From Anadara kagoshimensis (Eukaryota > Mollusca > Bivalvia > Arcoida > Arcidae), in the NCBI GenBank assembly GCA_021292105.1, contig CM037867.1, forward strand, positions 38,104,771 through 38,168,770: DNA of 64,000 nt. The letters are read 5' to 3'. The position numbers and the translations under genes were made by a program. Below are positions 1 through 64,000 of this stretch, piece by piece. The notes beneath the pieces were generated by a model that saw only the letters and a list, made by a program, of their open reading frames with translations, searched no databases and had not been told where the DNA came from. Each line of letters opens with the position of its first letter. Positions within the stretch are counted from its first letter, which is position 1.

Positions 1-500
1 TGAAACGTGAGCCACAGGCTAAAACTCAAAATGTTATCCGTCACAAGATTCCTTTCCATTTCTCACACAGCTCGTGCTCAGAAACAATATTTATACCAAA
101 TGAAAGACCTTTTTACAAGGTACAATTCCATATATAATACATCAAATAATTTTCTGTACACAAAAAACGTCCAAGTTTTAAATGCGAAAAAAACGCCGCC
201 GTCAATCCGGAATCTTGGATGGGGTCGGTCCATTTTCCGTCTAATTTGACCTAGAAAGTTTGTTAGTACTGCTTCCTAACTATGTTCTATATATAGTTTG
301 GACACACAGAAGACGCAGAATGGTATTTACGGCTGAAATAAAGTAAGTTTTGGCGATTATTAGCATCTATTTCGTCAGATTTTTCAAGATTTATGCCGAA
401 TTTTAGGACCTACTTTCAGTCTCCATATTAAATTTGGCCATATGCCGCTTCGATCGTTCATTTCACAAATCTGAATTTCACAGGCTAATCTCGTGCACAA
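1..500 (+). repeat. dispersed repeat D1, forward copy
   Basis: About 490 bases that recur in inverted orientation at 44148-44640. Shared landmarks are the segment around 72-85 (CGTGCTCAGAAAC), the stretch ending CCAAGTTTTAAA near 185, a CTAATTTGACCTAGAAA block near 240 and CGCTTCGATCGTTCATTTC near 448. Part of it is also related to D2 at 3780-4445. No coding capacity was recognised. The copy may extend left of the window. Confidence 0.6.
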
Positions 501-1936
501 ATATTGTGTTGGTTGACCCCTTACGGTGTATATTAAGTATCAGTGAATTAGTGGTACACTTGAAAACATGCACAACCGTTTATTAAGCGTGTGCGAGTTA
601 TAGGCCTAGGACTAGGATGCCAAAATGGCTTGTCATGTTTTCTGTAACTTTTGCCTTGAAATTTATCATTATATGGTCTCAATATAATCACTCAGCCTGC
701 GCCTTTCTGAAGATAGGCACAACTCCCCATATCTGTTAAAAAAAACAGTGTCATTGCATGTCAACACACACACACACACACACCATAGGCTGATAGGCCT
801 AATGAAATTTAGAAATGTGCAACAGATATGGTTTTCAGTTGTTCTAAGCTTTAGTACTTGGTGTTGTTAAGAAATTATAAACAACCATATGGAACCTACA
901 TTTGAATAAAAACTTTTTGCTTGCTAAATGAGGCATTATCTTTGGCAGAAAATTAAATGCCAATTTGGTTTTATGTTTTATAATGCAGTTTCCCTGTCCA
1001 AAGTGTAAGTAGAACAAATTGTGCAAAATAGCAAGAACCAAGCTGAAACTCAATAAGAAGATTAGGTTTCACACCAGTAGTGTCACATAACAAAACAGTG
1101 CAACTAGAAGGGTGGTATATGAAATCCTCATCCATATTCACTAAAAGTTTGTTTTTAAAAACAATCAACACCTGAGTTATGCTAAACACAAATATCTAAA
1201 ATGAAACTTGCTGCTTCCAAAATCAACAAATTAATAATCAGTCAGATTACTGGTACTGAAAATTAGTAAATTCCATTAAATGGACATGTTTATCAATTAT
1301 TTTTATTTAAAGTGAGCATTCTTTAAATGTATAGTGTTTGATAAACATATTTAGTTCCAGTTTTACAGTCATTCCTAAACTAAGATTTTCCTTAATTGAA
1401 ATCTGACAACTTTTGAAACAATTTTATGCAACTGAAAATACAGTTTCAACAAAATTCGAATATAAATGTAAACAAATCCTCAAGAATGGTCTTCAAAATG
1501 TCCCTTAAATTTATGAACATCTTGAATACAGAAAAAAGTATTCAGCTTTCAAATTTGATAAATTCAAGTTGAGGAAAATCTCAAATAAGGAATGAATGTT
1601 AAACTGGAGTCAGCAGTCTTAAGACCATCACTTTTACAGAATATTCATATCTAAAGGCATAGTACCAGGCAATAATAACCACTACCATTTCTCAGGTCTT
1701 TGTGTTCAAACCCATAACCCATTTACAGAACAAATCCTCTCCCAAAGGAGCTACTCTAACTGGCTGTAATGTGTCACAAAATACCAGCATATATGTATTT
1801 TATACAAAAAACATTGCATATAAATACCATAAAGAATAGGCCTACATATTGTGTGACAGTAAAATTATGGACCAATAATAAGGATGCAAATAATTTTAAC
1901 AAAATTATGCAGTGGGATAAAGCTATTGACCTGTCT
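501..1936. other. no gene recognised
   Basis: AT-rich sequence with a short (CA)n tract at 763-783. Short open frames on the minus strand between 844 and 1189 match no domain I know and have no supporting splice or codon signal. An untranslated exon could be hidden here, but nothing in the sequence shows one. Confidence 0.4.
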
Positions 1937-2355
1937 ATATGCACACATCTTGAAGGGCCAGTATGTATACATTCTAGCTTTGACAGGTCAGTATATATAC
2001 AGTTAAGCTTTGGGCATGTATATATGCAGTAAAGATCTTGACGGGCCTGTATATATACAGTATATATCTTGACGGGCCTGTATGTATACAGTATATATCT
2101 TGACGGGCATGTATGTATACAGTATATATCTTGACGGGCATGTTTGTATACAGTATATATCTTGACGGGTCTGTACCTATACAGTATAGCTTTGACAGGC
2201 CAGTATGTATACAGTATAGCTTTGACAGGCCAGTGTATACAGTATAAATCTTTATATGCCTGTATGTATACAGTATAGCTGTGATGGGCCAGTGCACAAT
2301 TGTGCATTGATCTTGATGGACAAATGTAAACTTTACTAAATCTTGACAGAGAAGT
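1937..2355. repeat. 31-bp minisatellite
   Basis: Tandem repeat with a 31-base period, clearest from 2036 to 2220, where CTTGACGGGC recurs at 2037, 2068, 2099 and 2130. Outer copies are more diverged (CTTTGACAGGCC variants). Each unit contains a short palindrome like GTATATATAC or GTATACAGTATA. An open frame runs through the whole array on the minus strand because no unit carries a stop in that direction. I treat that frame as a by-product of the repeat. Confidence 0.85.
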
Positions 2356-2839
2356 GTCAGTATGGTTTAGCTTTATATTATACAGTATATATATTGGGGA
2401 GCAGTTGAGGTATGATAAACATAAGTGCATATAAGGCTACATAGATACTGCCATGCCAGAATAGGCTGGCTTGATGGGAATACATGACATGTATGGTATA
2501 GCTTTTGACAGCCCAACATTGGTTGAACATGTTAAAACAACAATTATAAAATTCAAACAATCCATAAGTTTACATGTAATGAATTTAAAGACATTAAGTG
2601 ATGAGAATTCTTGCTGCATCTGTAACTGAAACACTACTCATGTAGCTATTTAATTATGAAAATGCAGAACACAGTCATTTTTCTTCAAATGTTAATAGAA
2701 ATCCAATATACAATGGTCATTCAGTTGTCCAAATCTATGTGTTCAAATGCCACAGTATATGTTATAAATATATTTGAAAATATAATATCCAATAAAATGC
2801 ATGTTAGCAAGTTAAAAATTTAAAAATACACTTAGCATT
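2356..2839. other. no gene recognised
   Basis: AT-rich unique-looking sequence between the minisatellite and the SINE. I see no supported feature. Confidence 0.4.
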
Positions 2840-2852
2840 CCTAATATTCACA

Positions 2853-3225
2853 GAGGGCGCGGTGGCCTAATGGATAAGACGTCAGTCTTCAAATCCAGGG
2901 TCTCTCACCGCTGTGAGTTCGAGTCCCGCTCGGACCACATGTGGGAAAGTGAATTTTCCTTACCGTTGGCCTTTACTGATTCACCTGGTATCAGTATAAT
3001 GGACTGGGGGAGTGGTACGCTTGTCTGCGGCGTAATGACTCTGTGAGCTAGCACGGTAAAGTCGCCCTGAGTGCGCGCTAGTACAAGGCAGACCATACAA
3101 CACAGTCGCACTTCACATGCATACACAAAAATTGTTCATAGATTAATCCCTAGAGATTAATTAAATAGTTCTCGTCGCGAATAGCTGAAAAATTGCTGAT
3201 GCGACGTTAAGCAACATTCAACCAA
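2853..3225 (+). mobile_element. full-length tRNA-derived SINE (family S1)
   Basis: The head has a polymerase III box A (TGGCCTAATGG, 2863-2873) and box B (GTTCGAGTCCC, 2917-2927). A long unrelated body follows and ends in GCGACGTTAAGCAACATTC. The element is bounded by a perfect 13-bp target duplication, CCTAATATTCACA, at 2840-2852 and 3226-3238, which fixes both ends. A second, 5'-truncated copy lies at 25352-25657. The intact duplication suggests a fairly recent insertion made by a partner LINE that cannot be identified from this window. Confidence 0.9.
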
Positions 3226-3295
3226 CCTAATATTCACAAAAAATTACTTTAATTATAGCAATAAATGTCTCTTTTTCTTTTGTAAATCCATCTGA

Positions 3296-3400
3296 TTCTG
3301 TAGTGAGATAGGCAAATAAATAAATAATTAATTAAATAAATAATCAATTAAATAAATATATAATAAATAAATTTATTTTTATAAATAAATAAATAAATAA
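3296..3400. repeat. AT-rich (TAAA)n-like repeat
   Basis: Imperfect runs of AAATAAATA with interruptions. Confidence 0.8.
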
Positions 3401-3551
3401 CCATCAAATCTAAAATGTGCCAATATTAATGCACATGGAATTGGTTTTTTCATTTCTTCAGTTTGTCAAACTGTGTCATATAGGCCTTGTCTTTGTTCAC
3501 AATGCATAAAATCAATCCCATGTGTGATAATGGGAATTTTTTGTCATCTCT

Positions 3552-3605
3552 GAGAGAGAGAGAGAGAGAGAGAGAGAGTATGGTGCTGAGAGAGAGAGAG
3601 AGAGT
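3552..3605. repeat. (GA)n microsatellite
   Basis: Two GA runs separated by TATGGTGCT, a spacer that is repeated after the second run. Confidence 0.9.
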
Positions 3606-3779
3606 ATATGGTGCTCAAGTCAGGACCAGGCATTGAACTGGAATACAGATTTTAACATATTGGTGGGGCTTCAGTTAGGCAAGGCAAAGACTTCTAAAGA
3701 CAGAAAGTTCTATGCAAGACAAGAGAGATAACTCTCATTTTCGTAAATGGCTCTTTGACACTGACCAATGGAATACGTA

Positions 3780-4445
3780 AATTAACCGTTTTGTTCGTCG
3801 TTTGATTTATCAACATACAGTAAAATTTGATTATGTGTTTTTTTATGAAAGAATTTGAAATCGTTATCACGTGAGTGTTATTAAAATTAGTTGCAACGTC
3901 ATTTGAAACTTGATATTGAAGAATCGATCATCGCGGGGGCAGCCATATTTGTTTTCATTGACAACCAAATGTACTACCCAGTCTTTCGGGTTTTTAAGAT
4001 ATTAATAGGTCGTGCTCAGAAACCATTCTTAATTGAATTTAATTCTAATTGTGTGATGTCACATTCTACACAATATAAAGTGGTAATTTTGTGTACACAA
4101 AATTCGTCCAAGTTTTAAAGATTGTCGAAAATTTTGGGGCAATTGCGAGAAGAAATTGATTGTCATCAAGAAATCCGAAAAATGTGTAAATAACAGTATC
4201 TAATCGCTAAATTGAAAATTAAATCTGAAACTGTTGTTTATTCGGCATATAATTCAAAAGTTTCATCGACAAACTTTACTTCATTATGTCCCAATATAGG
4301 TTTAAAAATGGGTGTCTTTTCGCCCCTCAGACACTTGTCAAAAAGTAATCCCAAATTTCCATACGGCGGAAGGATACAAAATTTGTAAAGCCGAAACACA
4401 ATTTGTGGAAATTGCCGACTTGGCGTTCCGAGTGATTAGGTCACG
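3780..4445 (+). repeat. dispersed repeat D2, forward copy
   Basis: Recurs inverted at 39180-39790. Shared blocks include TCGCGGGGGCAGCCATA (near 3931-3948), the stretch with CACTTGTCAAAAAGTAATCCC (near 4331) and GGCGGAAGGATA (near 4363). It shares CGTGCTCAGAAAC and CGTCCAAGTTTTAAA with D1, so D1 and D2 look like branches of one family. No recognised coding sequence. Confidence 0.55.
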
Positions 4446-5223
4446 GAGGACATGAACTCATTTCACTTATTTTAAATGTATATCAGTACCCAGTTATCTA
4501 AGATGTGATCACGTGACTAGCTCTTAAACTTTCAGATTTTTATAAACTATAAATAATAAATATATCTGATTTTAGTCATTTTTTTACATATTTATCATTT
4601 ATTTATATATTATTATTATTATTATTATATTATTATTATTATTATAGTTTGTCTTTCATAAGAAGAATAATTTTTAGGGTTACTGACCCAAGATACCAAA
4701 GGAAGACAGGAAGTCAAATCTCACCTGTAATATACTTATGTATTTGGCTGGCAGAGATAAATTATGAAGATCAATCATCAATCAGATGTAGAATCTTAAT
4801 TAAGAGACATTTCTTTTTGTTTAATACATATATTATTTATATATTCAAAATGCTTTAGATCAAAACTATAGCTATATAGTTTTAAAAATTTTTTATTAAA
4901 AATTGTCCATTATAATGTAGTTATTTATTGTAATACCGGTACTTATATTTTTTATTGATCGATACACGGATAATCTTCAAAAGAAAATTAACTTTAGTAC
5001 AAATTAAAACATAGAAAAACAAGTTTCAATGTTATTTGTAATAATCTATCCGTATATCATAGGAAATAAAAAAACGAATGACTGACACTGAATCACTTGA
5101 TGTAATGGTTATAGATTTCACATGAAACTGTTCTACGAGAGAAAAAAAGGAGTGAAGTAATTTTAAACCACATGAGAGAAAGTTAAATAAATAATTTCAT
5201 TATGTAACAAATAATAAAATTCT

Positions 5224-5227
<4 letters not shown>
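4446..5227. other. no gene; (TTA)n tract
   Basis: AT-rich sequence with a (TTA)n tract at about 4605-4645. Nothing else supported. Confidence 0.5.

Positions 5228-5281
<54 letters not shown>
5228..5281. repeat. (GA)n microsatellite
   Basis: Uninterrupted GA run of about 54 bases. Confidence 0.95.
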
Positions 5282-5776
5282 CTGGGGAGAGATAGACGAG
5301 AGCGAGAAAGTATTACACATTAATGTGTTGCTTTATGCCAATAAATGTTATAAATATATAATATACATGTATGTACATGCGGAAATACCTTATGATGTTT
5401 GATATGTTTCTAGAGAACACTTTTTGCAACATGCCGGTAATCTGAACAGGATGTATTTATAACTTAAGTCTGACATATTTGAAATCTGATTAATTTGGTT
5501 TATTTTCAAGATATTCATAAATTTGAGGTGTCATTCTAAAGATCTTTCTAAGCATATTACATCTATATTCTTATTTTGTCGATATTTTTTATTTGGAAAT
5601 ACTTAGCACCCCGATACTTGACCCACCTTACTTAAAATCTGTGTATAGTAACGCATACGGTATGACACTTAGTTTATGTGATATTTATTTTATTTTATTA
5701 ATATTTGAAAATACGATATATATTCTATTATCATAAATTAAATTCTTTTTAATCGACGTTATACATATACTGATCG
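5282..5776. other. no gene recognised
   Basis: AT-rich sequence between a microsatellite and the next transposon. No feature supported. Confidence 0.4.
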
Positions 5777-5782
5777 CATAGT

Positions 5783-7238
5783 CAGTGGCGGATCCAGCGG
5801 GGCCTGTGCCCCCCCAGTTGCCCCGACTTTTGCCCTCTCTCACAGCTAATTGCCAATCAACCAGCGTAATGACCAGTTAATTAGTGGTACTGATTAATAA
5901 ATTAGTGTACACAGGTAGGAAATTGCAATCAAGTGATGATGTATTTTACCAGTTCGCTGAAGCATGAAAGAATCCAGAGGGAGAACTAATTTTTAGCACA
6001 CAAAATTATCTTTTTTGTATATTTTTACAGCACGATGTTCTATCTCCACACAAAAGTAGAAATTTTTGTACATTTTTATTTTAAATTGGTTTTAATAGGG
6101 GAAAAATCTGTCTCATTTGACTTTTTATTCTATTTGTCCGATTATTGGCTTTATGAAACAAATCTGTCTGAAATAATTTTTTTTTCTATTGACAAGATTC
6201 TTGTCTGTTGCACCTTTAATGCGCATTATATAATGACGAAACTGACTAACTAGTCATTTTAAAACTAATACAAAATGTAATATAATAAAAGATGGATATC
6301 ATACACTTAATTTTAAACAAGTGTGGAAAAGGGGGTGTTGTAGTAGGAGACCTACCCCTTCGGTATATGTAGCAGGCAGGTCAATTGGTAGAGTGCTTGT
6401 TCCTTAAGTCAAGGAGGTCGAGGGTTTGGTCTCTGGTCAGGTCTGACCCAAAAATTTGCACGGCATTAAAAATGAATGCGGGTCTTTCGGAGAAACATTA
6501 AAAACCGAGACCCTTTGTCACGGTAGGCGTGGCACGATAAAGAATCTTCACTGCATAATGCCATCACCGCAAAGCACAGGTAAATATTTCTGCACCTACA
6601 CCTATAGCTGGTGCCGTCTCGATATAAGTGAAATACTGTTGACTTTGAAGTTAAACCCCATTAACCAATGATCAATCCAACTCAGGACCGGGATTCAAAC
6701 AGAAAGACTCCTTTATCAACTCAACTGGATCACCCAGACCACGTTCATCCATTTATCGACTAAATTAAATCAAAACACTGGTATCCCTCCAAAGAATCGA
6801 CGTATCGATATACAATTTCTAAAGGTCGAACGAACTTCTTTGATATAACGAAAAAAATGTCCGTCTGGATCTGGGATGCACAACTACACCTCGACAAATA
6901 AAAAGACTGACAATACAAGTTACCGACGGCGACAAATTTCGACAGTACAGATGATAGACATATATCGATAAAGATACTAGTATCATGATCTCACCGATAC
7001 TCATAACCACCTGCGTCAATATTACAATTTTCGAAAAAAGCTAAACTGGTTCAGATCTACTTTGAATGCGAGGTAAAAAGGACGCTTGACAGTGTTCAAG
7101 ATGCAGGAAATTGTACCGTTTGTACTGAAAAAAGCGTTTTTTTCTGCGGGAGCATGACGCCAGACCCTCTAGAAGGTCGCGCCTTTGGCGCATACTTGTG
7201 CCCCCCTCCCATTCACCAAGACTCTGGATCCGCCCCTG
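5783..7238. mobile_element. non-autonomous inverted-repeat DNA transposon
   Basis: The element begins CAGTGGCGGATCC (5783-5795) and ends GGATCCGCCCCTG (7226-7238), an inverted pair with one mismatch. It is flanked by the direct repeat CATAGT at 5777-5782 and 7239-7244, which looks like a 6-bp target duplication. The inside has no transposase and contains a nested SINE (6364-6690). The left half recurs in direct orientation at 17395-18265. Termini of this type resemble hAT-like short elements, but a 6-bp duplication is not the usual 8, so the superfamily is left open. Confidence 0.75.
6364..6690 (+). mobile_element. tRNA-derived SINE (family S2) nested in transposon
   Basis: The head resembles a tRNA with a box A-like region (GGTCAATTGGTAGAG, 6379-6393) and a weakened box B near 6416. 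The body continues through a conserved block (GGTCTGACCC, 6437-6446) to a tail with GATATAAGTGAAATA. Related copies sit at 7780-8090 and 26341-26628, with a fragment at 39003-39178. It lies inside the 5783-7238 element, so it inserted later. Confidence 0.7.
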
Positions 7239-7254
7239 CATAGTATGAAATTCT

Positions 7255-7560
7255 TTGATACAAATTATAATACCCTGGATAGTGGGGCAACGATGCTTTA
7301 CGCCTTATTCATTTTTTTGGTCAGTTTGTCAAAATAAATGTGTAGTCTTTGTATCTAGACGTCAAGTTCAACAAAGTGGAGGAAACGGAAGTACACTGAG
7401 AAAAGAACCAACATTCGACAAACGAATTTTCTCGCACTAGGACTTGCCCGAACAAAATACAAACCAAGCTGGTGAGCTCCAGATTCTAGGATTGTGGAGA
7501 AAACAGGAGTACACGGAAAAAACAACCATTTTTCGGCAAGCAAACACATCATAAATTTTC
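7255..7560 (+). repeat. dispersed repeat G, forward copy
   Basis: Related in inverted orientation to 16790-17010. Shared features are a GATTCTAGGATTGTGGA block (near 7482), a short stretch with ACACGGAAAAA, and GACAAACGAATTTTCTC (near 7418). Wording such as GGAGGAAAC plus CCAAC also recalls family E at 45.6 kb. No gene recognised. Confidence 0.45.
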
Positions 7561-7779
7561 CGTTCGGTAAATTAGGAGGGTTATCTCAGTCGCATAGTCA
7601 GTAAACCGTCCACTGGGTGCAAGGTGCAACATATAGTCTTCTGTCGTAACTTGTACTAATCGTTAAAATTTATAACAATAATTTACTTTAAATAAATGCC
7701 GATCGAAATAAAAGTTGGTTTATTGTTTTGTTTTTTTAATCACAACATCAATCATATAACTTTATAGCTTCTAAGTTTG

Positions 7780-8090
7780 TTGCGGTTGCTCAGTTTGTAG
7801 ACTGCTCGCTTTTTGAACCCCGACCGCATCTGACCCAAAACTTGAAAGTGGGTAATGATTGTTCTTTCGCCAAGCACTCGGCATTACGAAATGAAAGTCA
7901 CAGTTCTTTCGGATGGAAACTGAAAATAAACGAGGTCCCGTCTCACAGTAGCTTGGCTGTATGGCAGCCATCAGCTCAACGCACAGGCAAAATTTATGCA
8001 CATTCGCCTGTAGCTGGCGATGTCTCATTATAAGTGAAATATTCTTGACTGGTACGTTTAACATCATTATTCAACTCAACTCACTCTAAG
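7780..8090 (+). mobile_element. S2 SINE copy
   Basis: Carries the S2 head (GTTGCTCAGTTTGTAGACTG near 7784), body (CATCTGACCCAAAACTTGAA near 7827) and tail (TATAAGTGAAATATTCTTGA near 8029). Box B is degraded. Confidence 0.7.
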
Positions 8091-8756
8091 TTGGTTAATT
8101 ATTCATTTCATTTGTGAGGAAAAATTTGTATGCAGGTAGTTTCTGGTCATGTAATTAAAATATATTATGCTTTTGAAATTTGTCTTGTTTCTGCAAATGG
8201 ACACAAATGTAAATTGGTAGTATTGAAATCCATTTGCACCATTTTTGTGTCATTTTTGCGCCAGGATAACACTCTTTCATTAAACCTTTTTAAACAGAAA
8301 CCCTCAGTCCTTTTGCGCGAATATGGTACCTAACTGTCCCATTTTATTGAAAGTGCAATGGAGATATGAATATTAATTTTGTCTTACCTCGTTCTTGATC
8401 CTAGATAAAATATTGAAATAATATAAAATCACTCAACATAAAAATGAGACATAATTATAATACTGCGCTGACCGAGCCGATTACAATATCATATTGTTAT
8501 GATATTGCTATCATATCATGCGGCATGAAAATAAAATTATTGTTTTTGAGCGGCTGATCACGAAGTTGTAAAATGCAATAATACATTTTCACATTAAACA
8601 CCGTTTAAAAAATATATAATGATCATGGCCATCTACGATTATAAAATCATGCAGGTTTATAGTATCAGGGAACACAAATTATCTTGCTTGATCCAGAAAT
8701 CTTAACATGGAGACGATAGTTCAAAGATCTTCCAGTTTTATCAGTGAATTTGTGAT
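8091..8756. other. no gene recognised
   Basis: No supported feature. The small open frame at 8130-8333 has no recognisable domain. Confidence 0.4.
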
Positions 8757-8760
8757 TTTT

Positions 8761-8791
<31 letters not shown>

Positions 8792-8792
8792 T
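8757..8792. repeat. (TTTA)n microsatellite
   Basis: Clean TTTA run. A CT-rich imperfect tract follows at about 8834-8866. Confidence 0.9.
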
Positions 8793-9364
8793 TCATTAAT
8801 TTTTTTTATTTAAATACTCAAATAATTAGGTTAATCTCTCTCTCTTTCCTTTTCTCTCTCTCTCTCATATTTTAGATATTTATTTAAGTTTTAATAATAA
8901 ATATTTATTTACTCATTAATTTACACATGAGTGACAATTGGTAAAAAGTACTTAATACTCCCTAAAATTACTATTTACTAAGATGACATCATTAAGATTC
9001 CGGTCCATCCAAATTAATTAAAGTTAATTAGATTAACATCATACAGGTAAATTTTTCACGTGGAATATGCTATCGTCTGGTTAAATAGTTTGAATTTGCT
9101 TCCGTTATCAATTTGTTACGTAAGGTGTTGATGAGGTGTACTGATGGTCATCAATAAGTGACCGGGATGTGTTTATTACCTTTGGACATAAGTATGTAAC
9201 TGATAAATAGTCGAAACTATCACTTTTTGAAATTAAAAAAGATAAATAAATACGTTTATAAGAAGATGTAACAAGAGTCAATTTGGAGCTTGAAAAAATG
9301 TGTTGAGCATGTCAGAGATTATAAAAAAAAATGTATATATAAATATAAATAATATATAAAAAAA

Positions 9365-9529
9365 TAACTAAATAAATAAATAAATTAATAATAAATAAAT
9401 GAGATGAAAACTAACAATGATGGAATTTTATTGCCGATAAATATATTTTAAAGTGCGTTTTTTCTCTTATGATGTTTTGTCCCATATACAAACTGAATAA
9501 CTAAATGAATCAATAAATAAAAAAAAAAA

Positions 9530-9564
<35 letters not shown>

Positions 9565-9761
9565 ATGAATTAAAAACTAACAATTATGAAATTTAATTGC
9601 TGGTAAATATTTGTTAAAGTGCCTTTTTGTCTTATTACAAATTAAATAAATAAATAAATCAATACATTAAAAACTAACAATCATATTTTTTTTACTGCCG
9701 GTAAATATATTTTAAAGTGCGTTTTTTCTCCTATGATGTTTTGTCACATATACAAACTGAA

Positions 9762-9824
<63 letters not shown>

Positions 9825-9825
9825 G
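9365..9825. repeat. three tandem units separated by (AAAT)n
   Basis: A block starting AAAACTAACAAT and continuing through TTAAAGTGC occurs near 9408, 9571 and 9669. The first and third copies also share GATGTTTTGTC. AAAT tracts lie between and after the copies, the longest at about 9758-9822. The tetranucleotide tract seems to have been copied together with its flank. Confidence 0.8.
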
Positions 9826-9874
9826 ACTTCCATAATGTAAGTACACGACAATGATTTTATTTAGAAATAGAAAC

Positions 9875-10015
9875 AGTCTATAAGCCACCTATAAGCATGG
9901 CTTATAAGTGGCTTATAGATGAAGGTCCTATAAGCCACCTATAAACCACCTACAAGTTCCTATAAGCCAATCTATAAGGTCCTATAAGGATGGCTTACTT
10001 GGTGGCTTATAGATG
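9875..10015. repeat. palindrome-rich cluster of TATAAGCCACC
   Basis: CTTATAAGCCACCTATAAG-like words occur repeatedly in both orientations, as in GGCTTATAAGTGGCTTATAG near 9899. The segment could fold into several alternative hairpins. It resembles the TTAAGG clusters at 14790 and 18712 in style but not in sequence. Confidence 0.75.
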
Positions 10016-12311
10016 GCATTTCATCCTGTGAACGTTAGATTTCACGCTTTTAAATTTGCCATGGATGCTGTAGAGCGAAAGCGAAACGTGTATGAATTAT
10101 ACCACATCTTGCCTATTTGCCTGATTTCTTATTGAAAATGCTATCAATGGAATTCATTTCTGGTCTGACGAAGAAGTCGTGAAGATCGTTGAGGCGTGAG
10201 GAGTTGACCAATGGTAAGAATTATGACTGTGCTGATCACACTTGAATACCGTTAGTCTAAGAAGGCACAGTGAAGGGCAATTACATCGAAATAAAAAGAC
10301 ATAGAGCTCAAACGGCAAGAAGTTAGGCTGGTAACCTGTTAATTAACTCAGGTAAAAGTAATCGTAACATAAGTTTGTAACAATTACTAATGCAATGTCG
10401 AAATCCACAACCTCGAGAAAGTTTTCCACTATAATCTTTTCTATGACATTTTTAGGTATGCGATGCTTTAGAACATGAGTTTCGGTATTGATGAATTAAC
10501 CAAATGATTTCCTTATTATGTCTCCTTACCCAAGAAAATAATGGATATATTTCACATCCAATAGTTCCATGTCCCTTCCATTCTCATTTGTGTTAAATTT
10601 GATCACAAACGTGAAGTCTAGCTACCTTAACAGAAGGTGCCTACCATTCCAGAGTATCCGGTCTGATTTACCGGAAATTGACATATTCAACCTAATTTGT
10701 CAGTTTCCAAGATTTTACTGCGTTTTAGAATGTGATTTGGAAATGTTTTTGATTGATTTGATACGAACACACCAGAACAAATTTAAACCTTATTTCAAAC
10801 GCAGAGTAAAAATTTTAAAATATTGGGAATTCATTTAAACACGTGACCGTGCGTTTTTGAAAGTATACCGAAAGAATAACATATCCAGTAAAACAGAATA
10901 GTAAAAGAACGAGTTGTTAGTTGTTGTATATACGTCATGATGAATTATAGAAAATATTCCCGCCGCTATATCGTTTCTTTGTTCACATCAGAAAACATGA
11001 AACTAGAAGTGTTTTTAAATTTTAAATGAATTAAATTTTCAAATCTGTATCTCTATTTTTGTTTGATATAAACATATATAAATTATTTCTTAAATAGATA
11101 TAATAAACTTTCTACAATGACAACGAAAATGCTAACAGTATACTGATTGATTAACTAATTGCTAAAATTGCAAAACAAATCTGATTCGGTTATACTGTAA
11201 TAATTAAGTTTTCAGGTACCTGTGAAAAATATCAATCGAAATATCCACTGGTCTTTCAGTTCTGGTCAATGTTAGCTGTTCGTTTTTCAATAGATTGTTT
11301 GAAATTATTTTCCCAGGTTCTACTGTACTGATGTATATCACACGACGTAACCAGTCAATGGCTAATGATGTGATTCTTGTGGACAGTAAACCATCTCCAT
11401 CTAATTACAAATAACATTAAAGAGTAATATAATTTCGTATTATTGCCAATTCAAAGAATATTACATTAAAAGTTCACAATATGAGAAAAGTCAAAACATA
11501 AAACCAAAAATAATGATTTTTAATAACCTTATAATTTATTGCGTTCCTATCTAGCATTTTATGAAATATGTGTTTAGAGATCCATTTGTATCTATAGAAG
11601 GTTGCTCAAGTCAAAATTTCTAATTTGTTACTTTATATCTAAAAATTCATGAAATAGGCACATAGGCATTTGTTTCAATACCGTAGTTATCAATGTGAAC
11701 CAAAGATTGCAATCAACTCGGTTAATATTTTCCACATTTCTGATCAATCTATTTCTCCTTAGTCTATTCTTAAAAATAAGATATAAAATTCATACTTTGT
11801 CATAATGTATTTAAATAAATACGAAGCATACCGCTAGTAATGTGTTTTAGCGGCTTTGTTTTCGGTGAAGCTACAATGAAAAATAAAAAAAATTAACAGC
11901 GAGTGTTTTCATTTTAAATAAAAAAAGCTTAAATTGAAAATTTAACAAACGCAAAATAACTTAACATGCATTTGCGTTCCAAGGGAGTATTTGAATTGAA
12001 TATTTTTTTTTTCATTTAGTAGTTTGAAATTCTAGTTTTAAAATGGAATGTATCTGTTCACAGACACAATTTTGGTAATTCTTAAACACGTTCTAAAAAC
12101 CATCACGCCATCACGTCTTTATTATTGATTCCCTTTTTAGATGCTTGTATGTCACAAAAATAATAAACAAAACATAATAAGATTCATGCATATTTTGGTG
12201 CAATAGGAAATGACTTGAGACATTAAATTTATGCAATTAATAAGTTTAATTGACAAATGTAAACAAAATTACACACGGAACAAACTCGTATTTATAGATA
12301 TTGTTACTTAC
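10016..12311. other. unassigned; one R-element copy
   Basis: This lies downstream of the last recognised exon of the minus-strand gene and may be intron. About 10555-10760 is a diverged plus-orientation copy of the R repeat (ATAGTTCCATGTCCCTTCC near 10561, then AGTTTCCAAGATTTTACTGC near 10703). A 19-bp-like inverted pairing was not found. I searched for another propeller or EGF exon on the minus strand and saw none. Confidence 0.45.
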
Positions 12312-12518
12312 TCAAACTACCTATGGAATAACGTAAAATTTGATTTTTTTCAATCCAAACTATTTCTTTCAGAACAGGATCTACGGCAACAACTTTCTCA
12401 ATGCAATTTGACATGACCATTGGTTGTTCTGCAAGAGTAGAATTGGGATCCTGTGCATCTGTATTTATCTGCCGAATTTTTCTGTTATGTGGGTCAGCAA
12501 AATAAATGGTATTTCCCC
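12312..12518 (-). CDS. exon: start of second YWTD propeller
   Basis: Encodes 69 codons beginning GNTIYFADPHNRKIRQINT, a class B LDL-receptor repeat with FADPHNRKI in the position of the YWTD strand. A second repeat-like stretch follows, ending VVAVDPVLKEIVWIEKN. The acceptor is AACAG before position 12518. Two in-frame donors exist: GTAAGT after 12312, the stronger and chosen one, and GTAGTT nine bases earlier. Both leave one base of a codon (phase 1). The exon follows two EGF modules, the usual order in tandem propeller/EGF proteins. The rest of this propeller is not visible further left. Confidence 0.82.
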
Positions 12519-13728
12519 CTGTTAAACGTGGCAAAATAAAATTAGTTGTATGTTTCAGTAGGTAATTATAATACGTTGATTTTAAGGCTGTAATTTTGAT
12601 GTTCCAGTATGGTAAAAATGTCGTTCAAATGTTATTTCAAACTAATATACCAATGTTGAAAATGTATAACCGGTTATTATGTACTTACAACAAGTAATTT
12701 TATTTGATGCAATGTTCAAGTTTCAATTACCATTTACCCAGTTTTCAAATTCTATCATTGCAATTTGAGCACAGATTGGTATTTATAATATCTATATACA
12801 TCAATGACTTTAGATGTAGAAAAATCTAACTGGATAAAAAATAGTATTGTACGACCTATGTTATATCTATTTGTACAATATAAGGTCATTTTACACTTTA
12901 GAAAAATATTTTATTTAGAAAGTGAACTTTAAACCCCAAACAATGGATAAACATAAAAATAAATAGATGAAAACAATTTTTGAGAAAGGCGTACAACAAA
13001 AAATGATACAAAATTCACTAAAAAGTTTATTATAAATTCTTAACTCTAAAGTTTCTAACTTTCAAAGTTTTTTTAATGTTGTCTTATTATTTGGAGATTC
13101 TTGAAAATTAATTCACTTTCAACACCTCAAGGTGCGAATCGTATACTTTTAAGTAGTTCCATGTGAAATATCGTAATTCTTTACTTTGTCCAAAGAGGTA
13201 ATCACTTCGGTTGGTCATCCATCAGTGAGATGCACCCGTAATCAAATTCAGTTAACTATCGCCTTATAACTTTATATACATGTTCAAATAATATGAATAA
13301 AAACAATTGGGATACAATTCTACTGACCATTATAAGCAGGTGACCCTTATATAAAAGTGGCCTTAAAGGCAGGTTAGACTGTACCTATCTTTAAAATCAC
13401 AAATCCGAAGAGCAAAACAAAAATTTGAAAACAAGAAAAACAAGGCAGGGTATCTCGAAAGAAAAAGCACTTTCTACAAAACTAGTTGAATCCACAACGC
13501 TAGAAATAAAAATTGAACATAAAAAAGATGGAAATTAGACACATCAAATATATTAAAGACAATTTTGAACGCAGAATATCCATACTGATCAACAATATAG
13601 TTTTGCCGACCACAAACTTTTAGATGGCCTAAATGAGCCTAGGATAGCGAAACCCATGAGAATAGAGATATTTGTAAGCTGCTTTAGTAATAACAAAATC
13701 AACATTAGTGTATAACCTATGGAATAAA
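12519..13728. other. intron, no feature recognised
   Basis: AT-rich intron sequence of the receptor-like gene. Nothing supported. Confidence 0.5.
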
Positions 13729-13730
13729 TA

Positions 13731-14809
13731 CGAGGGGAAGTCAGAAAGTATTCAGTCAAGTGTAACACACATTTTCTTTACTTATTTAGACAACACAACA
13801 TTCCGCCATTTTAAACATATCAAGTTTATTTGTCACGACATATTGTGTAATTCTCCAAAGCATTCAAAGTTGGGACAATTAAGCAATGATGGCATTAAAA
13901 ATTTTGAGTTTAGGAGAGTAATAAAGTTCCTCAAAGTAGAAGGATCAAATGCCAAAGGAATTCACCGGCGAATGGACGGGTTGTGTGGTGACAGTGGTCC
14001 TGCTTATTCCACAGTGGCAAAATGGTCAGCTAAATTTAAACGTGGGCGCACCTAATTGAAGGATGACCCACGGTCAGGTCGGCCAGCCGATGTCATCACA
14101 AAGGAAATTGTCACGTCTGTGGAGACCCTCATCATGAATGATCTTCGAATTAGGATTGATAACATAGCTAGGGAGTGTGATATTTCACATGGAAGTGTAT
14201 ACACGGTTATCCACGAGCATCTATGGATGTAAAAGTATCCGCAAGATGGGTCCCCAGAAACCTTCATGTGCAAGAGCGCTTCCGAAGACTCAAGTCAAGT
14301 CGGGAGCTTTTTGGCATTTATAATTGTAACGCGGAAAGCTTCCATTTACGTTTAGTAACTGGTGATGAAACATGGATTCATCATTGGGACCCAGAAACCA
14401 AAAAGGAGTCCATGCGATAGAAGCACCCTGGTTCACCCACACCAAACCACCAAACCTAACCAGCTGGCAAATTTATGGCAACTGTGTTTTGGGATTCTAA
14501 GGGTGTTTTGTTAATCAATTATAAACCTGCTGGAATCTCTATCACTGGGGCTTACTAAGCTGATCTAATAAAGCAGCTTTAAGCCGCTATTAAATTAAAA
14601 TGGAGGGGAAAGTTGAGCCGAGGGATATTGTTTCTACACGACAATGCTCCTGTGTACAAGTCTTCTATTTCAACGGTATAGACAGTCTGAAAGAAAAGTG
14701 GGCTAAGTGCATTGTGTTAAATGGGGACTATATTGAAAAAAAAAAATAAAATGTATGGTTTGTTGCGGCAATATATACCCCGTCCTATGAAGTTTTTGAC
14801 CTCCCCTCG
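13731..14809 (+). mobile_element. mariner element, dead
   Basis: Inverted termini CGAGGGGAAGTC (13731-13742) and GACCTCCCCTCG (14798-14809) are flanked by TA at 13729-13730 and 14810-14811, the standard Tc1/mariner target. The 1079-bp length is slightly short for a mariner because part of the transposase is missing. It sits on the plus strand inside an intron of the minus-strand gene. Confidence 0.9.
13885..14760 (+). pseudogene. mariner transposase pseudogene
   Basis: The translation keeps the helix-turn-helix N-terminus (FEFRRVIKFLKVEG, then KWSAKFKRGR), the linker word DDPRSGRP, the first catalytic motif TGDETWIHHWDPETK and the second, LHDNAPVYKS. It is broken by a stop right after FKRGRT, a frameshift near 14232, several further stops and an internal deletion. 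After HDNAPVYKS the sequence jumps to the C-terminal KWAKCIVLNGDYIE, so the stretch normally holding the third catalytic Asp is gone. The gene cannot make active enzyme. Confidence 0.88.
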
Positions 14810-15075
14810 TACATCATCACAAGAACAACTCCCTCCTTTAAGGGTTTTAAGGAATCCTCAAAGATCGATAAAGATGTCCTTAAAGATCCTTAAAGCCTCC
14901 TTAAACCCCCTTTAAGGACCACCTTCTTTAAGAATCTTTAAGGTCTCCTTAATGCCTCTTTATATACATCTTTAAGGATCTTTAAGGCTTCCTTACAGAT
15001 CCTTAATGGAACTGAAATTTTAAGGATCTTTAATGCGGCTTTAAGGATCTTTAAGGATCATCCTTACATACACGT
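14790..15075. repeat. TTAAGG palindrome cluster, copy 1
   Basis: More than a dozen occurrences of CTTTAAGGATC or its complement GATCCTTAAAG within about 285 bases, so any two opposite-sense words can pair. An inverted relative lies at 18712-18893. It overlaps the right end of the mariner by a few bases, which may mark adjacent insertions. Confidence 0.8.
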
Positions 15076-15135
15076 GTATTCAAATGATATAATGGTGTTA
15101 TTTTCAACCACCCTGAATTGGCTAAGAATGCACCA

Positions 15136-15178
15136 TTATTTATCTATTTATTTTTTATTATTTATTTATTTATTATTT

Positions 15179-15226
<48 letters not shown>

Positions 15227-15228
15227 TT
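15136..15228. repeat. (TTTA)n microsatellite
   Basis: Long TTTA run with small interruptions near the start. It creates a spurious Leu/Phe/Ile/Tyr-repeat open frame. Confidence 0.95.
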
Positions 15229-15689
15229 CAGTTGGTATATATTATACAAAAATCATTGGAAAAAACACACGATTAAAAATAAATGTCCGGTAATAAAAAA
15301 TTTATTTATTAAACTAAAAAATTTATTAAACTACAAAAAGTGTAGTTTTGACTATTTATCATTACGGATTTATGCCCATAGGTAATAAACAGATCATGGT
15401 TCCTAATTGATGATCATCAACATACCCCCGGTTTCTAATATCCATATACCCAGCAATATTAATAACAGAAGCAAATTCAAACTCATTTTAACCAGACGAT
15501 AGTATATTCTACCTGAAAAATTTACTGTATGTTGTTAATCTCTTTAATTACCTAGATGGATTTTAATGGAATCTGATGATTAATCTATGTGAGTAGTAAT
15601 GTTAGAGATATGTTTAATATCTCACTTTTTACAAATTATCATTATTATTATAACTATTACGGAATAAGTAAAAAAATAAAAAAAAAAAA

Positions 15690-15831
15690 TCTCCTTAGAA
15701 ACTTTAATAAATATAATAAATATGAGAGAAAGAGAGAGAGAAAGGGCAGAGCAAAGACTAGTACATCATCAGTTTTTAAACTACCATTATCTGATATTTC
15801 TTATTTCATGACCTTGAAATGTGCATTCATA

Positions 15832-15875
<44 letters not shown>

Positions 15876-15898
15876 AAATAAACAAATAAATAATCATA

Positions 15899-15950
<52 letters not shown>

Positions 15951-16027
15951 CATATAAATAAATAAATAAATAAATAATCATATATAAAAATAAAAAATAT
16001 TCTTCTAAAACTTAATAAATATATGAA

Positions 16028-16071
<44 letters not shown>

Positions 16072-16247
16072 CAGAGGGAAGACTAGTACATCATCAGTTT
16101 TTAAACAACCATTATCTGATATTTCTTATTCCATGACCTTAAATGTGCATTCATATAAATAAATAAATCAATTAATAAATAAATAAATAAATAAATAAAT
16201 AATCAAAAAAAATAATAAATAAATAATCAAATAAATAAATCAATTAA

Positions 16248-16295
<48 letters not shown>

Positions 16296-16330
16296 CATAA
16301 AAATTAATAAATAAATAATCAAATAAATAA
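15690..16330. repeat. ~310-bp tandem duplication containing (GA)n and (AAAT)n
   Basis: The block with GACTAGTACATCATCAG occurs at about 15756 and again at about 16081. Each copy is preceded by a GA-rich tract (15725-15742 short, 16033-16070 long) and followed by GTGCATTCATATAAATAAA and an AAAT array. The two copies differ mainly in microsatellite length. Confidence 0.85.
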
Positions 16331-16346
16331 ATAAGCTATAAATACA

Positions 16347-16389
<43 letters not shown>

Positions 16390-16470
16390 AATAAATAAAT
16401 AAATAAATAAATAAATGATCATATAAATACATACATAAATAAATAAATAAATATATAAATAAATAAACTA
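15832..16470. repeat. (AAAT)n arrays
   Basis: Long AAAT tracts at 15832-15985 and 16155-16470 with scattered AATCAT interruptions, split by the duplicated unique block. Confidence 0.95.
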
Positions 16471-16789
16471 CAATTTCAAATACAAAACTGGTAGATTCCT
16501 TTGCACTATCGTCTTCATGTAATAATTCCTCGATCGATCCAGTAGAATTCTCTGATCAAGTTGTTGAGAGAGAGAGAGTGAGACTCGGAGCTGAGAGTTG
16601 TATATCGGAACTTTTTCCCACAAGCGAAAACTATAAGCATGATTTTCTTATCATAGAATAGGTCCACAATCCAAGTTAACGAATTTTGGGCTAATAAAGT
16701 TGTAATCTATAATGAAACAATTAAAAGAAAAAACAAACATTTATATCGATCGACATTTATTTTAAGTAAATTATCGTTTTAAATTGTTT

Positions 16790-17010
16790 ATTGCCGAAAA
16801 TGGGGTTCTCTGTGTTTTTCCGTTTCATCCACAATCCTAGAACTGACGGCCGCCACAACATAACTAGCAAAATCTTGATTTCACTGCCTTGGTTCACATC
16901 TTTCGGGAAAATCTAGTCTGAGAAAACTCGCTTGTTGAATATCGGTTCTAATCTCAGTGCACTTCAATTTCCTTCACTATCCTTGAACTTAAAGTCTCTA
17001 CACAAGACTA
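16790..17010 (-). repeat. dispersed repeat G, inverted copy
   Basis: Matches 7255-7560 in reverse orientation (CCACAATCCTAGAA near 16829, AAAACTCGCTTGTTGAAT near 16923). No gene recognised here. Confidence 0.45.
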
Positions 17011-17394
17011 TACAATTTTGTTACAAACTGACAAAGATTAAACTGTGACAGGCCATAATCTCAGATAATTTGTCAGTTCGCTCAGGTTTTACATTCTTGA
17101 CCATTCTAGAATTCTTATTCATTGAATCAAATAATGATATAAGTGAAGTAATCTTGACACAGGAATGAAACTCTATACTCTTCTATCCCGTTATTCTGAT
17201 TATGTTGAGAAAAAAGTAAAAAATATATCAAATGGTGTTGTTCAAACACAAAAAGATATTAACAGTCTGCAGCTGACGTTGGAATATTGTCATATCTAGG
17301 AGAGAAAGAAAAAGAGAGTAGAGAAAATTTGGATTTGCAGTGTCTTGTACTTTTTTCGTTCGTTTTTTAAAAAAAAATTCAAAAATGGTTTATC

Positions 17395-17878
17395 ATGCAG
17401 TGTCAGATCCAGCGGGATGGGGGTAGGTAAGTGGGGAGGGGGCACCCCAATATTTGCCCCTGGTTTCCCCATTTTTTCCATCTCGCTTACCGCAAATAGT
17501 CAAGCAACCAGTGGATGGACCAGTTGATTAGTGGTACTGATTAATTAATTCGTGTATAGGTAGGAAATTGCAATCAGGTGATGATGTAATGTACCAGTTC
17601 GCAGAGGTATGAAGGAATTCAGGTAGTGCTGACCAGTCTTAGGTGATAATGTTATTTACCTGATCACTTAGGCATGAAAGAACCCAGGTATAATTAGTAG
17701 ATGACGTTAATTAGTAATACTAATAAAGATACTTCTGTCTTGTCAAAAAGCATGAATTTAAAACATGGTTATCAGTACTTCAAAAATAATTCTTATTCAA
17801 GGACAGATTCCATAAAGAGTGTTCCCGTTAATCATAAATGAATAATTGAATCTGTCTTTTGGGACCAAGGGTCAGGAC

Positions 17879-17924
<46 letters not shown>

Positions 17925-18265
17925 AATTAGAATGGTACATTTTTAGCACATAAGATTATCTTTTTGTATATTTTTAAAGCGCAACGTTCTATTTCCATAT
18001 AAAAGTCCCAACTTTTGTACATTTTTTGTACATTTTCTTAATGTTTAATTAATTCCGTCTCATTTGACTTTTTATTCTATCCTCCCGTTATTGGCTTTAT
18101 GGAACAAATCTAAAATAATAAATGCTATTTTCTGGTAATAAGGATTCTTGTGTGTTGCAATTTAGTATAATAATGTAATAATTTATTTAATAATAAAAAT
18201 TAACTTGAATGTTTAGATGGATGTCATATAGATAATTTTAAACAAGTGTGGAAAAAAAATTTAGA
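17395..18265 (+). mobile_element. partial copy of the 5783-type transposon
   Basis: Begins near CAGATCCAGCGGGATGG (17404) and parallels 5783-6320, with shared blocks ATTAGTGGTACTGATTAAT (17527), GTAGGAAATTGCAATCA (17559) and AGCACATAAGATTATCTTTT (17945). A (GA)n tract at 17881-17922 interrupts it. The right terminus was not found. Confidence 0.65.
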
Positions 18266-18332
18266 GCGAGTCACGTGATCCTTAAGCTACCGGGTACTGA
18301 TATAGTTTAAAAATATATGATGCATATTCATG

Positions 18333-18425
18333 TCTTCCGTGGCCTAATGGATAAGGATGTAGAGTCAGGAAAGGATGTAGTCTGGGGAACTAAGGGTAGT
18401 GAGTTCAAGCCCCTGCGAGCGAAAT
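18333..18425 (+). mobile_element. tRNA-like SINE head
   Basis: Has a box A (GTGGCCTAATGGATAAGG, 18339-18356) and a box B-like GAGTTCAAGCCCC near 18401, with about 60 bases between them. That is longer than in a normal tRNA, and the SINE body is missing, so I call it a fragment related to S1, not a functional tRNA gene. Confidence 0.5.
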
Positions 18426-18711
18426 AAGGTAAATAAATTTGTAATAAATGATGTTTAATAATGTGTTCATAATTATTTGTGACCTCAGGACAACTTGCAA
18501 AATTAATACAAATTGATAAAAAAACTTGATTAAATAAACAAGTTCATTTTTTATAAATTTTATATATAAATAAAAATAAAAAAGTAAAAAAAAATTAAAT
18601 AAAATAAAAACAGTGTAAGAGTATAAGTTAATAATTATGTTTAACATCACATTAATATAATTTAAAATTAAAAAAATGTAAAGAAATTTGTTTTCTGTGT
18701 TTATTAAACAA

Positions 18712-18893
18712 ATCCTTAAAGATCCTTAAAGCCGCCTTAAAGATCCTTAAAATCTCAGTTCCATTAAAGATCTTTAAGGATGCCCTTAAAGAGACCTTAA
18801 AGACACATTTAAGGTCCTTAAAGACCCATTAAATATCCTTAAAGCCCCATTTAATGAGTCTTTAAGGATGCTTTAAGGATTCTTAAAGGTGAC
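18712..18893 (-). repeat. TTAAGG palindrome cluster, copy 2
   Basis: Dense CCTTAAAGATCC and TTTAAGGAT words. The word ATCTCAGTTCCATTAAAGAT (near 18751) is the complement of a segment near 15003-15030, showing it is an inverted copy of 14790-15075. Confidence 0.8.
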
Positions 18894-19291
18894 TTTTCTT
18901 CTTGTGCATGAGAAGGGGTATACTGTATATTAATTGCTGTATAGAAAAGTTTACTATGGAAAAAATAAAATCATTATGTGTGTCATATAATTCAAATAGT
19001 AGTATGCCGTGCTGCGTAAATACGTGAAAGGTTTGTGTTGAAGGTTTACTATTAACGTGAATCAAAGACATCGTTTCTTAAGCGATTTTATATAATTCTA
19101 AAAACAAATATATTGGTCCATGAACAAATCACAATATGAAATGCAAAGTGACATCTTAAAAAACTGGTCTCGTCTTCATTGTTTAATTATTTGATAATAA
19201 TTTTTTTACATATAATAAAAAATAATACATGTGTAGAAAACATATCAGGTTTAAATAATGTTGAAGATATTATGGTATTGAACAAGCTTAC

Positions 19292-19415
19292 CTCCAGTAC
19301 ATGTTCTGTTATCATCTTCCAGGTGATATCCTGTATAACAACTACATTTGAAGAAAGGATGTTCATTTGTATCAGTACATTTATGGTCACACTTTGATGT
19401 ATTCGACCAGCAAAT

Positions 19416-19417
<2 letters not shown>
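19292..19417 (-). CDS. exon: second EGF module
   Basis: Encodes 42 codons: ICWSNTSKCDHKCTDT, then FFKCSCYTGYHLEDDNRTC. Six cysteines with C-x(3)-C and C-x-C spacing and a GYxLEDDNRTC end are typical of the EGF modules that follow YWTD propellers. It begins with two bases of a split codon and ends with one (phase 1-1). The donor is GTAAGC. The acceptor AG is directly preceded by an unbroken run of about 40 T on this strand (19420-19460, A on the plus strand), an unusually long homopolymer pyrimidine tract. Confidence 0.9.

Positions 19418-19418
<1 letters not shown>

Positions 19419-19460
<42 letters not shown>
19419..19460. repeat. ~40-bp poly(A) (poly(T) on coding strand) at splice acceptor
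   Basis: A homopolymer abutting the acceptor of the second EGF exon. On the coding strand it serves as the pyrimidine tract. It could also be the tail of an old retroposed copy, but no such body is seen beside it. Confidence 0.9.
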
Positions 19461-19462
<2 letters not shown>

Positions 19463-20375
19463 ACTCAGCTAGAACGGATATCAGGATGATAATAACATGA
19501 ATGAATCAAAATACAATAGTAAAGTATAAAGGCAAAATGTCAGTAGGTTCAATTAATTATTTGAACTTGTTATGTTATTATAATCCGTTTGAATGTCTAT
19601 TAGAATGTAAGAATAACTCAAACCATCACATTGAAATGCACACTTCTTTGAAACTTTTACTTCCGTGTGATGGGGGAAGTACCATTTATAATTTTACCAC
19701 AGTGAATTTCTTATTTTTGAGTACGACACAACAACATGCACGTTTGGATATCGGGAAAGAGATCTTCTGACGAAACTAATGACAGCTTTTATTGTTATTG
19801 TCTTGCATTAAATTAGGAGGAACAATTGATATTATAATTGAAAATCAATAATACCACAAAAGATGCTATTTGATTGCAACTACGACAGTTGCGGTTCAAA
19901 AAAGGATATGTAATATACTAAGACTTTGTTAAGATTCGGATACTTTTTTTCAAAGAGAATAACTTAGTAGGCAATAATTGTGTATTATCGTCAGAAATAT
20001 ACTAATGTCTCAATTGGCTGTAAGTTAAAATTTAAAAGTTCTTAAACACTAAGGTAAAATCCCCCATGCCTCATTAGCCAAATATATTTTGGTCGTTATG
20101 GTATCTATTCAACATCGTGAAAGCAGTATTGGTTTCATAAATTTGGTCCAAGCATTACTGGTGGGGAATTGTATTCCAAAACAGCCGTGTAGTGCTGTAA
20201 AATTAAAACTGGTATATTATGTAATTTTTTTTCAATATGAGGAATTCTTAGAGACGGATTAATGCTATTAAAATTTAATCACCTGTTAAATTCGAGATGC
20301 ATGTTTTTAAACGTAGATAAACAAAATTCAATATTTTAACAACAGTATGAGTAAAAGTGAAAAAATTAATATCAC
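19461..20375. other. intron, no feature recognised
   Basis: Intron of the receptor-like gene. A small plus-strand open frame (19501-19770) shows no known domain. Confidence 0.5.
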
Positions 20376-20516
20376 CTTCGATGCATGTCCTGTTGTCACT
20401 TTCAAGTTTAAACTTATCAGGACATACGCATTTAAAAAACGGTTCCACTGGTGACAAAAGGCATAAATATTGACACACTGATGGTTCCGTTCCCTTACAT
20501 GGATAGCTTAAGGTAT
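20376..20516 (-). CDS. exon: first EGF module after propeller
   Basis: Encodes TLSYPCKGTEPSVCQYLCLL, then FFKCVCPDKFKLESDNRTC. The pattern PC...VCxYLC...FKCxCPxxFKLxxDNRTC matches the EGF module that caps LDL-receptor-type propellers. The acceptor is TTTCAG. The donor GTGATA follows GAAG. It is symmetric phase 1-1, and its length of 141 nt keeps the frame from the preceding propeller exon. Confidence 0.9.
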
Positions 20517-21043
20517 CTGAAAGGAATATCTCTTCGTTTATCAAATAAATCAAATTTGTCATAGAAAGTAACATGATATATATAATAAAATAAACATTTT
20601 ATTTGGTTGTCGTTATAAATAAAGTAAAAGATAAACTAAAAAACTAAGGTATACTCGTTCATTTAAAGTACATGTATTTCCTACTAAAGCTAAATCGGTG
20701 AAAGATATTTTGATCCGGTCAATGTTTTTAGACCCCTTGAAAGATGTTAAGTTTCACAATTTCGTTCTAAACTCTACTAGTTAGAAATCAAATGCAAAGT
20801 AAAAACTGGAAAAGAATTCTTTAAAACAAGAGGTTTGCTGAAAAATAATATTTATCGAAACCTTTTTAGATTTTAGAATAAAAATGTCCATCTAGTTCAC
20901 ATGATAAAGCGTTCAGTGTCGCGCAAACCGTTCTGAACCATCAGTGACAATTCAGTCCTTGCATTAAAATTTATAGTTTATTTTACCACAAACACAATTT
21001 TTTAAACCGTAGTATAATTCAATTGTACGGAAATTTAAAATAC

Positions 21044-21417
21044 CTCTCTTTTGATCAGCAGAATTATACAAAACCATGTCATTTATTGGTGACTCTGGTG
21101 TATAGAGATCATAACAATCATCATTGTTGTTCTTCTGGCATATTTTAAGCTTTCCATGAGCATATGATGTATAAAACCAACTATCATCTACCACCAAACC
21201 ACTAACATGCCCATCGACACTTTTAACAATGGTCATGTTACTTCCGTCATAATCAAATCTCAAAAGCTTCGTATCCTTTACACAATAGATTTTGGAATCT
21301 TTCAAATCCAAAGCGATTGGTCCATAACTTTTGCCTCCAGAAATTCTGTCAATTTCTGTTATACTGTTTCCATCCATATGCATTCGAAACAATGCATTGT
21401 TTGAGTAAAACGCATAT
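21044..21417 (-). CDS. exon: second half of first YWTD propeller
   Basis: Encodes 125 residues starting YAFYSNNALFRMHMDGNSI, followed by IALDLKDSKIYCVKDTKLLR, FDYDGSNMTIV and VSGLVVDDSWFYTSYAHGKL. These are degenerate class B repeats with the GLxxDxxWxY(T/W) strand and DGSN turn but without textbook YWTD in every blade. It starts with one base that completes an Ala codon left by the 29 kb exon (phase 2) and ends in phase 1 with AG|GTATTT. With the 29 kb exon it makes about 240 residues, close to a full six-bladed propeller. Confidence 0.88.
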
Positions 21418-21626
21418 CTGTATATTATAAATTAAAAGTAGAATAAAGGTATTCAGATGTGTGTTTTAAATTAGCATGTCACAAAAAACTATTGATAAGC
21501 TTTTTAATAATCCAAGTACATTTCCAAAATATCTTCATTTGACCATGGTATCATATACTATAAATGAAGTCCAATAAATAAAAACAAATGAAAAAATCAA
21601 AAAGATGGAACCTCAATAGGGCGACT

Positions 21627-21797
21627 AATGTTTTATAGATAAACATAATGTGAAGCTACTAATGTTTTATAGATTAGCATGATGCGAATCTATTAATGTT
21701 TTATAGATGAACATAATGTGAAGCTACTAATGTTTTATAGATTGGCATAATGTGAAGCTACTAATGTTTTATAGATGAACATAATATGAAGCTACTG
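21627..21797. repeat. 34-bp minisatellite, five copies
   Basis: Unit AATGTTTTATAGATGAACAT plus ATGTGAAGCTACT, about 34 bases, repeated five times with small changes inside the intron between the two propeller exons. Confidence 0.9.
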
Positions 21798-21799
21798 TT

Positions 21800-22980
21800 T
21801 TTAAATGGTTAAAGCTTAATATGGGATACAGGATATTTTGCTGAATAACGTGTATTGTGCTTTTAGATTAGTTTTGTATCTAGAATAAAGTACATGTATT
21901 CCAGTTACTTTAACTCTTTTTATATTTTGAACAGTGTCCTATAATATTTTTTAGGCAAAATGAAAAATAAAAAACAGCATAAGAAATCTTATATTGCGTC
22001 TTACAAAAGTTTCTTTAATATTTCAAAACACTTAAAAGTCCATGTTGTTTAAATAGTTGGAAATACATGAAACCCTTAAGGTTCATTTTATAACACAGTC
22101 ATTGGTCTGTAAAACGATTAAAATACACATTGGGTAATTTACCTATAAAGTAATCATGACAAATTATGATAATGGCTTTTACAAAAATTACACCAACGAG
22201 CCTTAACGTTCACCTCATGATATATCTCATATCTCCTGTAAAAGTTAGTCTATTTGCATTTTAATAAACATAGCTTAAATATACAGTCTTTCCGAAAATG
22301 ATTAATTAAAATCAAATTTCCAAACCCATAGTTTGTTCACGACAGAAACAAAAGTTTATATAAAAAAAACATAAGGTTTTAAATCATCACTTTCAAAGAA
22401 AATTCTTTTAGCTTTTGGCCACTCAAGGTTTAGATAACCATATTAAGGTAGCGATGTAAATGCTTTTAACACATCTAAATTTATCTGGTTCATATATGTT
22501 TTGGTTAAAAAAATAAAATTTAGCACCAAGATTTTAAGTGCAAATTGTTAATGTTTTCAACATAATTAACTATTTCAGAATGCATTTGTATTTTGACCTT
22601 AGAACTTTGTCAAAGCCTTCATCTAAATATCAAAATGAACAGTAAATATTCTTATATATAAATTCAATCAATTGATATGGTTTTCGTATTGACAAGCATA
22701 CTTATCTCAGCAATTTTTCTTTAAAACACTTGACATTTCCTAAAATACCCCCACGGGTATTATTTTCAAACATTTTAATTTTGAAATAGAGGTAGTATAA
22801 ATGTTTTGAATAAAGCATCTACGTCTTGTTGGAGAATCTGTTTTCACTTATTTCTCAAAAATGGTAAAAAAGAGACATAACGTCATTATGGGGAAATCTG
22901 GAAGTCATTCAACCAGTTATGACAATTTTTTACATTCATTAAAACCATTTAATTCCTCCAAGAATATGATTAAAATTTTA
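21800..22980. other. intron, no feature recognised
   Basis: AT-rich intron. Nothing supported. Confidence 0.5.
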
Positions 22981-24130
22981 CACAAGAGGCACATGGGCCT
23001 TAATGCTCACCTGGATATATGTACAATATCCCTTACAATAGTCGTTAAAGAGTCGTCTAAAGCACACTTTCGGGTTACAGTGCTTAGGTTGAATCCCTTT
23101 CGAGACATATTTTAGTGCATGAAACGTTGTCAGTTTGCTTGCCAAGGTCGGTAGGGTTTCTTTTTGAAACACTGGTTTATTCTATCATTCCTGAATTTGA
23201 ATGGGATACAAAACCCTATTACTCCACTCGAACATCTTGAATTTGACTTTTGAACCCATGACCTTGGACTTTGTATTAAATAATTGTCATGTCAATGCAA
23301 CAATATACTTATATGCATGTTTGTACAGAAAATAATAGTTTCGCAGATGATTATTCATTCCGATATACTTGTGCATTTCTGACCTAGATCTTTGAACCCA
23401 TAACCTTGATCTTTGTATCAACCAACATGCCAATACCTACACTATTCTGATATACATGCCTATATCAAAACTTGAGTTTTACAGATAATTAACTATTTCG
23501 GTATAATTGTGCATCTCTGACTTAATGTTTGAACCCTTAACAATGATTGATGTATCTAAACTAGAAAAACTGTGAGCCACAAGCTCACAAAAATACCCGT
23601 TCCCAAAAATCCATCGGGTCAAATTTTTAAATAGAAGGTGCGCATCTACATTATATCACAAAGATTGTGTGATCATCCTTCGAAGGGTTTAGAAGGTGTT
23701 GTGAATAAGAGATAGGTACCCTAAGGTGTAATAGAAGGATTATAGGACGGAAGGACGGACGAACACCCCTATTACTATATACCCCCCACTTTTTAAGCGG
23801 AGGTATAATAATTGTAAAGTGTAAGACTTCAATATTCTTATACACATGCCTTTACAAAAAATTAAGTCTTGCATATAATTAACTTTTTTGGCATGTTTGT
23901 GCTTCTGTGACCTCGTCATTTAAACCAATGTCCTTGACTTATGTAACAATACAAATGTCATTTCAATACCTACAATTATCTATAAATTTCATTATATAAT
24001 GATCTGAAAATAGCAGTTTTAATTAAAGGTCAAAAACTTGAACATGATCTTGACCTTTGATCTTGATATCAAGAAAGCAGATAGACAATAACAAGTGTGA
24101 ATTTGTCATATATTTATCTTCAGCCAATAT
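22981..24130. repeat. interspersed repeat with degenerate ~165-bp internal units
   Basis: Starts near CAAGAGGCACATGGGCC (22983) and carries repeated blocks of the form TTTGAACCCATAACCTTG followed by TTTGTAT (23246, 23392, 23529). A second element with a terminal GTGAGCCACAAGCTCAC hairpin (23571-23587) and an ACCCCCCACTTTTTAAG end (near 23782) lies within. Elements with an AGCTCACCTG end and tandem cores are also seen at 49351-50399. Confidence 0.55.
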
Positions 24131-24808
24131 CGAGTTAAAACAAGAAATGTCTCAATTTACAAATTTTTCGTCTAATTTTCATCAAAAACATATTTAAATG
24201 ATCTTATGTGTCCTGATTACAAATACCAAATCGGATTTTGCCTGCACGTTTCGGTTTCAGAGAATGTTTTTTTTTTTTTTTTGCTATTTTAGTGACGACA
24301 GCCTCGTTGTTTTGACTGACCAAACCCCGAGTACGATTCTAAAAGCCTGTTACCAAGGCATAATAATAACTAGTTTCATTTAATTTAGTCCAGTAATTTT
24401 GAAGAAGATGCTTAAAATGATATGCGCCAAGCGAAAACCAGTCTATGACGTAATAATGAGAAAAATGACGTCAAAAGATCCCGCATTTTCCATGCCGTAA
24501 TTTTAGACACGGAGCGCACAAAAAGGATAACGTCGTTCATGATTGCAGATTCTTTGTCAAAAGATAGTTTGTTTCTGATGGAAACAATAGCGAATCTAGC
24601 AAAATTAATAGTTAAAATATTCAAAGAATTTGAATAATCGGCTATTAAACCAAAATATACAATTCCAATGTAGATCTAGGTACAATACATAGCCGACACG
24701 ACTTTATGTTTATCCATTTAAAATTTTATTAAAAAAAACACAAATGACTAAAATATTCGGGACTTTTTTAGTTATAATGAACAGCTATTCATAAGACTAT
24801 CGTTGGAA
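24131..24808. other. intron, no feature recognised
   Basis: Contains a TGACGTCA word near 24465 and a T run near 24269. Neither is enough to call a promoter. Confidence 0.4.
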
Positions 24809-24811
24809 ATA

Positions 24812-24846
<35 letters not shown>

Positions 24847-24851
24847 ATGAA

Positions 24852-24922
<71 letters not shown>

Positions 24923-24923
24923 A
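24809..24923. repeat. (AAAT)n microsatellite
   Basis: Nearly pure AAAT array with one ATGA interruption. Confidence 0.95.
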
Positions 24924-25351
24924 ATTGTAATACTATTGAATTTAATACCGGACCAAGATTAAAAAGTCGACTACAAATATACGATTAATATTTCGTTTAC
25001 TCCAAAAGATGTTCCGTCTATCGTTAATTAGTTTTTTAAATTTTATTTCTATTTATTTCATTTGTTAGTTTTGATGATTTTATATTTTTAAACAAACATC
25101 ACAATCGACACACATCTAGAGAGGGTTCCCCTATTACCAAAACCCTAAGCTGTTTCATACTGTTCGGAATTCTGAGCAGTTTTAAGTCTAAGGGAGGCAG
25201 CCCCTTGCAACTATAAGTCTTAATATCGAACTAGTGCAGTGTATTTGTAGGAAGTTCTGATCATTTTGAGAAAAATAGTGTAACTATCTCTAATTTATTT
25301 TGTTTTGAATTAGAAACATTCGGAATTAGGTACACCCTCTATGAAATAGGT

Positions 25352-25657
25352 CGCTGTTAGTTCGAGTCCCGCTCAGACCACATGTGGTAAAGTGAATTTT
25401 CCTTGCCGTTGGCCTTAACTGGTTAACCCGGTATCAGTATAATGGACTGGGTGAGTTGTACGCTTGTCTGCGGTAGACTGACTCGGTCTCGGTGATCTAG
25501 CACCTTTAAGTTCTGAGTGTGCGTTAGTACAAGGAAGACCATACAACACACTCGCACTTCACATGCACATAGATTAATCCATGGAGATGATTAAAATGGT
25601 TCTCGTCGTGAATAGCTGAAAAATTGCTGATGCGACGTTAACAAGCAACATTCAACC
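25352..25657 (+). mobile_element. S1 SINE, 5' truncated
   Basis: Box B (GTTCGAGTCCC region, 25360-25370) and the whole S1 body to GCGACGTTAACAAGCAACA are present, but box A is missing. No clear target duplication. Confidence 0.85.
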
Positions 25658-26340
25658 TATGTATAACATAGGTGAGTATTTTTGGCAAACTAACTATTTT
25701 ATTTTTTTCAACTTCTGGGCATAAATCAAACATTTAAGTTATCTTTATAAGTTAAGAACCCTCCCTCTCTCTCTAGTCGATCATGAAAAGCTCTATTGAA
25801 GATTCAATAAAGTTTCTTTTGGTTAGCATAACCAATATTTTCAGCCATTTGCGACAAGATTTGTCTTCTTTGTAATCGCAAACTAAACTCATATTTAAAT
25901 GGTGAGTGACTTTTGTTCAATGATGTAATATGGACATCCAAGGGATCCTGATAGAAAGACGAATCTCTTATATTGTCCCCTATATTTCCCATCTGGTAAC
26001 ACAAGTATCCATTTTGATGAAAATCCATGTACTATATGTTATCAGTCATATAACCATTATTTTAACTTGTAAACATTCAAGAAGCTCGAGTTCCATGTTC
26101 AAAAGTTCTTTATATAAGTACTTGTACTTGCGACAAGAGAACTCATGCTGAAATTGCATACAAAATTCCAAGTGGCTGAGATTAGTAGTTGCCTCGGAAA
26201 CTGTTACGATTTTTTTTCTTTCGGACGAACGGAAAGGCAACAGTATCCCCCGCTGCTTTGATGATAAAGTTGAACAGGAAACTATGAGCGACATGAAAGA
26301 TGCCAGACATATGTATGAACCTGTTGAACCATTCTTAAAC

Positions 26341-26628
26341 CGTATCCCCGGCCGGGTCTGACCCAAGACTTGAAAGTGGGTAGCGACTGTTCTTTTGCCT
26401 AGCACTCGGCATTTCGAAATGAAAGTCACGTTTGTTTTGGATGGGAACTTAAAATAAACGAGGTCCCGTGTCACGGTGGGCTTGGCACGCTAAAAAACCC
26501 TGCTGTATAATGCCATCAGCGCAACGTACAGGCAAAATTTCTGCACTTTCGCCTATAGCTGGCGACGTTGCGATATAAGTGAAATATTCTTGACTGGGAC
26601 GTTAAACACCATTACTCAACTGACTCAC
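26341..26628 (+). mobile_element. S2 SINE, 5' truncated, with target duplication
   Basis: Body starts in GGCCGGGTCTGACCC and ends ACGTTAAACACCATTACTC. The flanks TGAACCATTCTTAAAC (26325-26340) and TGAACCATTGTTAAAC (26629-26644) form a 16-bp duplication with one mismatch. The tRNA-like head is missing. Confidence 0.85.
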
Positions 26629-26644
26629 TGAACCATTGTTAAAC

Positions 26645-29019
26645 AAATGCTCACTATTACCTCGGCTTTTCCCAACCCATGGTACTTTCACATCAATCCC
26701 AATGTAATATTTGCCAGACCAAGGAAACACTCAATCGTTTGATATATAACTATCTTGGATCACATACTCACATAAATGCGTTAGGTACTATTCATTCATA
26801 GATATGAAAGTTATAATCTAAAGTTCTAAAGTTTTTTATTACACTCAAAATCAGCACTCGCGGCAATTGTTATGGGTATCTCATTATTTTCTTCATTGAA
26901 ATAAAAAAAGTTGAGTGAAATGATGTTTAAGCTACCAGATGCTAAAAACATAAACGAAAACAAAAATATAAAGGAGAAATAAGCATTTCTAGACCAGAGA
27001 TCAGAATACGAAAATGCAATCATCCCCAGAACAACCGCATATTCAGTACAACAATTTCTCGTTTATAGCCTTAATCATATCGTTAACAAACTAAAATCAT
27101 GATGCTTATTTGAAAAGTAAGCAGAGCATTGTTACAAGTGATTGGATAAGTTATGGAGGGCGCGATTTTATATATGGGACAGTTAGACAGACCGCTTTGC
27201 ATGTCGATTTATGTATACGCCCCCGAAACAGTGTGTGTACGGGGTATAATAAAATTGATTAACTGCACAATGGCTAAATTTCGTTTTGTGATACAAGTGC
27301 TGTGTCCAAAGGTTTGTGTGTGTGTGTGTTCTGGGCTCGATAGTTGATCGGACATACAGTTCAGTTGGTTGAGTGGCTAGTAGAGGAAGGTTTATGATTT
27401 GATTTTAGTACCGATTTCGTTGTTGCATTTTCCCGTTACTGTTACATTTTAGGGCTCGCTCTACCATCAAAATTGCCGACTAACAGATTAACTTTCGATT
27501 TAATTTAGTTGTATAAAAGGGGAAGGAGATAATGTGATGGACCGCAGTCGATAGGTGACCTGGTAGTCCAGCATTCAGCTAGCTATAGTGTGAGAAAAGT
27601 CTTGTGCTAGATTCTCGGTTTGGTCGCTGTATTTTTCTTCTCCTGTCTTACACAGATATTTATGGTTCTAATAAGTTTAAATAAAAAAAAAATGTAAATG
27701 ATAATTTAACGAAATAAACATTAATAATTGTACATTTGGTGCCTTTGCCATATCAATGGCTTTCCCGTTTTATAGTACACCCGATTTTTTTTCATTTAAC
27801 ACGTGTCTTTTATGTGTTAATTTCGCGGCGATATATTTTCGCGATTTTATCCTTGCGCGTGAAAAGAAAATAATTTACAGTACTTAATGTAAAAACTCAG
27901 ACACACAAGGTCTTTTTTCTTAATTCGTTTCTTTTATTTCTGAGCTTGGGCGATACATTAATCCAGTTGCACATATACTTCCATAAACTACAATGTCAAT
28001 AATCTTTCTTTTTATTTGTTTAATCAAAACGTATGTGATTCGGAGGTGTGGTGGTGGTGGCCAAGTTGTAGTAACCACGTGGAAGAACCTAGCTGGGTTT
28101 AGATAAGAAGAGAGATTGGAATTCGAAATGTTTATCTATCTCAATTTTTTATTCTCCCGATACTATACAAGTTAAAGACAACATCTAAATAATGAAGGAA
28201 GACATACTATCAGATTGTTTATCTGAGGGAATCTTGAAATATTGGACTAACCTTTGACAACATTTCCCTTTTAGAAATAATTGGCAATTTGTAAGTGGTC
28301 CATAGAAAGATTTCACTTGCCACTATGTTGAGGAATGAAATTTTACTATTATTTGATTACGCCCATTAGCCACTTACGAATCAACAGAATCTTTAGCATT
28401 ACCAATTCAATTTGTGCGATTGTTTAAATTCTTCCTTATGTTGGACTCATATGGAGCATAGTGCAAACTATTGTATTATTTAGATGTACAAATATTTAAT
28501 AACGAAATGAAATAACATACCGGTATATCGTGAAGTATGTGTATAACAACGTTATTTTGACGGACGTCACTCAAACATAATATGACGTTATTAAAATGAA
28601 AAATTTTGAACGTCGTTAATTATCGACTTTACTTTAGACGCAAAGTGAAATAGGTTCTAGGTGAAATATTTCCAAAAGTTTAAGAATATGTTTTTATCTC
28701 AAAATCGAATGTTTTCACCTTAAGCCTGGTTTTCGCTTGGCGCACCTCAAATGTAAAGTTTACGTACAACACACGACGGACGACGGGCGGTGATAGATTG
28801 CAATAGCTCAAATTAGCCTTTAGCTTGGGTAAGCTAAAATTGACGAACGGCGAAGGTGACGAGAGGACGAAATTTTAACTACTTACAACATAAATAAGAC
28901 TACAAAAAAACTGATACATTTAGCTACTAAAACCGTCATAAAAAGAAAACAATCTTAAACAAATCGAGTACCTAAGCGATTGCAATACCGGGCAATATAC
29001 CAAACAGACGATTACTTAC
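26645..29019. other. intron, no gene recognised
   Basis: Includes a short GT run near 27317-27330 and a segment at 28730-28870 with AGCTCAAATTAGCC and TAGCTTGGGTAAGCTAAAA words, probably a decayed DNA transposon. No exon recognised. Confidence 0.4.
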
Positions 29020-29374
29020 GCTCTTAGAGAATCCACAACAACAAATTTTCCTTTCGACATGGGTTGCAGTAAAATTGTATTCAGTCTATTAATATCAGTA
29101 ACTCGAAGACCTTTAGATGTATCCATCCAATACATATTATACCCAATCCAGTCTATAGCAATAGAGACTGCGCCAAATGAAATGATTTCTTTGACATGTT
29201 CCTCTTTTACTCGACTTTTTCTTTTGATGCTGCACACATGAGATTCACTCCAGAATAAAAGATTGTGTTGAAATAAAACTCCGACTGCAGTGGCTGCATT
29301 TGATGTACGAATAACGGATGTATTACAAAACTTTTGTATTTCAGTTTTTTTAGAAACACCAACTCTTCGTTGTT
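29020..29374 (-). CDS. exon: first half of first YWTD propeller
   Basis: Encodes 118 residues. After a lead-in (QRRVGVSKKTEIQKFCNTSV), one blade reads AVGVLFQHNLLFWSESHVC and the next VSIAIDWIGYNMYWMDTSKG followed by LRVTDINRLNT. The IAIDWIGYNMYWMDT...I..I.RLN pattern is a classic LDL-receptor class B repeat. The acceptor is TTTTTTAG, the donor GTAAGT. It enters in phase 1 and leaves in phase 2 (two bases, GC), which the 21 kb exon completes. The intron to the next exon is about 7.6 kb. Confidence 0.92.
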
Positions 29375-31020
29375 CTAAAAAACAATACTTATTTTAGCTA
29401 TTTATTCAATCATGTAGAAATAGGAGTACCTATTGATAGAACAATTATAAAATATTGTCTTGCAGAATCATATTTACAAGACTAGAGCTATTTTGTTCAA
29501 ATCCTCTGATATTCAATATGAAAATATTTCTTGCATTAAACAACCCGGATATTTTTATTTATCGGTCTGTGCTTTGTCTTATTTCTTAGTTCATTGTTTG
29601 ATATTTTATGCGAGTCTGTATGGTTGCTTATATGACAATTAGCTAGAAACATTTATGTCTAACTTAAATAAGAATTTACAAAGACTGTATATGAATTAAT
29701 TGTCTTTAGGGAGTTGCTTTATGCAATGCTTCAATTTCATGCTGTGAATAGAAGAAATACCTATCAATTTTTAAATTTCAATAGAATAAGTAAAGCATTT
29801 TAAAACTGACTAAAACCTGTCTTGCAGCGTGCTTACCCTTGCACAGTCTTCATTTATTTGGAGGAAGTTCAGTTTGATTGGGCTTCTAGTTTAAAAGGTT
29901 TTAGAATTGTGATCTGGACATTGGCTGGTATGTTTGTTTTTTAAATGATTGTTTAAAATGCCAATGAGATAATTTGTAGTGCAACCCTGAAGTATGGATA
30001 AGGATAACATTTGAAATAATTACCACTAGTCGGTTGATGAATCGCCTGTAAATCGCATATGAAACGGATACTACTGTTCGTTGCAGCAACAATTGGTGTT
30101 AAATCTGTAAATATACAAACCAATTATACATGTTTTCTTATAACACTGTGAACAATGATAACTTTCCAAAAATGTCGTAGTGTACTTCTTGATGAAATTT
30201 TCAAACAAAACTAACTAGATATAATAAGGCTATTGGAATCTTGTGTACATCTTATGCCCATTTTATTGAACATTAACATTTTCATTTTAGCTCAATTTCC
30301 CAAAAAATTCCTGCTAAAACTTTATGCAAAACAATGAATGGTATATATTATTGAATGCAGTTCAATAATTGTCCTGGGTATACTTGGCGTCCCATAGTTC
30401 CATGTTCCTTTCACTCTGATTTTTTTTATTGTGGGGGTTTTTTAAGCTAAACAGCTAAACTTTTATGAAAACTACATATATTTTTTTATAAATGTATTAC
30501 GGTCAATTTGCAAGTAAATGTTCATGTCGGACTCATTTCTAAACCTACATAACTTTCTTCAGGAAATCTGGTTTTAAGTCCAGTGGTTTAATAGAAAATT
30601 ATTAAAATGATAAGCACGCAAAGTTGCGCAGAAATACTGCGCCATTTTACAACCTTTCTGGCTTTACCAAGGTGTGCCACAAACTATCCATATATAATGT
30701 TCTTGCATTAGAATTTGACTTCAAAACGGGCATAACCAACTTGCTCAGTATTCAACAGTGACTGTGAAGAACAGTAAATACGATATTGTTATCATCCAAT
30801 ATTTTAACCATCGTTTGTTTCCTGATATTTCGCCTGTTTAATTTAGGCATTGTATTCATACATTTAAACGCAAGAGAAAAATAATTATTGTATCGTTTAG
30901 TAAACTAGCTTAGATACGTATATTAAAAGTATTCTGCTTTCAAAAACATATCTTTTCTTTAATCTTCAAATACCTGCATTGATCTTGTAAAATAGTTCTT
31001 TAGATGTACATTAATCAACT
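29375..31020. other. intron with R-element fragments
   Basis: Diverged pieces of the R repeat are visible near 29885-29960 and 30365-30425 (CATAGTTCCATGTTCCTTTC near 30394). No exon recognised. Confidence 0.45.
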
Positions 31021-31024
31021 TTAT

Positions 31025-31190
31025 ATACAATGCTTTTTACAACTTAATCAAAAAACAAACATACTGATCCATGTCCGAATCTAGAATCCAGAAGCAAAGT
31101 AAAAACATTGAAACTGATATTTTAGGTTAAACACGTGAACTTCCATAGGAAAGTGAGGTCGGGTGCTCCGGAAGGGTAAGCACCTAAATT
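31025..31190 (-). mobile_element. R element, partial, inverted
   Basis: Right end of R (complement): ATCCATGTCCGAATC near 31067, AAGCAAAGTAAAAAC near 31093, GGTGCTCCGGAAGGG near 31162. It stops within about 10 bases of the donor of the adjacent EB-like exon. Confidence 0.7.
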
Positions 31191-31198
31191 ATACCTAC

Positions 31199-31330
31199 TT
31201 GGTATACAGTCCCCTCCTATTATAGCATTATTTGTGTCGTAAAATGCTTCCTGGCAATGACATATATTGGATAAACATTCTGCGTTTATTCCACAGCTTG
31301 TTCCAAGGTTACAACTTTCACCCAATTTTG
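31199..31330 (-). CDS. exon: second EB-like Cys module
   Basis: Encodes KLGESCNLGTSCGINAEC, then LSNICHCQEAFYDTNNA, ending GGDCIP. The order GExC, SC, NAxC, ICxC and a final C matches the EB module known from nematode and other invertebrate proteins, with an EGF-like fold as the alternative. The acceptor is TTTCCAG, the donor GTAGGT, phase 1-1. It closely resembles the 34.7 kb exon, including the FYDxNNA...GG word, so the two probably arose by exon duplication around the FN3 exon. Confidence 0.85.
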
Positions 31331-32015
31331 CTGGAAAATATTTTTATCAATATATAATAGAATTTTATATTAAAGCCTTTTTATTTTTAAGAATGTTAAC
31401 ATTATATTAGAATCCGTTATTTGGTTGGTGTTTCAACATGTTAGATTCCTGTAACGCGCACGTTTCACCATATGCAGATATATTCTTGGCCAATCGCGGA
31501 CACGCATACAGATTGTCTGTTACAACTAGGTACAAGTAAGTCCTAAACTATTAATTTTATTCAAGTTTATTTGATTTGCTATAGAAATAAAGATTATTTC
31601 ACTGTCACAAAAAACGTGGTTCCAAAAGTAGATTTTATTTACATGGATAATAGTTTGATAATGGTAACTGTTCAACATCCCTTCAGGGGGGTGTTCAACT
31701 GTACGATCAGCTTCAAATACAAAATTTACATAATTTAAAGCTTTATCGATTACTTTTCAATGGTATCTATCTCGTGAAGGCAATGGGCAATAATTATGTT
31801 GTTGTAACTTTAGTCTCTTGTAAAAAAAGCTAAATAAATAAAGTCCTTATATGTTGAAAAAATGTGTTTTTATTATTATATTTATATCATTGATAAATCT
31901 TTAAGAAAACTCGGAAAATAATAAAGTTTATCAAAGATATATGCATAATATAAATTATAGTATTTTGAAATAAAAGGGGTCAAAATCAATGTGTTGGTCG
32001 TTTTATTGAACTTAC

Positions 32016-32297
32016 TTGTAGATACAGAAATAGAATCTGATATTGCCTCTTGTGGAAATCGTCTGCTGTTATCATCGAAAGACACCACACTGATGCTGTA
32101 AGAACCACCACGTGTCAGATTTTCAATAGTTACTGATTGTTCAGAATTAGACACATGCTTAGATCCAACATCTGGTCCGTACCAGTTTACCGTTTTTCTT
32201 TCAATGGCACTGTTAGCAGCTGGGTTTGACCATCGTACAGAAATTGAAGTGGCACTTTTTGTTTTCACATGAACATTTTTTACTCTTAGTTCATCGG
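32016..32297 (-). CDS. exon: fibronectin type III domain
   Basis: 94 codons covering a full FN3 domain: DELRVKNVHVKTKSATSISV, then RWSNPAANSAIERKTVNWYG, VTIENLTRGGSYSISVVSFD and the closing SISVSTS. The W in strand B, the VNWYGP strand and LTRGGSYSISVVS in strands E-F are the hallmark positions. The acceptor is TTCCAG, the donor GTAAGT, phase 1-1, the standard one-exon FN3 unit. It lies between two EB-like modules. Confidence 0.92.
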
Positions 32298-33009
32298 CTG
32301 GAATTGAGAAGTAAGAAACTAATATTGGCATTTGACGCGAAAACAAAATGATTATGCAAATAAAACCAAGTCTTTATTGGATATTTAAGAAATTATATGA
32401 AAAAAATTACTTTCCATGTTCTCAAGACTTAACACAACCACACAATATCGAAAAATAAGTTGATTATTTAGTGCTGTTTCGAATTTGGGACAGAAATGTC
32501 CCTATAATTTTAATTTACGAGTCAATATATGAATATGTGATATGTAATGTGGTACATACCGTAATCACTTTTGCATGTAGAATAAAGGTGCGAAACTTTT
32601 GTAACTAGCTAACGGAATGCTAAGATAGAATTTCTTTATGCAGTACTTTTAGACAACGGGAACAAACGAAGCTTTCAAAAGACAGATTCAACTGTTTTCT
32701 TATGATAAATGTTAGAGTAACACTCGTTAAACAAATTGACCTAAATTGAATAAGTGGCTCGGAGGCTATAATACGCTCACCTGATAAGCAACGACTACTT
32801 AAAATGCTCTAAAAATAATGCAACCCAAATTTAAACATCTTTAATCATAGTAAAATTTTAATAATGAAGCACCAAGCACAAAGGTAAAAAATTATGTCAT
32901 CACCATAAAGATATAGTCAGACTGCAAAGATTTTCCAGACAATTAACCATTTTAAAATTCTTTTGCATCTAAGACCTTGTTCTTTGCACCCATTGGCTTC
33001 ACCAACATA

Positions 33010-33375
33010 TCAAATAAAACAACGAACATACTTATGTCCAAATCACAATTCCGAAGCACAGTAAAAACGTAGGAACTGACAAGTCAGGTAAGACATGTGA
33101 ACTTCCAACAAATAAGTGAGGCTTGGTGCTCCGGAAGGGTGAGCACATCGTGTTTAGCTAGCTACATCCGCCGCGTGTGTAATCCAAATTTTGTAAAAGG
33201 AACATGGAACTATGGGACGTCAAATATATCCAGGGCAATCCTGGACGCAGAGACATGAAACTTGTCAACAATACTGTTATCACGGTAAAAAAACTTTTTA
33301 AGGACCTTGATAAGCCTTGGTTTGAAATATCCCTAAGTCAACAATTTATTTGCAAGCAGCCTGCTTCGTTTAACA
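33010..33375 (-). mobile_element. R element, inverted copy
   Basis: Reverse orientation: GGTGCTCCGGAAGGGTGAGC (33127-33146), then AACATGGAACTATGGGACGT (33200-33219) and AGGGCAATCCTGGACGCAGA (33231-33250). The open frame at 33204-33434 is a reading of this repeat, not a gene. Confidence 0.8.
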
Positions 33376-33689
33376 AAGTCCCAGTAGTGAGACAGCTCTA
33401 CCATACCAGGAGAAGCAGGTACATTACTTCATAGAAAAGGAAAGTTGACAATAGGATAATTGAAGTCATCATGTTTGTCTTAAAGTTTCAAATGTAGCCT
33501 TTCGTAGGCGTCATAATTCAGGTATAAGTCCACGTATGAAGCTGAACTTAAGGAATCAGTCGTATTTTTTTATTTCAAGCTAACTAGGATATAAGTCATT
33601 CATATAGTCTTCAAATGTATGATTGTTAAGAGACAGAGCGTCATCTACATATCTGCATGTTGAGTTAAATTATTTGGCGACAGTCCTCT

Positions 33690-34090
33690 CTCACTTGGCA
33701 TGGTGTTGGTACTACTGCGGCAGTTGATGGTAACATGAATGTACTGAAGTATCACGAGATTTTGGACGTACGTAAATTTATGGCCTGTTCTGACTCGTCA
33801 CTTACCGACAGGAAACTATATATTTTAAGATAATAATGCCCCAGTCTATCAGGCGCATTCTACTCAGGGTTTTGTTTGCATACCAGGAACAGGATTAAAA
33901 CAATAAGTTGGCCAGCACAGAGTCCTGATATCAACATTATTGAAAATATATGGTTATACATCAAGCGGAAACTTAAGACACGAGTTGGTATTATGGTAAA
34001 GTGGTATATGAAAAGGAGCGAAAAGGGCCTTTTCCAAGACATTCGAAACATATGAACTAATATTAGGCCAAAGTATGTAACATGCTTGTT
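33690..34090 (+). pseudogene. Tc1-type transposase fragment
   Basis: Three frames give WHGVGTTAAVDGNMNVLKYH, then QDNNAPVY with the Gln codon turned to a stop, then SWPAQSPDINIIENIW and LKTRVG. These are the strand before the second catalytic Asp, the Asp motif (DNNAP) and the PxWPxxSPDxNxIEN box with the catalytic Glu. Frameshifts and stops separate the pieces. The N-terminal half and the inverted termini were not found. Confidence 0.82.
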
Positions 34091-34689
34091 TTGCTGAATT
34101 TCAAAGCGATTATTGAATGTGATTAGACTGAAAGTAACAGGTGATTATTGAATTTCAAAATTATGTAAAACCTGAAACTCCATGTCAATATCTGATTTTA
34201 AGATATTTTATGATTTTTTCCAAATTAAACGGAAAATTAACGCTCGTAAGCAAATTTTTGTCCGAGTTTCAGGAAAAGAACAAACTATAGGTTAAAAAAT
34301 AAAAAAGAAAAATAACACACCAGATTTTTTTAAATAGTCGGTATCGGAGAAGACGATCCTTTAAGATTTAGGTAACTTCAGGTCACCTTGACCATTGCAA
34401 CGCCACGAACAAGTCTGAAATGCACTTGCTCACTGATTTTTATGACCATAAATCATTGCATCTGTTAAATAACCTTAGAGGGGAAGTCGAAAATTATTTG
34501 TTTATGACATACAAACACACACGTACACATAAGCTAATATGACCCACGGTCAGGTGAGCTAAAACTTAAATCTCTTTCAATATACTCACCGCCAATTTCA
34601 TTTTTTAGTGATTTATTCATCCAATAATTTGATCTGATAGTTGTTGTTATTATACAAAGTTAATATAATGAGAAACATTTATTACTCAC
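34091..34689. other. intron, no gene recognised
   Basis: Contains GTCAGGTGAGCTAAAAC near 34548, probably the end of an AGCTCACCTG-type element. Nothing else supported. Confidence 0.4.
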
Positions 34690-34824
34690 TACTTTTACAT
34701 ATTCCTCCCCTTTCAGCATTGTTGTTATCATAGAAGTTTTCCTCACACTGACACCTGTTTCTAAAACATTCTGCATGCCATACACAATTTATGTTTGATT
34801 GGCATTTTCCACCTAAAGCTTTTC
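34690..34824 (-). CDS. exon: first EB-like Cys module
   Basis: Encodes KALGGKCQSNINCVWHAEC, then FRNRCQCEENFYDNNNA, ending GGICKS. Cys order and the ENFYDNNNAxxGG word match the 31.2 kb exon. It begins with two bases (GA) of a split codon. Two donors, GTAGTG and GTGAGT three bases later, both leave phase 1, and GTGAGT fits the consensus better and sets the end used here. The acceptor is TTCTTAG. This is the first conventional domain exon downstream of the micro-exon array. Confidence 0.85.
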
Positions 34825-35194
34825 CTAAGAACAAAATAAAAACAATAATAGTTGTTTAAATTCCAGTAAAACAAAAGTTTAAAAAAATTCGAAGCAGTAT
34901 TCTTATAATCCTTTTGTAAAAAATCGTTTTCATTTCACTCCCATATTTTGTATTGGATGACATATATTAATAACAACAAAATCTTATTGAGGTCCACTTT
35001 AATGTTAGATTGATTCATAATGCATTTAACCAAAACAAATACAAAGATTATGAAGACTTTTTAGAAAAATATATAGTTTTGTGAATCTTATTTTCAACCC
35101 AGTCTGACAATTTTAAGTAAGAATGAAAAATCCTTAAGCAACCCATGTGAATATGTATGTAAACGAATTAAAATAATACAAAATTACCCGGTGG

Positions 35195-35435
35195 CAGTTC
35201 ATTTGTTTTATGGCTGTCATCAGAGTATTGCTGATAAATCTAATGTCTCCGTGTCTAGTATTGCCCTGGATATGCTTAACGTCTCAGTTTTCTTATTCCT
35301 TTCACCAAATTTTATTTATACACATTGCGGGTGTAGCTAGTTAAACAGGAAGTGCTTACCTTTCCGGAGCACCGACCACATTTATCTGGTTGAGGTTCAC
35401 GTGTTAACAGTTTTAAGTTTCAAAGTTTTTACTTT

Positions 35436-35450
<15 letters not shown>
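35195..35450 (+). mobile_element. R element copy leading into (TC)n
   Basis: From GGCAGTTCATTTG and TATGGCTGTCATCAGAG through GGTTGAGGTTCACGTG to TTTTTACTTT, where a (TC)n tract and then a type B segment begin. The normal right end of R (GATTCGGATATTGATTCG) reappears only at about 35602, after the B segment. Confidence 0.75.

Positions 35451-35480
<30 letters not shown>
35440..35480. repeat. (TC)n microsatellite
   Basis: Precedes the type B micro-exon segment. Confidence 0.95.
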
Positions 35481-35481
<1 letters not shown>

Positions 35482-35534
35482 AGGTAAAAGTCTTTGAACT
35501 GCAACAAAAGTAGATAAGAAACAAATCAATTTAC

Positions 35535-35552
35535 CATGCAATTTTTGTCCAT
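35535..35552 (-). CDS. candidate micro-exon B1 (18 nt)
   Basis: Acceptor AGTTGTTGTAG, 18-nt body, donor GTAAAT. In phase 1 it reads GQKLH between split codons. It is the micro-exon nearest the first EB exon, about 710 bases away, and has the same entering and leaving phase. The flanks match the other B copies (AGTAGATAAGAAACAAATCA on the donor side). The donor is weaker than in most copies. Support is splice sites, phase and family resemblance only. Confidence 0.5.
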
Positions 35553-35666
35553 CTACAACAACTAAAATAATCATTATATAATTTTTTTAATCGGGATAGT
35601 GATTCGGATATTGATTCGCATATTTGTATTTAAATATGCTACAATGCTACAAGTTTTTACTTTCAA

Positions 35667-35667
<1 letters not shown>

Positions 35668-35705
<38 letters not shown>

Positions 35706-35727
35706 ATCCCTCCCTCTTTCTCTCCCC

Positions 35728-35782
<55 letters not shown>

Positions 35783-35790
35783 ATATATCA
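35668..35790. repeat. (TC)n followed by (AT)n
   Basis: TC-rich tract to about 35740, then an AT run to about 35780. Confidence 0.95.
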
Positions 35791-36003
35791 TCCATCTGCC
35801 ATTCCTTACTAAACACAATCATAAAAAAGCCAATTTATAACGCTAACATTTAGATATAAAGACTTCAAACAGCAACAAAAACAAACATTTTCGATCGTGA
35901 CTCGCATACGCATATACATATTTTGTCATAATATAGACATGTAAAAACTGATTGATTTTCATTTTGTATTCATAAAAACGGAGATAAAAACGAATCAGCT
36001 TAC

Positions 36004-36024
36004 CTCTTATCCTTTTGAACATAC
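36004..36024 (-). pseudogene. decayed micro-exon A (21 nt, acceptor lost)
   Basis: Type A segment with an intact donor (GTAAGC). The body, aligned with other A copies, is 21 nt and reads MFKRIR in phase 1. The expected acceptor TAG is TTG here, so it probably cannot be used. A similar loss is seen at 55080-55100. Confidence 0.35.
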
Positions 36025-36636
36025 CAACAACAAATCAGACCATCATTATATAGTCATCATTTAATTATTTGTTAGTATGGTGAATATAATGCATATAAAT
36101 TCAAGCATAATTATGCATACATTGTTAAATCTGATATTAAGAAATGAACAGATATTGAAATGATTAAACTAACGATTTGTTTTTGAAATCCTCTAAAACA
36201 AACCACTAAGTTTAAGTACGAAACATATTAATCATCCATCTACTACTTACATTTTGAAAAAATATCAATATAAATCAAACTTTGTAGCTTTGCAGTAGGT
36301 ACCATGAAATACCTCTTCAAAGCTCTCAACTCTGAACTTTAAAAATTTATATTTATCGATTTAAGGCAGTACCCCACATTCAATCATTATCTAAAATGCA
36401 AAATTGTTATCGGCTTTGATCATACTACCTATGTTTTATCACATTTAGCCAAAAAGTACACGTTTGACTGATGACGGCACATGACGCCCAACAAACGACC
36501 GACGTACAATCTTTGCAATCGTTTATTTGGTTCAAATTGATGTTTCAATAGAATTGTGTCTGTCTAGCGGTTCAAATAATCTAAAAACGTTTATGGAAAT
36601 TTTTTGGAAATTGATATGATATTTAGATCTTAATAC

Positions 36637-36654
36637 CTACAATTTTTACAGTTC
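36637..36654 (-). CDS. possible extra micro-exon (18 nt)
   Basis: Acceptor TTCTTCCATTAGTAG, 18-nt body, donor GTATTA; phase 1 reads TVKIV. Its flanks do not match A or B units, so it rests on splice-like signals, length and open phase alone. Confidence 0.22.
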
Positions 36655-36939
36655 CTACTAATGGAAGAATAAAGGTAATTTTCATAGAAGCGTTTTTGAC
36701 ACTAGCATTTTCCATTTACACATTCTGCATTCTGTATATAATAAGTGATGTTCAAACAGAAGTAACCTAGATGGCCTACAGATACAATAGTAAAATTTAT
36801 TAATAATTGTTGTTTGAAACATTACAAGTTCTTCAAACAAATGAAAAAATATATGTAGTTTATTTTAGTTATTAATTTTATATATTAAGTGAAATCTTTG
36901 ACACAGGAACTTGCTCCGGTATTAATGAGCTCGCCAACT

Positions 36940-37236
36940 CACACTTAATCATCATTTGTTGACCAAGGGATATTGCAAGCCTAGACCTATCAAGGCAATA
37001 AAAGAGTTTTATGGCTGTCATCAGATTGTTGATCAGTCTTATGTTTCTGTGTCCAGAATTGCCCTGGATATGTTTAAGTCTCAGGGTTCCATGTGCCTTT
37101 AACCAATTTTAATCATACACGTTGCGAGTGTAACAAGCTAATCAGGAAGTACTTACCCTTCCAGAGCACCCGACCTCATTTATCCGGTTGAAGTTCAAGT
37201 GTTAACCTAAGTTTTTAGTTTCAGAATTTTTACTTT

Positions 37237-37240
<4 letters not shown>
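36940..37240 (+). mobile_element. R element copy leading into (TC)n
   Basis: CACTTAATCATCATTTGTTG near 36941 through CATTTATCCGGTTGAAGTTC to TTTTTACTTTGAAT and a long (TC)n tract (37237-37329). A truncated type B flank follows (CGTAAAAGACCTTAAACGGC near 37385) and is cut off before its exon by block P1. Confidence 0.75.
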
Positions 37241-37267
<27 letters not shown>

Positions 37268-37268
37268 T

Positions 37269-37329
<61 letters not shown>
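37237..37329. repeat. (TC)n microsatellite
   Basis: Long TC tract with short TTTC interruptions. Confidence 0.95.
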
Positions 37330-37332
<3 letters not shown>

Positions 37333-37436
37333 GTCATTACCAAATAAAATAATAATAATAAGATAATTTTTAACGATAATATTTACGTAAAAGACCTTAA
37401 ACGGCAACAAAAGCAGATATCGCCTTTTTAAACCAA

Positions 37437-38230
37437 TCCTGCTCAATAACTGTTCATTGTACGAAACAGTCGTCCATTGACCGAAAAAAAGTTTAAGATC
37501 TTACGGAAGAAACGGTATTTTTTATTTTTTATATGTTGTACACAAAATTCACAATAAGTGTTCAAAACTGACCCTATCGCTCAAAATAAAAAATTCTGCG
37601 TCTAAGCAAGTGCATTCTGGTGGAAATTTTCCACACTGCATTCAGCCTCTTGAAACAGCTTGTGTGAAACCGCCACTTAAAAACATTTTTTAAAGTATTA
37701 AGAAAATAATGTTATTTTTTTATTTTTTTTATTTTATGTACAAAATTTATACTAAATGTTTAAACTCAACCCTATCTTCCAATACGCAAAAGTCCGCCTA
37801 ATTGCACATAACAATCGTACATTTTCATTGACAAGGTCAAAGTTCAATGCATCATTTTTCCAATCGGTGATCGGCATCTCGAGATACCTACCAAAGAAGC
37901 CATTTTGTTAATAGGTTAAACATGACGCCTATTCAAGTGTCCATTTAGATTTACGAATACACAGTCATAATGTAGTAAATGTGCGCTTAGAATAGCCACG
38001 TTATTTCTCCTGTCAATAGGCGGAATATACAGTGCAACCCGGGACATGGAGGTCTACATCAGACGATGATATTTGAGCGCTGCAGGACATTCACCACGAT
38101 AATAATGTCAGGTAAGGATTGTTAGACCATGTTTTTTGTTTATGTGTTAACTTTGTGAAACGAGACAAAGTGATTACTCGAAGTAATTATCTGATTAGAG
38201 CCAGAGATCGGCAGCAAGCAGAAGCTATTT
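37437..38230 (+). promoter_or_regulatory. promoter-like block P1 with putative first exon
   Basis: Matches 46225-47100 over most of its length. It contains AGGTCAAAGTTCA (37834-37846), a DR1 nuclear-receptor-type site, then a CCAATCGG box (37860-37867). Downstream is AATGTCAG followed by GTAAGG, so a short first exon would end at 38111 with ATG at 38105-38107 and a coding start of only MS plus one base. What it would drive is unknown, and no downstream plus-strand exon was recognised. Promoter activity is inference from the duplication, motifs and donor. Confidence 0.4.
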
Positions 38231-38399
38231 GTCGGACAAATTATGTACAGGCATGTCAAAAGTTAAACACTGAGCTGCCCAAATCTCGGCCCCTCGGCAA
38301 CAGATATCCTTTGGACAACTCGGCAATTTATTTGGTCCTTCGGTACTTTAGTTTTTTCACAATGAGGCAGCTCATTCGATAATGACAAGGCTTTAAGTG

Positions 38400-39002
38400 C
38401 AACCTATTTTTTAATTAATAATAAAAATAAAATAAATGACAAAAATGTAAATAAAATTAACGCCAGGACGATGGAGTACCTGATAATTTTCAGAATTTAA
38501 TGAATCTTTTATATTCCATTAATGGCATTATCATGGATAAAAAAATGGCCAACTGCCATCACAGTTCCTTTGATTAAATCACATCAGGTGTCAATACACA
38601 ACTTTCAACAACTTTTGGTATTAACTGACAGTGTTGCTATAATCAGTAGCCAACATGTGTTTCCTCCTTATTTTTCAGCCTTATGTTTAGTGTATTTTAG
38701 ATGGACCTTGCTATTTCCAAGAACATTCTATCAGCTACTAAGCTATATCCATCTCGCACTCAGCAGTGAGATTCTAACCTAAGTACTCAGAGACACTGAT
38801 CTATAACAGTCGGCTTGTGTTTTATCCATTTAGACAGCTTAATCGTCAAGGACCTTGGCTTCACAGTATAAAAATAACATTGTCAGCTCAATAGTTTTTT
38901 TCAGGTACTCTGATTTCCTCAACCCTCTCAGAATTGAAACCTCAGAATTTACCTCTTTTTTAAAGCATAAGAATCTTGAGTGGGGTATTATACAGCATTA
39001 TT
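38400..39002. other. no gene recognised
   Basis: Small open frames without known domains (38522-38782, 38855-39040). Nothing supported. Confidence 0.4.
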
Positions 39003-39178
39003 GTACTCATTCAGAAACCACAGAGTTGCTCAATCATTAGATTGCTTGCTCCATATGTAGGATGTTGTAGGTTCCAATCCACCGCACCTTGCCCTGAGAA
39101 CATCAAAAATGTCTGCCACTTCAAAAATAGCTGGTGATGTCTCAATATAAAAGAAATATTCTTGACCAGTAAGAGCGC
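39003..39178 (+). mobile_element. S2-like SINE fragment
   Basis: tRNA-like head (GAGTTGCTCAATCATTAGA near 39022, GTAGGTTCCAATCC near 39067) and tail (GGTGATGTCTCAATATAAAA near 39132), with most of the body missing. It abuts the inverted D2 copy. Confidence 0.55.
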
Positions 39179-39179
39179 C

Positions 39180-39790
39180 AAGCCGGCTTTTTCTGAGAAT
39201 TGTGTTTCGGTTTTACAATTTTTTATCCTTCCGCCGATTTAAAAATTGGGATTACTTTTTGACAAGTGTGTCATGGCCGAAAAAGTGCCTAGTCTTTAAA
39301 CTAACGATATAACATTATTAAACATAGTTAAGCATTGTGTACCAATACATTATATGTCGGAATTACCAATTTTTTGACATTTGAGTTTAAATTTGAGATA
39401 CAATATTATCATCCACAAAAATATACAATTTCTTGACGCCAATTGAAGTCACGACAGAAACACCATGAATATTTTGTCAATCTTCAAACTTGGACACTTT
39501 TTGTTTAAAGAAAATTATTGCTCGATATTTTGTACAACATACAATAACACATCCCAAATTAAATTAAATTAAAACTAAAATATCCCTGGTGCATCAGGTG
39601 TAAATATCTTAATAAAGCGAAAATCTGGATAGTACATTTAGTTGTCAATGTAAACATATGTGGCTGCCCCCGCGATGATCGATGTACCGATATCAAGGAA
39701 ATGCCATGGCAACATGTTGAAATTATATTCACGCTAAACCGGTTCGGAAAATCAATAAGTCGCATGCTTCAATCACATTGTTTCACAAGT
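39180..39790 (-). repeat. dispersed repeat D2, inverted copy
   Basis: Reverse of 3780-4445: TTCGGTTTTACAA near 39207, ATCCTTCCGCCG near 39225, TTACTTTTTGACAAGTGTG near 39252 and GGCTGCCCCCGCGATGATCG near 39662. Confidence 0.55.
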
Positions 39791-39893
39791 TTTCAATTAA
39801 AATTAAAGTAATATATCCAAACCTTGATCGGTTGCCTGAATGGCAAAACCTCCATGCATACGCTATCAAGAGTTGTCTCTCTTCAATTGCATT

Positions 39894-39925
39894 TTCTGTG
39901 TGTGTGTGTGTGTCTGTGTGTGTGT

Positions 39926-39976
<51 letters not shown>

Positions 39977-39990
39977 CGAGCGAGAGAGAC
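39894..39990. repeat. (GT)n then (GA)n microsatellite
   Basis: GT run to about 39926, then GA-rich tract. Source of a spurious Arg/Glu-repeat open frame. Confidence 0.95.
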
Positions 39991-41740
39991 TGCTATAAGT
40001 TATATCCTTTACAATCGAAGGGATATAAAATGTATAGGCTGCCTGGCAAAATCATGCAAACCAATTTTGCAACCAATATATTCTCCAAAGAGTTATTTAT
40101 CTATAATGAGCAGCTATATTACCAGAGTAATTAGCAAGTGAGTGGTAACATAAATTTTGCAAATATACCAGATTTCTGGCTTGATAGATGTCATGTTGTT
40201 ACAACATCATGTACATTATATATAACAAGCCTCACAATACAAAGTTATTGACTGTCCATGCGTGTATGTTTGGGTGTGTGGCTATTTATTCAGTAAAAAT
40301 ATTATATACACATGTCACAACTGTGTGGGTTTGGATAAATGACTTGTGAAATTCAAATTATGTAAACTAAATACATTTGATTTAAGTAACAAAAATTTAT
40401 TAAGAAAAACAAATATAGTAAATATATATTCACACAAAATATATATCTGGCAATAAAGTTCTAGTACAGTACTGTACACACAAAATGTTCACATGTCCAG
40501 ACACTGTCTATATACATGCACAAATCGCATGTCCATAACATCCGTTACATTTTTATTGTTCATGTCAAATAGGGGCTACCATAGACTTATCATGATGGTA
40601 TAGACATCACCATGGTACAAAAACACAAACAGTATTTATTCACAGAAACACTGGAAACATCAGAAAAATACATTTAACACGATCCAGCTATTCCCTATAT
40701 GTAACTATCACTTGCTCCATGAAACATGTGCACATAATGTTTATACATTGACACCTCGGAATATAGTATGAAGATCTTGTACTAACACTAACTGGTCAGT
40801 GATTTCAGTCAATGCAAATCTTCACACCAATTGTCTTCCATACAGGGATTATAATAATACCACAGAGGTACCACATTGGTGTAAAATGTCTGAACCACTC
40901 AGATACAAAATACTTTCACCACACAAATGTAAATGTTTTAACCACACAGGTTCAAATATATATAAATTTAGAGACACACAGGCAAAATATTAAACTCAAA
41001 TTTAAAAATGTCAGACCATTCTCTCTCATAAAATGACCATCCACACATGACCTCTACAGTATATGGTCTGCTACCAACTCTCATCCCACAGCATGGACAG
41101 GTAAAATTGACCATATCAGGTAATTAATTTGCATAAAGTCTTGCACAATAATGACAAGCTGGCAGTAGAACTACACCTGTTTCTCTACTACCCTCACCTA
41201 CATCTACCCAGATTAAATAAAATAATAACAAACATTGCACATATGTATGGATCTGTTTCAAAAGTCAACACCACCCCCTTTGCAACATTTTGAAAACAAT
41301 ACTTGTGGAGAGAAAAAAAGATTGTTTTACTTTGAACTTTTTTTTGCTTTTATATGGTTTAGTCATGGAAATTAAATTGTTTTATGATACGTGGTAAACA
41401 TATGATGTCTCTCCCTTTCAGTCTTGAGGCAATGACAAACTATGTTGTTAGTCAATGCCATTTAAAAATATGGGTTTATGAAAACTGTCTATATACCCAT
41501 AAGTAACTTTTGAGTATACAGATTTAATTTAATCGGTTAATACTGGTTACATTTTGAATTTGAGACTTAACTAGCCAGTCTTATACTATTCAGTTATGGG
41601 TTTAGAAATTATTTTCCTCATTTGTTACTTTGAATTGATTTAGTATAGTTTGTACCTGCATAGTGAAACAAAGAGAATTAGACAATGTGTAAAGTGACAA
41701 GTTGAATAGGTGTTTGTTGAATTCTTAGTTTCTTAGGAGC

Positions 41741-41773
<33 letters not shown>

Positions 41774-42771
41774 ATTTTATATGTGACTATCTCTGTTAGG
41801 AGTGCAAGAACTAAACTTATAATTTTGGGAATTTTATAACCAGTGGTCTCAAACTGGCTAGTTAAGTGACATTGTCTTTTGTTTTTCCCTTTTCAATGTT
41901 TTTTATGGTTTGTTGCTGGTTGATTCAACTTGAATTTGCAAGTGTAAGCTTTTCAGCTGCATGTATTCCATTATGTAGTGTGACCTCAAGTAAAAACATG
42001 TGTATGTTACAAGATTGATGTATTAAATCAACTTGCATGACTCAAATGCCTATGGCCTTGAAATATTTAGCCAATATCTCAGTATTGTATTGAGTGCTGT
42101 AACTGCCTTAAAAACACAGAAATCACTTCTGGAAATAAGGTTTTATATTTGAGCTAAAAGAAAATCATTTTAAGCCATGAAAGGCACCTTATTTCAGTCT
42201 AGCTGAAATATTAACATTCGACAACACCCAGCTTAACACATTTCATTAGATATTTTAGCTAAATAATTTTAAGGAATTTATTATTTCTTGTTATATTTAA
42301 AACATAAACTGTTGACTGGCAAACCAGAATTTAAATTTTTAATCAAATAACTAAATTAAAGACAATATTTTTTTTTCAGACATAAAATAATGGAATATTG
42401 TATCTTCACTAATTTGAATCGTTTTGCGAGGAAGGGGATATGTTTTATTATTATACCTCATTAGAAAAATATGATACTATCTGTAATTTGATTGGATCGT
42501 TGGATCATGTGATCAGGGTGGAGAAAACATCGTGTATCCCTCTGAAAACATCATATCCCACCTCTTCGGAACACACCGTGACGTCACAATGATATGACGT
42601 TATCGATGGAGAATCGATATTGACGTTCTAGCGTTTGCCTCCGATGAGTTCCGATAGGAGAAAAAGCAATGAATCGGAGAAGGACTGATGTTTTCAGACG
42701 TCTTTTTTTTTAAATATTCTCTTTCTTTCTGTCTTTCTTATTACCATGGTTATCTTTCGGTATAATAAACA
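39991..42771. other. no gene recognised
   Basis: AT-rich, mostly unique-looking. An (AT)n run lies at 41742-41771 and a TGACGTCAC word at about 42579. Small open frames (40799-41036) share no domain with known families. Nothing here supports an exon. Confidence 0.4.
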
Positions 42772-42912
42772 ATTTATTGCCTTTGTGTGAGGGAAATATG
42801 GACATTTGTTCACCCTTAACAAGTCACATTTCCCTCGGGCTTCGCCCTCGGGAAATATAACTTGGTGCGGGTGAACAAATGTTCATATCTCCCTCACACA
42901 AAGGCAATAAAT
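42772..42912. repeat. long imperfect hairpin (foldback element)
   Basis: Left arm TTTATTGCCTTTGTGTGAGG (42773-42792) pairs with CCTCACACAAAGGCAATAAA (42892-42911). Pairing continues inward through AAATATGGACATTTGTTCACC and its partner to an apical CCCTCGGGCTTCGCCCTCGG. About 140 bases can fold into one stem-loop. Confidence 0.9.
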
Positions 42913-43167
42913 GTATAATGTTTGTCTGGCAACCGATTTTTTGCCATTGTCCCACTCGCGCACTTGTCCCCTAGAACAAAATCCCGCGAGGTTTTGTAAA
43001 TTTGCGCAAGACTTAGTCTAAAAAATTCCGAGACTTAGTCTAAAAAATTCCCTGTCGTCAGTATGTACAGGGCATGTTCATTTGAATGTGAAAAAGGTGT
43101 ATTGGTGTCATGACCCTTAATATGTATCAATTTTTCCTGCAATATAACGTCATCTCCGACACTATTA

Positions 43168-43253
43168 GTTACACAGTCTGCTGGTGACCTAATATTATTT
43201 ATACAGGGTCAGTAAATTCCATATCGGGCGAGGTCACCAACAGACTGTGTAAC
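43168..43253. repeat. second inverted repeat with 23-bp arms
   Basis: GTTACACAGTCTGCTGGTGA (43168-43187) pairs with TCACCAACAGACTGTGTAAC (43234-43253) across about 40 bases, with one mismatch. A direct duplication of AGACTTAGTCTAAAAAATTC lies just upstream (43010-43050). Confidence 0.85.
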
Positions 43254-43255
43254 GA

Positions 43256-44147
43256 TTATATTCTACCGATCACCCTGAAGACCCACGGTGGATACCTTTA
43301 AACAAACATAGAGTACACGCATACGGAGACCGGAGAGAAGTTCAGAATGAGACACTGCTGTATATTTTAGTAACCTATAGCTCCAAACAAACCCTTTATA
43401 TATCATATTATGTCACTTAAACACTGTGTAACTATTATATCATACCGATCATATCAATAAATCATTTACAAAACCAATTTGAATGGTGGATACAGCGACA
43501 CGTGACTGGTTACTGAGTTAGAAATACCGTTGTTTGACATTCAGTTTGACAAAATATTGAAAATAATAATGAATTTGACTTACTAGCAACTTAAGTCAAA
43601 GAAATCAATTGCACTTTTATCCTTGGATATCAAATATTTTGTTTCAATATCACAACACTTTTACTAGTGTCTGTATTTGCCGTAAATACTTGTGGTAAAT
43701 ATGATGTGTTTACTACAAGGCGGGCGCAATTGACGTTGGTCAGGGGAAATAACTCTCATACTGACTGGATATGAACAGACCTGACCCGATATGGATTATA
43801 TTAGGTCACCACGTGACCAGTATCGTCGAATGAAATTCACAGAAACTAGTGAGATGTAGGATATATTAAAATACACTCTGTCTTTGTTTAACTTGAAGCT
43901 CACTTTCAACTTTACTGATTTGGTGACCAGGTGATTAATATAAGCTTGTAATGACTGAAAACCATAAAGCAAAGGTTGCAACAGTTTAGAAGTGACAGGC
44001 CTTCAACAGCCCCTGAGCCCCAAATCACATACCCTAAATAAACGTGTTTATCTATTGTTATTGATTCCACAAGTCAACTAACACTTATAATACACCGTCC
44101 GTGGTCAATCAACATAGATTTTGTACATGTGGTTGTCGTATGGACTT
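43256..44147. other. no gene recognised
   Basis: Nothing supported. Contains a CACGTGACC word near 43809. Confidence 0.4.
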
Positions 44148-44640
44148 TTGATTTGTGAAATGAACGATCGAAGCGGCATATTGCCGAGTTTTAACATGGA
44201 GACTGAAAGTAGGCCCTAAAATCCGGCAAATTCTATGAGAAGTCTGACAAAAAAGATGACAATTGTAACATAAACTTACTTTATGTCAATCGTAAATACC
44301 ATTCTGTGTCTTCTGTGTGTCCAAACTTAATATAAAACACAGCTAGGAAACAGTACTTACAAAATTTCTAGGTCAAATTAGATGGAAAATGGACCCGACC
44401 CGTACGCAAGAATCCGGACGTTCTAGGTCAAATTAGATGGAAAATGGATCCGACCCATACGCAAGAATTCGGACTGACGGCAATTTTTCTCGCCTTAAAA
44501 ACTTTTTGTGTAAAGAATATTATTTGATGCATTACAATTATATAACAAATTGTACATTGCAAAATAACTTTCTTTTGATATAAAAATAATTCTGGTGCAC
44601 GCGCTTTGTAATAAATGGGAAGGAATCTTGTGAAGAACAA
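44148..44640 (-). repeat. dispersed repeat D1, inverted copy
   Basis: Reverse of 1-500. It carries an internal 55-bp tandem duplication (TTCTAGGTCAAATTAGATGG at 44367 and 44422) that D1 at the left edge lacks. Confidence 0.65.
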
Positions 44641-45109
44641 TTTGTTTAATTTTAGTCAGTGACTGGTTTTTTTCTCTGAATTAAGATTTTAAAATGTAAC
44701 CGGAATTGTTAAAAGTAGTTGTGGGCGAGTTTCATATATTCTGATGTGTTTATGTTATAACCCTGGTCATAACATCCGGTGATATATTGAACACAATTCC
44801 CGAGTTTGCCTCGTCCAAAGGTTCGTTATTTTTTGCCCAATTTGTTTCCATTTTTGGAAGTTCACAAATTTTAATGAATCCATACGACAGAGGTTTTGGC
44901 GTTTCTACTGTAACTGCATGTAAAAAAAAATCAATCAATCACTCAATTGATCCACTTATTCAGAATATACAATTATTTTTAATCTTTCATTCATTCATCT
45001 ATTTGATCATGTTGATCACTGATGACTTTTTATTTTTTATGTACTTATTTATATACAAAATGTAATTTAATCAGAATGTTTATTTCTTAAAATCTACTTC
45101 TATCCTGGA

Positions 45110-46170
45110 ATAGAATGCGTTGCTTTGTGGTCCGTTTTAATTTTCTGTTGCAGCTTTGATGGTTCATCGACTTAATCCACCTATCAATATACAGCTGGTT
45201 TGAATGTCAGCAATTTGACAGCCTGAAACTGGATCTTGAAGAATCTTGACTGGAAAGTACTTAAATATAAAACATCATTACTCCACCCCATCAAGATAAG
45301 TGATAGAATCTTAACGGGTATGAAGCATCAACTCTTGGTATATGTGAAAAAAAATCTTGTCTGGGAAGTAAAACACCATTTCTAGATTCCCATCATCTCA
45401 GAACTGACCATCTCAATATAAGTGAAAGAGTCTTGAGGGTGTAAAACATTTTTAATCCATTCCATCCTCCCGAACTGATTTTCTAGATACATGCCAGTAT
45501 AATTTAAATGTGTTTTTTTTAACTAAAGTCAAGAGTATTTTCACTTATATCAAGGCTGTTATATGATGAATGAAGGAGGAAACTGGAGTGCCAAGACAAA
45601 ACCACAGACCTTTGGCACAAAAACCAATAAACTTTCTCACACTTACATCTATTATACCAACAGGGCCTAAATGAGGTAATGGTAACAGAAAAGAGACTCC
45701 GAGACAAATGAACATGGAAAACTGTGACCTCCCATACTAACAGAATGCTTTGCCATTGAACTATCTTGTCACATGTTGAGCAAAATACCCCACACCTTAA
45801 TCGATCAATTGAATGAGTTTTTCCTAGCCCAGAATAATTCACTTATATCAAGACGTCACCAGCTCTGTTTAAACATTTGTCAGCTTTGAAAGGCAAGTAC
45901 AGTCGATATATCCGAGTACCTAACCTGGACACTCCATGTAAAGAATGGAACAATCTAGAGGATAGTGACGAATTCATTCGAAACATCCTATTGATGTGAA
46001 ATGATAAAGGCGACAACTTTCTCATATTTAGCAGCGTATAACAGCACTTTTGGGAAAGTTGAGAAAGCTTTATACGATTTTGATAAAACTTTCAGAGGTT
46101 ATGGAGTCTGATGTCATCTAGCTATCTAAATTGCTGATGTTTGGGGAAAAAATCCGGATCATACTTATTT
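45110..46170 (+). repeat. dispersed repeat E, copy 1
   Basis: Opens with GAATGCGTTGCTTTGTGGTC and CCACCTATCAATATACAGCT, then several diverged 70-80-base units around TCAATATAAGTGAAAGAGTC, the same tail word as in S2 SINEs, then TTCACTTATATCAAG and a TAACCTGGACACTCCATGTA block (45922). Copies lie at 47875-49060 (direct) and 50500-51360 with 52730-52940 (inverted). Confidence 0.7.
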
Positions 46171-46224
46171 TTGGGGTTAAACGCGCAAAAAATGGACTTT
46201 TCATACAAACTCTCTGTTTAACCG

Positions 46225-47100
46225 ACTCCTGTTCAATAACCGTTCATTGTACGCAAAAGTCGGCAATGCGCCGAAAATAGATTAAGATCTCGCGGATAAA
46301 ACGGTATTTTTGTATTTTCTCTATGTTTAACACGAAATCCACAATAAGTGTTCAAAGTTGACCCTATTGCTCAAAATAAAAATTTCCGCGTCTAAGCACG
46401 TGCAGTCTGGCGGAAATGTTCCACAAAAAAACAATTCTGCATTCGGCCTCTTGAAACAGCTTGTGTGAAAACTTCACTTCAGGTATCAACTTGAAAGTCG
46501 GTAAAATATATTTTAAAGTATTAGGAAAATAACGGTATTTTTATATTTTTTCTATCTTATGTACAAAATTTATAGTAAATGTTTAAACTCAACCCTATCT
46601 TTCTAATACGCAAAAAGCCTGCCAAATTGCATGCAGCAATCGTACGATTTCATTGACCAGGTCAAAGTTCAATGATTACTTATCCAATCAGCGTTCGGCA
46701 ACTCGAACCCTACCTAACTGCCCAAGAAGCCATTTTAAACTTGAACTGCAGACAAAACATGGCGTTAAAACTTGAAAGTTTACTTTAGGCTATATCCGAT
46801 ACTCTGACAGATAGACGGTCGGACTGTAAGGGTACGCTTGTAATGACGATCATGTTAGTTCTCCAATAAACGGAGGGAAGTATAACAGAAACAAACATAA
46901 TGTTTGTAAACGGCCATTTGTGATGCGTGGATTTACCAGAACTGGCAAAAGGATTTTTCAGCAATATAATGTCAGGTTAGTATTGTGAGACCATGGGTTT
47001 TGTTTATGTGAAACGTTCGTGAAACCAGACAAAGTGATTACTGCAAGTAATTTGGTTTTTAGATCCCGAGATCGGCATCAAACACAAGCTACTCTTCGGA
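46225..47100 (+). promoter_or_regulatory. promoter-like block P2 with putative first exon
   Basis: Second copy of P1. AGGTCAAAGTTCA (46659-46671, DR1 type) and CCAATCAGCG (46684-46693) are conserved, as is the ATGTCAG first-exon end (ATG 46969-46971, last base 46975), but the donor here is GTTAGT. Flanking words such as GACAAAGTGATTACT follow in both copies. No downstream exon was identified. I infer duplication of a promoter and first exon or of a transposon that carries one. Confidence 0.4.
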
Positions 47101-47874
47101 CAATGTGTCATTTCTACAGTACAGGCTTGTCGAAAGTTTAACACTGAGCCGTTCATCTCTCAGCTTCTGAAGTTGTCGATAGCTCGGCAACTAATTCCGG
47201 GATCTCGGCACTTTGTGCTGTCTACAGCTTGCTGTCAATCATGTACTCTAATTAGCTGGAGAAACAAAGCGGTGCACCTAATACAGGGGAGAGATGAGGG
47301 ATGAGGGGGTTAGCTGAACTTGTTGGTAAATAATTTATGCACAGTCAATGCGAAGTATACATGTAGGCACGTTTTTCTAGGGGGGTATGGGGGCATGCTC
47401 CCAAATAAAATTTTGAAAGAAGTATAACAAAAATGATACATTTTCAAAAAAAAAAAAAAAAACATTTAATCAATCAATCGTTCCACTCTTTCAGAGAGTA
47501 CAATTATATCCTCGAACGTCCGTGATTCGAGACTCTAATAGAAAACGAACTAAATTTGCTAACGCAACAAGAATTTGAGAGCTGAAAAATAGACAACTGA
47601 TTTTTCTGGATAGTTTCACAGTAAATACCTAAATTTTGTCTTAAATCCATATAATCGTCACTGCAGAGACGATACTCGCGTATAATAACTGAAAACAAAA
47701 ATGGCCTCGAATCTTATGACGCTCTCGATTTTAGGACGGTCGACGATAAATCTGCATGTTTTTCATTTCTTCAACTGTGCCTTGATTCATTCTAATTTTT
47801 ATATTTTTATGTACCTGATTTATAATTTAATCTGATAATTTTTTATTTATCGAAATCAACTGAGAACTATCCTG

Positions 47875-49060
47875 AATAGAATGCGTTGCTTTGTGGTCCG
47901 TTTTAATTTTCTGTTGCAGTTTTGATGGTTCATCAACTAAATCCACCTATCAATATACAGCTGGTTTTGACGTTGGCAATTTGACAGCCATGAACAGGAT
48001 CTTGAAGAATCTTGACTGGGGAAGTAATTAAAATAAAACACCATTACTCAACACCATCACCTCAGGACTGACTGTCTTGACATCAACTGATAGAATCTTG
48101 ACAGAGGTAGGAAGTATCACTACTCTATCACACCAACCCAGAACTGATTCTCTCTGTATATTTGAAATGATCTTGTGTGGGAAGTAAAACACCATTTCTC
48201 CACACCATCATCTCAGGACTGACCGTCTCAATATTAGTGAAAGAATCTTGACTGTGGAATAAAACAATTTTAATCCATTTCACCATTCCAGAACTGGTTG
48301 TCTAGATACATTCATCTTATATACACAGTGTGTAGGTACAACCCTCACTATCAGGTACTACAAGTAGTAATACAGCTACAAAAAAAAGACGAGACCTGAT
48401 ATGAAGGGTTGTACCTACACACTGTGTATATAATATTATTATCTAACATTTCCAATTAGGTTATTTAAAATAAATAAAAAACAATACCTAATGTGAAAAA
48501 AAATCATTTTACAACAGAAAACCACTGAACTATGTTGTGACATTTGTTCTCCCTAATGAGGTCACAATGAGAACGTGCACATGCACTTTACCGCCAATGT
48601 TGTATCACCACAGTGTGGTTTGAAAACTTGTATTTCGTAGAAAAACTAAGCTAATGTTAGATACATGCCAGTATAATGAAGCTGCATTTTACCTAGCCAA
48701 GAGTATTTTCACTTATATCAAGGCAGTTATATCATGAATGGTGGAGGAAACTGGAGTGTACAAAGAAAACCTCGGACCTTTAGAAAGCAAACCGAAAAAA
48801 CTTTCTCACACTAAGATCTGCCAAACCAAAAATGGCCTTACTGGGTTAACAGTTATTGGGCTTAATGGTTTGTTAATAATACTTTTGTAATAGAAAAGAA
48901 AAAGATGCACATGGAAAACATATACTTTAACCCCAGACGTTCCCATACTAGCAGGATGTTTTGCCATTGAACTACCTGGTGACCTGTTGAGCAGAATCAA
49001 TCTCACCTTAATTGATAAATTGAATTTTACATTCCCAGTAAAGAATGTTTCACTTTTACC
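47875..49060 (+). repeat. dispersed repeat E, copy 2
   Basis: Same start as copy 1 (TAGAATGCGTTGCTTTGTGG), the same 70-80-base units (47990-48300) and the same TACATGCCAGTATAATG block near 48664. It is interrupted at 48318-48432 by a foldback element. Confidence 0.75.
48318..48432. mobile_element. foldback element in repeat E
   Basis: Ends TATATACACAGTGTGTAGGT and ACCTACACACTGTGTATATA are perfect complements, and pairing continues through ACAACCCT. Internal ATCAGGT and ACCTGAT also pair. Copy 1 of E has no equivalent at this position, so it is an insertion. Confidence 0.85.
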
Positions 49061-49074
49061 AAAACGCTACCAGC

Positions 49075-49325
49075 TATAGGTGAAGTGGCATACTGCATGG
49101 CAGTAGGAGGATACCTGGCTTATGAGTTTCAACACAGACAAGTGTGACATATTGAGTTTTACCAATACAGAAACCGCATATATCCACACATGTCATTCAA
49201 GGAGTTCCCTTATCCTCTGTGAAGACAAAAAAGTACATGGGACTCAACATGAGTGCCAACCTCACCTGGACACCCCATATGGACAATGTAACACCCCTCC
49301 CCTTGACACCATTTAGGCAGCTACG
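49075..49325 (+). pseudogene. LINE reverse transcriptase C-terminal fragment
   Basis: Reads WLMSFNTDKCDILSFTNTET in one frame, then after a frameshift LGLNMSANLTWTPHMDNV. These match the FNxxKC and YLGxxxSxxLxWxxHI segments near the end of jockey/CR1-like reverse transcriptases. Frames are broken. A related inverted scrap is at about 50495-50525, and a CTAACCTGGACACTCCATGT match lies in E copy 1. Confidence 0.7.
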
Positions 49326-49350
49326 TGTATGGTGGGGGTGAATAAGCAGA

Positions 49351-50399
49351 TTTTTAGCTCACCTGAGTTCAAGTAAGCTATTGTGACCAGTCTTTGTCCG
49401 TCGTGTGTCATCCGTCGTTCAGCGTGGGTCAACATTTGCTTGTTAACACTCTAGAGGCCACAGTTTTTGTTATATCTTCATTAGACTTGTCCAAAATAAT
49501 GTCAAAAGGTAAAATACTTATTAAACCAACATGACCTTGCTTTGGCCATGAACATCGTTCTGGACAAATTATATGTCAGAAGTTTGGACAAAAAGATGGA
49601 CTCTAGAGTGTTAACAAGGTTTTTTTCTATGATTTGACTAAGTCACCTACTTATTGACCCAACATGGCCCATATACACACTTGACCATGCTTTGATTCAC
49701 AACATCGTTCTGGAGAAAATATATAAAGACATATGAACTCGTAGGTGTTAACAAGGTTTTTCGATGATTTGACCCAGTGACCCTCTTATTTATGCAACAT
49801 GACCCATTTACAATCTTTACCTTGCATTTGTCATGTACATTGTTTTGGACAAATTATATGAAGATTGGACAAAAAATATGGACTCCAAAGTGTTAACAAG
49901 GTCTTTCTTTGGATTGACCTTGTAACCTACTTATTGATCCAACATGACCAATATATGAACTGTGGTCATCAACATTGTTCTTGACAAATTATATGAAGAT
50001 TGGACCAAAAACTGGACTCTAGAGGGTTAACAAGGTTTCTATGATTAGACCTAGTGACCTACTTATTGACTCACCATGACCCATATACAATCCTGACCTT
50101 GCTTTTGTCATAAACATTGTTCTGTACACATTATATGAAGATTGGACAAAAATGGACTTTAAAGTGTTAACAAGCTTTTTCTATGATTTGACCCAGTGAC
50201 CGACTAATTGACCCAACATAACCCATATATGAACTTGACTAAGCTGATGGCATGAACATAGTTCTGGACATGTTTGATGAAGTTTTAACTAAATCTGTGG
50301 CATCTCTAGAGTGTTACAATGAAAAGTTGAAGAACGATGAACGATACAATGACTGATACAAAAGCTCACTTGAGCACTTTGTGCCCAGGTGAGCTAAAA
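49351..50399. mobile_element. inverted-repeat element with ~165-bp tandem core
   Basis: Ends TTTTTAGCTCACCTG (49351-49365) and CAGGTGAGCTAAAA (50386-50399) are inverted repeats. Between them lie five to six diverged tandem units. Each contains GTGTTAACAAGG, GATTTGACCCAGTGACC, ACCCAACATGACCCATATAC and GACAAATTATATGAAGATTG. No transposase is seen. The core looks like a small satellite trapped in a short DNA transposon. Confidence 0.8.
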
Positions 50400-50499
50400 G
50401 TGACAGTTTTCCAAATAATTAACCATTTAGATTTTCTGTTGTATATATGACCTTGACCTATGATCTTCATTTACATATCAAAATGACACATTGTCTACA

Positions 50500-51360
50500 T
50501 GGGGTGTCCAGGTTAGGATGGTACTCGTATCTACAGTACTTGCCTTTGAAAACTGACAAATGTTTAAACCGACCTGGTGACGTCTTAATATAAGTGAAAT
50601 ATTCTGGACTAGGAAAAACTCATTCCATCAATATATTAAGTTGTGGGGGATTGTGCTCAATAGATTACTAGGAAGCTCAATGGCAAAGCATTCTGTTGGT
50701 ATGGGAAGATTCCAGGTTCAAATTATATGTTTTCCAAGTGCATTTGTGTCAGAGTCTTTTTTTTGTATTAACCACTAAGCAATCATTACCCCAGTAAGGT
50801 CAAGTCCTAGTGTGAGAAAGTTTGTTGGTTTACTTTCCAAAGGTCTGTAGTTTTCTCTTGGCACTCCAGCTTCCTCCATCATTCACGATATAATTGCCTT
50901 GATATAAGTAAAAATGCTCTTGACTTAAGTAAATAAAACAGTTATATTATGCTGGCATGTATCTAGACAATCAGTTCTGGAATGGTGGTATGGCTTTAAA
51001 TAGTTTTACACCCAAGTCAAGATTCTTTCAATTATATTGAGATGATCAGTTCTGAGATGATGGGAGTCTAGAAATGATGTTTTACTTCCCAGACAAGATT
51101 TTTTCACTTATACCAAGAGTTGGTGAAGTTGAGTATTGATGCTTCATTACCGTTAAGATTCCAATAACTTATCTTAATGAGTTGAAGTAATGCTGTTTCA
51201 TATTTTATTACTTCGAAGTCAAGATTCTTCAAGATCCTGTTTTAGGCTGTCAAATTGCTGACATCCAAACCAGCTGTTTATATATAGGTGGATTGAGTTG
51301 ATGAGCCATCAAAACTGCAACAGAAAATTAAAACGGACCACAAAGCAACACATTCTTTTG
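50500..51360 (-). repeat. dispersed repeat E, inverted copy
   Basis: Reverse of E. CAGCTGTTTATATATAGGTG (51270) and GACCACAAAGCAACACATTC (51336) correspond to the start of copies 1 and 2. Confidence 0.75.
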
Positions 51361-51859
51361 CAGGATAAAAAGATTTAAATATTAAATAAAAAATTATTTG
51401 ATTAAATTATAAATAAGATTCATAAAGAATTAAAAATTTAAAAATTCATTACAGCGAACAAAAGCATAACACGATTTCTAGGTTTCCACACATTTAAAAT
51501 AATTAGTAGCCAAATTTCCAAAATTTGAGAAATTATAGTCCCTTTTAAAGAATTTTTCCACAAATTTGCTAAAATAGGTTACTTTTTGAAAGAATTTCTC
51601 AGAAAGTAGTAGCCAACGGCGATTTTGGCTACCAGGAATGGAATCATAGGATTTACAGAAAAGTTTATAATGATTGTATTTCAAAATGAGTGGAATAAAC
51701 TAATGCTGTTTAAGACCCCACTCAAGATTCCTTTTTTAAATGCAGTCAGTTAATAGGGTGGTGGAGGAAACCAGAGTACCCGAAAAACCCTAGATTTTAG
51801 CTAGTGAGCTGATACTTCCGACTTTTTCTTGTTCAAGGATCCTTGACGACAAAGTTTTC

Positions 51860-52010
51860 TAAAGCACATGCTTACTTAGTTGGAAGTTAATGTGTCTAGC
51901 CCGACTTGTCAGTTCCAAAGTTTTTACTTTGCTTTTGGATTGTGATTCAGACATGGATTGGTATGTTTGTTTTTGTTTGATATCAGTGTCTCTCACTACT
52001 TGGTATGTTA
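51860..52010 (+). mobile_element. R element right-end fragment
   Basis: TTGTCAGTTCCAAAGTTTTT near 51906 and GGATTGTGATTCAGACATGG near 51936: an intact right end of R without a (TC)n or B insertion. Confidence 0.7.
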
Positions 52011-52729
52011 GAATCCTACTTCAGAAGAAGAAGAAGCTAGAAGTTTGTATTTTCTGAGTGAGATGGACATTGTTCAGTAGGCAAGCTGATAAAATGTTTT
52101 TGGAATCAGCAGCACAGGCCCATCAAGAATACACCATCTTAAGACTAGAAAACAAGAGAAAAACATGTTTGACTATAGATTGCGTAATACTGGCTTGGGA
52201 TACAATGACTGAATTTCACCTGGGGATTGCAGATTATTTGAATTATTGTCCTCAAAAATACAATTACGTAGTTGCTCATTAATTCATCTATAATAGCAAT
52301 TTTCATAAACATAATTTGTGGAATGAAAACATATCATATTTTACACATTCTGACTAAATATTGACCTAATAGCCCCTGTAAATCGTGAGAAATAACGGCC
52401 TCGTAGTGTCGTGTACAGGCGGTCGGAGGAGGTCGGTAAATACCGCGACCGGAAATCGGTTTTTAATTATTGAATTATATTTGAAAAATCACCCAGGAGA
52501 AATATTATGATGAACGCATGTTTTGAATTACATTACACCATGGCTCAATTTGGTTACGGGCCGACTTTGATATGGGCCATATTGTCTTAAACCGATATGG
52601 AATCGCACGTGTCATGGACAAACTCCCCCTCCTTCTAATTCCTTGATCTGCCTATGAGTTTGTCGTCGATTTCGAATCGTAATCAGCATAGTACAATTTT
52701 TGCATGTTTGACCCCAAAATTAAGTATGA

Positions 52730-52940
52730 TACCGATTTTTCCCAAAAAATCCACCAAGTAAGATAGCTAGATCGCATTAGACTCCATGACCACAGAAATG
52801 TTTAGCAAAATCTATCGAGTAGTTTTCAAGGTCCCCAAGATGCTGATATATGCTGCTAAAAAGGAGAAAGTTGTCGCCTTTATCATTTCACATCCAGAGA
52901 ATGTTCTGAACGAATTCGGAACTAATCCTCTAGATTGTTC
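52730..52940 (-). repeat. inverted piece of repeat E, rearranged
   Basis: GGAGAAAGTTGTCGCCTTTA (52862) is the complement of 46005-46022, and neighbouring words pair with 45955-46170. In E copy 1 this piece directly follows the part found at 50500-51360, so the inverted copy is broken and reordered. Confidence 0.65.
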
Positions 52941-53189
52941 CATTCTTTAAATTCGATATCAAGAAATAAACAGATATTGTAATTAATAAAATAACAATTT
53001 GTTAATGAAATCGAATGAGGTCTTAATCCTGTAAAACAAACTTTTCCATTTAAGTACGAAACATTTTCATCTACTTCTAACATTTATAAAAATATCAATA
53101 AAAATCAAACTCTGTAACATGTTACCTTATAGAACAATTCTAAAATTTTATGAACTCATAGTCATCAAAACTGAACTATTAAATGGGAC

Positions 53190-53537
53190 ACAAACTTACC
53201 AATACATATCCATTAAATAGTTGCAAAATCAAAGTAAAAACATTGACACTTAATCATCACTTGTTGACTAAGGGACATTGCAAGTCTAGACCTATCAAGG
53301 CAATCAAAAGATTTAATGGCCCTCATTAGAGTATTGTTGATAAGTCTCATGTCCCTGTATTTAAGAATGCCATGAAAATGTTTAACGTCTGAGGGTTCTA
53401 TGTTCCTTTCACCCAATTTTGATTATACACGTTACGAGTGTAGCAGGCTAAACAAGCGTTGCTTAACGTTCGGGTGCACCCGACCTCATTTATCTGATTG
53501 AGGTTAACGTGTCAACAGTTTTCAGTTTCAAAGTTTT

Positions 53538-53540
<3 letters not shown>
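53190..53540 (+). mobile_element. R element copy leading into (TC)n
   Basis: Left end ACTTACCAATACATATCC through AAATCAAAGTAAAAACATTG near 53226, which is the inverted counterpart of the right-end words. The R body follows to TTTTTACCTCTC and a (TC)n tract (53541-53590). A type A segment comes next, in place of a B segment. Confidence 0.8.
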
Positions 53541-53593
<53 letters not shown>

Positions 53594-53798
53594 CATTTGT
53601 ACTTTCCTAATAAATATATTAACAAAAAAAAGATAAATACCGCTGAATCTTATTAAATAAAATTATCTTAAACAGCAACATAAGTTTTCGATCGTGAATA
53701 ATTTCATATGCGTGTTTTGATATAAACTGGTCATGTAAATTCTTATTGATTTTATTTTTTATTGATAAAAAACGTAGATAAGAAACATATTAACTTAC

Positions 53799-53819
53799 TT
53801 CTTCTTGGTTTCCCGACAA
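53799..53819 (-). CDS. candidate micro-exon A2 (21 nt)
   Basis: Acceptor TTTTTTTTGTAG, donor GTAAGT. Phase 1 reads VGKPRR. The body is close to A4 at 54774-54800, which has six more bases. Flanks follow the A type: CGTAGATAAGAAACATATTA on the donor side and ATAAGACCATCATTTTATAG on the acceptor side. Nothing but splice signals, phase and family resemblance supports it. Confidence 0.55.
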
Positions 53820-54095
53820 CTACAAAAAAAATAAGACCATCATTTTATAGTCTTCATTTAAAATGTTTCGAGATCTCTCTCTCTCTCTCTCTCTCTCATC
53901 TGTAGTTTCGTAATAAAATATATTAACAAAAAGCAGATAAATAACACTTATACTTAAGTAAAAAGACCTTAAACAACAACAAAAGTTTTCAATCGTGAAT
54001 TGCACATGCGTATTTTGTTATAAACTTGTCACATAAAAACTTATTGATTTTATTGTTTATTGATAAAAACGTAGATAAGAAACAAATCAACTTAC

Positions 54096-54116
54096 TTATA
54101 AACGTTTGATTCCAAT
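54096..54116 (-). CDS. candidate micro-exon A3 (21 nt)
   Basis: Acceptor CTTATTTTTAAG, donor GTAAGT. Phase 1 reads WNQTFI; phase 0 runs into a stop. The body belongs to a second A subgroup with 55080-55100 and 36004-36024. The acceptor AAG is less common than TAG or CAG. Confidence 0.48.
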   Translation of the reverse strand: MGIKRL

Positions 54117-54162
54117 CTTAAAAATAAGACCATCATTTTATAGTTTTCATTTAAAATGTTTC

Positions 54163-54214
<52 letters not shown>

Positions 54215-54330
54215 TCTCTCTCTCTCTCATTCAAAATAAAAATAATAATAAAAGGCCAATTTATAACGCTAATGTGTAGGTAAAAGCCTTTGAACAGCAA
54301 CAAAAGTAGTTAATAAACAAACCAATCTAC

Positions 54331-54348
54331 CACGTAATTCTTGTTTAT
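54331..54348 (-). CDS. candidate micro-exon B2 (18 nt)
   Basis: Acceptor TTATTAGTAG, donor GTAGAT. Phase 1 reads KQELR; the phase-2 reading has an immediate stop. The body is identical to 56699-56716, whose donor is destroyed, so this is the usable copy of the pair. Confidence 0.5.
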
Positions 54349-54512
54349 CTACTAATAATAAGATAATCATGAAATAGTTTTTGTATTAGGGAATGTGATT
54401 CGGACATTAATTTGCATATTGTATTTGAATATGCTACAATGACAATGTCTACTGTTTTCGAATGTCAGTATTATTCTTTGAATGATATACTAACAAAATC
54501 TCTCTCTTTCTC

Positions 54513-54564
<52 letters not shown>

Positions 54565-54773
54565 ACCCCATTTGTACTTTCATAATAAAAATATTAACAA
54601 AAGAAAGATAAATACCGCTGAATCTTATTAAATAAAATTATCTTAAACAGCAACATAAGTTTTCGATCGTGAATAATTTCATATGCGTATTTTGTTATAA
54701 ACTTGTCACATTAAAACTTATTGATGTTATTTTTTATTGATGAAAAACGTAGATAAGAAACATATTAACTTAC

Positions 54774-54800
54774 TTCCTCCAATCCTTGGTTTCCCGAAAG
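54774..54800 (-). CDS. candidate micro-exon A4 (27 nt)
   Basis: Acceptor TTTTTTTGTAG, donor GTAAGT. Phase 1 reads FGKPRIGG. Compared with A2 it has an in-frame 6-nt difference, and its second half resembles A5 at 60978-61001 (ATTGGA). It has one of the strongest splice-site pairs in the array. Confidence 0.58.
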
Positions 54801-54853
54801 CTACAAAAAAATAAGACCACCATTTTATAGTCTTCATTTAAAATGTTTCGATA

Positions 54854-54884
<31 letters not shown>

Positions 54885-55079
54885 TGTAAATTCGTAATAA
54901 AATAAATTAACAAAAAGCCGATAAATACCACTTATACTTAAGTAAAAAGACCTTAAACAACAACAAAAGTTTTCGATGGTGAATTGCACATGCGTATTTT
55001 GTTATAAACTTGTCACATAAAAACTTATTCATTTTATTTTTATTGATAAAAACGTAGATAAGAAACAAATCAACTGACG

Positions 55080-55100
55080 GTGAAACGCTTGATAATAATC
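55080..55100 (-). pseudogene. decayed micro-exon A (acceptor lost)
   Basis: Type A flanks on both sides, donor GTCAGT, 21-nt body open in phase 1 (YYQAFH), but TTG where the acceptor AG should be. Probably not spliced in. Confidence 0.35.
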
Positions 55101-55645
55101 AACAAAAATCAGCCCATCTTTATATAATCTTCATTTAAAATGTTTCGATATAAAGAAATGATCAGATATTGAAATCAGTAAAAAAATATTTTTGAAAATT
55201 CAAATCAAATTCAAATTCAAATTCTTTATTGTACAAATACGCCCACAAGGGAAAGTGTACAGTCTATACAATATGCAAAGGTATATAATATACATAAAGA
55301 TAGTATACAATATACAGAGACATAGGTTATAATATTATTAATATAATACAATACTCAATACAATTATGTAAGGAAAATATATGTCTACATTAAGGATTTC
55401 CTTAGCATAAAACAATTATAAATATATTGTGCAATAGAGGAGGCGTGTTTTGGGGGTGGGTTAAAGAGGATGTTAAACCATTCCTCTAAATTTAAACCAG
55501 AATAATCTGGAGAGAGTTGGCATAATTTGTTATTATTGATAATAATCAACAAAAATCAGCCCATCATTATATAATCTTCATTTAAAATGTTGCGATATAA
55601 AGAAATGATCAGATATTGCAATCAGTAAAAAAAATATTTTTGAAA
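55092..55645 (-). mobile_element. 5'-truncated LINE 3' end with ~107-bp flanking repeats
   Basis: On the minus strand the insertion (about 55199-55537) reads a reverse-transcriptase tail, LNLEEWFNILFNPP then SSIAQYIYNCFMLRKSL, and ends in AATAAAGAATTTG with TTTGAA repeats, the short terminal repeat of many LINEs. It is flanked by near-identical direct repeats: 55092-55198 and 55538-55645, both opening GATAATAATCAACAAAAATC. This could be a very long target duplication or a local tandem duplication. Confidence 0.7.
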
Positions 55646-55866
55646 TCGAATAAGGTCTTAATCATGCAAAACAATCATCTTAGATTAAATACGAAACATA
55701 TTCATCTACATCTAACATTTTGTAAAAATATCAATAAAATCTAACTTTGTAGCATGTTACTTTGTAAAACAATTCTGAAATCTCATGAATGCATGTTCAT
55801 CAAAACAAAACTATTAAGTCAGACAGTAAATCCTAAAACATTCTGAATGTCTAAAATACTCAAATA

Positions 55867-56211
55867 CAAACCTACCTATCCATATCCATATAACAGTAAC
55901 TGTTTCAAAATCAAAGTAAAAACATTGACACTACTCATCACTTGTTGAGCCAGGGATATTGCAAGCCTAGACCTATCAAGGAATTCAAAAGGTTTAATGG
56001 CCGTCATCAGAGTATTGTTGATAAGTCTGATGTCTCTGTTCCAGGATTGTAATGAATATGTCTCAGGGCTCTATGTTCCGTTCACCCAATTTTGATTATA
56101 AACGTTGCGTGTGTAGGAGGCTAAACAAGCGGTGCTTACCCTTCGGGAGCACCCGACCTCATTTATCTGATAGAGGTTAACGTGTTAACAGTTTTCAGTT
56201 TTAAAGTTTTT

Positions 56212-56215
<4 letters not shown>
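55867..56215 (+). mobile_element. R element copy leading into (TC)n
   Basis: Left end ACCTACCTATCCATATCC, body GCCGTCATCAGAGTATTGTT, and TTTTTACTTCTCTC running into a (TC)n tract (56213-56275) followed by a B segment. The R right end (GGATTGTGATTCGGACATTG) resumes at about 56463. Confidence 0.8.
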
Positions 56216-56277
<62 letters not shown>

Positions 56278-56376
56278 CAAAATAATAATAATAACAAATG
56301 GCCAATTTATAACGCTAATGTTTAGGTAAAAGACTTTGAACAGCAACAAAAGTAGATAAGAAACAAATCAACTTAC

Positions 56377-56424
56377 CACGATCAATAAGCTTACGGTATA
56401 AGTGTGATTTCGTTCCTCCTCCTC
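56377..56424 (-). CDS. candidate micro-exon B3 (48 nt, two in-frame donors)
   Basis: Acceptor CTTATTTTTAG, donor GTAAGT. Phase 1 reads GGGTKSHLYRKLIDR. An inner GTAAGC donor would give a 30-nt form (56395-56424) in the same phase. The last 18 nt resemble an ordinary B exon, so the 5' 30 nt look like an added extension rich in GGA codons. Both forms keep the frame, and phase 2 would hit a stop. Confidence 0.5.
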
Positions 56425-56698
56425 CTAAAAATAAGAAAATCATTAAATAGTTTTTTTAAATCGGGATTGTGATTCGGACATTGATTCGCTTATTGTATTT
56501 CAATATGCTACAATGACAATGTTTACTATTTTCGAATGTCAGTTATATTCTTTGAATGATGAACTAACAAAATCTCTCTCTCTCTCTCTAACACTCAATC
56601 AAAATAAAAATAATAATAAAAGGCCAATTTATAACGCTAATATTTAGGTAAAAGTCTTTGAACAGCAACAAAAGTAGATAATAAACAAACCAACCTTC

Positions 56699-56716
56699 CA
56701 CGTAATTCTTGTTTAT
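56699..56716 (-). pseudogene. decayed micro-exon B (donor lost)
   Basis: Body identical to B2, acceptor TTTTTACTAG present, but the donor is GAAGGT where GT should start. Otherwise a complete type B segment. Confidence 0.45.
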
Positions 56717-56882
56717 CTAGTAAAAATAAGATAATCATGAAATAGTTTTTGTAATCGGGATTGTGATTCGGACATTAATTTGCATATTGTATTTGAATAT
56801 GCTACAATGACAATGTCTACTGTTTTCGAATGTCAGTATTATTCTTTGAATGATAAACTAACAAAATCTCTCTCTTTCTCTT

Positions 56883-56926
<44 letters not shown>

Positions 56927-57017
56927 ATTCTAAAATAAAAAAGCCAATTTATAACGATGATATTTACGTAAAAGACTTTAAACAGCAACACAGTAGATAA
57001 GAAACAAATCAACTTAC

Positions 57018-57029
57018 CAAGTTTAATAA
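57018..57029 (-). CDS. candidate micro-exon B4 (12 nt)
   Basis: Acceptor TTTTTTGTAG, donor GTAAGT. Only four codons' worth: IKL between split codons in phase 1; the phase-2 reading has a stop. It is the shortest member and is clearly B type by its flanks (ATAAGATAATCATTTTATAG on the acceptor side). Confidence 0.48.
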
Positions 57030-57164
57030 CTACAAAAAATAAGATAATCATTTTATAGTTTTCTGGTATTGATTCGCATATTTGTTTTTGAATATGCTAC
57101 ATTGACAATGCCTACTGTTTTCGAATGTCAGTAATATTCTTTGAATGATGAACTTTCAGAATCT

Positions 57165-57376
57165 CTCTCTCGCTCTCTCTCTCACTCTCACTCATTCTCT
57201 CTCTCTTTCTCTCCCCCTCTCTGTGTCTCTCATCTCTAGTTTCTTAATAAAATAAATTAACAAAAAGCAAATAAATACCGCTTAACGTAAGTAAAAAAGC
57301 TTTAAACAAAAACATAAGTTTTCGATCGTGAATTTCATATGCGTATTTTGTTATAAACTGGTCACGTAAAAACTTA
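57165..57376. repeat. (TC)n and type A flank truncated by LINE
   Basis: TC-rich tract (57165-57230), then a type A flank (TTTCGATCGTGAATTTCATA) ending at GTCACGTAAAAACTTAT, where other A copies continue to the donor. The LINE starts here, so this unit has lost its exon. Confidence 0.8.
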
Positions 57377-59465
57377 TAAATAAAAAAAGTAATGGACCTA
57401 AAATTGATCCCTGGAGTACGCCAAATTTTACTGCTTTTTCCAAAGATAGATGCTTTGATATTGATACAGTTTGAAACCTATCTTGTAAATGTGATTTAAA
57501 CCACTGTAAAGCATAAACAGAAAAAAATGTTTTTCTTGAGTTTATACAAAAGAATTTTATGGTCAACCAGATCAAATGTTTTTGACAAATCGATAAATAT
57601 AACGCCAACATACTGCCCCTCATCAATAGCCATCGTCCATTCATCAACAATAATTGCTGATAATGTTGTTTGACAAGAATGTTTCTCTCCGAAACCAGTT
57701 TGTTGGTTAAAGAGTGCATTGTATTTACGTAAAAATAATATAAGGTACTTATAAATGCGACGTTCCAATATCCTGGACACTATTGGAATAATTGATATTG
57801 ACCTGTAATTATCCGAGCGGTCTTTATCACCCTTTTAATGTATTGGTATTATTTTGGCCATTTTAAAATAGGGACGGATATGTTAAATTAATAATACTAA
57901 GGTTAAATATTTATGTAAGTGGTTCAGCAATATGCTCTGCTGAATGCTTCAAAAAATGATCCTATATAGTCTAGACCAGTTGACTTCTTTATATCTAAAC
58001 TCAACAATTTTTTTTCAACAAAACTAGAATCAACAAGTGGTATTTCAAACGAAAACAAAACTACGCATGATTGAATCTGATTATGAGTAATTTATATCAT
58101 TTAAGTCAGAGTTTTCATCAAATGTAAAATTCTCATAAACGTTTGAAAAAAAGTCATTAAACATGTTGCCAACTTGAGCAGAATTTGTAACAAGATTGTC
58201 TGAACTATCTCTTAAATGAAAAAACTGAATTAGTATTAGATTTTCACCCATTGTCTTGTGTAAATGTTTTCTTAGAATTACCCTTATTATTTTCTATAGA
58301 TCGTGAGAAGTATTTTGATTGTATATTGCTTATCAAATATTTAGTATTATTACGCCAGTACCTATAGGCATTATCGCTGTTTTTCCTTGTAAAATAATCA
58401 CGGTTTTCATTGACTTGATAATTTCTTGATTCGTATATTCTGCTTGTTTTGTTCTTTTTACCCTTTTTCTAACTAAAGGTGCGTAAACATTTATAACATC
58501 CAGCATCGATTTGACAAAAATAGACAAAGAATATTCAACACTAGTATGGTTATAAACAATATAAAGGCAATTTATCTAACTGATTTTTAAAAAGATCCAA
58601 TCAAAGTTTTTCATGCATCTTTACATTATGTATGTATGATTATGTTTAAAATCTTTGGTGTTTTTACGCCTATGTGTAATGCATACTGGGTAATTGCATA
58701 CTGGTTAGTGATCATTATGGAATAAACAGGGACTTCAACATTTTTGATATTTTTCAGGTGTATTGGTATAATCATGATCTATTAATATACTAGAAGTTTT
58801 AGTAACACCAGTAGCTTTATTTACAATCTGAGTATGGCCAAATCAATTGACAAAATTTAACCACGATGTGCATCGATTTTTTGTAAAAGGTCAAAATTAA
58901 AATCCCCAATTAAAACAATTTCTTTGTTTTCTGTTTCTGCAAAAAGATACATTTCTTCAAAATTCTCTATCAAAGATACAGGACTTGATGGTGATCGATA
59001 AACATAACCAATTATAATTCTAACTAATTTACTTCTAACTCAATATGTTCTAGATCCTTTTTTCTTACGGACGTTAAACTAGAAGACACATGTATTACCA
59101 GTCTTTCACCTGCATAATTAAAAGGGAGTGTTTCTAAAAATTTCGAAACTTTGAGTATTTATTTCTTTCTCTAAAACACTACTATTGCAATAAGTTTCAC
59201 AAAACATATAATGTCTACATTACATTTATTTGCATTAACAAGATAATTGAGTTAATCAAGTTTTTGAGTAAATTTTAAATGTTAAGATGTAAAATATTTA
59301 AACCATTATCTTGAAAGCAAAATAGATTTGGCACTACCCTAGTATTTGTTTTAAAAAATGCAAAAGCGGTACACAAACACATTAGATGATAACAAAGTAT
59401 ATATTGTATAAATTGTTAAATTTCAAATAGGTTTAGACTAAGATCTAGGCTAGTTGTATTTTGAT
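57377..59465 (-). mobile_element. broken LINE (endonuclease and reverse transcriptase)
   Basis: On the minus strand, an endonuclease end reads IIIGYVYRSPSSPVS and EIVLIGDFNFDLL (about 59100-58860). A post-endonuclease region near 58500-58400 follows, with KRVKRTKQAEYTNQEI. The reverse transcriptase then reads LFNQQTGFGEKHSCQTTLSA, VGVIFIDLSKTFDLVDHKIL and FGVLQGSILGPLLFLF (57780-57400). It matches CR1/L2/jockey-type LINEs. Stops, frameshifts and loss of both ends, including the catalytic YxDD region, make it inactive. It sits inside the micro-exon array and interrupts a type A unit. Confidence 0.88.
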
Positions 59466-59530
59466 ACCAAAAATCTACAAAAAATCAGATCATCATTATA
59501 TAGTCTTCATTTGAAATGTTTCGATATCAA
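59466..59530 (-). repeat. type A segment remnant (acceptor side only)
   Basis: CTACAAAAAATCAGATCATC and TATATAGTCTTCATTTGAAA: the acceptor side of an A unit whose body and donor side were replaced by the LINE. Confidence 0.6.
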
Positions 59531-59774
59531 AAAAATGAATAGTTATTAAAATGAATAAAATAATGAGGTCTTTTTTCTGTAAAACAAACCTCTAAGTTTG
59601 AGTACTAAACATATCAATCTACTTCTGACATTTTGTAAAAATATCAATAAAATTCAAACTTTGTAGCATGTTACTTTGTAGAACAATTCTGAGATCCCAT
59701 GAATGCATGGTCATCAAAACTAAACTTTTAAGTCAGACAGTAAATCTAAAATCATTCTTAATGTCTAAAATACT

Positions 59775-60200
59775 CAAACACAAACCTACCAGTCCATATC
59801 TATGTAACAGTAACTGTTTCAAAATCAAAGCAAAAACATTGATACTTTATCATCACTTGTTGAACCAGGGATATTGCAAGCCTAAACCTATCAAGGCAAT
59901 CAAAAGCATTTATGGCCGTCGTAGTGTTGATAAGTCTGATGTATCTGTGTCCAGGATTGCCTGAATATATTTAACGTCTCAGGGTTCTGTGTTCCTTTCA
60001 CCAAATTTTAATTTTACACGTTGCAAGTGTAGCTAGCTAAACAGGAAGTACTTACCCTTCCTCAGCGCACGACCTCATTTATCTGTTTGAGGTTCACGTG
60101 TTAACAGTTTTTAGAGTTTGAAAGTTTTTACTTTGAATCTTTCTCTCTCTTGTGATTCGGACATTCATTCGTATATTTATTACTGAATATGCTACAATGA
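59775..60200 (+). mobile_element. R element copy, compact right end
   Basis: Left end ACCTACCAGTCCATATC (59787), body GCCTAAACCTATCAAGGCAA (59880), right end TTTTTACTTTGAATC, a very short TC tract, then TTGTGATTCGGACATTCATT (60150). This copy shows R without the B segment. Confidence 0.8.
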
Positions 60201-60256
60201 CATAGGCAACTGTTTTCGAATGTCGGTTATATTCTTTAAATGGTGAATTAACAAAA

Positions 60257-60257
<1 letters not shown>

Positions 60258-60304
<47 letters not shown>
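60258..60304. repeat. (TC)n microsatellite
   Basis: Clean TC tract. Confidence 0.95.
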
Positions 60305-60308
<4 letters not shown>

Positions 60309-60316
60309 AACTGTAG

Positions 60317-60490
60317 TTTAACGTCTCAGTTTTCTTATTCCTTTCACCCAATTTTGATTATACAGGCTGCGTGTTTAGCTAGCTAAACAGGCGGTGCTAA
60401 CCCTTCCGGAGCACCCGACCTCATTTATCTGGTTGAGGTTCACGTGTTAAAAGTTTTCAGTTTCAAAGTTTTTACTTTTAATCTCTCTCT
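60317..60490 (+). mobile_element. R element, partial, leading into B segment
   Basis: CGTCTCAGTTTTCTTATTCC (60322) to TTTTTACTTTTAATC and a short TC tract, then the B segment. The left half of R is missing. Confidence 0.7.
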
Positions 60491-60547
60491 CTTTAGGTAA
60501 AAAACTTTGAACAGCAACAAAAGTAGATAAGAAACAAATTAACTTAC

Positions 60548-60565
60548 CATGTAAAATAAGTTTAT
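60548..60565 (-). CDS. candidate micro-exon B5 (18 nt)
   Basis: Acceptor TTATTTTTCGTAG, donor GTAAGT. Phase 1 reads KLILH; the phase-2 reading meets an immediate stop. Flanks are typical B (AGTAGATAAGAAACAAATTA). Confidence 0.52.
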
Positions 60566-60719
60566 CTACGAAAAATAAGATAATCATTATATAATGTTTA
60601 TAATCGGGATTGTGATTCGGATATTGTTTCGCATGTTTGTATTTGAATATGCTACAATGACCATGGCTACTGTTTTCGAATGTCAGTAATATTCGTTGAA
60701 TAATGAAGTAATAAAATAT

Positions 60720-60720
60720 A

Positions 60721-60772
<52 letters not shown>
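60720..60772. repeat. (TC)n followed by (AT)n
   Basis: TC to about 60745, then AT to 60772. Confidence 0.95.
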
Positions 60773-60776
<4 letters not shown>

Positions 60777-60977
60777 ACCCCATTTGTAGTTTTCTAATAA
60801 AATATATTGACAAAAAGCAGATAAATACCACTGAATCTTATTAAGTAAATTATACTTAACAGCAACATAAGTTTTTGATTGTGAATTTCATATGCGTGTA
60901 TTGATATAAACTGGTCACGTAAAAACTTATTTTATTTTTTATTGATAAAAACGAAATTAAGAAACAAATCAGCTTAC

Positions 60978-61001
60978 TTCCAATCGTTCGATTTCGGAAA
61001 T
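60978..61001 (-). CDS. candidate micro-exon A5 (24 nt)
   Basis: Acceptor TATTTTTGCAG, donor GTAAGC. Phase 1 reads FRNRTIG. It aligns with A2 and A4 in family A. It is the farthest micro-exon upstream that I can see. The array stops at about 61030, where block P3 begins. Confidence 0.55.
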
Positions 61002-61039
61002 CTGCAAAAATAAGACCATAATTTTATAGTCTTGCCCGT

Positions 61040-61330
61040 CTCTTACATCAAAAATGACACCAAAAACGATTATCGTGAAAATAATTCATTGAAGCTAATT
61101 ATAATATAAATTGGTTGATCGAATACTAAATATTTACGTTTTTTTCGCCATTCTGGCTGATCTCGAAGTGTAGCGTTTGAAGATTCACGATAAGGTGATT
61201 TTTTTGATTGGGTCAAAGTTCAATTCAGATCGATAACCACTATTAGCCAATCAGCGACCGGCATTCCCATTCGCATCAACCCTGATAACACAGTATACAA
61301 TGCGGGAAGATGCAAAATTTGCCGCTTTCA
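61040..61330 (+). promoter_or_regulatory. promoter-like block P3 (diverged)
   Basis: Keeps GGGTCAAAGTTCA (61210-61222, DR1 type) followed by CCAATCAGCG (61247-61256) and ACCGGCATT, with the same order and similar spacing as P1 and P2. The first-exon part is not recognisable. Function is inferred only from conservation of this core across three copies. Confidence 0.35.
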
Positions 61331-62085
61331 TGATAAATTGATAACCATAGTTACCTGACACAAAACTATTAAGAGGTTAGCATAACCACAGTATATGACT
61401 TCTATGGTACCTCTTTTTCACATATTATTACTTAATTGAATGAAAATTTTGAGTGCATATGTAACCCTCGCTGAATGCAGTGTAAACGAAAATGGCATTC
61501 GTCTGGACGGAAAAGACGTTTTCACAAACGATCGATTTTTAAGAAAAATAATAAAATGCGTTTTTCGAAAGAATTGATTAAGAGATCGTCCTTATAATCA
61601 TTTTTGATGAAAATACAAATAAAATTTATTGACATTTATTCAGAATTGAATGTAAATATTGACAAATCCTCTGTTTGTTTACATATGGCGTGAATATCAT
61701 GATAAGCTGATCGAGCTGGGACAGTTTGACTTTAAGATGCTGACTGGAACTGACTTCAAACTACAATGACTGCGCTCATCAAAAATCTAGCTTAGACATA
61801 ACTGATGAGGAAACTGAACATGTTGTGCAATGAGATGGACCGCTGTCCCAAAAAGTTGTGATGAAAATAACAATTATAAAACATTCATGTTGAGTTTAGC
61901 AGCTGACTGTAGTTGAAATCCACCTGAGTAAGGACTGAATTGAATCCTTGAAAACCTCCAGGGAATGGCGACTGGACTACTGATGCTGGCAGGTGATTCC
62001 AATAATTAACAGTTCTTGAAATGAATATAAACATTTTAACTAGGGTAAAATCAACATTACCCCTCTTAAATATCCCAGACTTGGT
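61331..62085. other. no gene recognised
   Basis: Nothing supported. An upstream exon of the minus-strand gene could be hidden here but none is evident. Confidence 0.4.
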
Positions 62086-62320
62086 TTTCTAAAAAAATTG
62101 GTATAAGTGAATAAATGCCAATTTCCACTCCACCATCCACAGAAGTGACCATTTCAATATAAATCTTAAAGCACCATGTTTCTAGTATATCATCCTAGAA
62201 TATTCCATTTTAATTTGCGTGTATAATGAATAATCTTGACTGGGGTAAAAAAATCTCCAACCCACCATCCTAGAATATTAACCGTCTCGATATAAGTGAA
62301 AAAGTCATCATCAACTCTCC
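62086..62320 (+). repeat. tail units of S2/E type
   Basis: Two to three diverged copies of a unit ending CGATATAAGTGAAAAAGTC or TTTCAATATAAATC, the same word that ends S2 SINEs and makes up repeat E. Confidence 0.6.
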
Positions 62321-62699
62321 GGGGCTGGGGCAGTCATGCGGGGAAACTTAAAGGGCCTGGGCTAAAATCAACATCATTTAAGTACACGCCTGTCAAGTTT
62401 TAATCATCATTTGTTACTTGCAATGGTCTGTGCTTTAGAAAATTCTCATCATGGTACTATATGCCTGTGAATGTATAAGGTTTAAGGGGAGCTTACCCTC
62501 AGCTCATACCACTGTATTCATATCGGGTTGTGGGTTAAAGGTGCTGCCTCACAGAGTCAGCACGCCACAGACTTGCATTCCACTCCCAATTAGTATTATC
62601 CTATAACCAGTCGATAATCTATCCTCTATGCCAAATGTGGCTTGGAAAATGAGGAAGTAGTAACTCAAATTTTAAACTATTATCATGTATAACACATGT

Positions 62700-63095
62700 T
62701 AGGTTGGAACCAAAAAGTGATGCATTTTCATAATCGATTAATCGGTTATAATCGGAAGATGATTTCGATCGATTTTAATCGGTTTATAAATTGAAGCGGA
62801 AATTACGAGGTAACTTAGATTAAATTCTATCTTTTAGTCTTGATGATATATGCAAGATACTTGTATCTCAGTTAAGACTGAAAATATCCTCCATTTTTCT
62901 GACCATTTACTCTTCCTTACATTTGTGTTAGATTTCTTTTCCAAGTACACTATTTCAGCTACAATTTAATACTTATTTTATAAGAGAACTTCAGTAAATA
63001 ATCGAAATCAATCGATTATTAGATTTTAGAATCGATTATCGCTAATCGGACGCTCAAACGATTAGATATCGATTAATCGGTCCAACACTACCTTC
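62700..63095. mobile_element. foldback element rich in ATCGATTAATCGG
   Basis: TAATCGATTAATCGGTTA (62731) and ATCGATTAATCGGTCC (63069) mark the ends. The interior adds several ATCGATT and AATCGG words in both orientations near 62760 and 63000. Outer GGTTGGAACC (62703) and GGTCCAACAC (63080) may be terminal repeats. No coding sequence. Confidence 0.65.
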
Positions 63096-63144
63096 CAATC
63101 TCCAGGAAGACGCTATACCATTGAGAGACCAAGGCGGTCATAAG

Positions 63145-63460
63145 CAGAATAGATTGTTGACTAAGGTATATTGCAAGCCTAGGCTTATCAGGGCCCTCAA
63201 AATGTTTTATGACTGTCATCACTGTATTGTTCCACGTCCTTTGAATTAATATTCATTACACACGAGGCAGGTGTAGCTAGCTTACAGGAGGTGCTCACCC
63301 TTCCAGAAAACTCGGTCTCACTTTCCTAGTGGAAGTTCGCGTTTTTAACCTAACTTGTCAGTTTCAAAGTTTTTTACTTTACTTCTGGATTGTGATTTGG
63401 ACATGTATTAATATGTAACTTGTTTTGTATTGGTATAACTGCTTCAATAATTAAATAGGG
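63145..63460 (+). mobile_element. R element copy without microsatellite
   Basis: GATTGTTGACTAAGGTATAT (63151) through GTGCTCACCCTTCC (63291) to TTTTTTACTTTACTTCTGGA and TTGTGATTTGGACATGTATT (63389). It shows the uninterrupted right end of R. Confidence 0.8.
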
Positions 63461-63824
63461 CAATCTTGAACTGTGATATGATACACATCTTACTTAAAAA
63501 ACAGGAGTAGTCATTTATGCAATCCATAAATCAGTAGATTAAATTATTCACATGGTATGGTAAAAGGTGAGTCAAGATGAGAAGACATTACAACGTGAAA
63601 ATGTTGTCGTGGTATGGATCAGTATATTTACTATATTGGGTAATTGAATAGCCTTTTGTGTCCCTGGAAAGATCATACCAAACCTCAGTTCTGTTTGACA
63701 GAACACGATTGAAAGATGACGCAAGAACTCGGTGGTAGTTAACTGTAGTCAGTGCCACTAGTATTGGGTGAGAAAAAACAATGTGTGCCATCTCTTTTTT
63801 GGGGATGTGTGTGTTTGTGTACAC

Positions 63825-63981
63825 AATAATCCGATAATAAATTTGGACATTTTCCGGGATAGGCAGCGCCTATTTTCATATTACATACGTATTTATTTAG
63901 GCTAAGTATGTTTCCACAGTCACTTTTTCCGTTTACTAAAATTGTGGCTGCCAATACAAAGATGGCCACCAAAAAGATCAT
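63825..63981 (-). CDS. first exon: signal peptide plus Cys-rich start
   Basis: ATG at 63981 opens MIFLVAIFVLAATILVNG, a textbook signal peptide, followed by KSDCGNILSLNKYVCNMKI and PGKCPNLLSDY. The Cys spacing recalls small secreted modules but fits no family well enough to name. Two donors are possible: GTGTAC, leaving phase 1 (chosen, since it fits the gene model to the left), or GTACAC after the next Cys codon, leaving phase 0. Without splicing the frame runs on to a stop at about 63740. It could be exon 1 of the micro-exon/receptor-like gene or of a separate secreted protein. Confidence 0.45.
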
Positions 63982-64000
63982 TTAAAAATTAAAATTCAAT

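Follow-up and report, generated by a model that had tools for sequence, protein, structure and literature searches.

The 64,000-nt window analysed here, from contig CM037867.1 of the bivalve Anadara kagoshimensis, raises the question of whether a series of very short intervals on its minus strand, lying ahead of an open EB/FN3/propeller gene, are coding exons and how that gene might use them. The preliminary description had listed nine micro-exon candidates, each of which was placed by exact match on the minus strand with a length of 12–48 nt, AG before it and GT after it; all nine lengths (18, 21, 21, 18, 27, 48, 12, 18 and 24 nt) are multiples of three. The list was incomplete, as flank profiles and reading give more units: the profiles raise the total to 16, namely 13 within the window and three upstream of it on the same chromosome with exons of 21, 21 and 9 nt, and a donor-only fragment lies near 37419. 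On the opposite strand the best match of the flank-profile search was weak, lying at 16603 with E 0.0094. The units in the window are the following:

60978..61001, minus strand: micro-exon, B type, 24 nt, phase 1, xFRNRTIG
60548..60565, minus strand: micro-exon, A type, 18 nt, xKLILH
59475..59527, minus strand: acceptor side of a B-like unit, donor side lost
57018..57029, minus strand: micro-exon, A type, 12 nt, xIKL; reading from ATG, MIILFFVVIKL
56699..56716, minus strand: unit, A type, 18 nt, donor GA (dead), exon the same as that at 54331
56377..56424, minus strand: micro-exon, A type, 48 nt, xGGGTKSHLYRKLIDR
55079..55099, minus strand: unit, B type, 21 nt, acceptor TTG (dead), donor GTCAGT, ends placed by homology
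54774..54800, minus strand: micro-exon, B type, 27 nt, xFGKPRIGG
54331..54348, minus strand: micro-exon, A type, 18 nt, xKQELR, weak donor GTAGAT
54096..54116, minus strand: micro-exon, B type, 21 nt, xWNQTFI
53799..53819, minus strand: micro-exon, B type, 21 nt, xVGKPRR
36004..36024, minus strand: unit, B-like, 21 nt, acceptor TTG (dead)
35535..35552, minus strand: micro-exon, A type, 18 nt, xGQKLH, of all units the closest to the receptor body

A dispersed repeat lies no more than 38 nt upstream of the first of these, and the second, when read from the ATG at 60587, gives MIILFFVDKLILH. The acceptor at 59475..59527 is followed by the remains of a LINE reverse transcriptase (by eye), the unit having been cut by the LINE. 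The unit at 55079..55099 was counted once, its acceptor side being matched at both 55150 and 55597 because of an insertion, and the exon at 36004..36024 is identical to that of one of the units upstream of the window. Within the 48-nt micro-exon at 56377..56424 there is an inner GTAAGC which would produce an alternative exon of 30 nt, likewise a multiple of three (by eye).

The gene that the array precedes is indeed open, since 11 exons join into a single frame of 684 aa with the module order EB-FN3-EB-propeller-EGF-EGF-second propeller:

34690..34824, minus strand: EB module exon (EB1), the first domain exon, phase 1 at start and end
32016..32297, minus strand: FN3 exon
31199..31330, minus strand: second EB exon, on its own just under the Pfam cut-off
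30024..30104, minus strand: linker exon
29020..29374, minus strand: beta-propeller exon 1, LRP-like, without Pfam YWTD match
21044..21417, minus strand: beta-propeller exon 2
20376..20516, minus strand: EGF-like exon, under the Pfam cut-off
19292..19417, minus strand: EGF-like exon
12312..12518, minus strand: first exon of the second propeller, by the order in the C17 paralogue, without Pfam match
11832..11870, minus strand: 39-nt mini-exon, phase-1 symmetric, within the second propeller
11220..11400, minus strand: next exon of the second propeller, without Pfam match

The best phmmer matches of the body are LRP4 and LRP6 at about 1e-41, over residues about 231–500, and Pfam reported no YWTD repeat in it and an EGF-like match over the cut-off in one exon. 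The gene combines a YWTD propeller, recognised by phmmer to LRP4/LRP6, with an EGF-like module, as expected of the LRP-like family, whose further features are a transmembrane segment and a cytoplasmic tail; it resembles LRP4, LRP6 and LRP2 (matches at 1e-35 to 1e-41) in having the propeller followed by the EGF-like module and differs from the LRPs in its N-terminal EB-FN3 modules. It belongs to a gene family with EB matches on C17, C1, C9 and C11. Ka/Ks against the C1 paralogues is 0.74–0.91 over part of the body (2 to 4 of the 11 exons), so constraint on it is weak or mixed. A separate second gene starting at 15486 was considered and set aside, as the C17 paralogue has the same downstream exons continuing from its EGF exons.

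With respect to reading frame, phase 1 is open in all nine micro-exons and is the sole phase open in all of them, as first described; phase 0 meets a stop in 54096–54116 alone among the nine and the third phase meets stops in those at 60548, 57018, 56377 and 54331. The first domain exon to the left of the array (34690..34824) is likewise in phase 1. When sets of nine pieces with matching lengths were drawn at random from this intron, phase 1 was open throughout the set in 2.2% of draws, and base shuffles left all nine open in 0.5%. A second phase is likewise open in every one of the six B-type exons (by eye, with one interval shifted to re-placed ends).

The interval is a multiple of three in 15/15 units with both ends placeable, where the ends of units with dead splice sites were placed by homology; as members of one duplicate family, the units are not independent in length. 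Relative to the commonest length, the net difference is a multiple of three in 6/6 exon cases and 6/27 flank segments (Fisher P 0.0008), a test in which the flank segments overlap, a few anchors are misplaced and a unit with a borrowed donor accounts for one of the six exon differences. Counted instead as alignment gaps, the figures are 4/7 for exons and 3/16 for flanks, which is not significant (P 0.14), the exon count being lower here because the aligner splits exon differences. Among the B units the stretch before AG differs by a multiple of three in 1/5 cases and the exon in 2/2, a pattern that fits an acceptor followed by a coding exon, as expected.

At the splice sites, pyrimidine content is 0.79 for 12 unit acceptors, 0.68 for the 11 receptor exons and 0.43 for all 1733 AG in 34.8–64 kb, and the donors of the 11 units with both AG and GT score −0.3 to 7.1 bits (median 4.6), those of eight receptor exons scoring 1.2 to 6.2 bits (median about 2.5). 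The splice sites of the units are as good as those of the other exons of the gene. Five of the 16 units are interrupted or lack a splice site and a sixth has a borrowed donor; by a rough estimate, drift would suffice to explain why the remaining units still have AG and GT. The earlier view that the short intervals resemble coding exons is supported by their lengths, phase 1 and splice sites.

The surroundings of the array are rich in transposons, and the original wording of duplicated intron segments understates this, as the A-type cores are enclosed by the arms of a MITE-like element that is dispersed and common. One of these arms is placed as follows:

35211..35435, minus strand: right arm of the dispersed MITE-like element

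The EB1 intron stays similar to the C1 paralogues as far as 35210 (to C17, as far as 35149). No units were found near the paralogues at E 0.01 in the fetched C17 and C1 stretches, 15 kb of the latter being N, and another 20 kb of C17 gave weak unit matches only (E 0.2–0.9). The stretch 61040–61420, which looked promoter-like from its CCAAT-like motifs (by eye), was rejected since it is a dispersed repeat, with 40 scored matches, counting its own, among 687 candidates. It might be proposed that the whole array is merely a dispersed transposable element family that contains AG...GT and has copies throughout the genome, given that the A-core arms, the stretch before the 60978..61001 micro-exon and the open reading frame at 63.9 kb are all dispersed repeats. 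This is highly improbable: when one unit of each type, A and B, was searched against the genome, whole-unit matches occurred on C11 at this locus only, and elsewhere only 38–50 nt of one arm is matched, which contradicts such a family for the unit cores at the sensitivity of one query per type. At that sensitivity, whole units appear to be restricted to the locus. Copies of the dispersed element without an exon core are still present in the genome, as seen in the fetched stretches.

An upstream partner had also been proposed for the array, in the form of an exon ending at 63825, which turned out to be a mosaic of dispersed repeats instead:

63825..63981, minus strand: unsupported as an exon, two-repeat mosaic, donor GTGTAC

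A dispersed repeat makes up its first 122 nt (of 1471 candidates, 40 matches were scored, its own among them), and a second one makes up its residues about 30–53 (of 1185 candidates, 150 matches were listed, again with its own among them). The ATG is missing in 10/10 aligned dispersed copies and present in a degraded local copy upstream, and the donor, at −5.1 bits, is the lowest of 21 scored. Another candidate signal exon at 99616 (extended coordinates), MKSRRLLVLLYSIFLSHVTG, was discarded as lying within a repeat that has other copies nearby. The 69 kb upstream of EB1 yielded, beyond the A units, no further signal-peptide exon that is convincing and has a phase-1 donor; a relaxed scan there gives 22 candidates, seven of them A units and the rest checked only in part.

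The A units could themselves be alternative first coding exons and not cassettes, with the B units as cassettes or relics, although we regard this as unlikely. What was taken for a polypyrimidine tract would then be ATG ATT ATC TTA TTT TTT GTA G..., a start codon with a hydrophobic run (MIILFFV...), and the phase-1 donor would lead to EB1. Seven of the eight A units are open from such an ATG of their own, in frame to the shared downstream exon, as far as the phase-1 donor by scan, and the eighth, with a dead donor, reads the same by eye, whereas the B units do not read so (phases 0, 2, 2 and a stop, by eye). A stricter scan (donor >3.5 bits) left five candidates over all regions scanned, four of which are A units; the relaxed one, on the other hand, also returns candidates near the paralogues. 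Between ATG and AG, first and third codon positions vary and 0/11 changes fall at second positions (permutation P 0.0075 for this register, 0.034 for any register), and the chance that 11 random substitutions would all leave the run hydrophobic is 0.008, P values that are generous as the hypothesis was formed after the pattern had been seen. T sites mutate mostly to A or G (by eye), and the C17 relative has a classical signal-peptide exon ahead of its first EB exon. However, the A units are no more similar to that exon than codon shuffles are (8/8, P 0.10–0.96), for which reason they were rejected as its homologues; the run has just six hydrophobic residues ahead of a charged one in most A units, which is short for a signal peptide, with two exceptions of about eight or nine (57018 and the upstream 9-nt unit); and AG is retained in 8/8 A units.

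It is as probable as cassette use that the units are relics or by-products, that is, short exons that once coded, or pieces of intron, which a local duplication rich in transposons brought with it and which are now unused. Dead acceptors, one dead donor and one LINE insertion among the units point in this direction, as do the lack of a credible first exon nearby, the end of the EB1-intron similarity at 35210, as if a 5′-truncated copy had been joined to foreign sequence, a Ka/Ks near 0.8 and a multiple-of-three pattern that is not significant gap by gap. A dead array is harder to reconcile with the net lengths of the exon intervals, which do follow that pattern, with phase 1 being open in all nine micro-exons and with 684 codons of receptor body without a stop.

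The reading that best fits all the units, to which we give a probability of about 0.38, is a single-locus tandem array of short phase-1 symmetric coding exons upstream of an LRP-like receptor gene, putatively used as cassettes. The array would have grown by local duplication of blocks in which units of both types are combined with (GA)n spacers and the MITE-like element. Every intact unit comes with an acceptor and a donor of its own, and its inclusion or skipping would leave the frame unchanged; splicing the units together would place a short variable peptide, at most 69 residues long with nine exons, immediately ahead of the first EB domain, so that the gene may give its protein alternative front ends. 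We infer from the sequence the block-wise duplication as well as transcription, inclusion, secretion and any ligand-binding role.

Such cassettes would share features with several known systems. The exons of micro-exon genes (MEGs) are short, symmetric and multiples of three in length, the micro-exons are alternatively spliced, and the signal peptide is encoded in the first exon. The units described here are like them in being very short and symmetric (15/15 placed intervals), but they are near-copies of one unit and would be added on to an LRP-like body in ordinary exons, whereas MEGs are built of micro-exons, and the signal-peptide exon is not established here, the proposed one being repeat-derived. 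Membership among the micro-exon genes does not hold because most of the coding sequence found sits in ordinary exons (207 nt in nine micro-exons versus 2052 nt in the 11 receptor exons modelled). In Dscam and the clustered protocadherins, tandem exon duplicates, mutually exclusive or alternative, precede a constant receptor part, and each exon encodes a whole domain or more; the arrangement is the same here, but the units encode 3–16 residues. One account of schistosome MEGs describes very short exons, long introns between them and variable secreted proteins (PMC10526429), and a paper on aphid bicycle genes describes many small internal exons all of one phase, almost always phase 2 in its numbering (PMC9168663). 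The units resemble bicycle genes in being many small exons of one phase and differ from them in being in phase 1 and ahead of a receptor-like gene. In the open-access literature searched there was no paper on microexons or on EB modules in bivalves; the microexon papers with oyster look unrelated, and those with mollusc are, among the matches listed, nearly all on parasites.

If used, the array would show micro-exon cassettes that are added to a modular receptor instead of forming a small secreted peptide and that multiplied along with a transposable element; it would also be a single-locus case with a traceable micro-exon origin, since core-less copies of the dispersed element persist in the genome. 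A bolder and rather improbable version is that a common dispersed element gained a phase-symmetric coding core in its centre and that, at one locus, the composite was amplified in tandem to at least 16 units. These would lie ahead of a receptor gene that is LRP-like, belongs to a family evolving fast and is itself a truncated duplicate; the micro-exons carried by the transposon, some of them also serving as start exons with a hydrophobic leader of their own, would then supply the receptor with a combinatorial N-terminal peptide. If true, this would be one way in which transposons can generate a variable end of a receptor in an invertebrate.

The array of short exon-like intervals with their flanks (hereafter units) comprises 16 units and one donor fragment, all of them on chromosome C11, minus strand. 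It was delimited by searching the window, the 40 kb upstream of it and the paralogue regions with profiles of the two flanks, with the acceptor matches at 55150 and 55597 counted as a single interrupted unit and a weak plus-strand match (E 0.0094) excluded. The positions, lengths and phases of the nine micro-exons proposed in the preliminary description were all borne out. Both AG and GT are kept in 11 units, nine in the window and two upstream (21 nt, with a borrowed donor, and 9 nt). Interval length is a multiple of three in all 15 units with placeable ends (24, 18, 12, 18, 48, 21, 27, 18, 21, 21, 21, 18, 21, 21 and 9 nt), the ends being placed by homology where the splice site is dead. Upstream of the window the array continues (L024:3386-4640); this part includes an exon-like interval of 9 nt (TTATACGAC) and a copy of the 36004 unit whose exon is identical.

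The units are of two types, which differ in both flanks:

60548, 57018, 56699, 56377, 54331, 35535 (minus strand) and two upstream: A units
60978, 55079, 54774, 54096, 53799, 36004 (minus strand) and the upstream copy of the last: B units

When the genome was searched with one B unit, all nine matches fell at this locus; the A-unit search, also with one unit, reported 28 (25 of 25 candidates scored), eight at this locus and 20 elsewhere, the latter being 38-50 nt long and covering one arm. The right arm is found genome-wide as a dispersed repeat (best 40 of 3933 candidates scored), and in dispersed copies from the fetched stretches the two arms lie 6 nt apart in 12 of the 18 matches found. The A core therefore lies within a common element, most clearly by eye in the 60548, 56377 and 35535 units; neither that A-unit search nor those dispersed copies revealed the core spreading along with the element. 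Blocks of B and A units with the common element would have been copied locally, and a LINE and other insertions would have interrupted the series. Large inverted repeats at 45098-52924, with arms that reach 207 nt and are 79-94% complementary, may be a fold-back element that entered between the two array halves. The region 13700-14800 (plus strand) holds what we take, by eye, to be mariner-like transposase remains.

Since the units are copies of each other, their lengths are not independent. As net differences from the commonest length, multiples of three make up 6/6 for exons versus 6/27 for flank segments, which overlap and have a few misplaced anchors (P 0.0008; 0.0013 with repeated values counted once). 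Counted as alignment gaps, the shares are 4/7 and 3/16 (P 0.14). Net length was given more weight because it sets the frame and the aligner splits exon differences, and the evidence for the pattern is moderate, not overwhelming.

The receptor gene, located in the window at C11:38104771-38168770 of a 1.115-Gb genome (36 contigs), is encoded on the minus strand:

34824 to 11220, minus strand: 11 joined exons, 684 residues without a stop; EB, FN3, EB, linker, propeller (two exons), two EGF-like exons, second propeller start
11832-11870: symmetric mini-exon of 39 nt, phase 1 (SPKTKPLKHITS), within the second propeller

Pfam matches lie above the cut-off for the first EB module (EB1), FN3 and the second EGF-like exon, and below it for the second EB and the first EGF-like exon. 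No Pfam YWTD match was obtained in the receptor exons; the propeller was assigned from matches to the solved structures of LRP4 and LRP6 (about 1e-41). The mini-exon has no counterpart in the C17 paralogue by blastn. By eye, a signal-peptide-like ORF with a phase-1 donor (MSLNLLLLLILLGIWILETG, 15426-15486) lies between the EGF and second-propeller exons; a 29-nt piece of this ORF recurs near the C1 paralogues, so the ORF is perhaps repeat-derived. A search with EB1 gave 28 EB matches on four chromosomes (C17, C1, C9 and C11). Ka/Ks values against the C1 paralogues (compared exons, window 29-35 kb) are 0.74-0.91, suggesting evolution that is either relaxed or diversifying. A stop is present in one of the C1 FN3 copies.

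The upstream exon at 63825, previously proposed to join the array, turned out to be composed of two dispersed repeats. Its ATG is missing from 10/10 aligned dispersed copies and is present, out of frame, in a degraded local copy of the repeat; its donor ranks lowest among the 21 scored. A second first-exon candidate, at extended coordinate 99616, also lies within a repeat, and the stretch directly upstream of the 60978 unit is a dispersed repeat. In the C17 relative, the first EB exon is preceded at 2.8 kb by a classical signal-peptide exon whose phase-1 donor reads CAG|GTAAGT. Two C17 family genes (L040-L042; C17:1346001-1366000 and 1441600-1446700) share the translation of this exon, and the first has EB-FN3 pairs repeated ahead of the propeller. 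The 69 kb preceding EB1 yielded no C17-like signal-peptide exon; a relaxed scan there gave 22 candidates (examined in part), seven of them A units. The EB1 5′ intron resembles the C1 paralogues only as far as 35210, where element sequence starts.

Pyrimidine content is 0.79 in unit acceptors, no lower than in receptor-exon acceptors (0.68) and far higher than in the local background (0.43), and most unit donors are good by score. In B units most length changes in the pre-AG stretch are not multiples of three, whereas exon length remains one, a pattern that suits a cassette. The A units may instead be start exons, as their pre-AG stretch can be read, in the frame of phase 1, as an ATG followed by a hydrophobic run, with unchanged second codon positions (P 0.0075; 0.034 allowing any register); however, this pattern was spotted post hoc, and the reading is ranked as a rival because most leaders seem too short. 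Either use, as cassettes or as start exons, is predicted to yield a variable peptide ahead of the first EB domain. It is as probable as cassette use that the units are relics, given that several are dead, that the 69 kb scanned yielded no convincing first exon apart from the A units and that the compared part of its body shows a Ka/Ks of 0.74-0.91 against the C1 copies.

The array is assigned to neither of two known kinds. Micro-exon genes (PMC10526429) are made up of very short exons, which the array shares, whereas here such exons would sit before a receptor body. Bicycle genes (PMC9168663) have exons of uniform phase, like the array, but in phase 2 rather than phase 1. If the units are used, the array would function like a cassette array, and would be a novel form of one.
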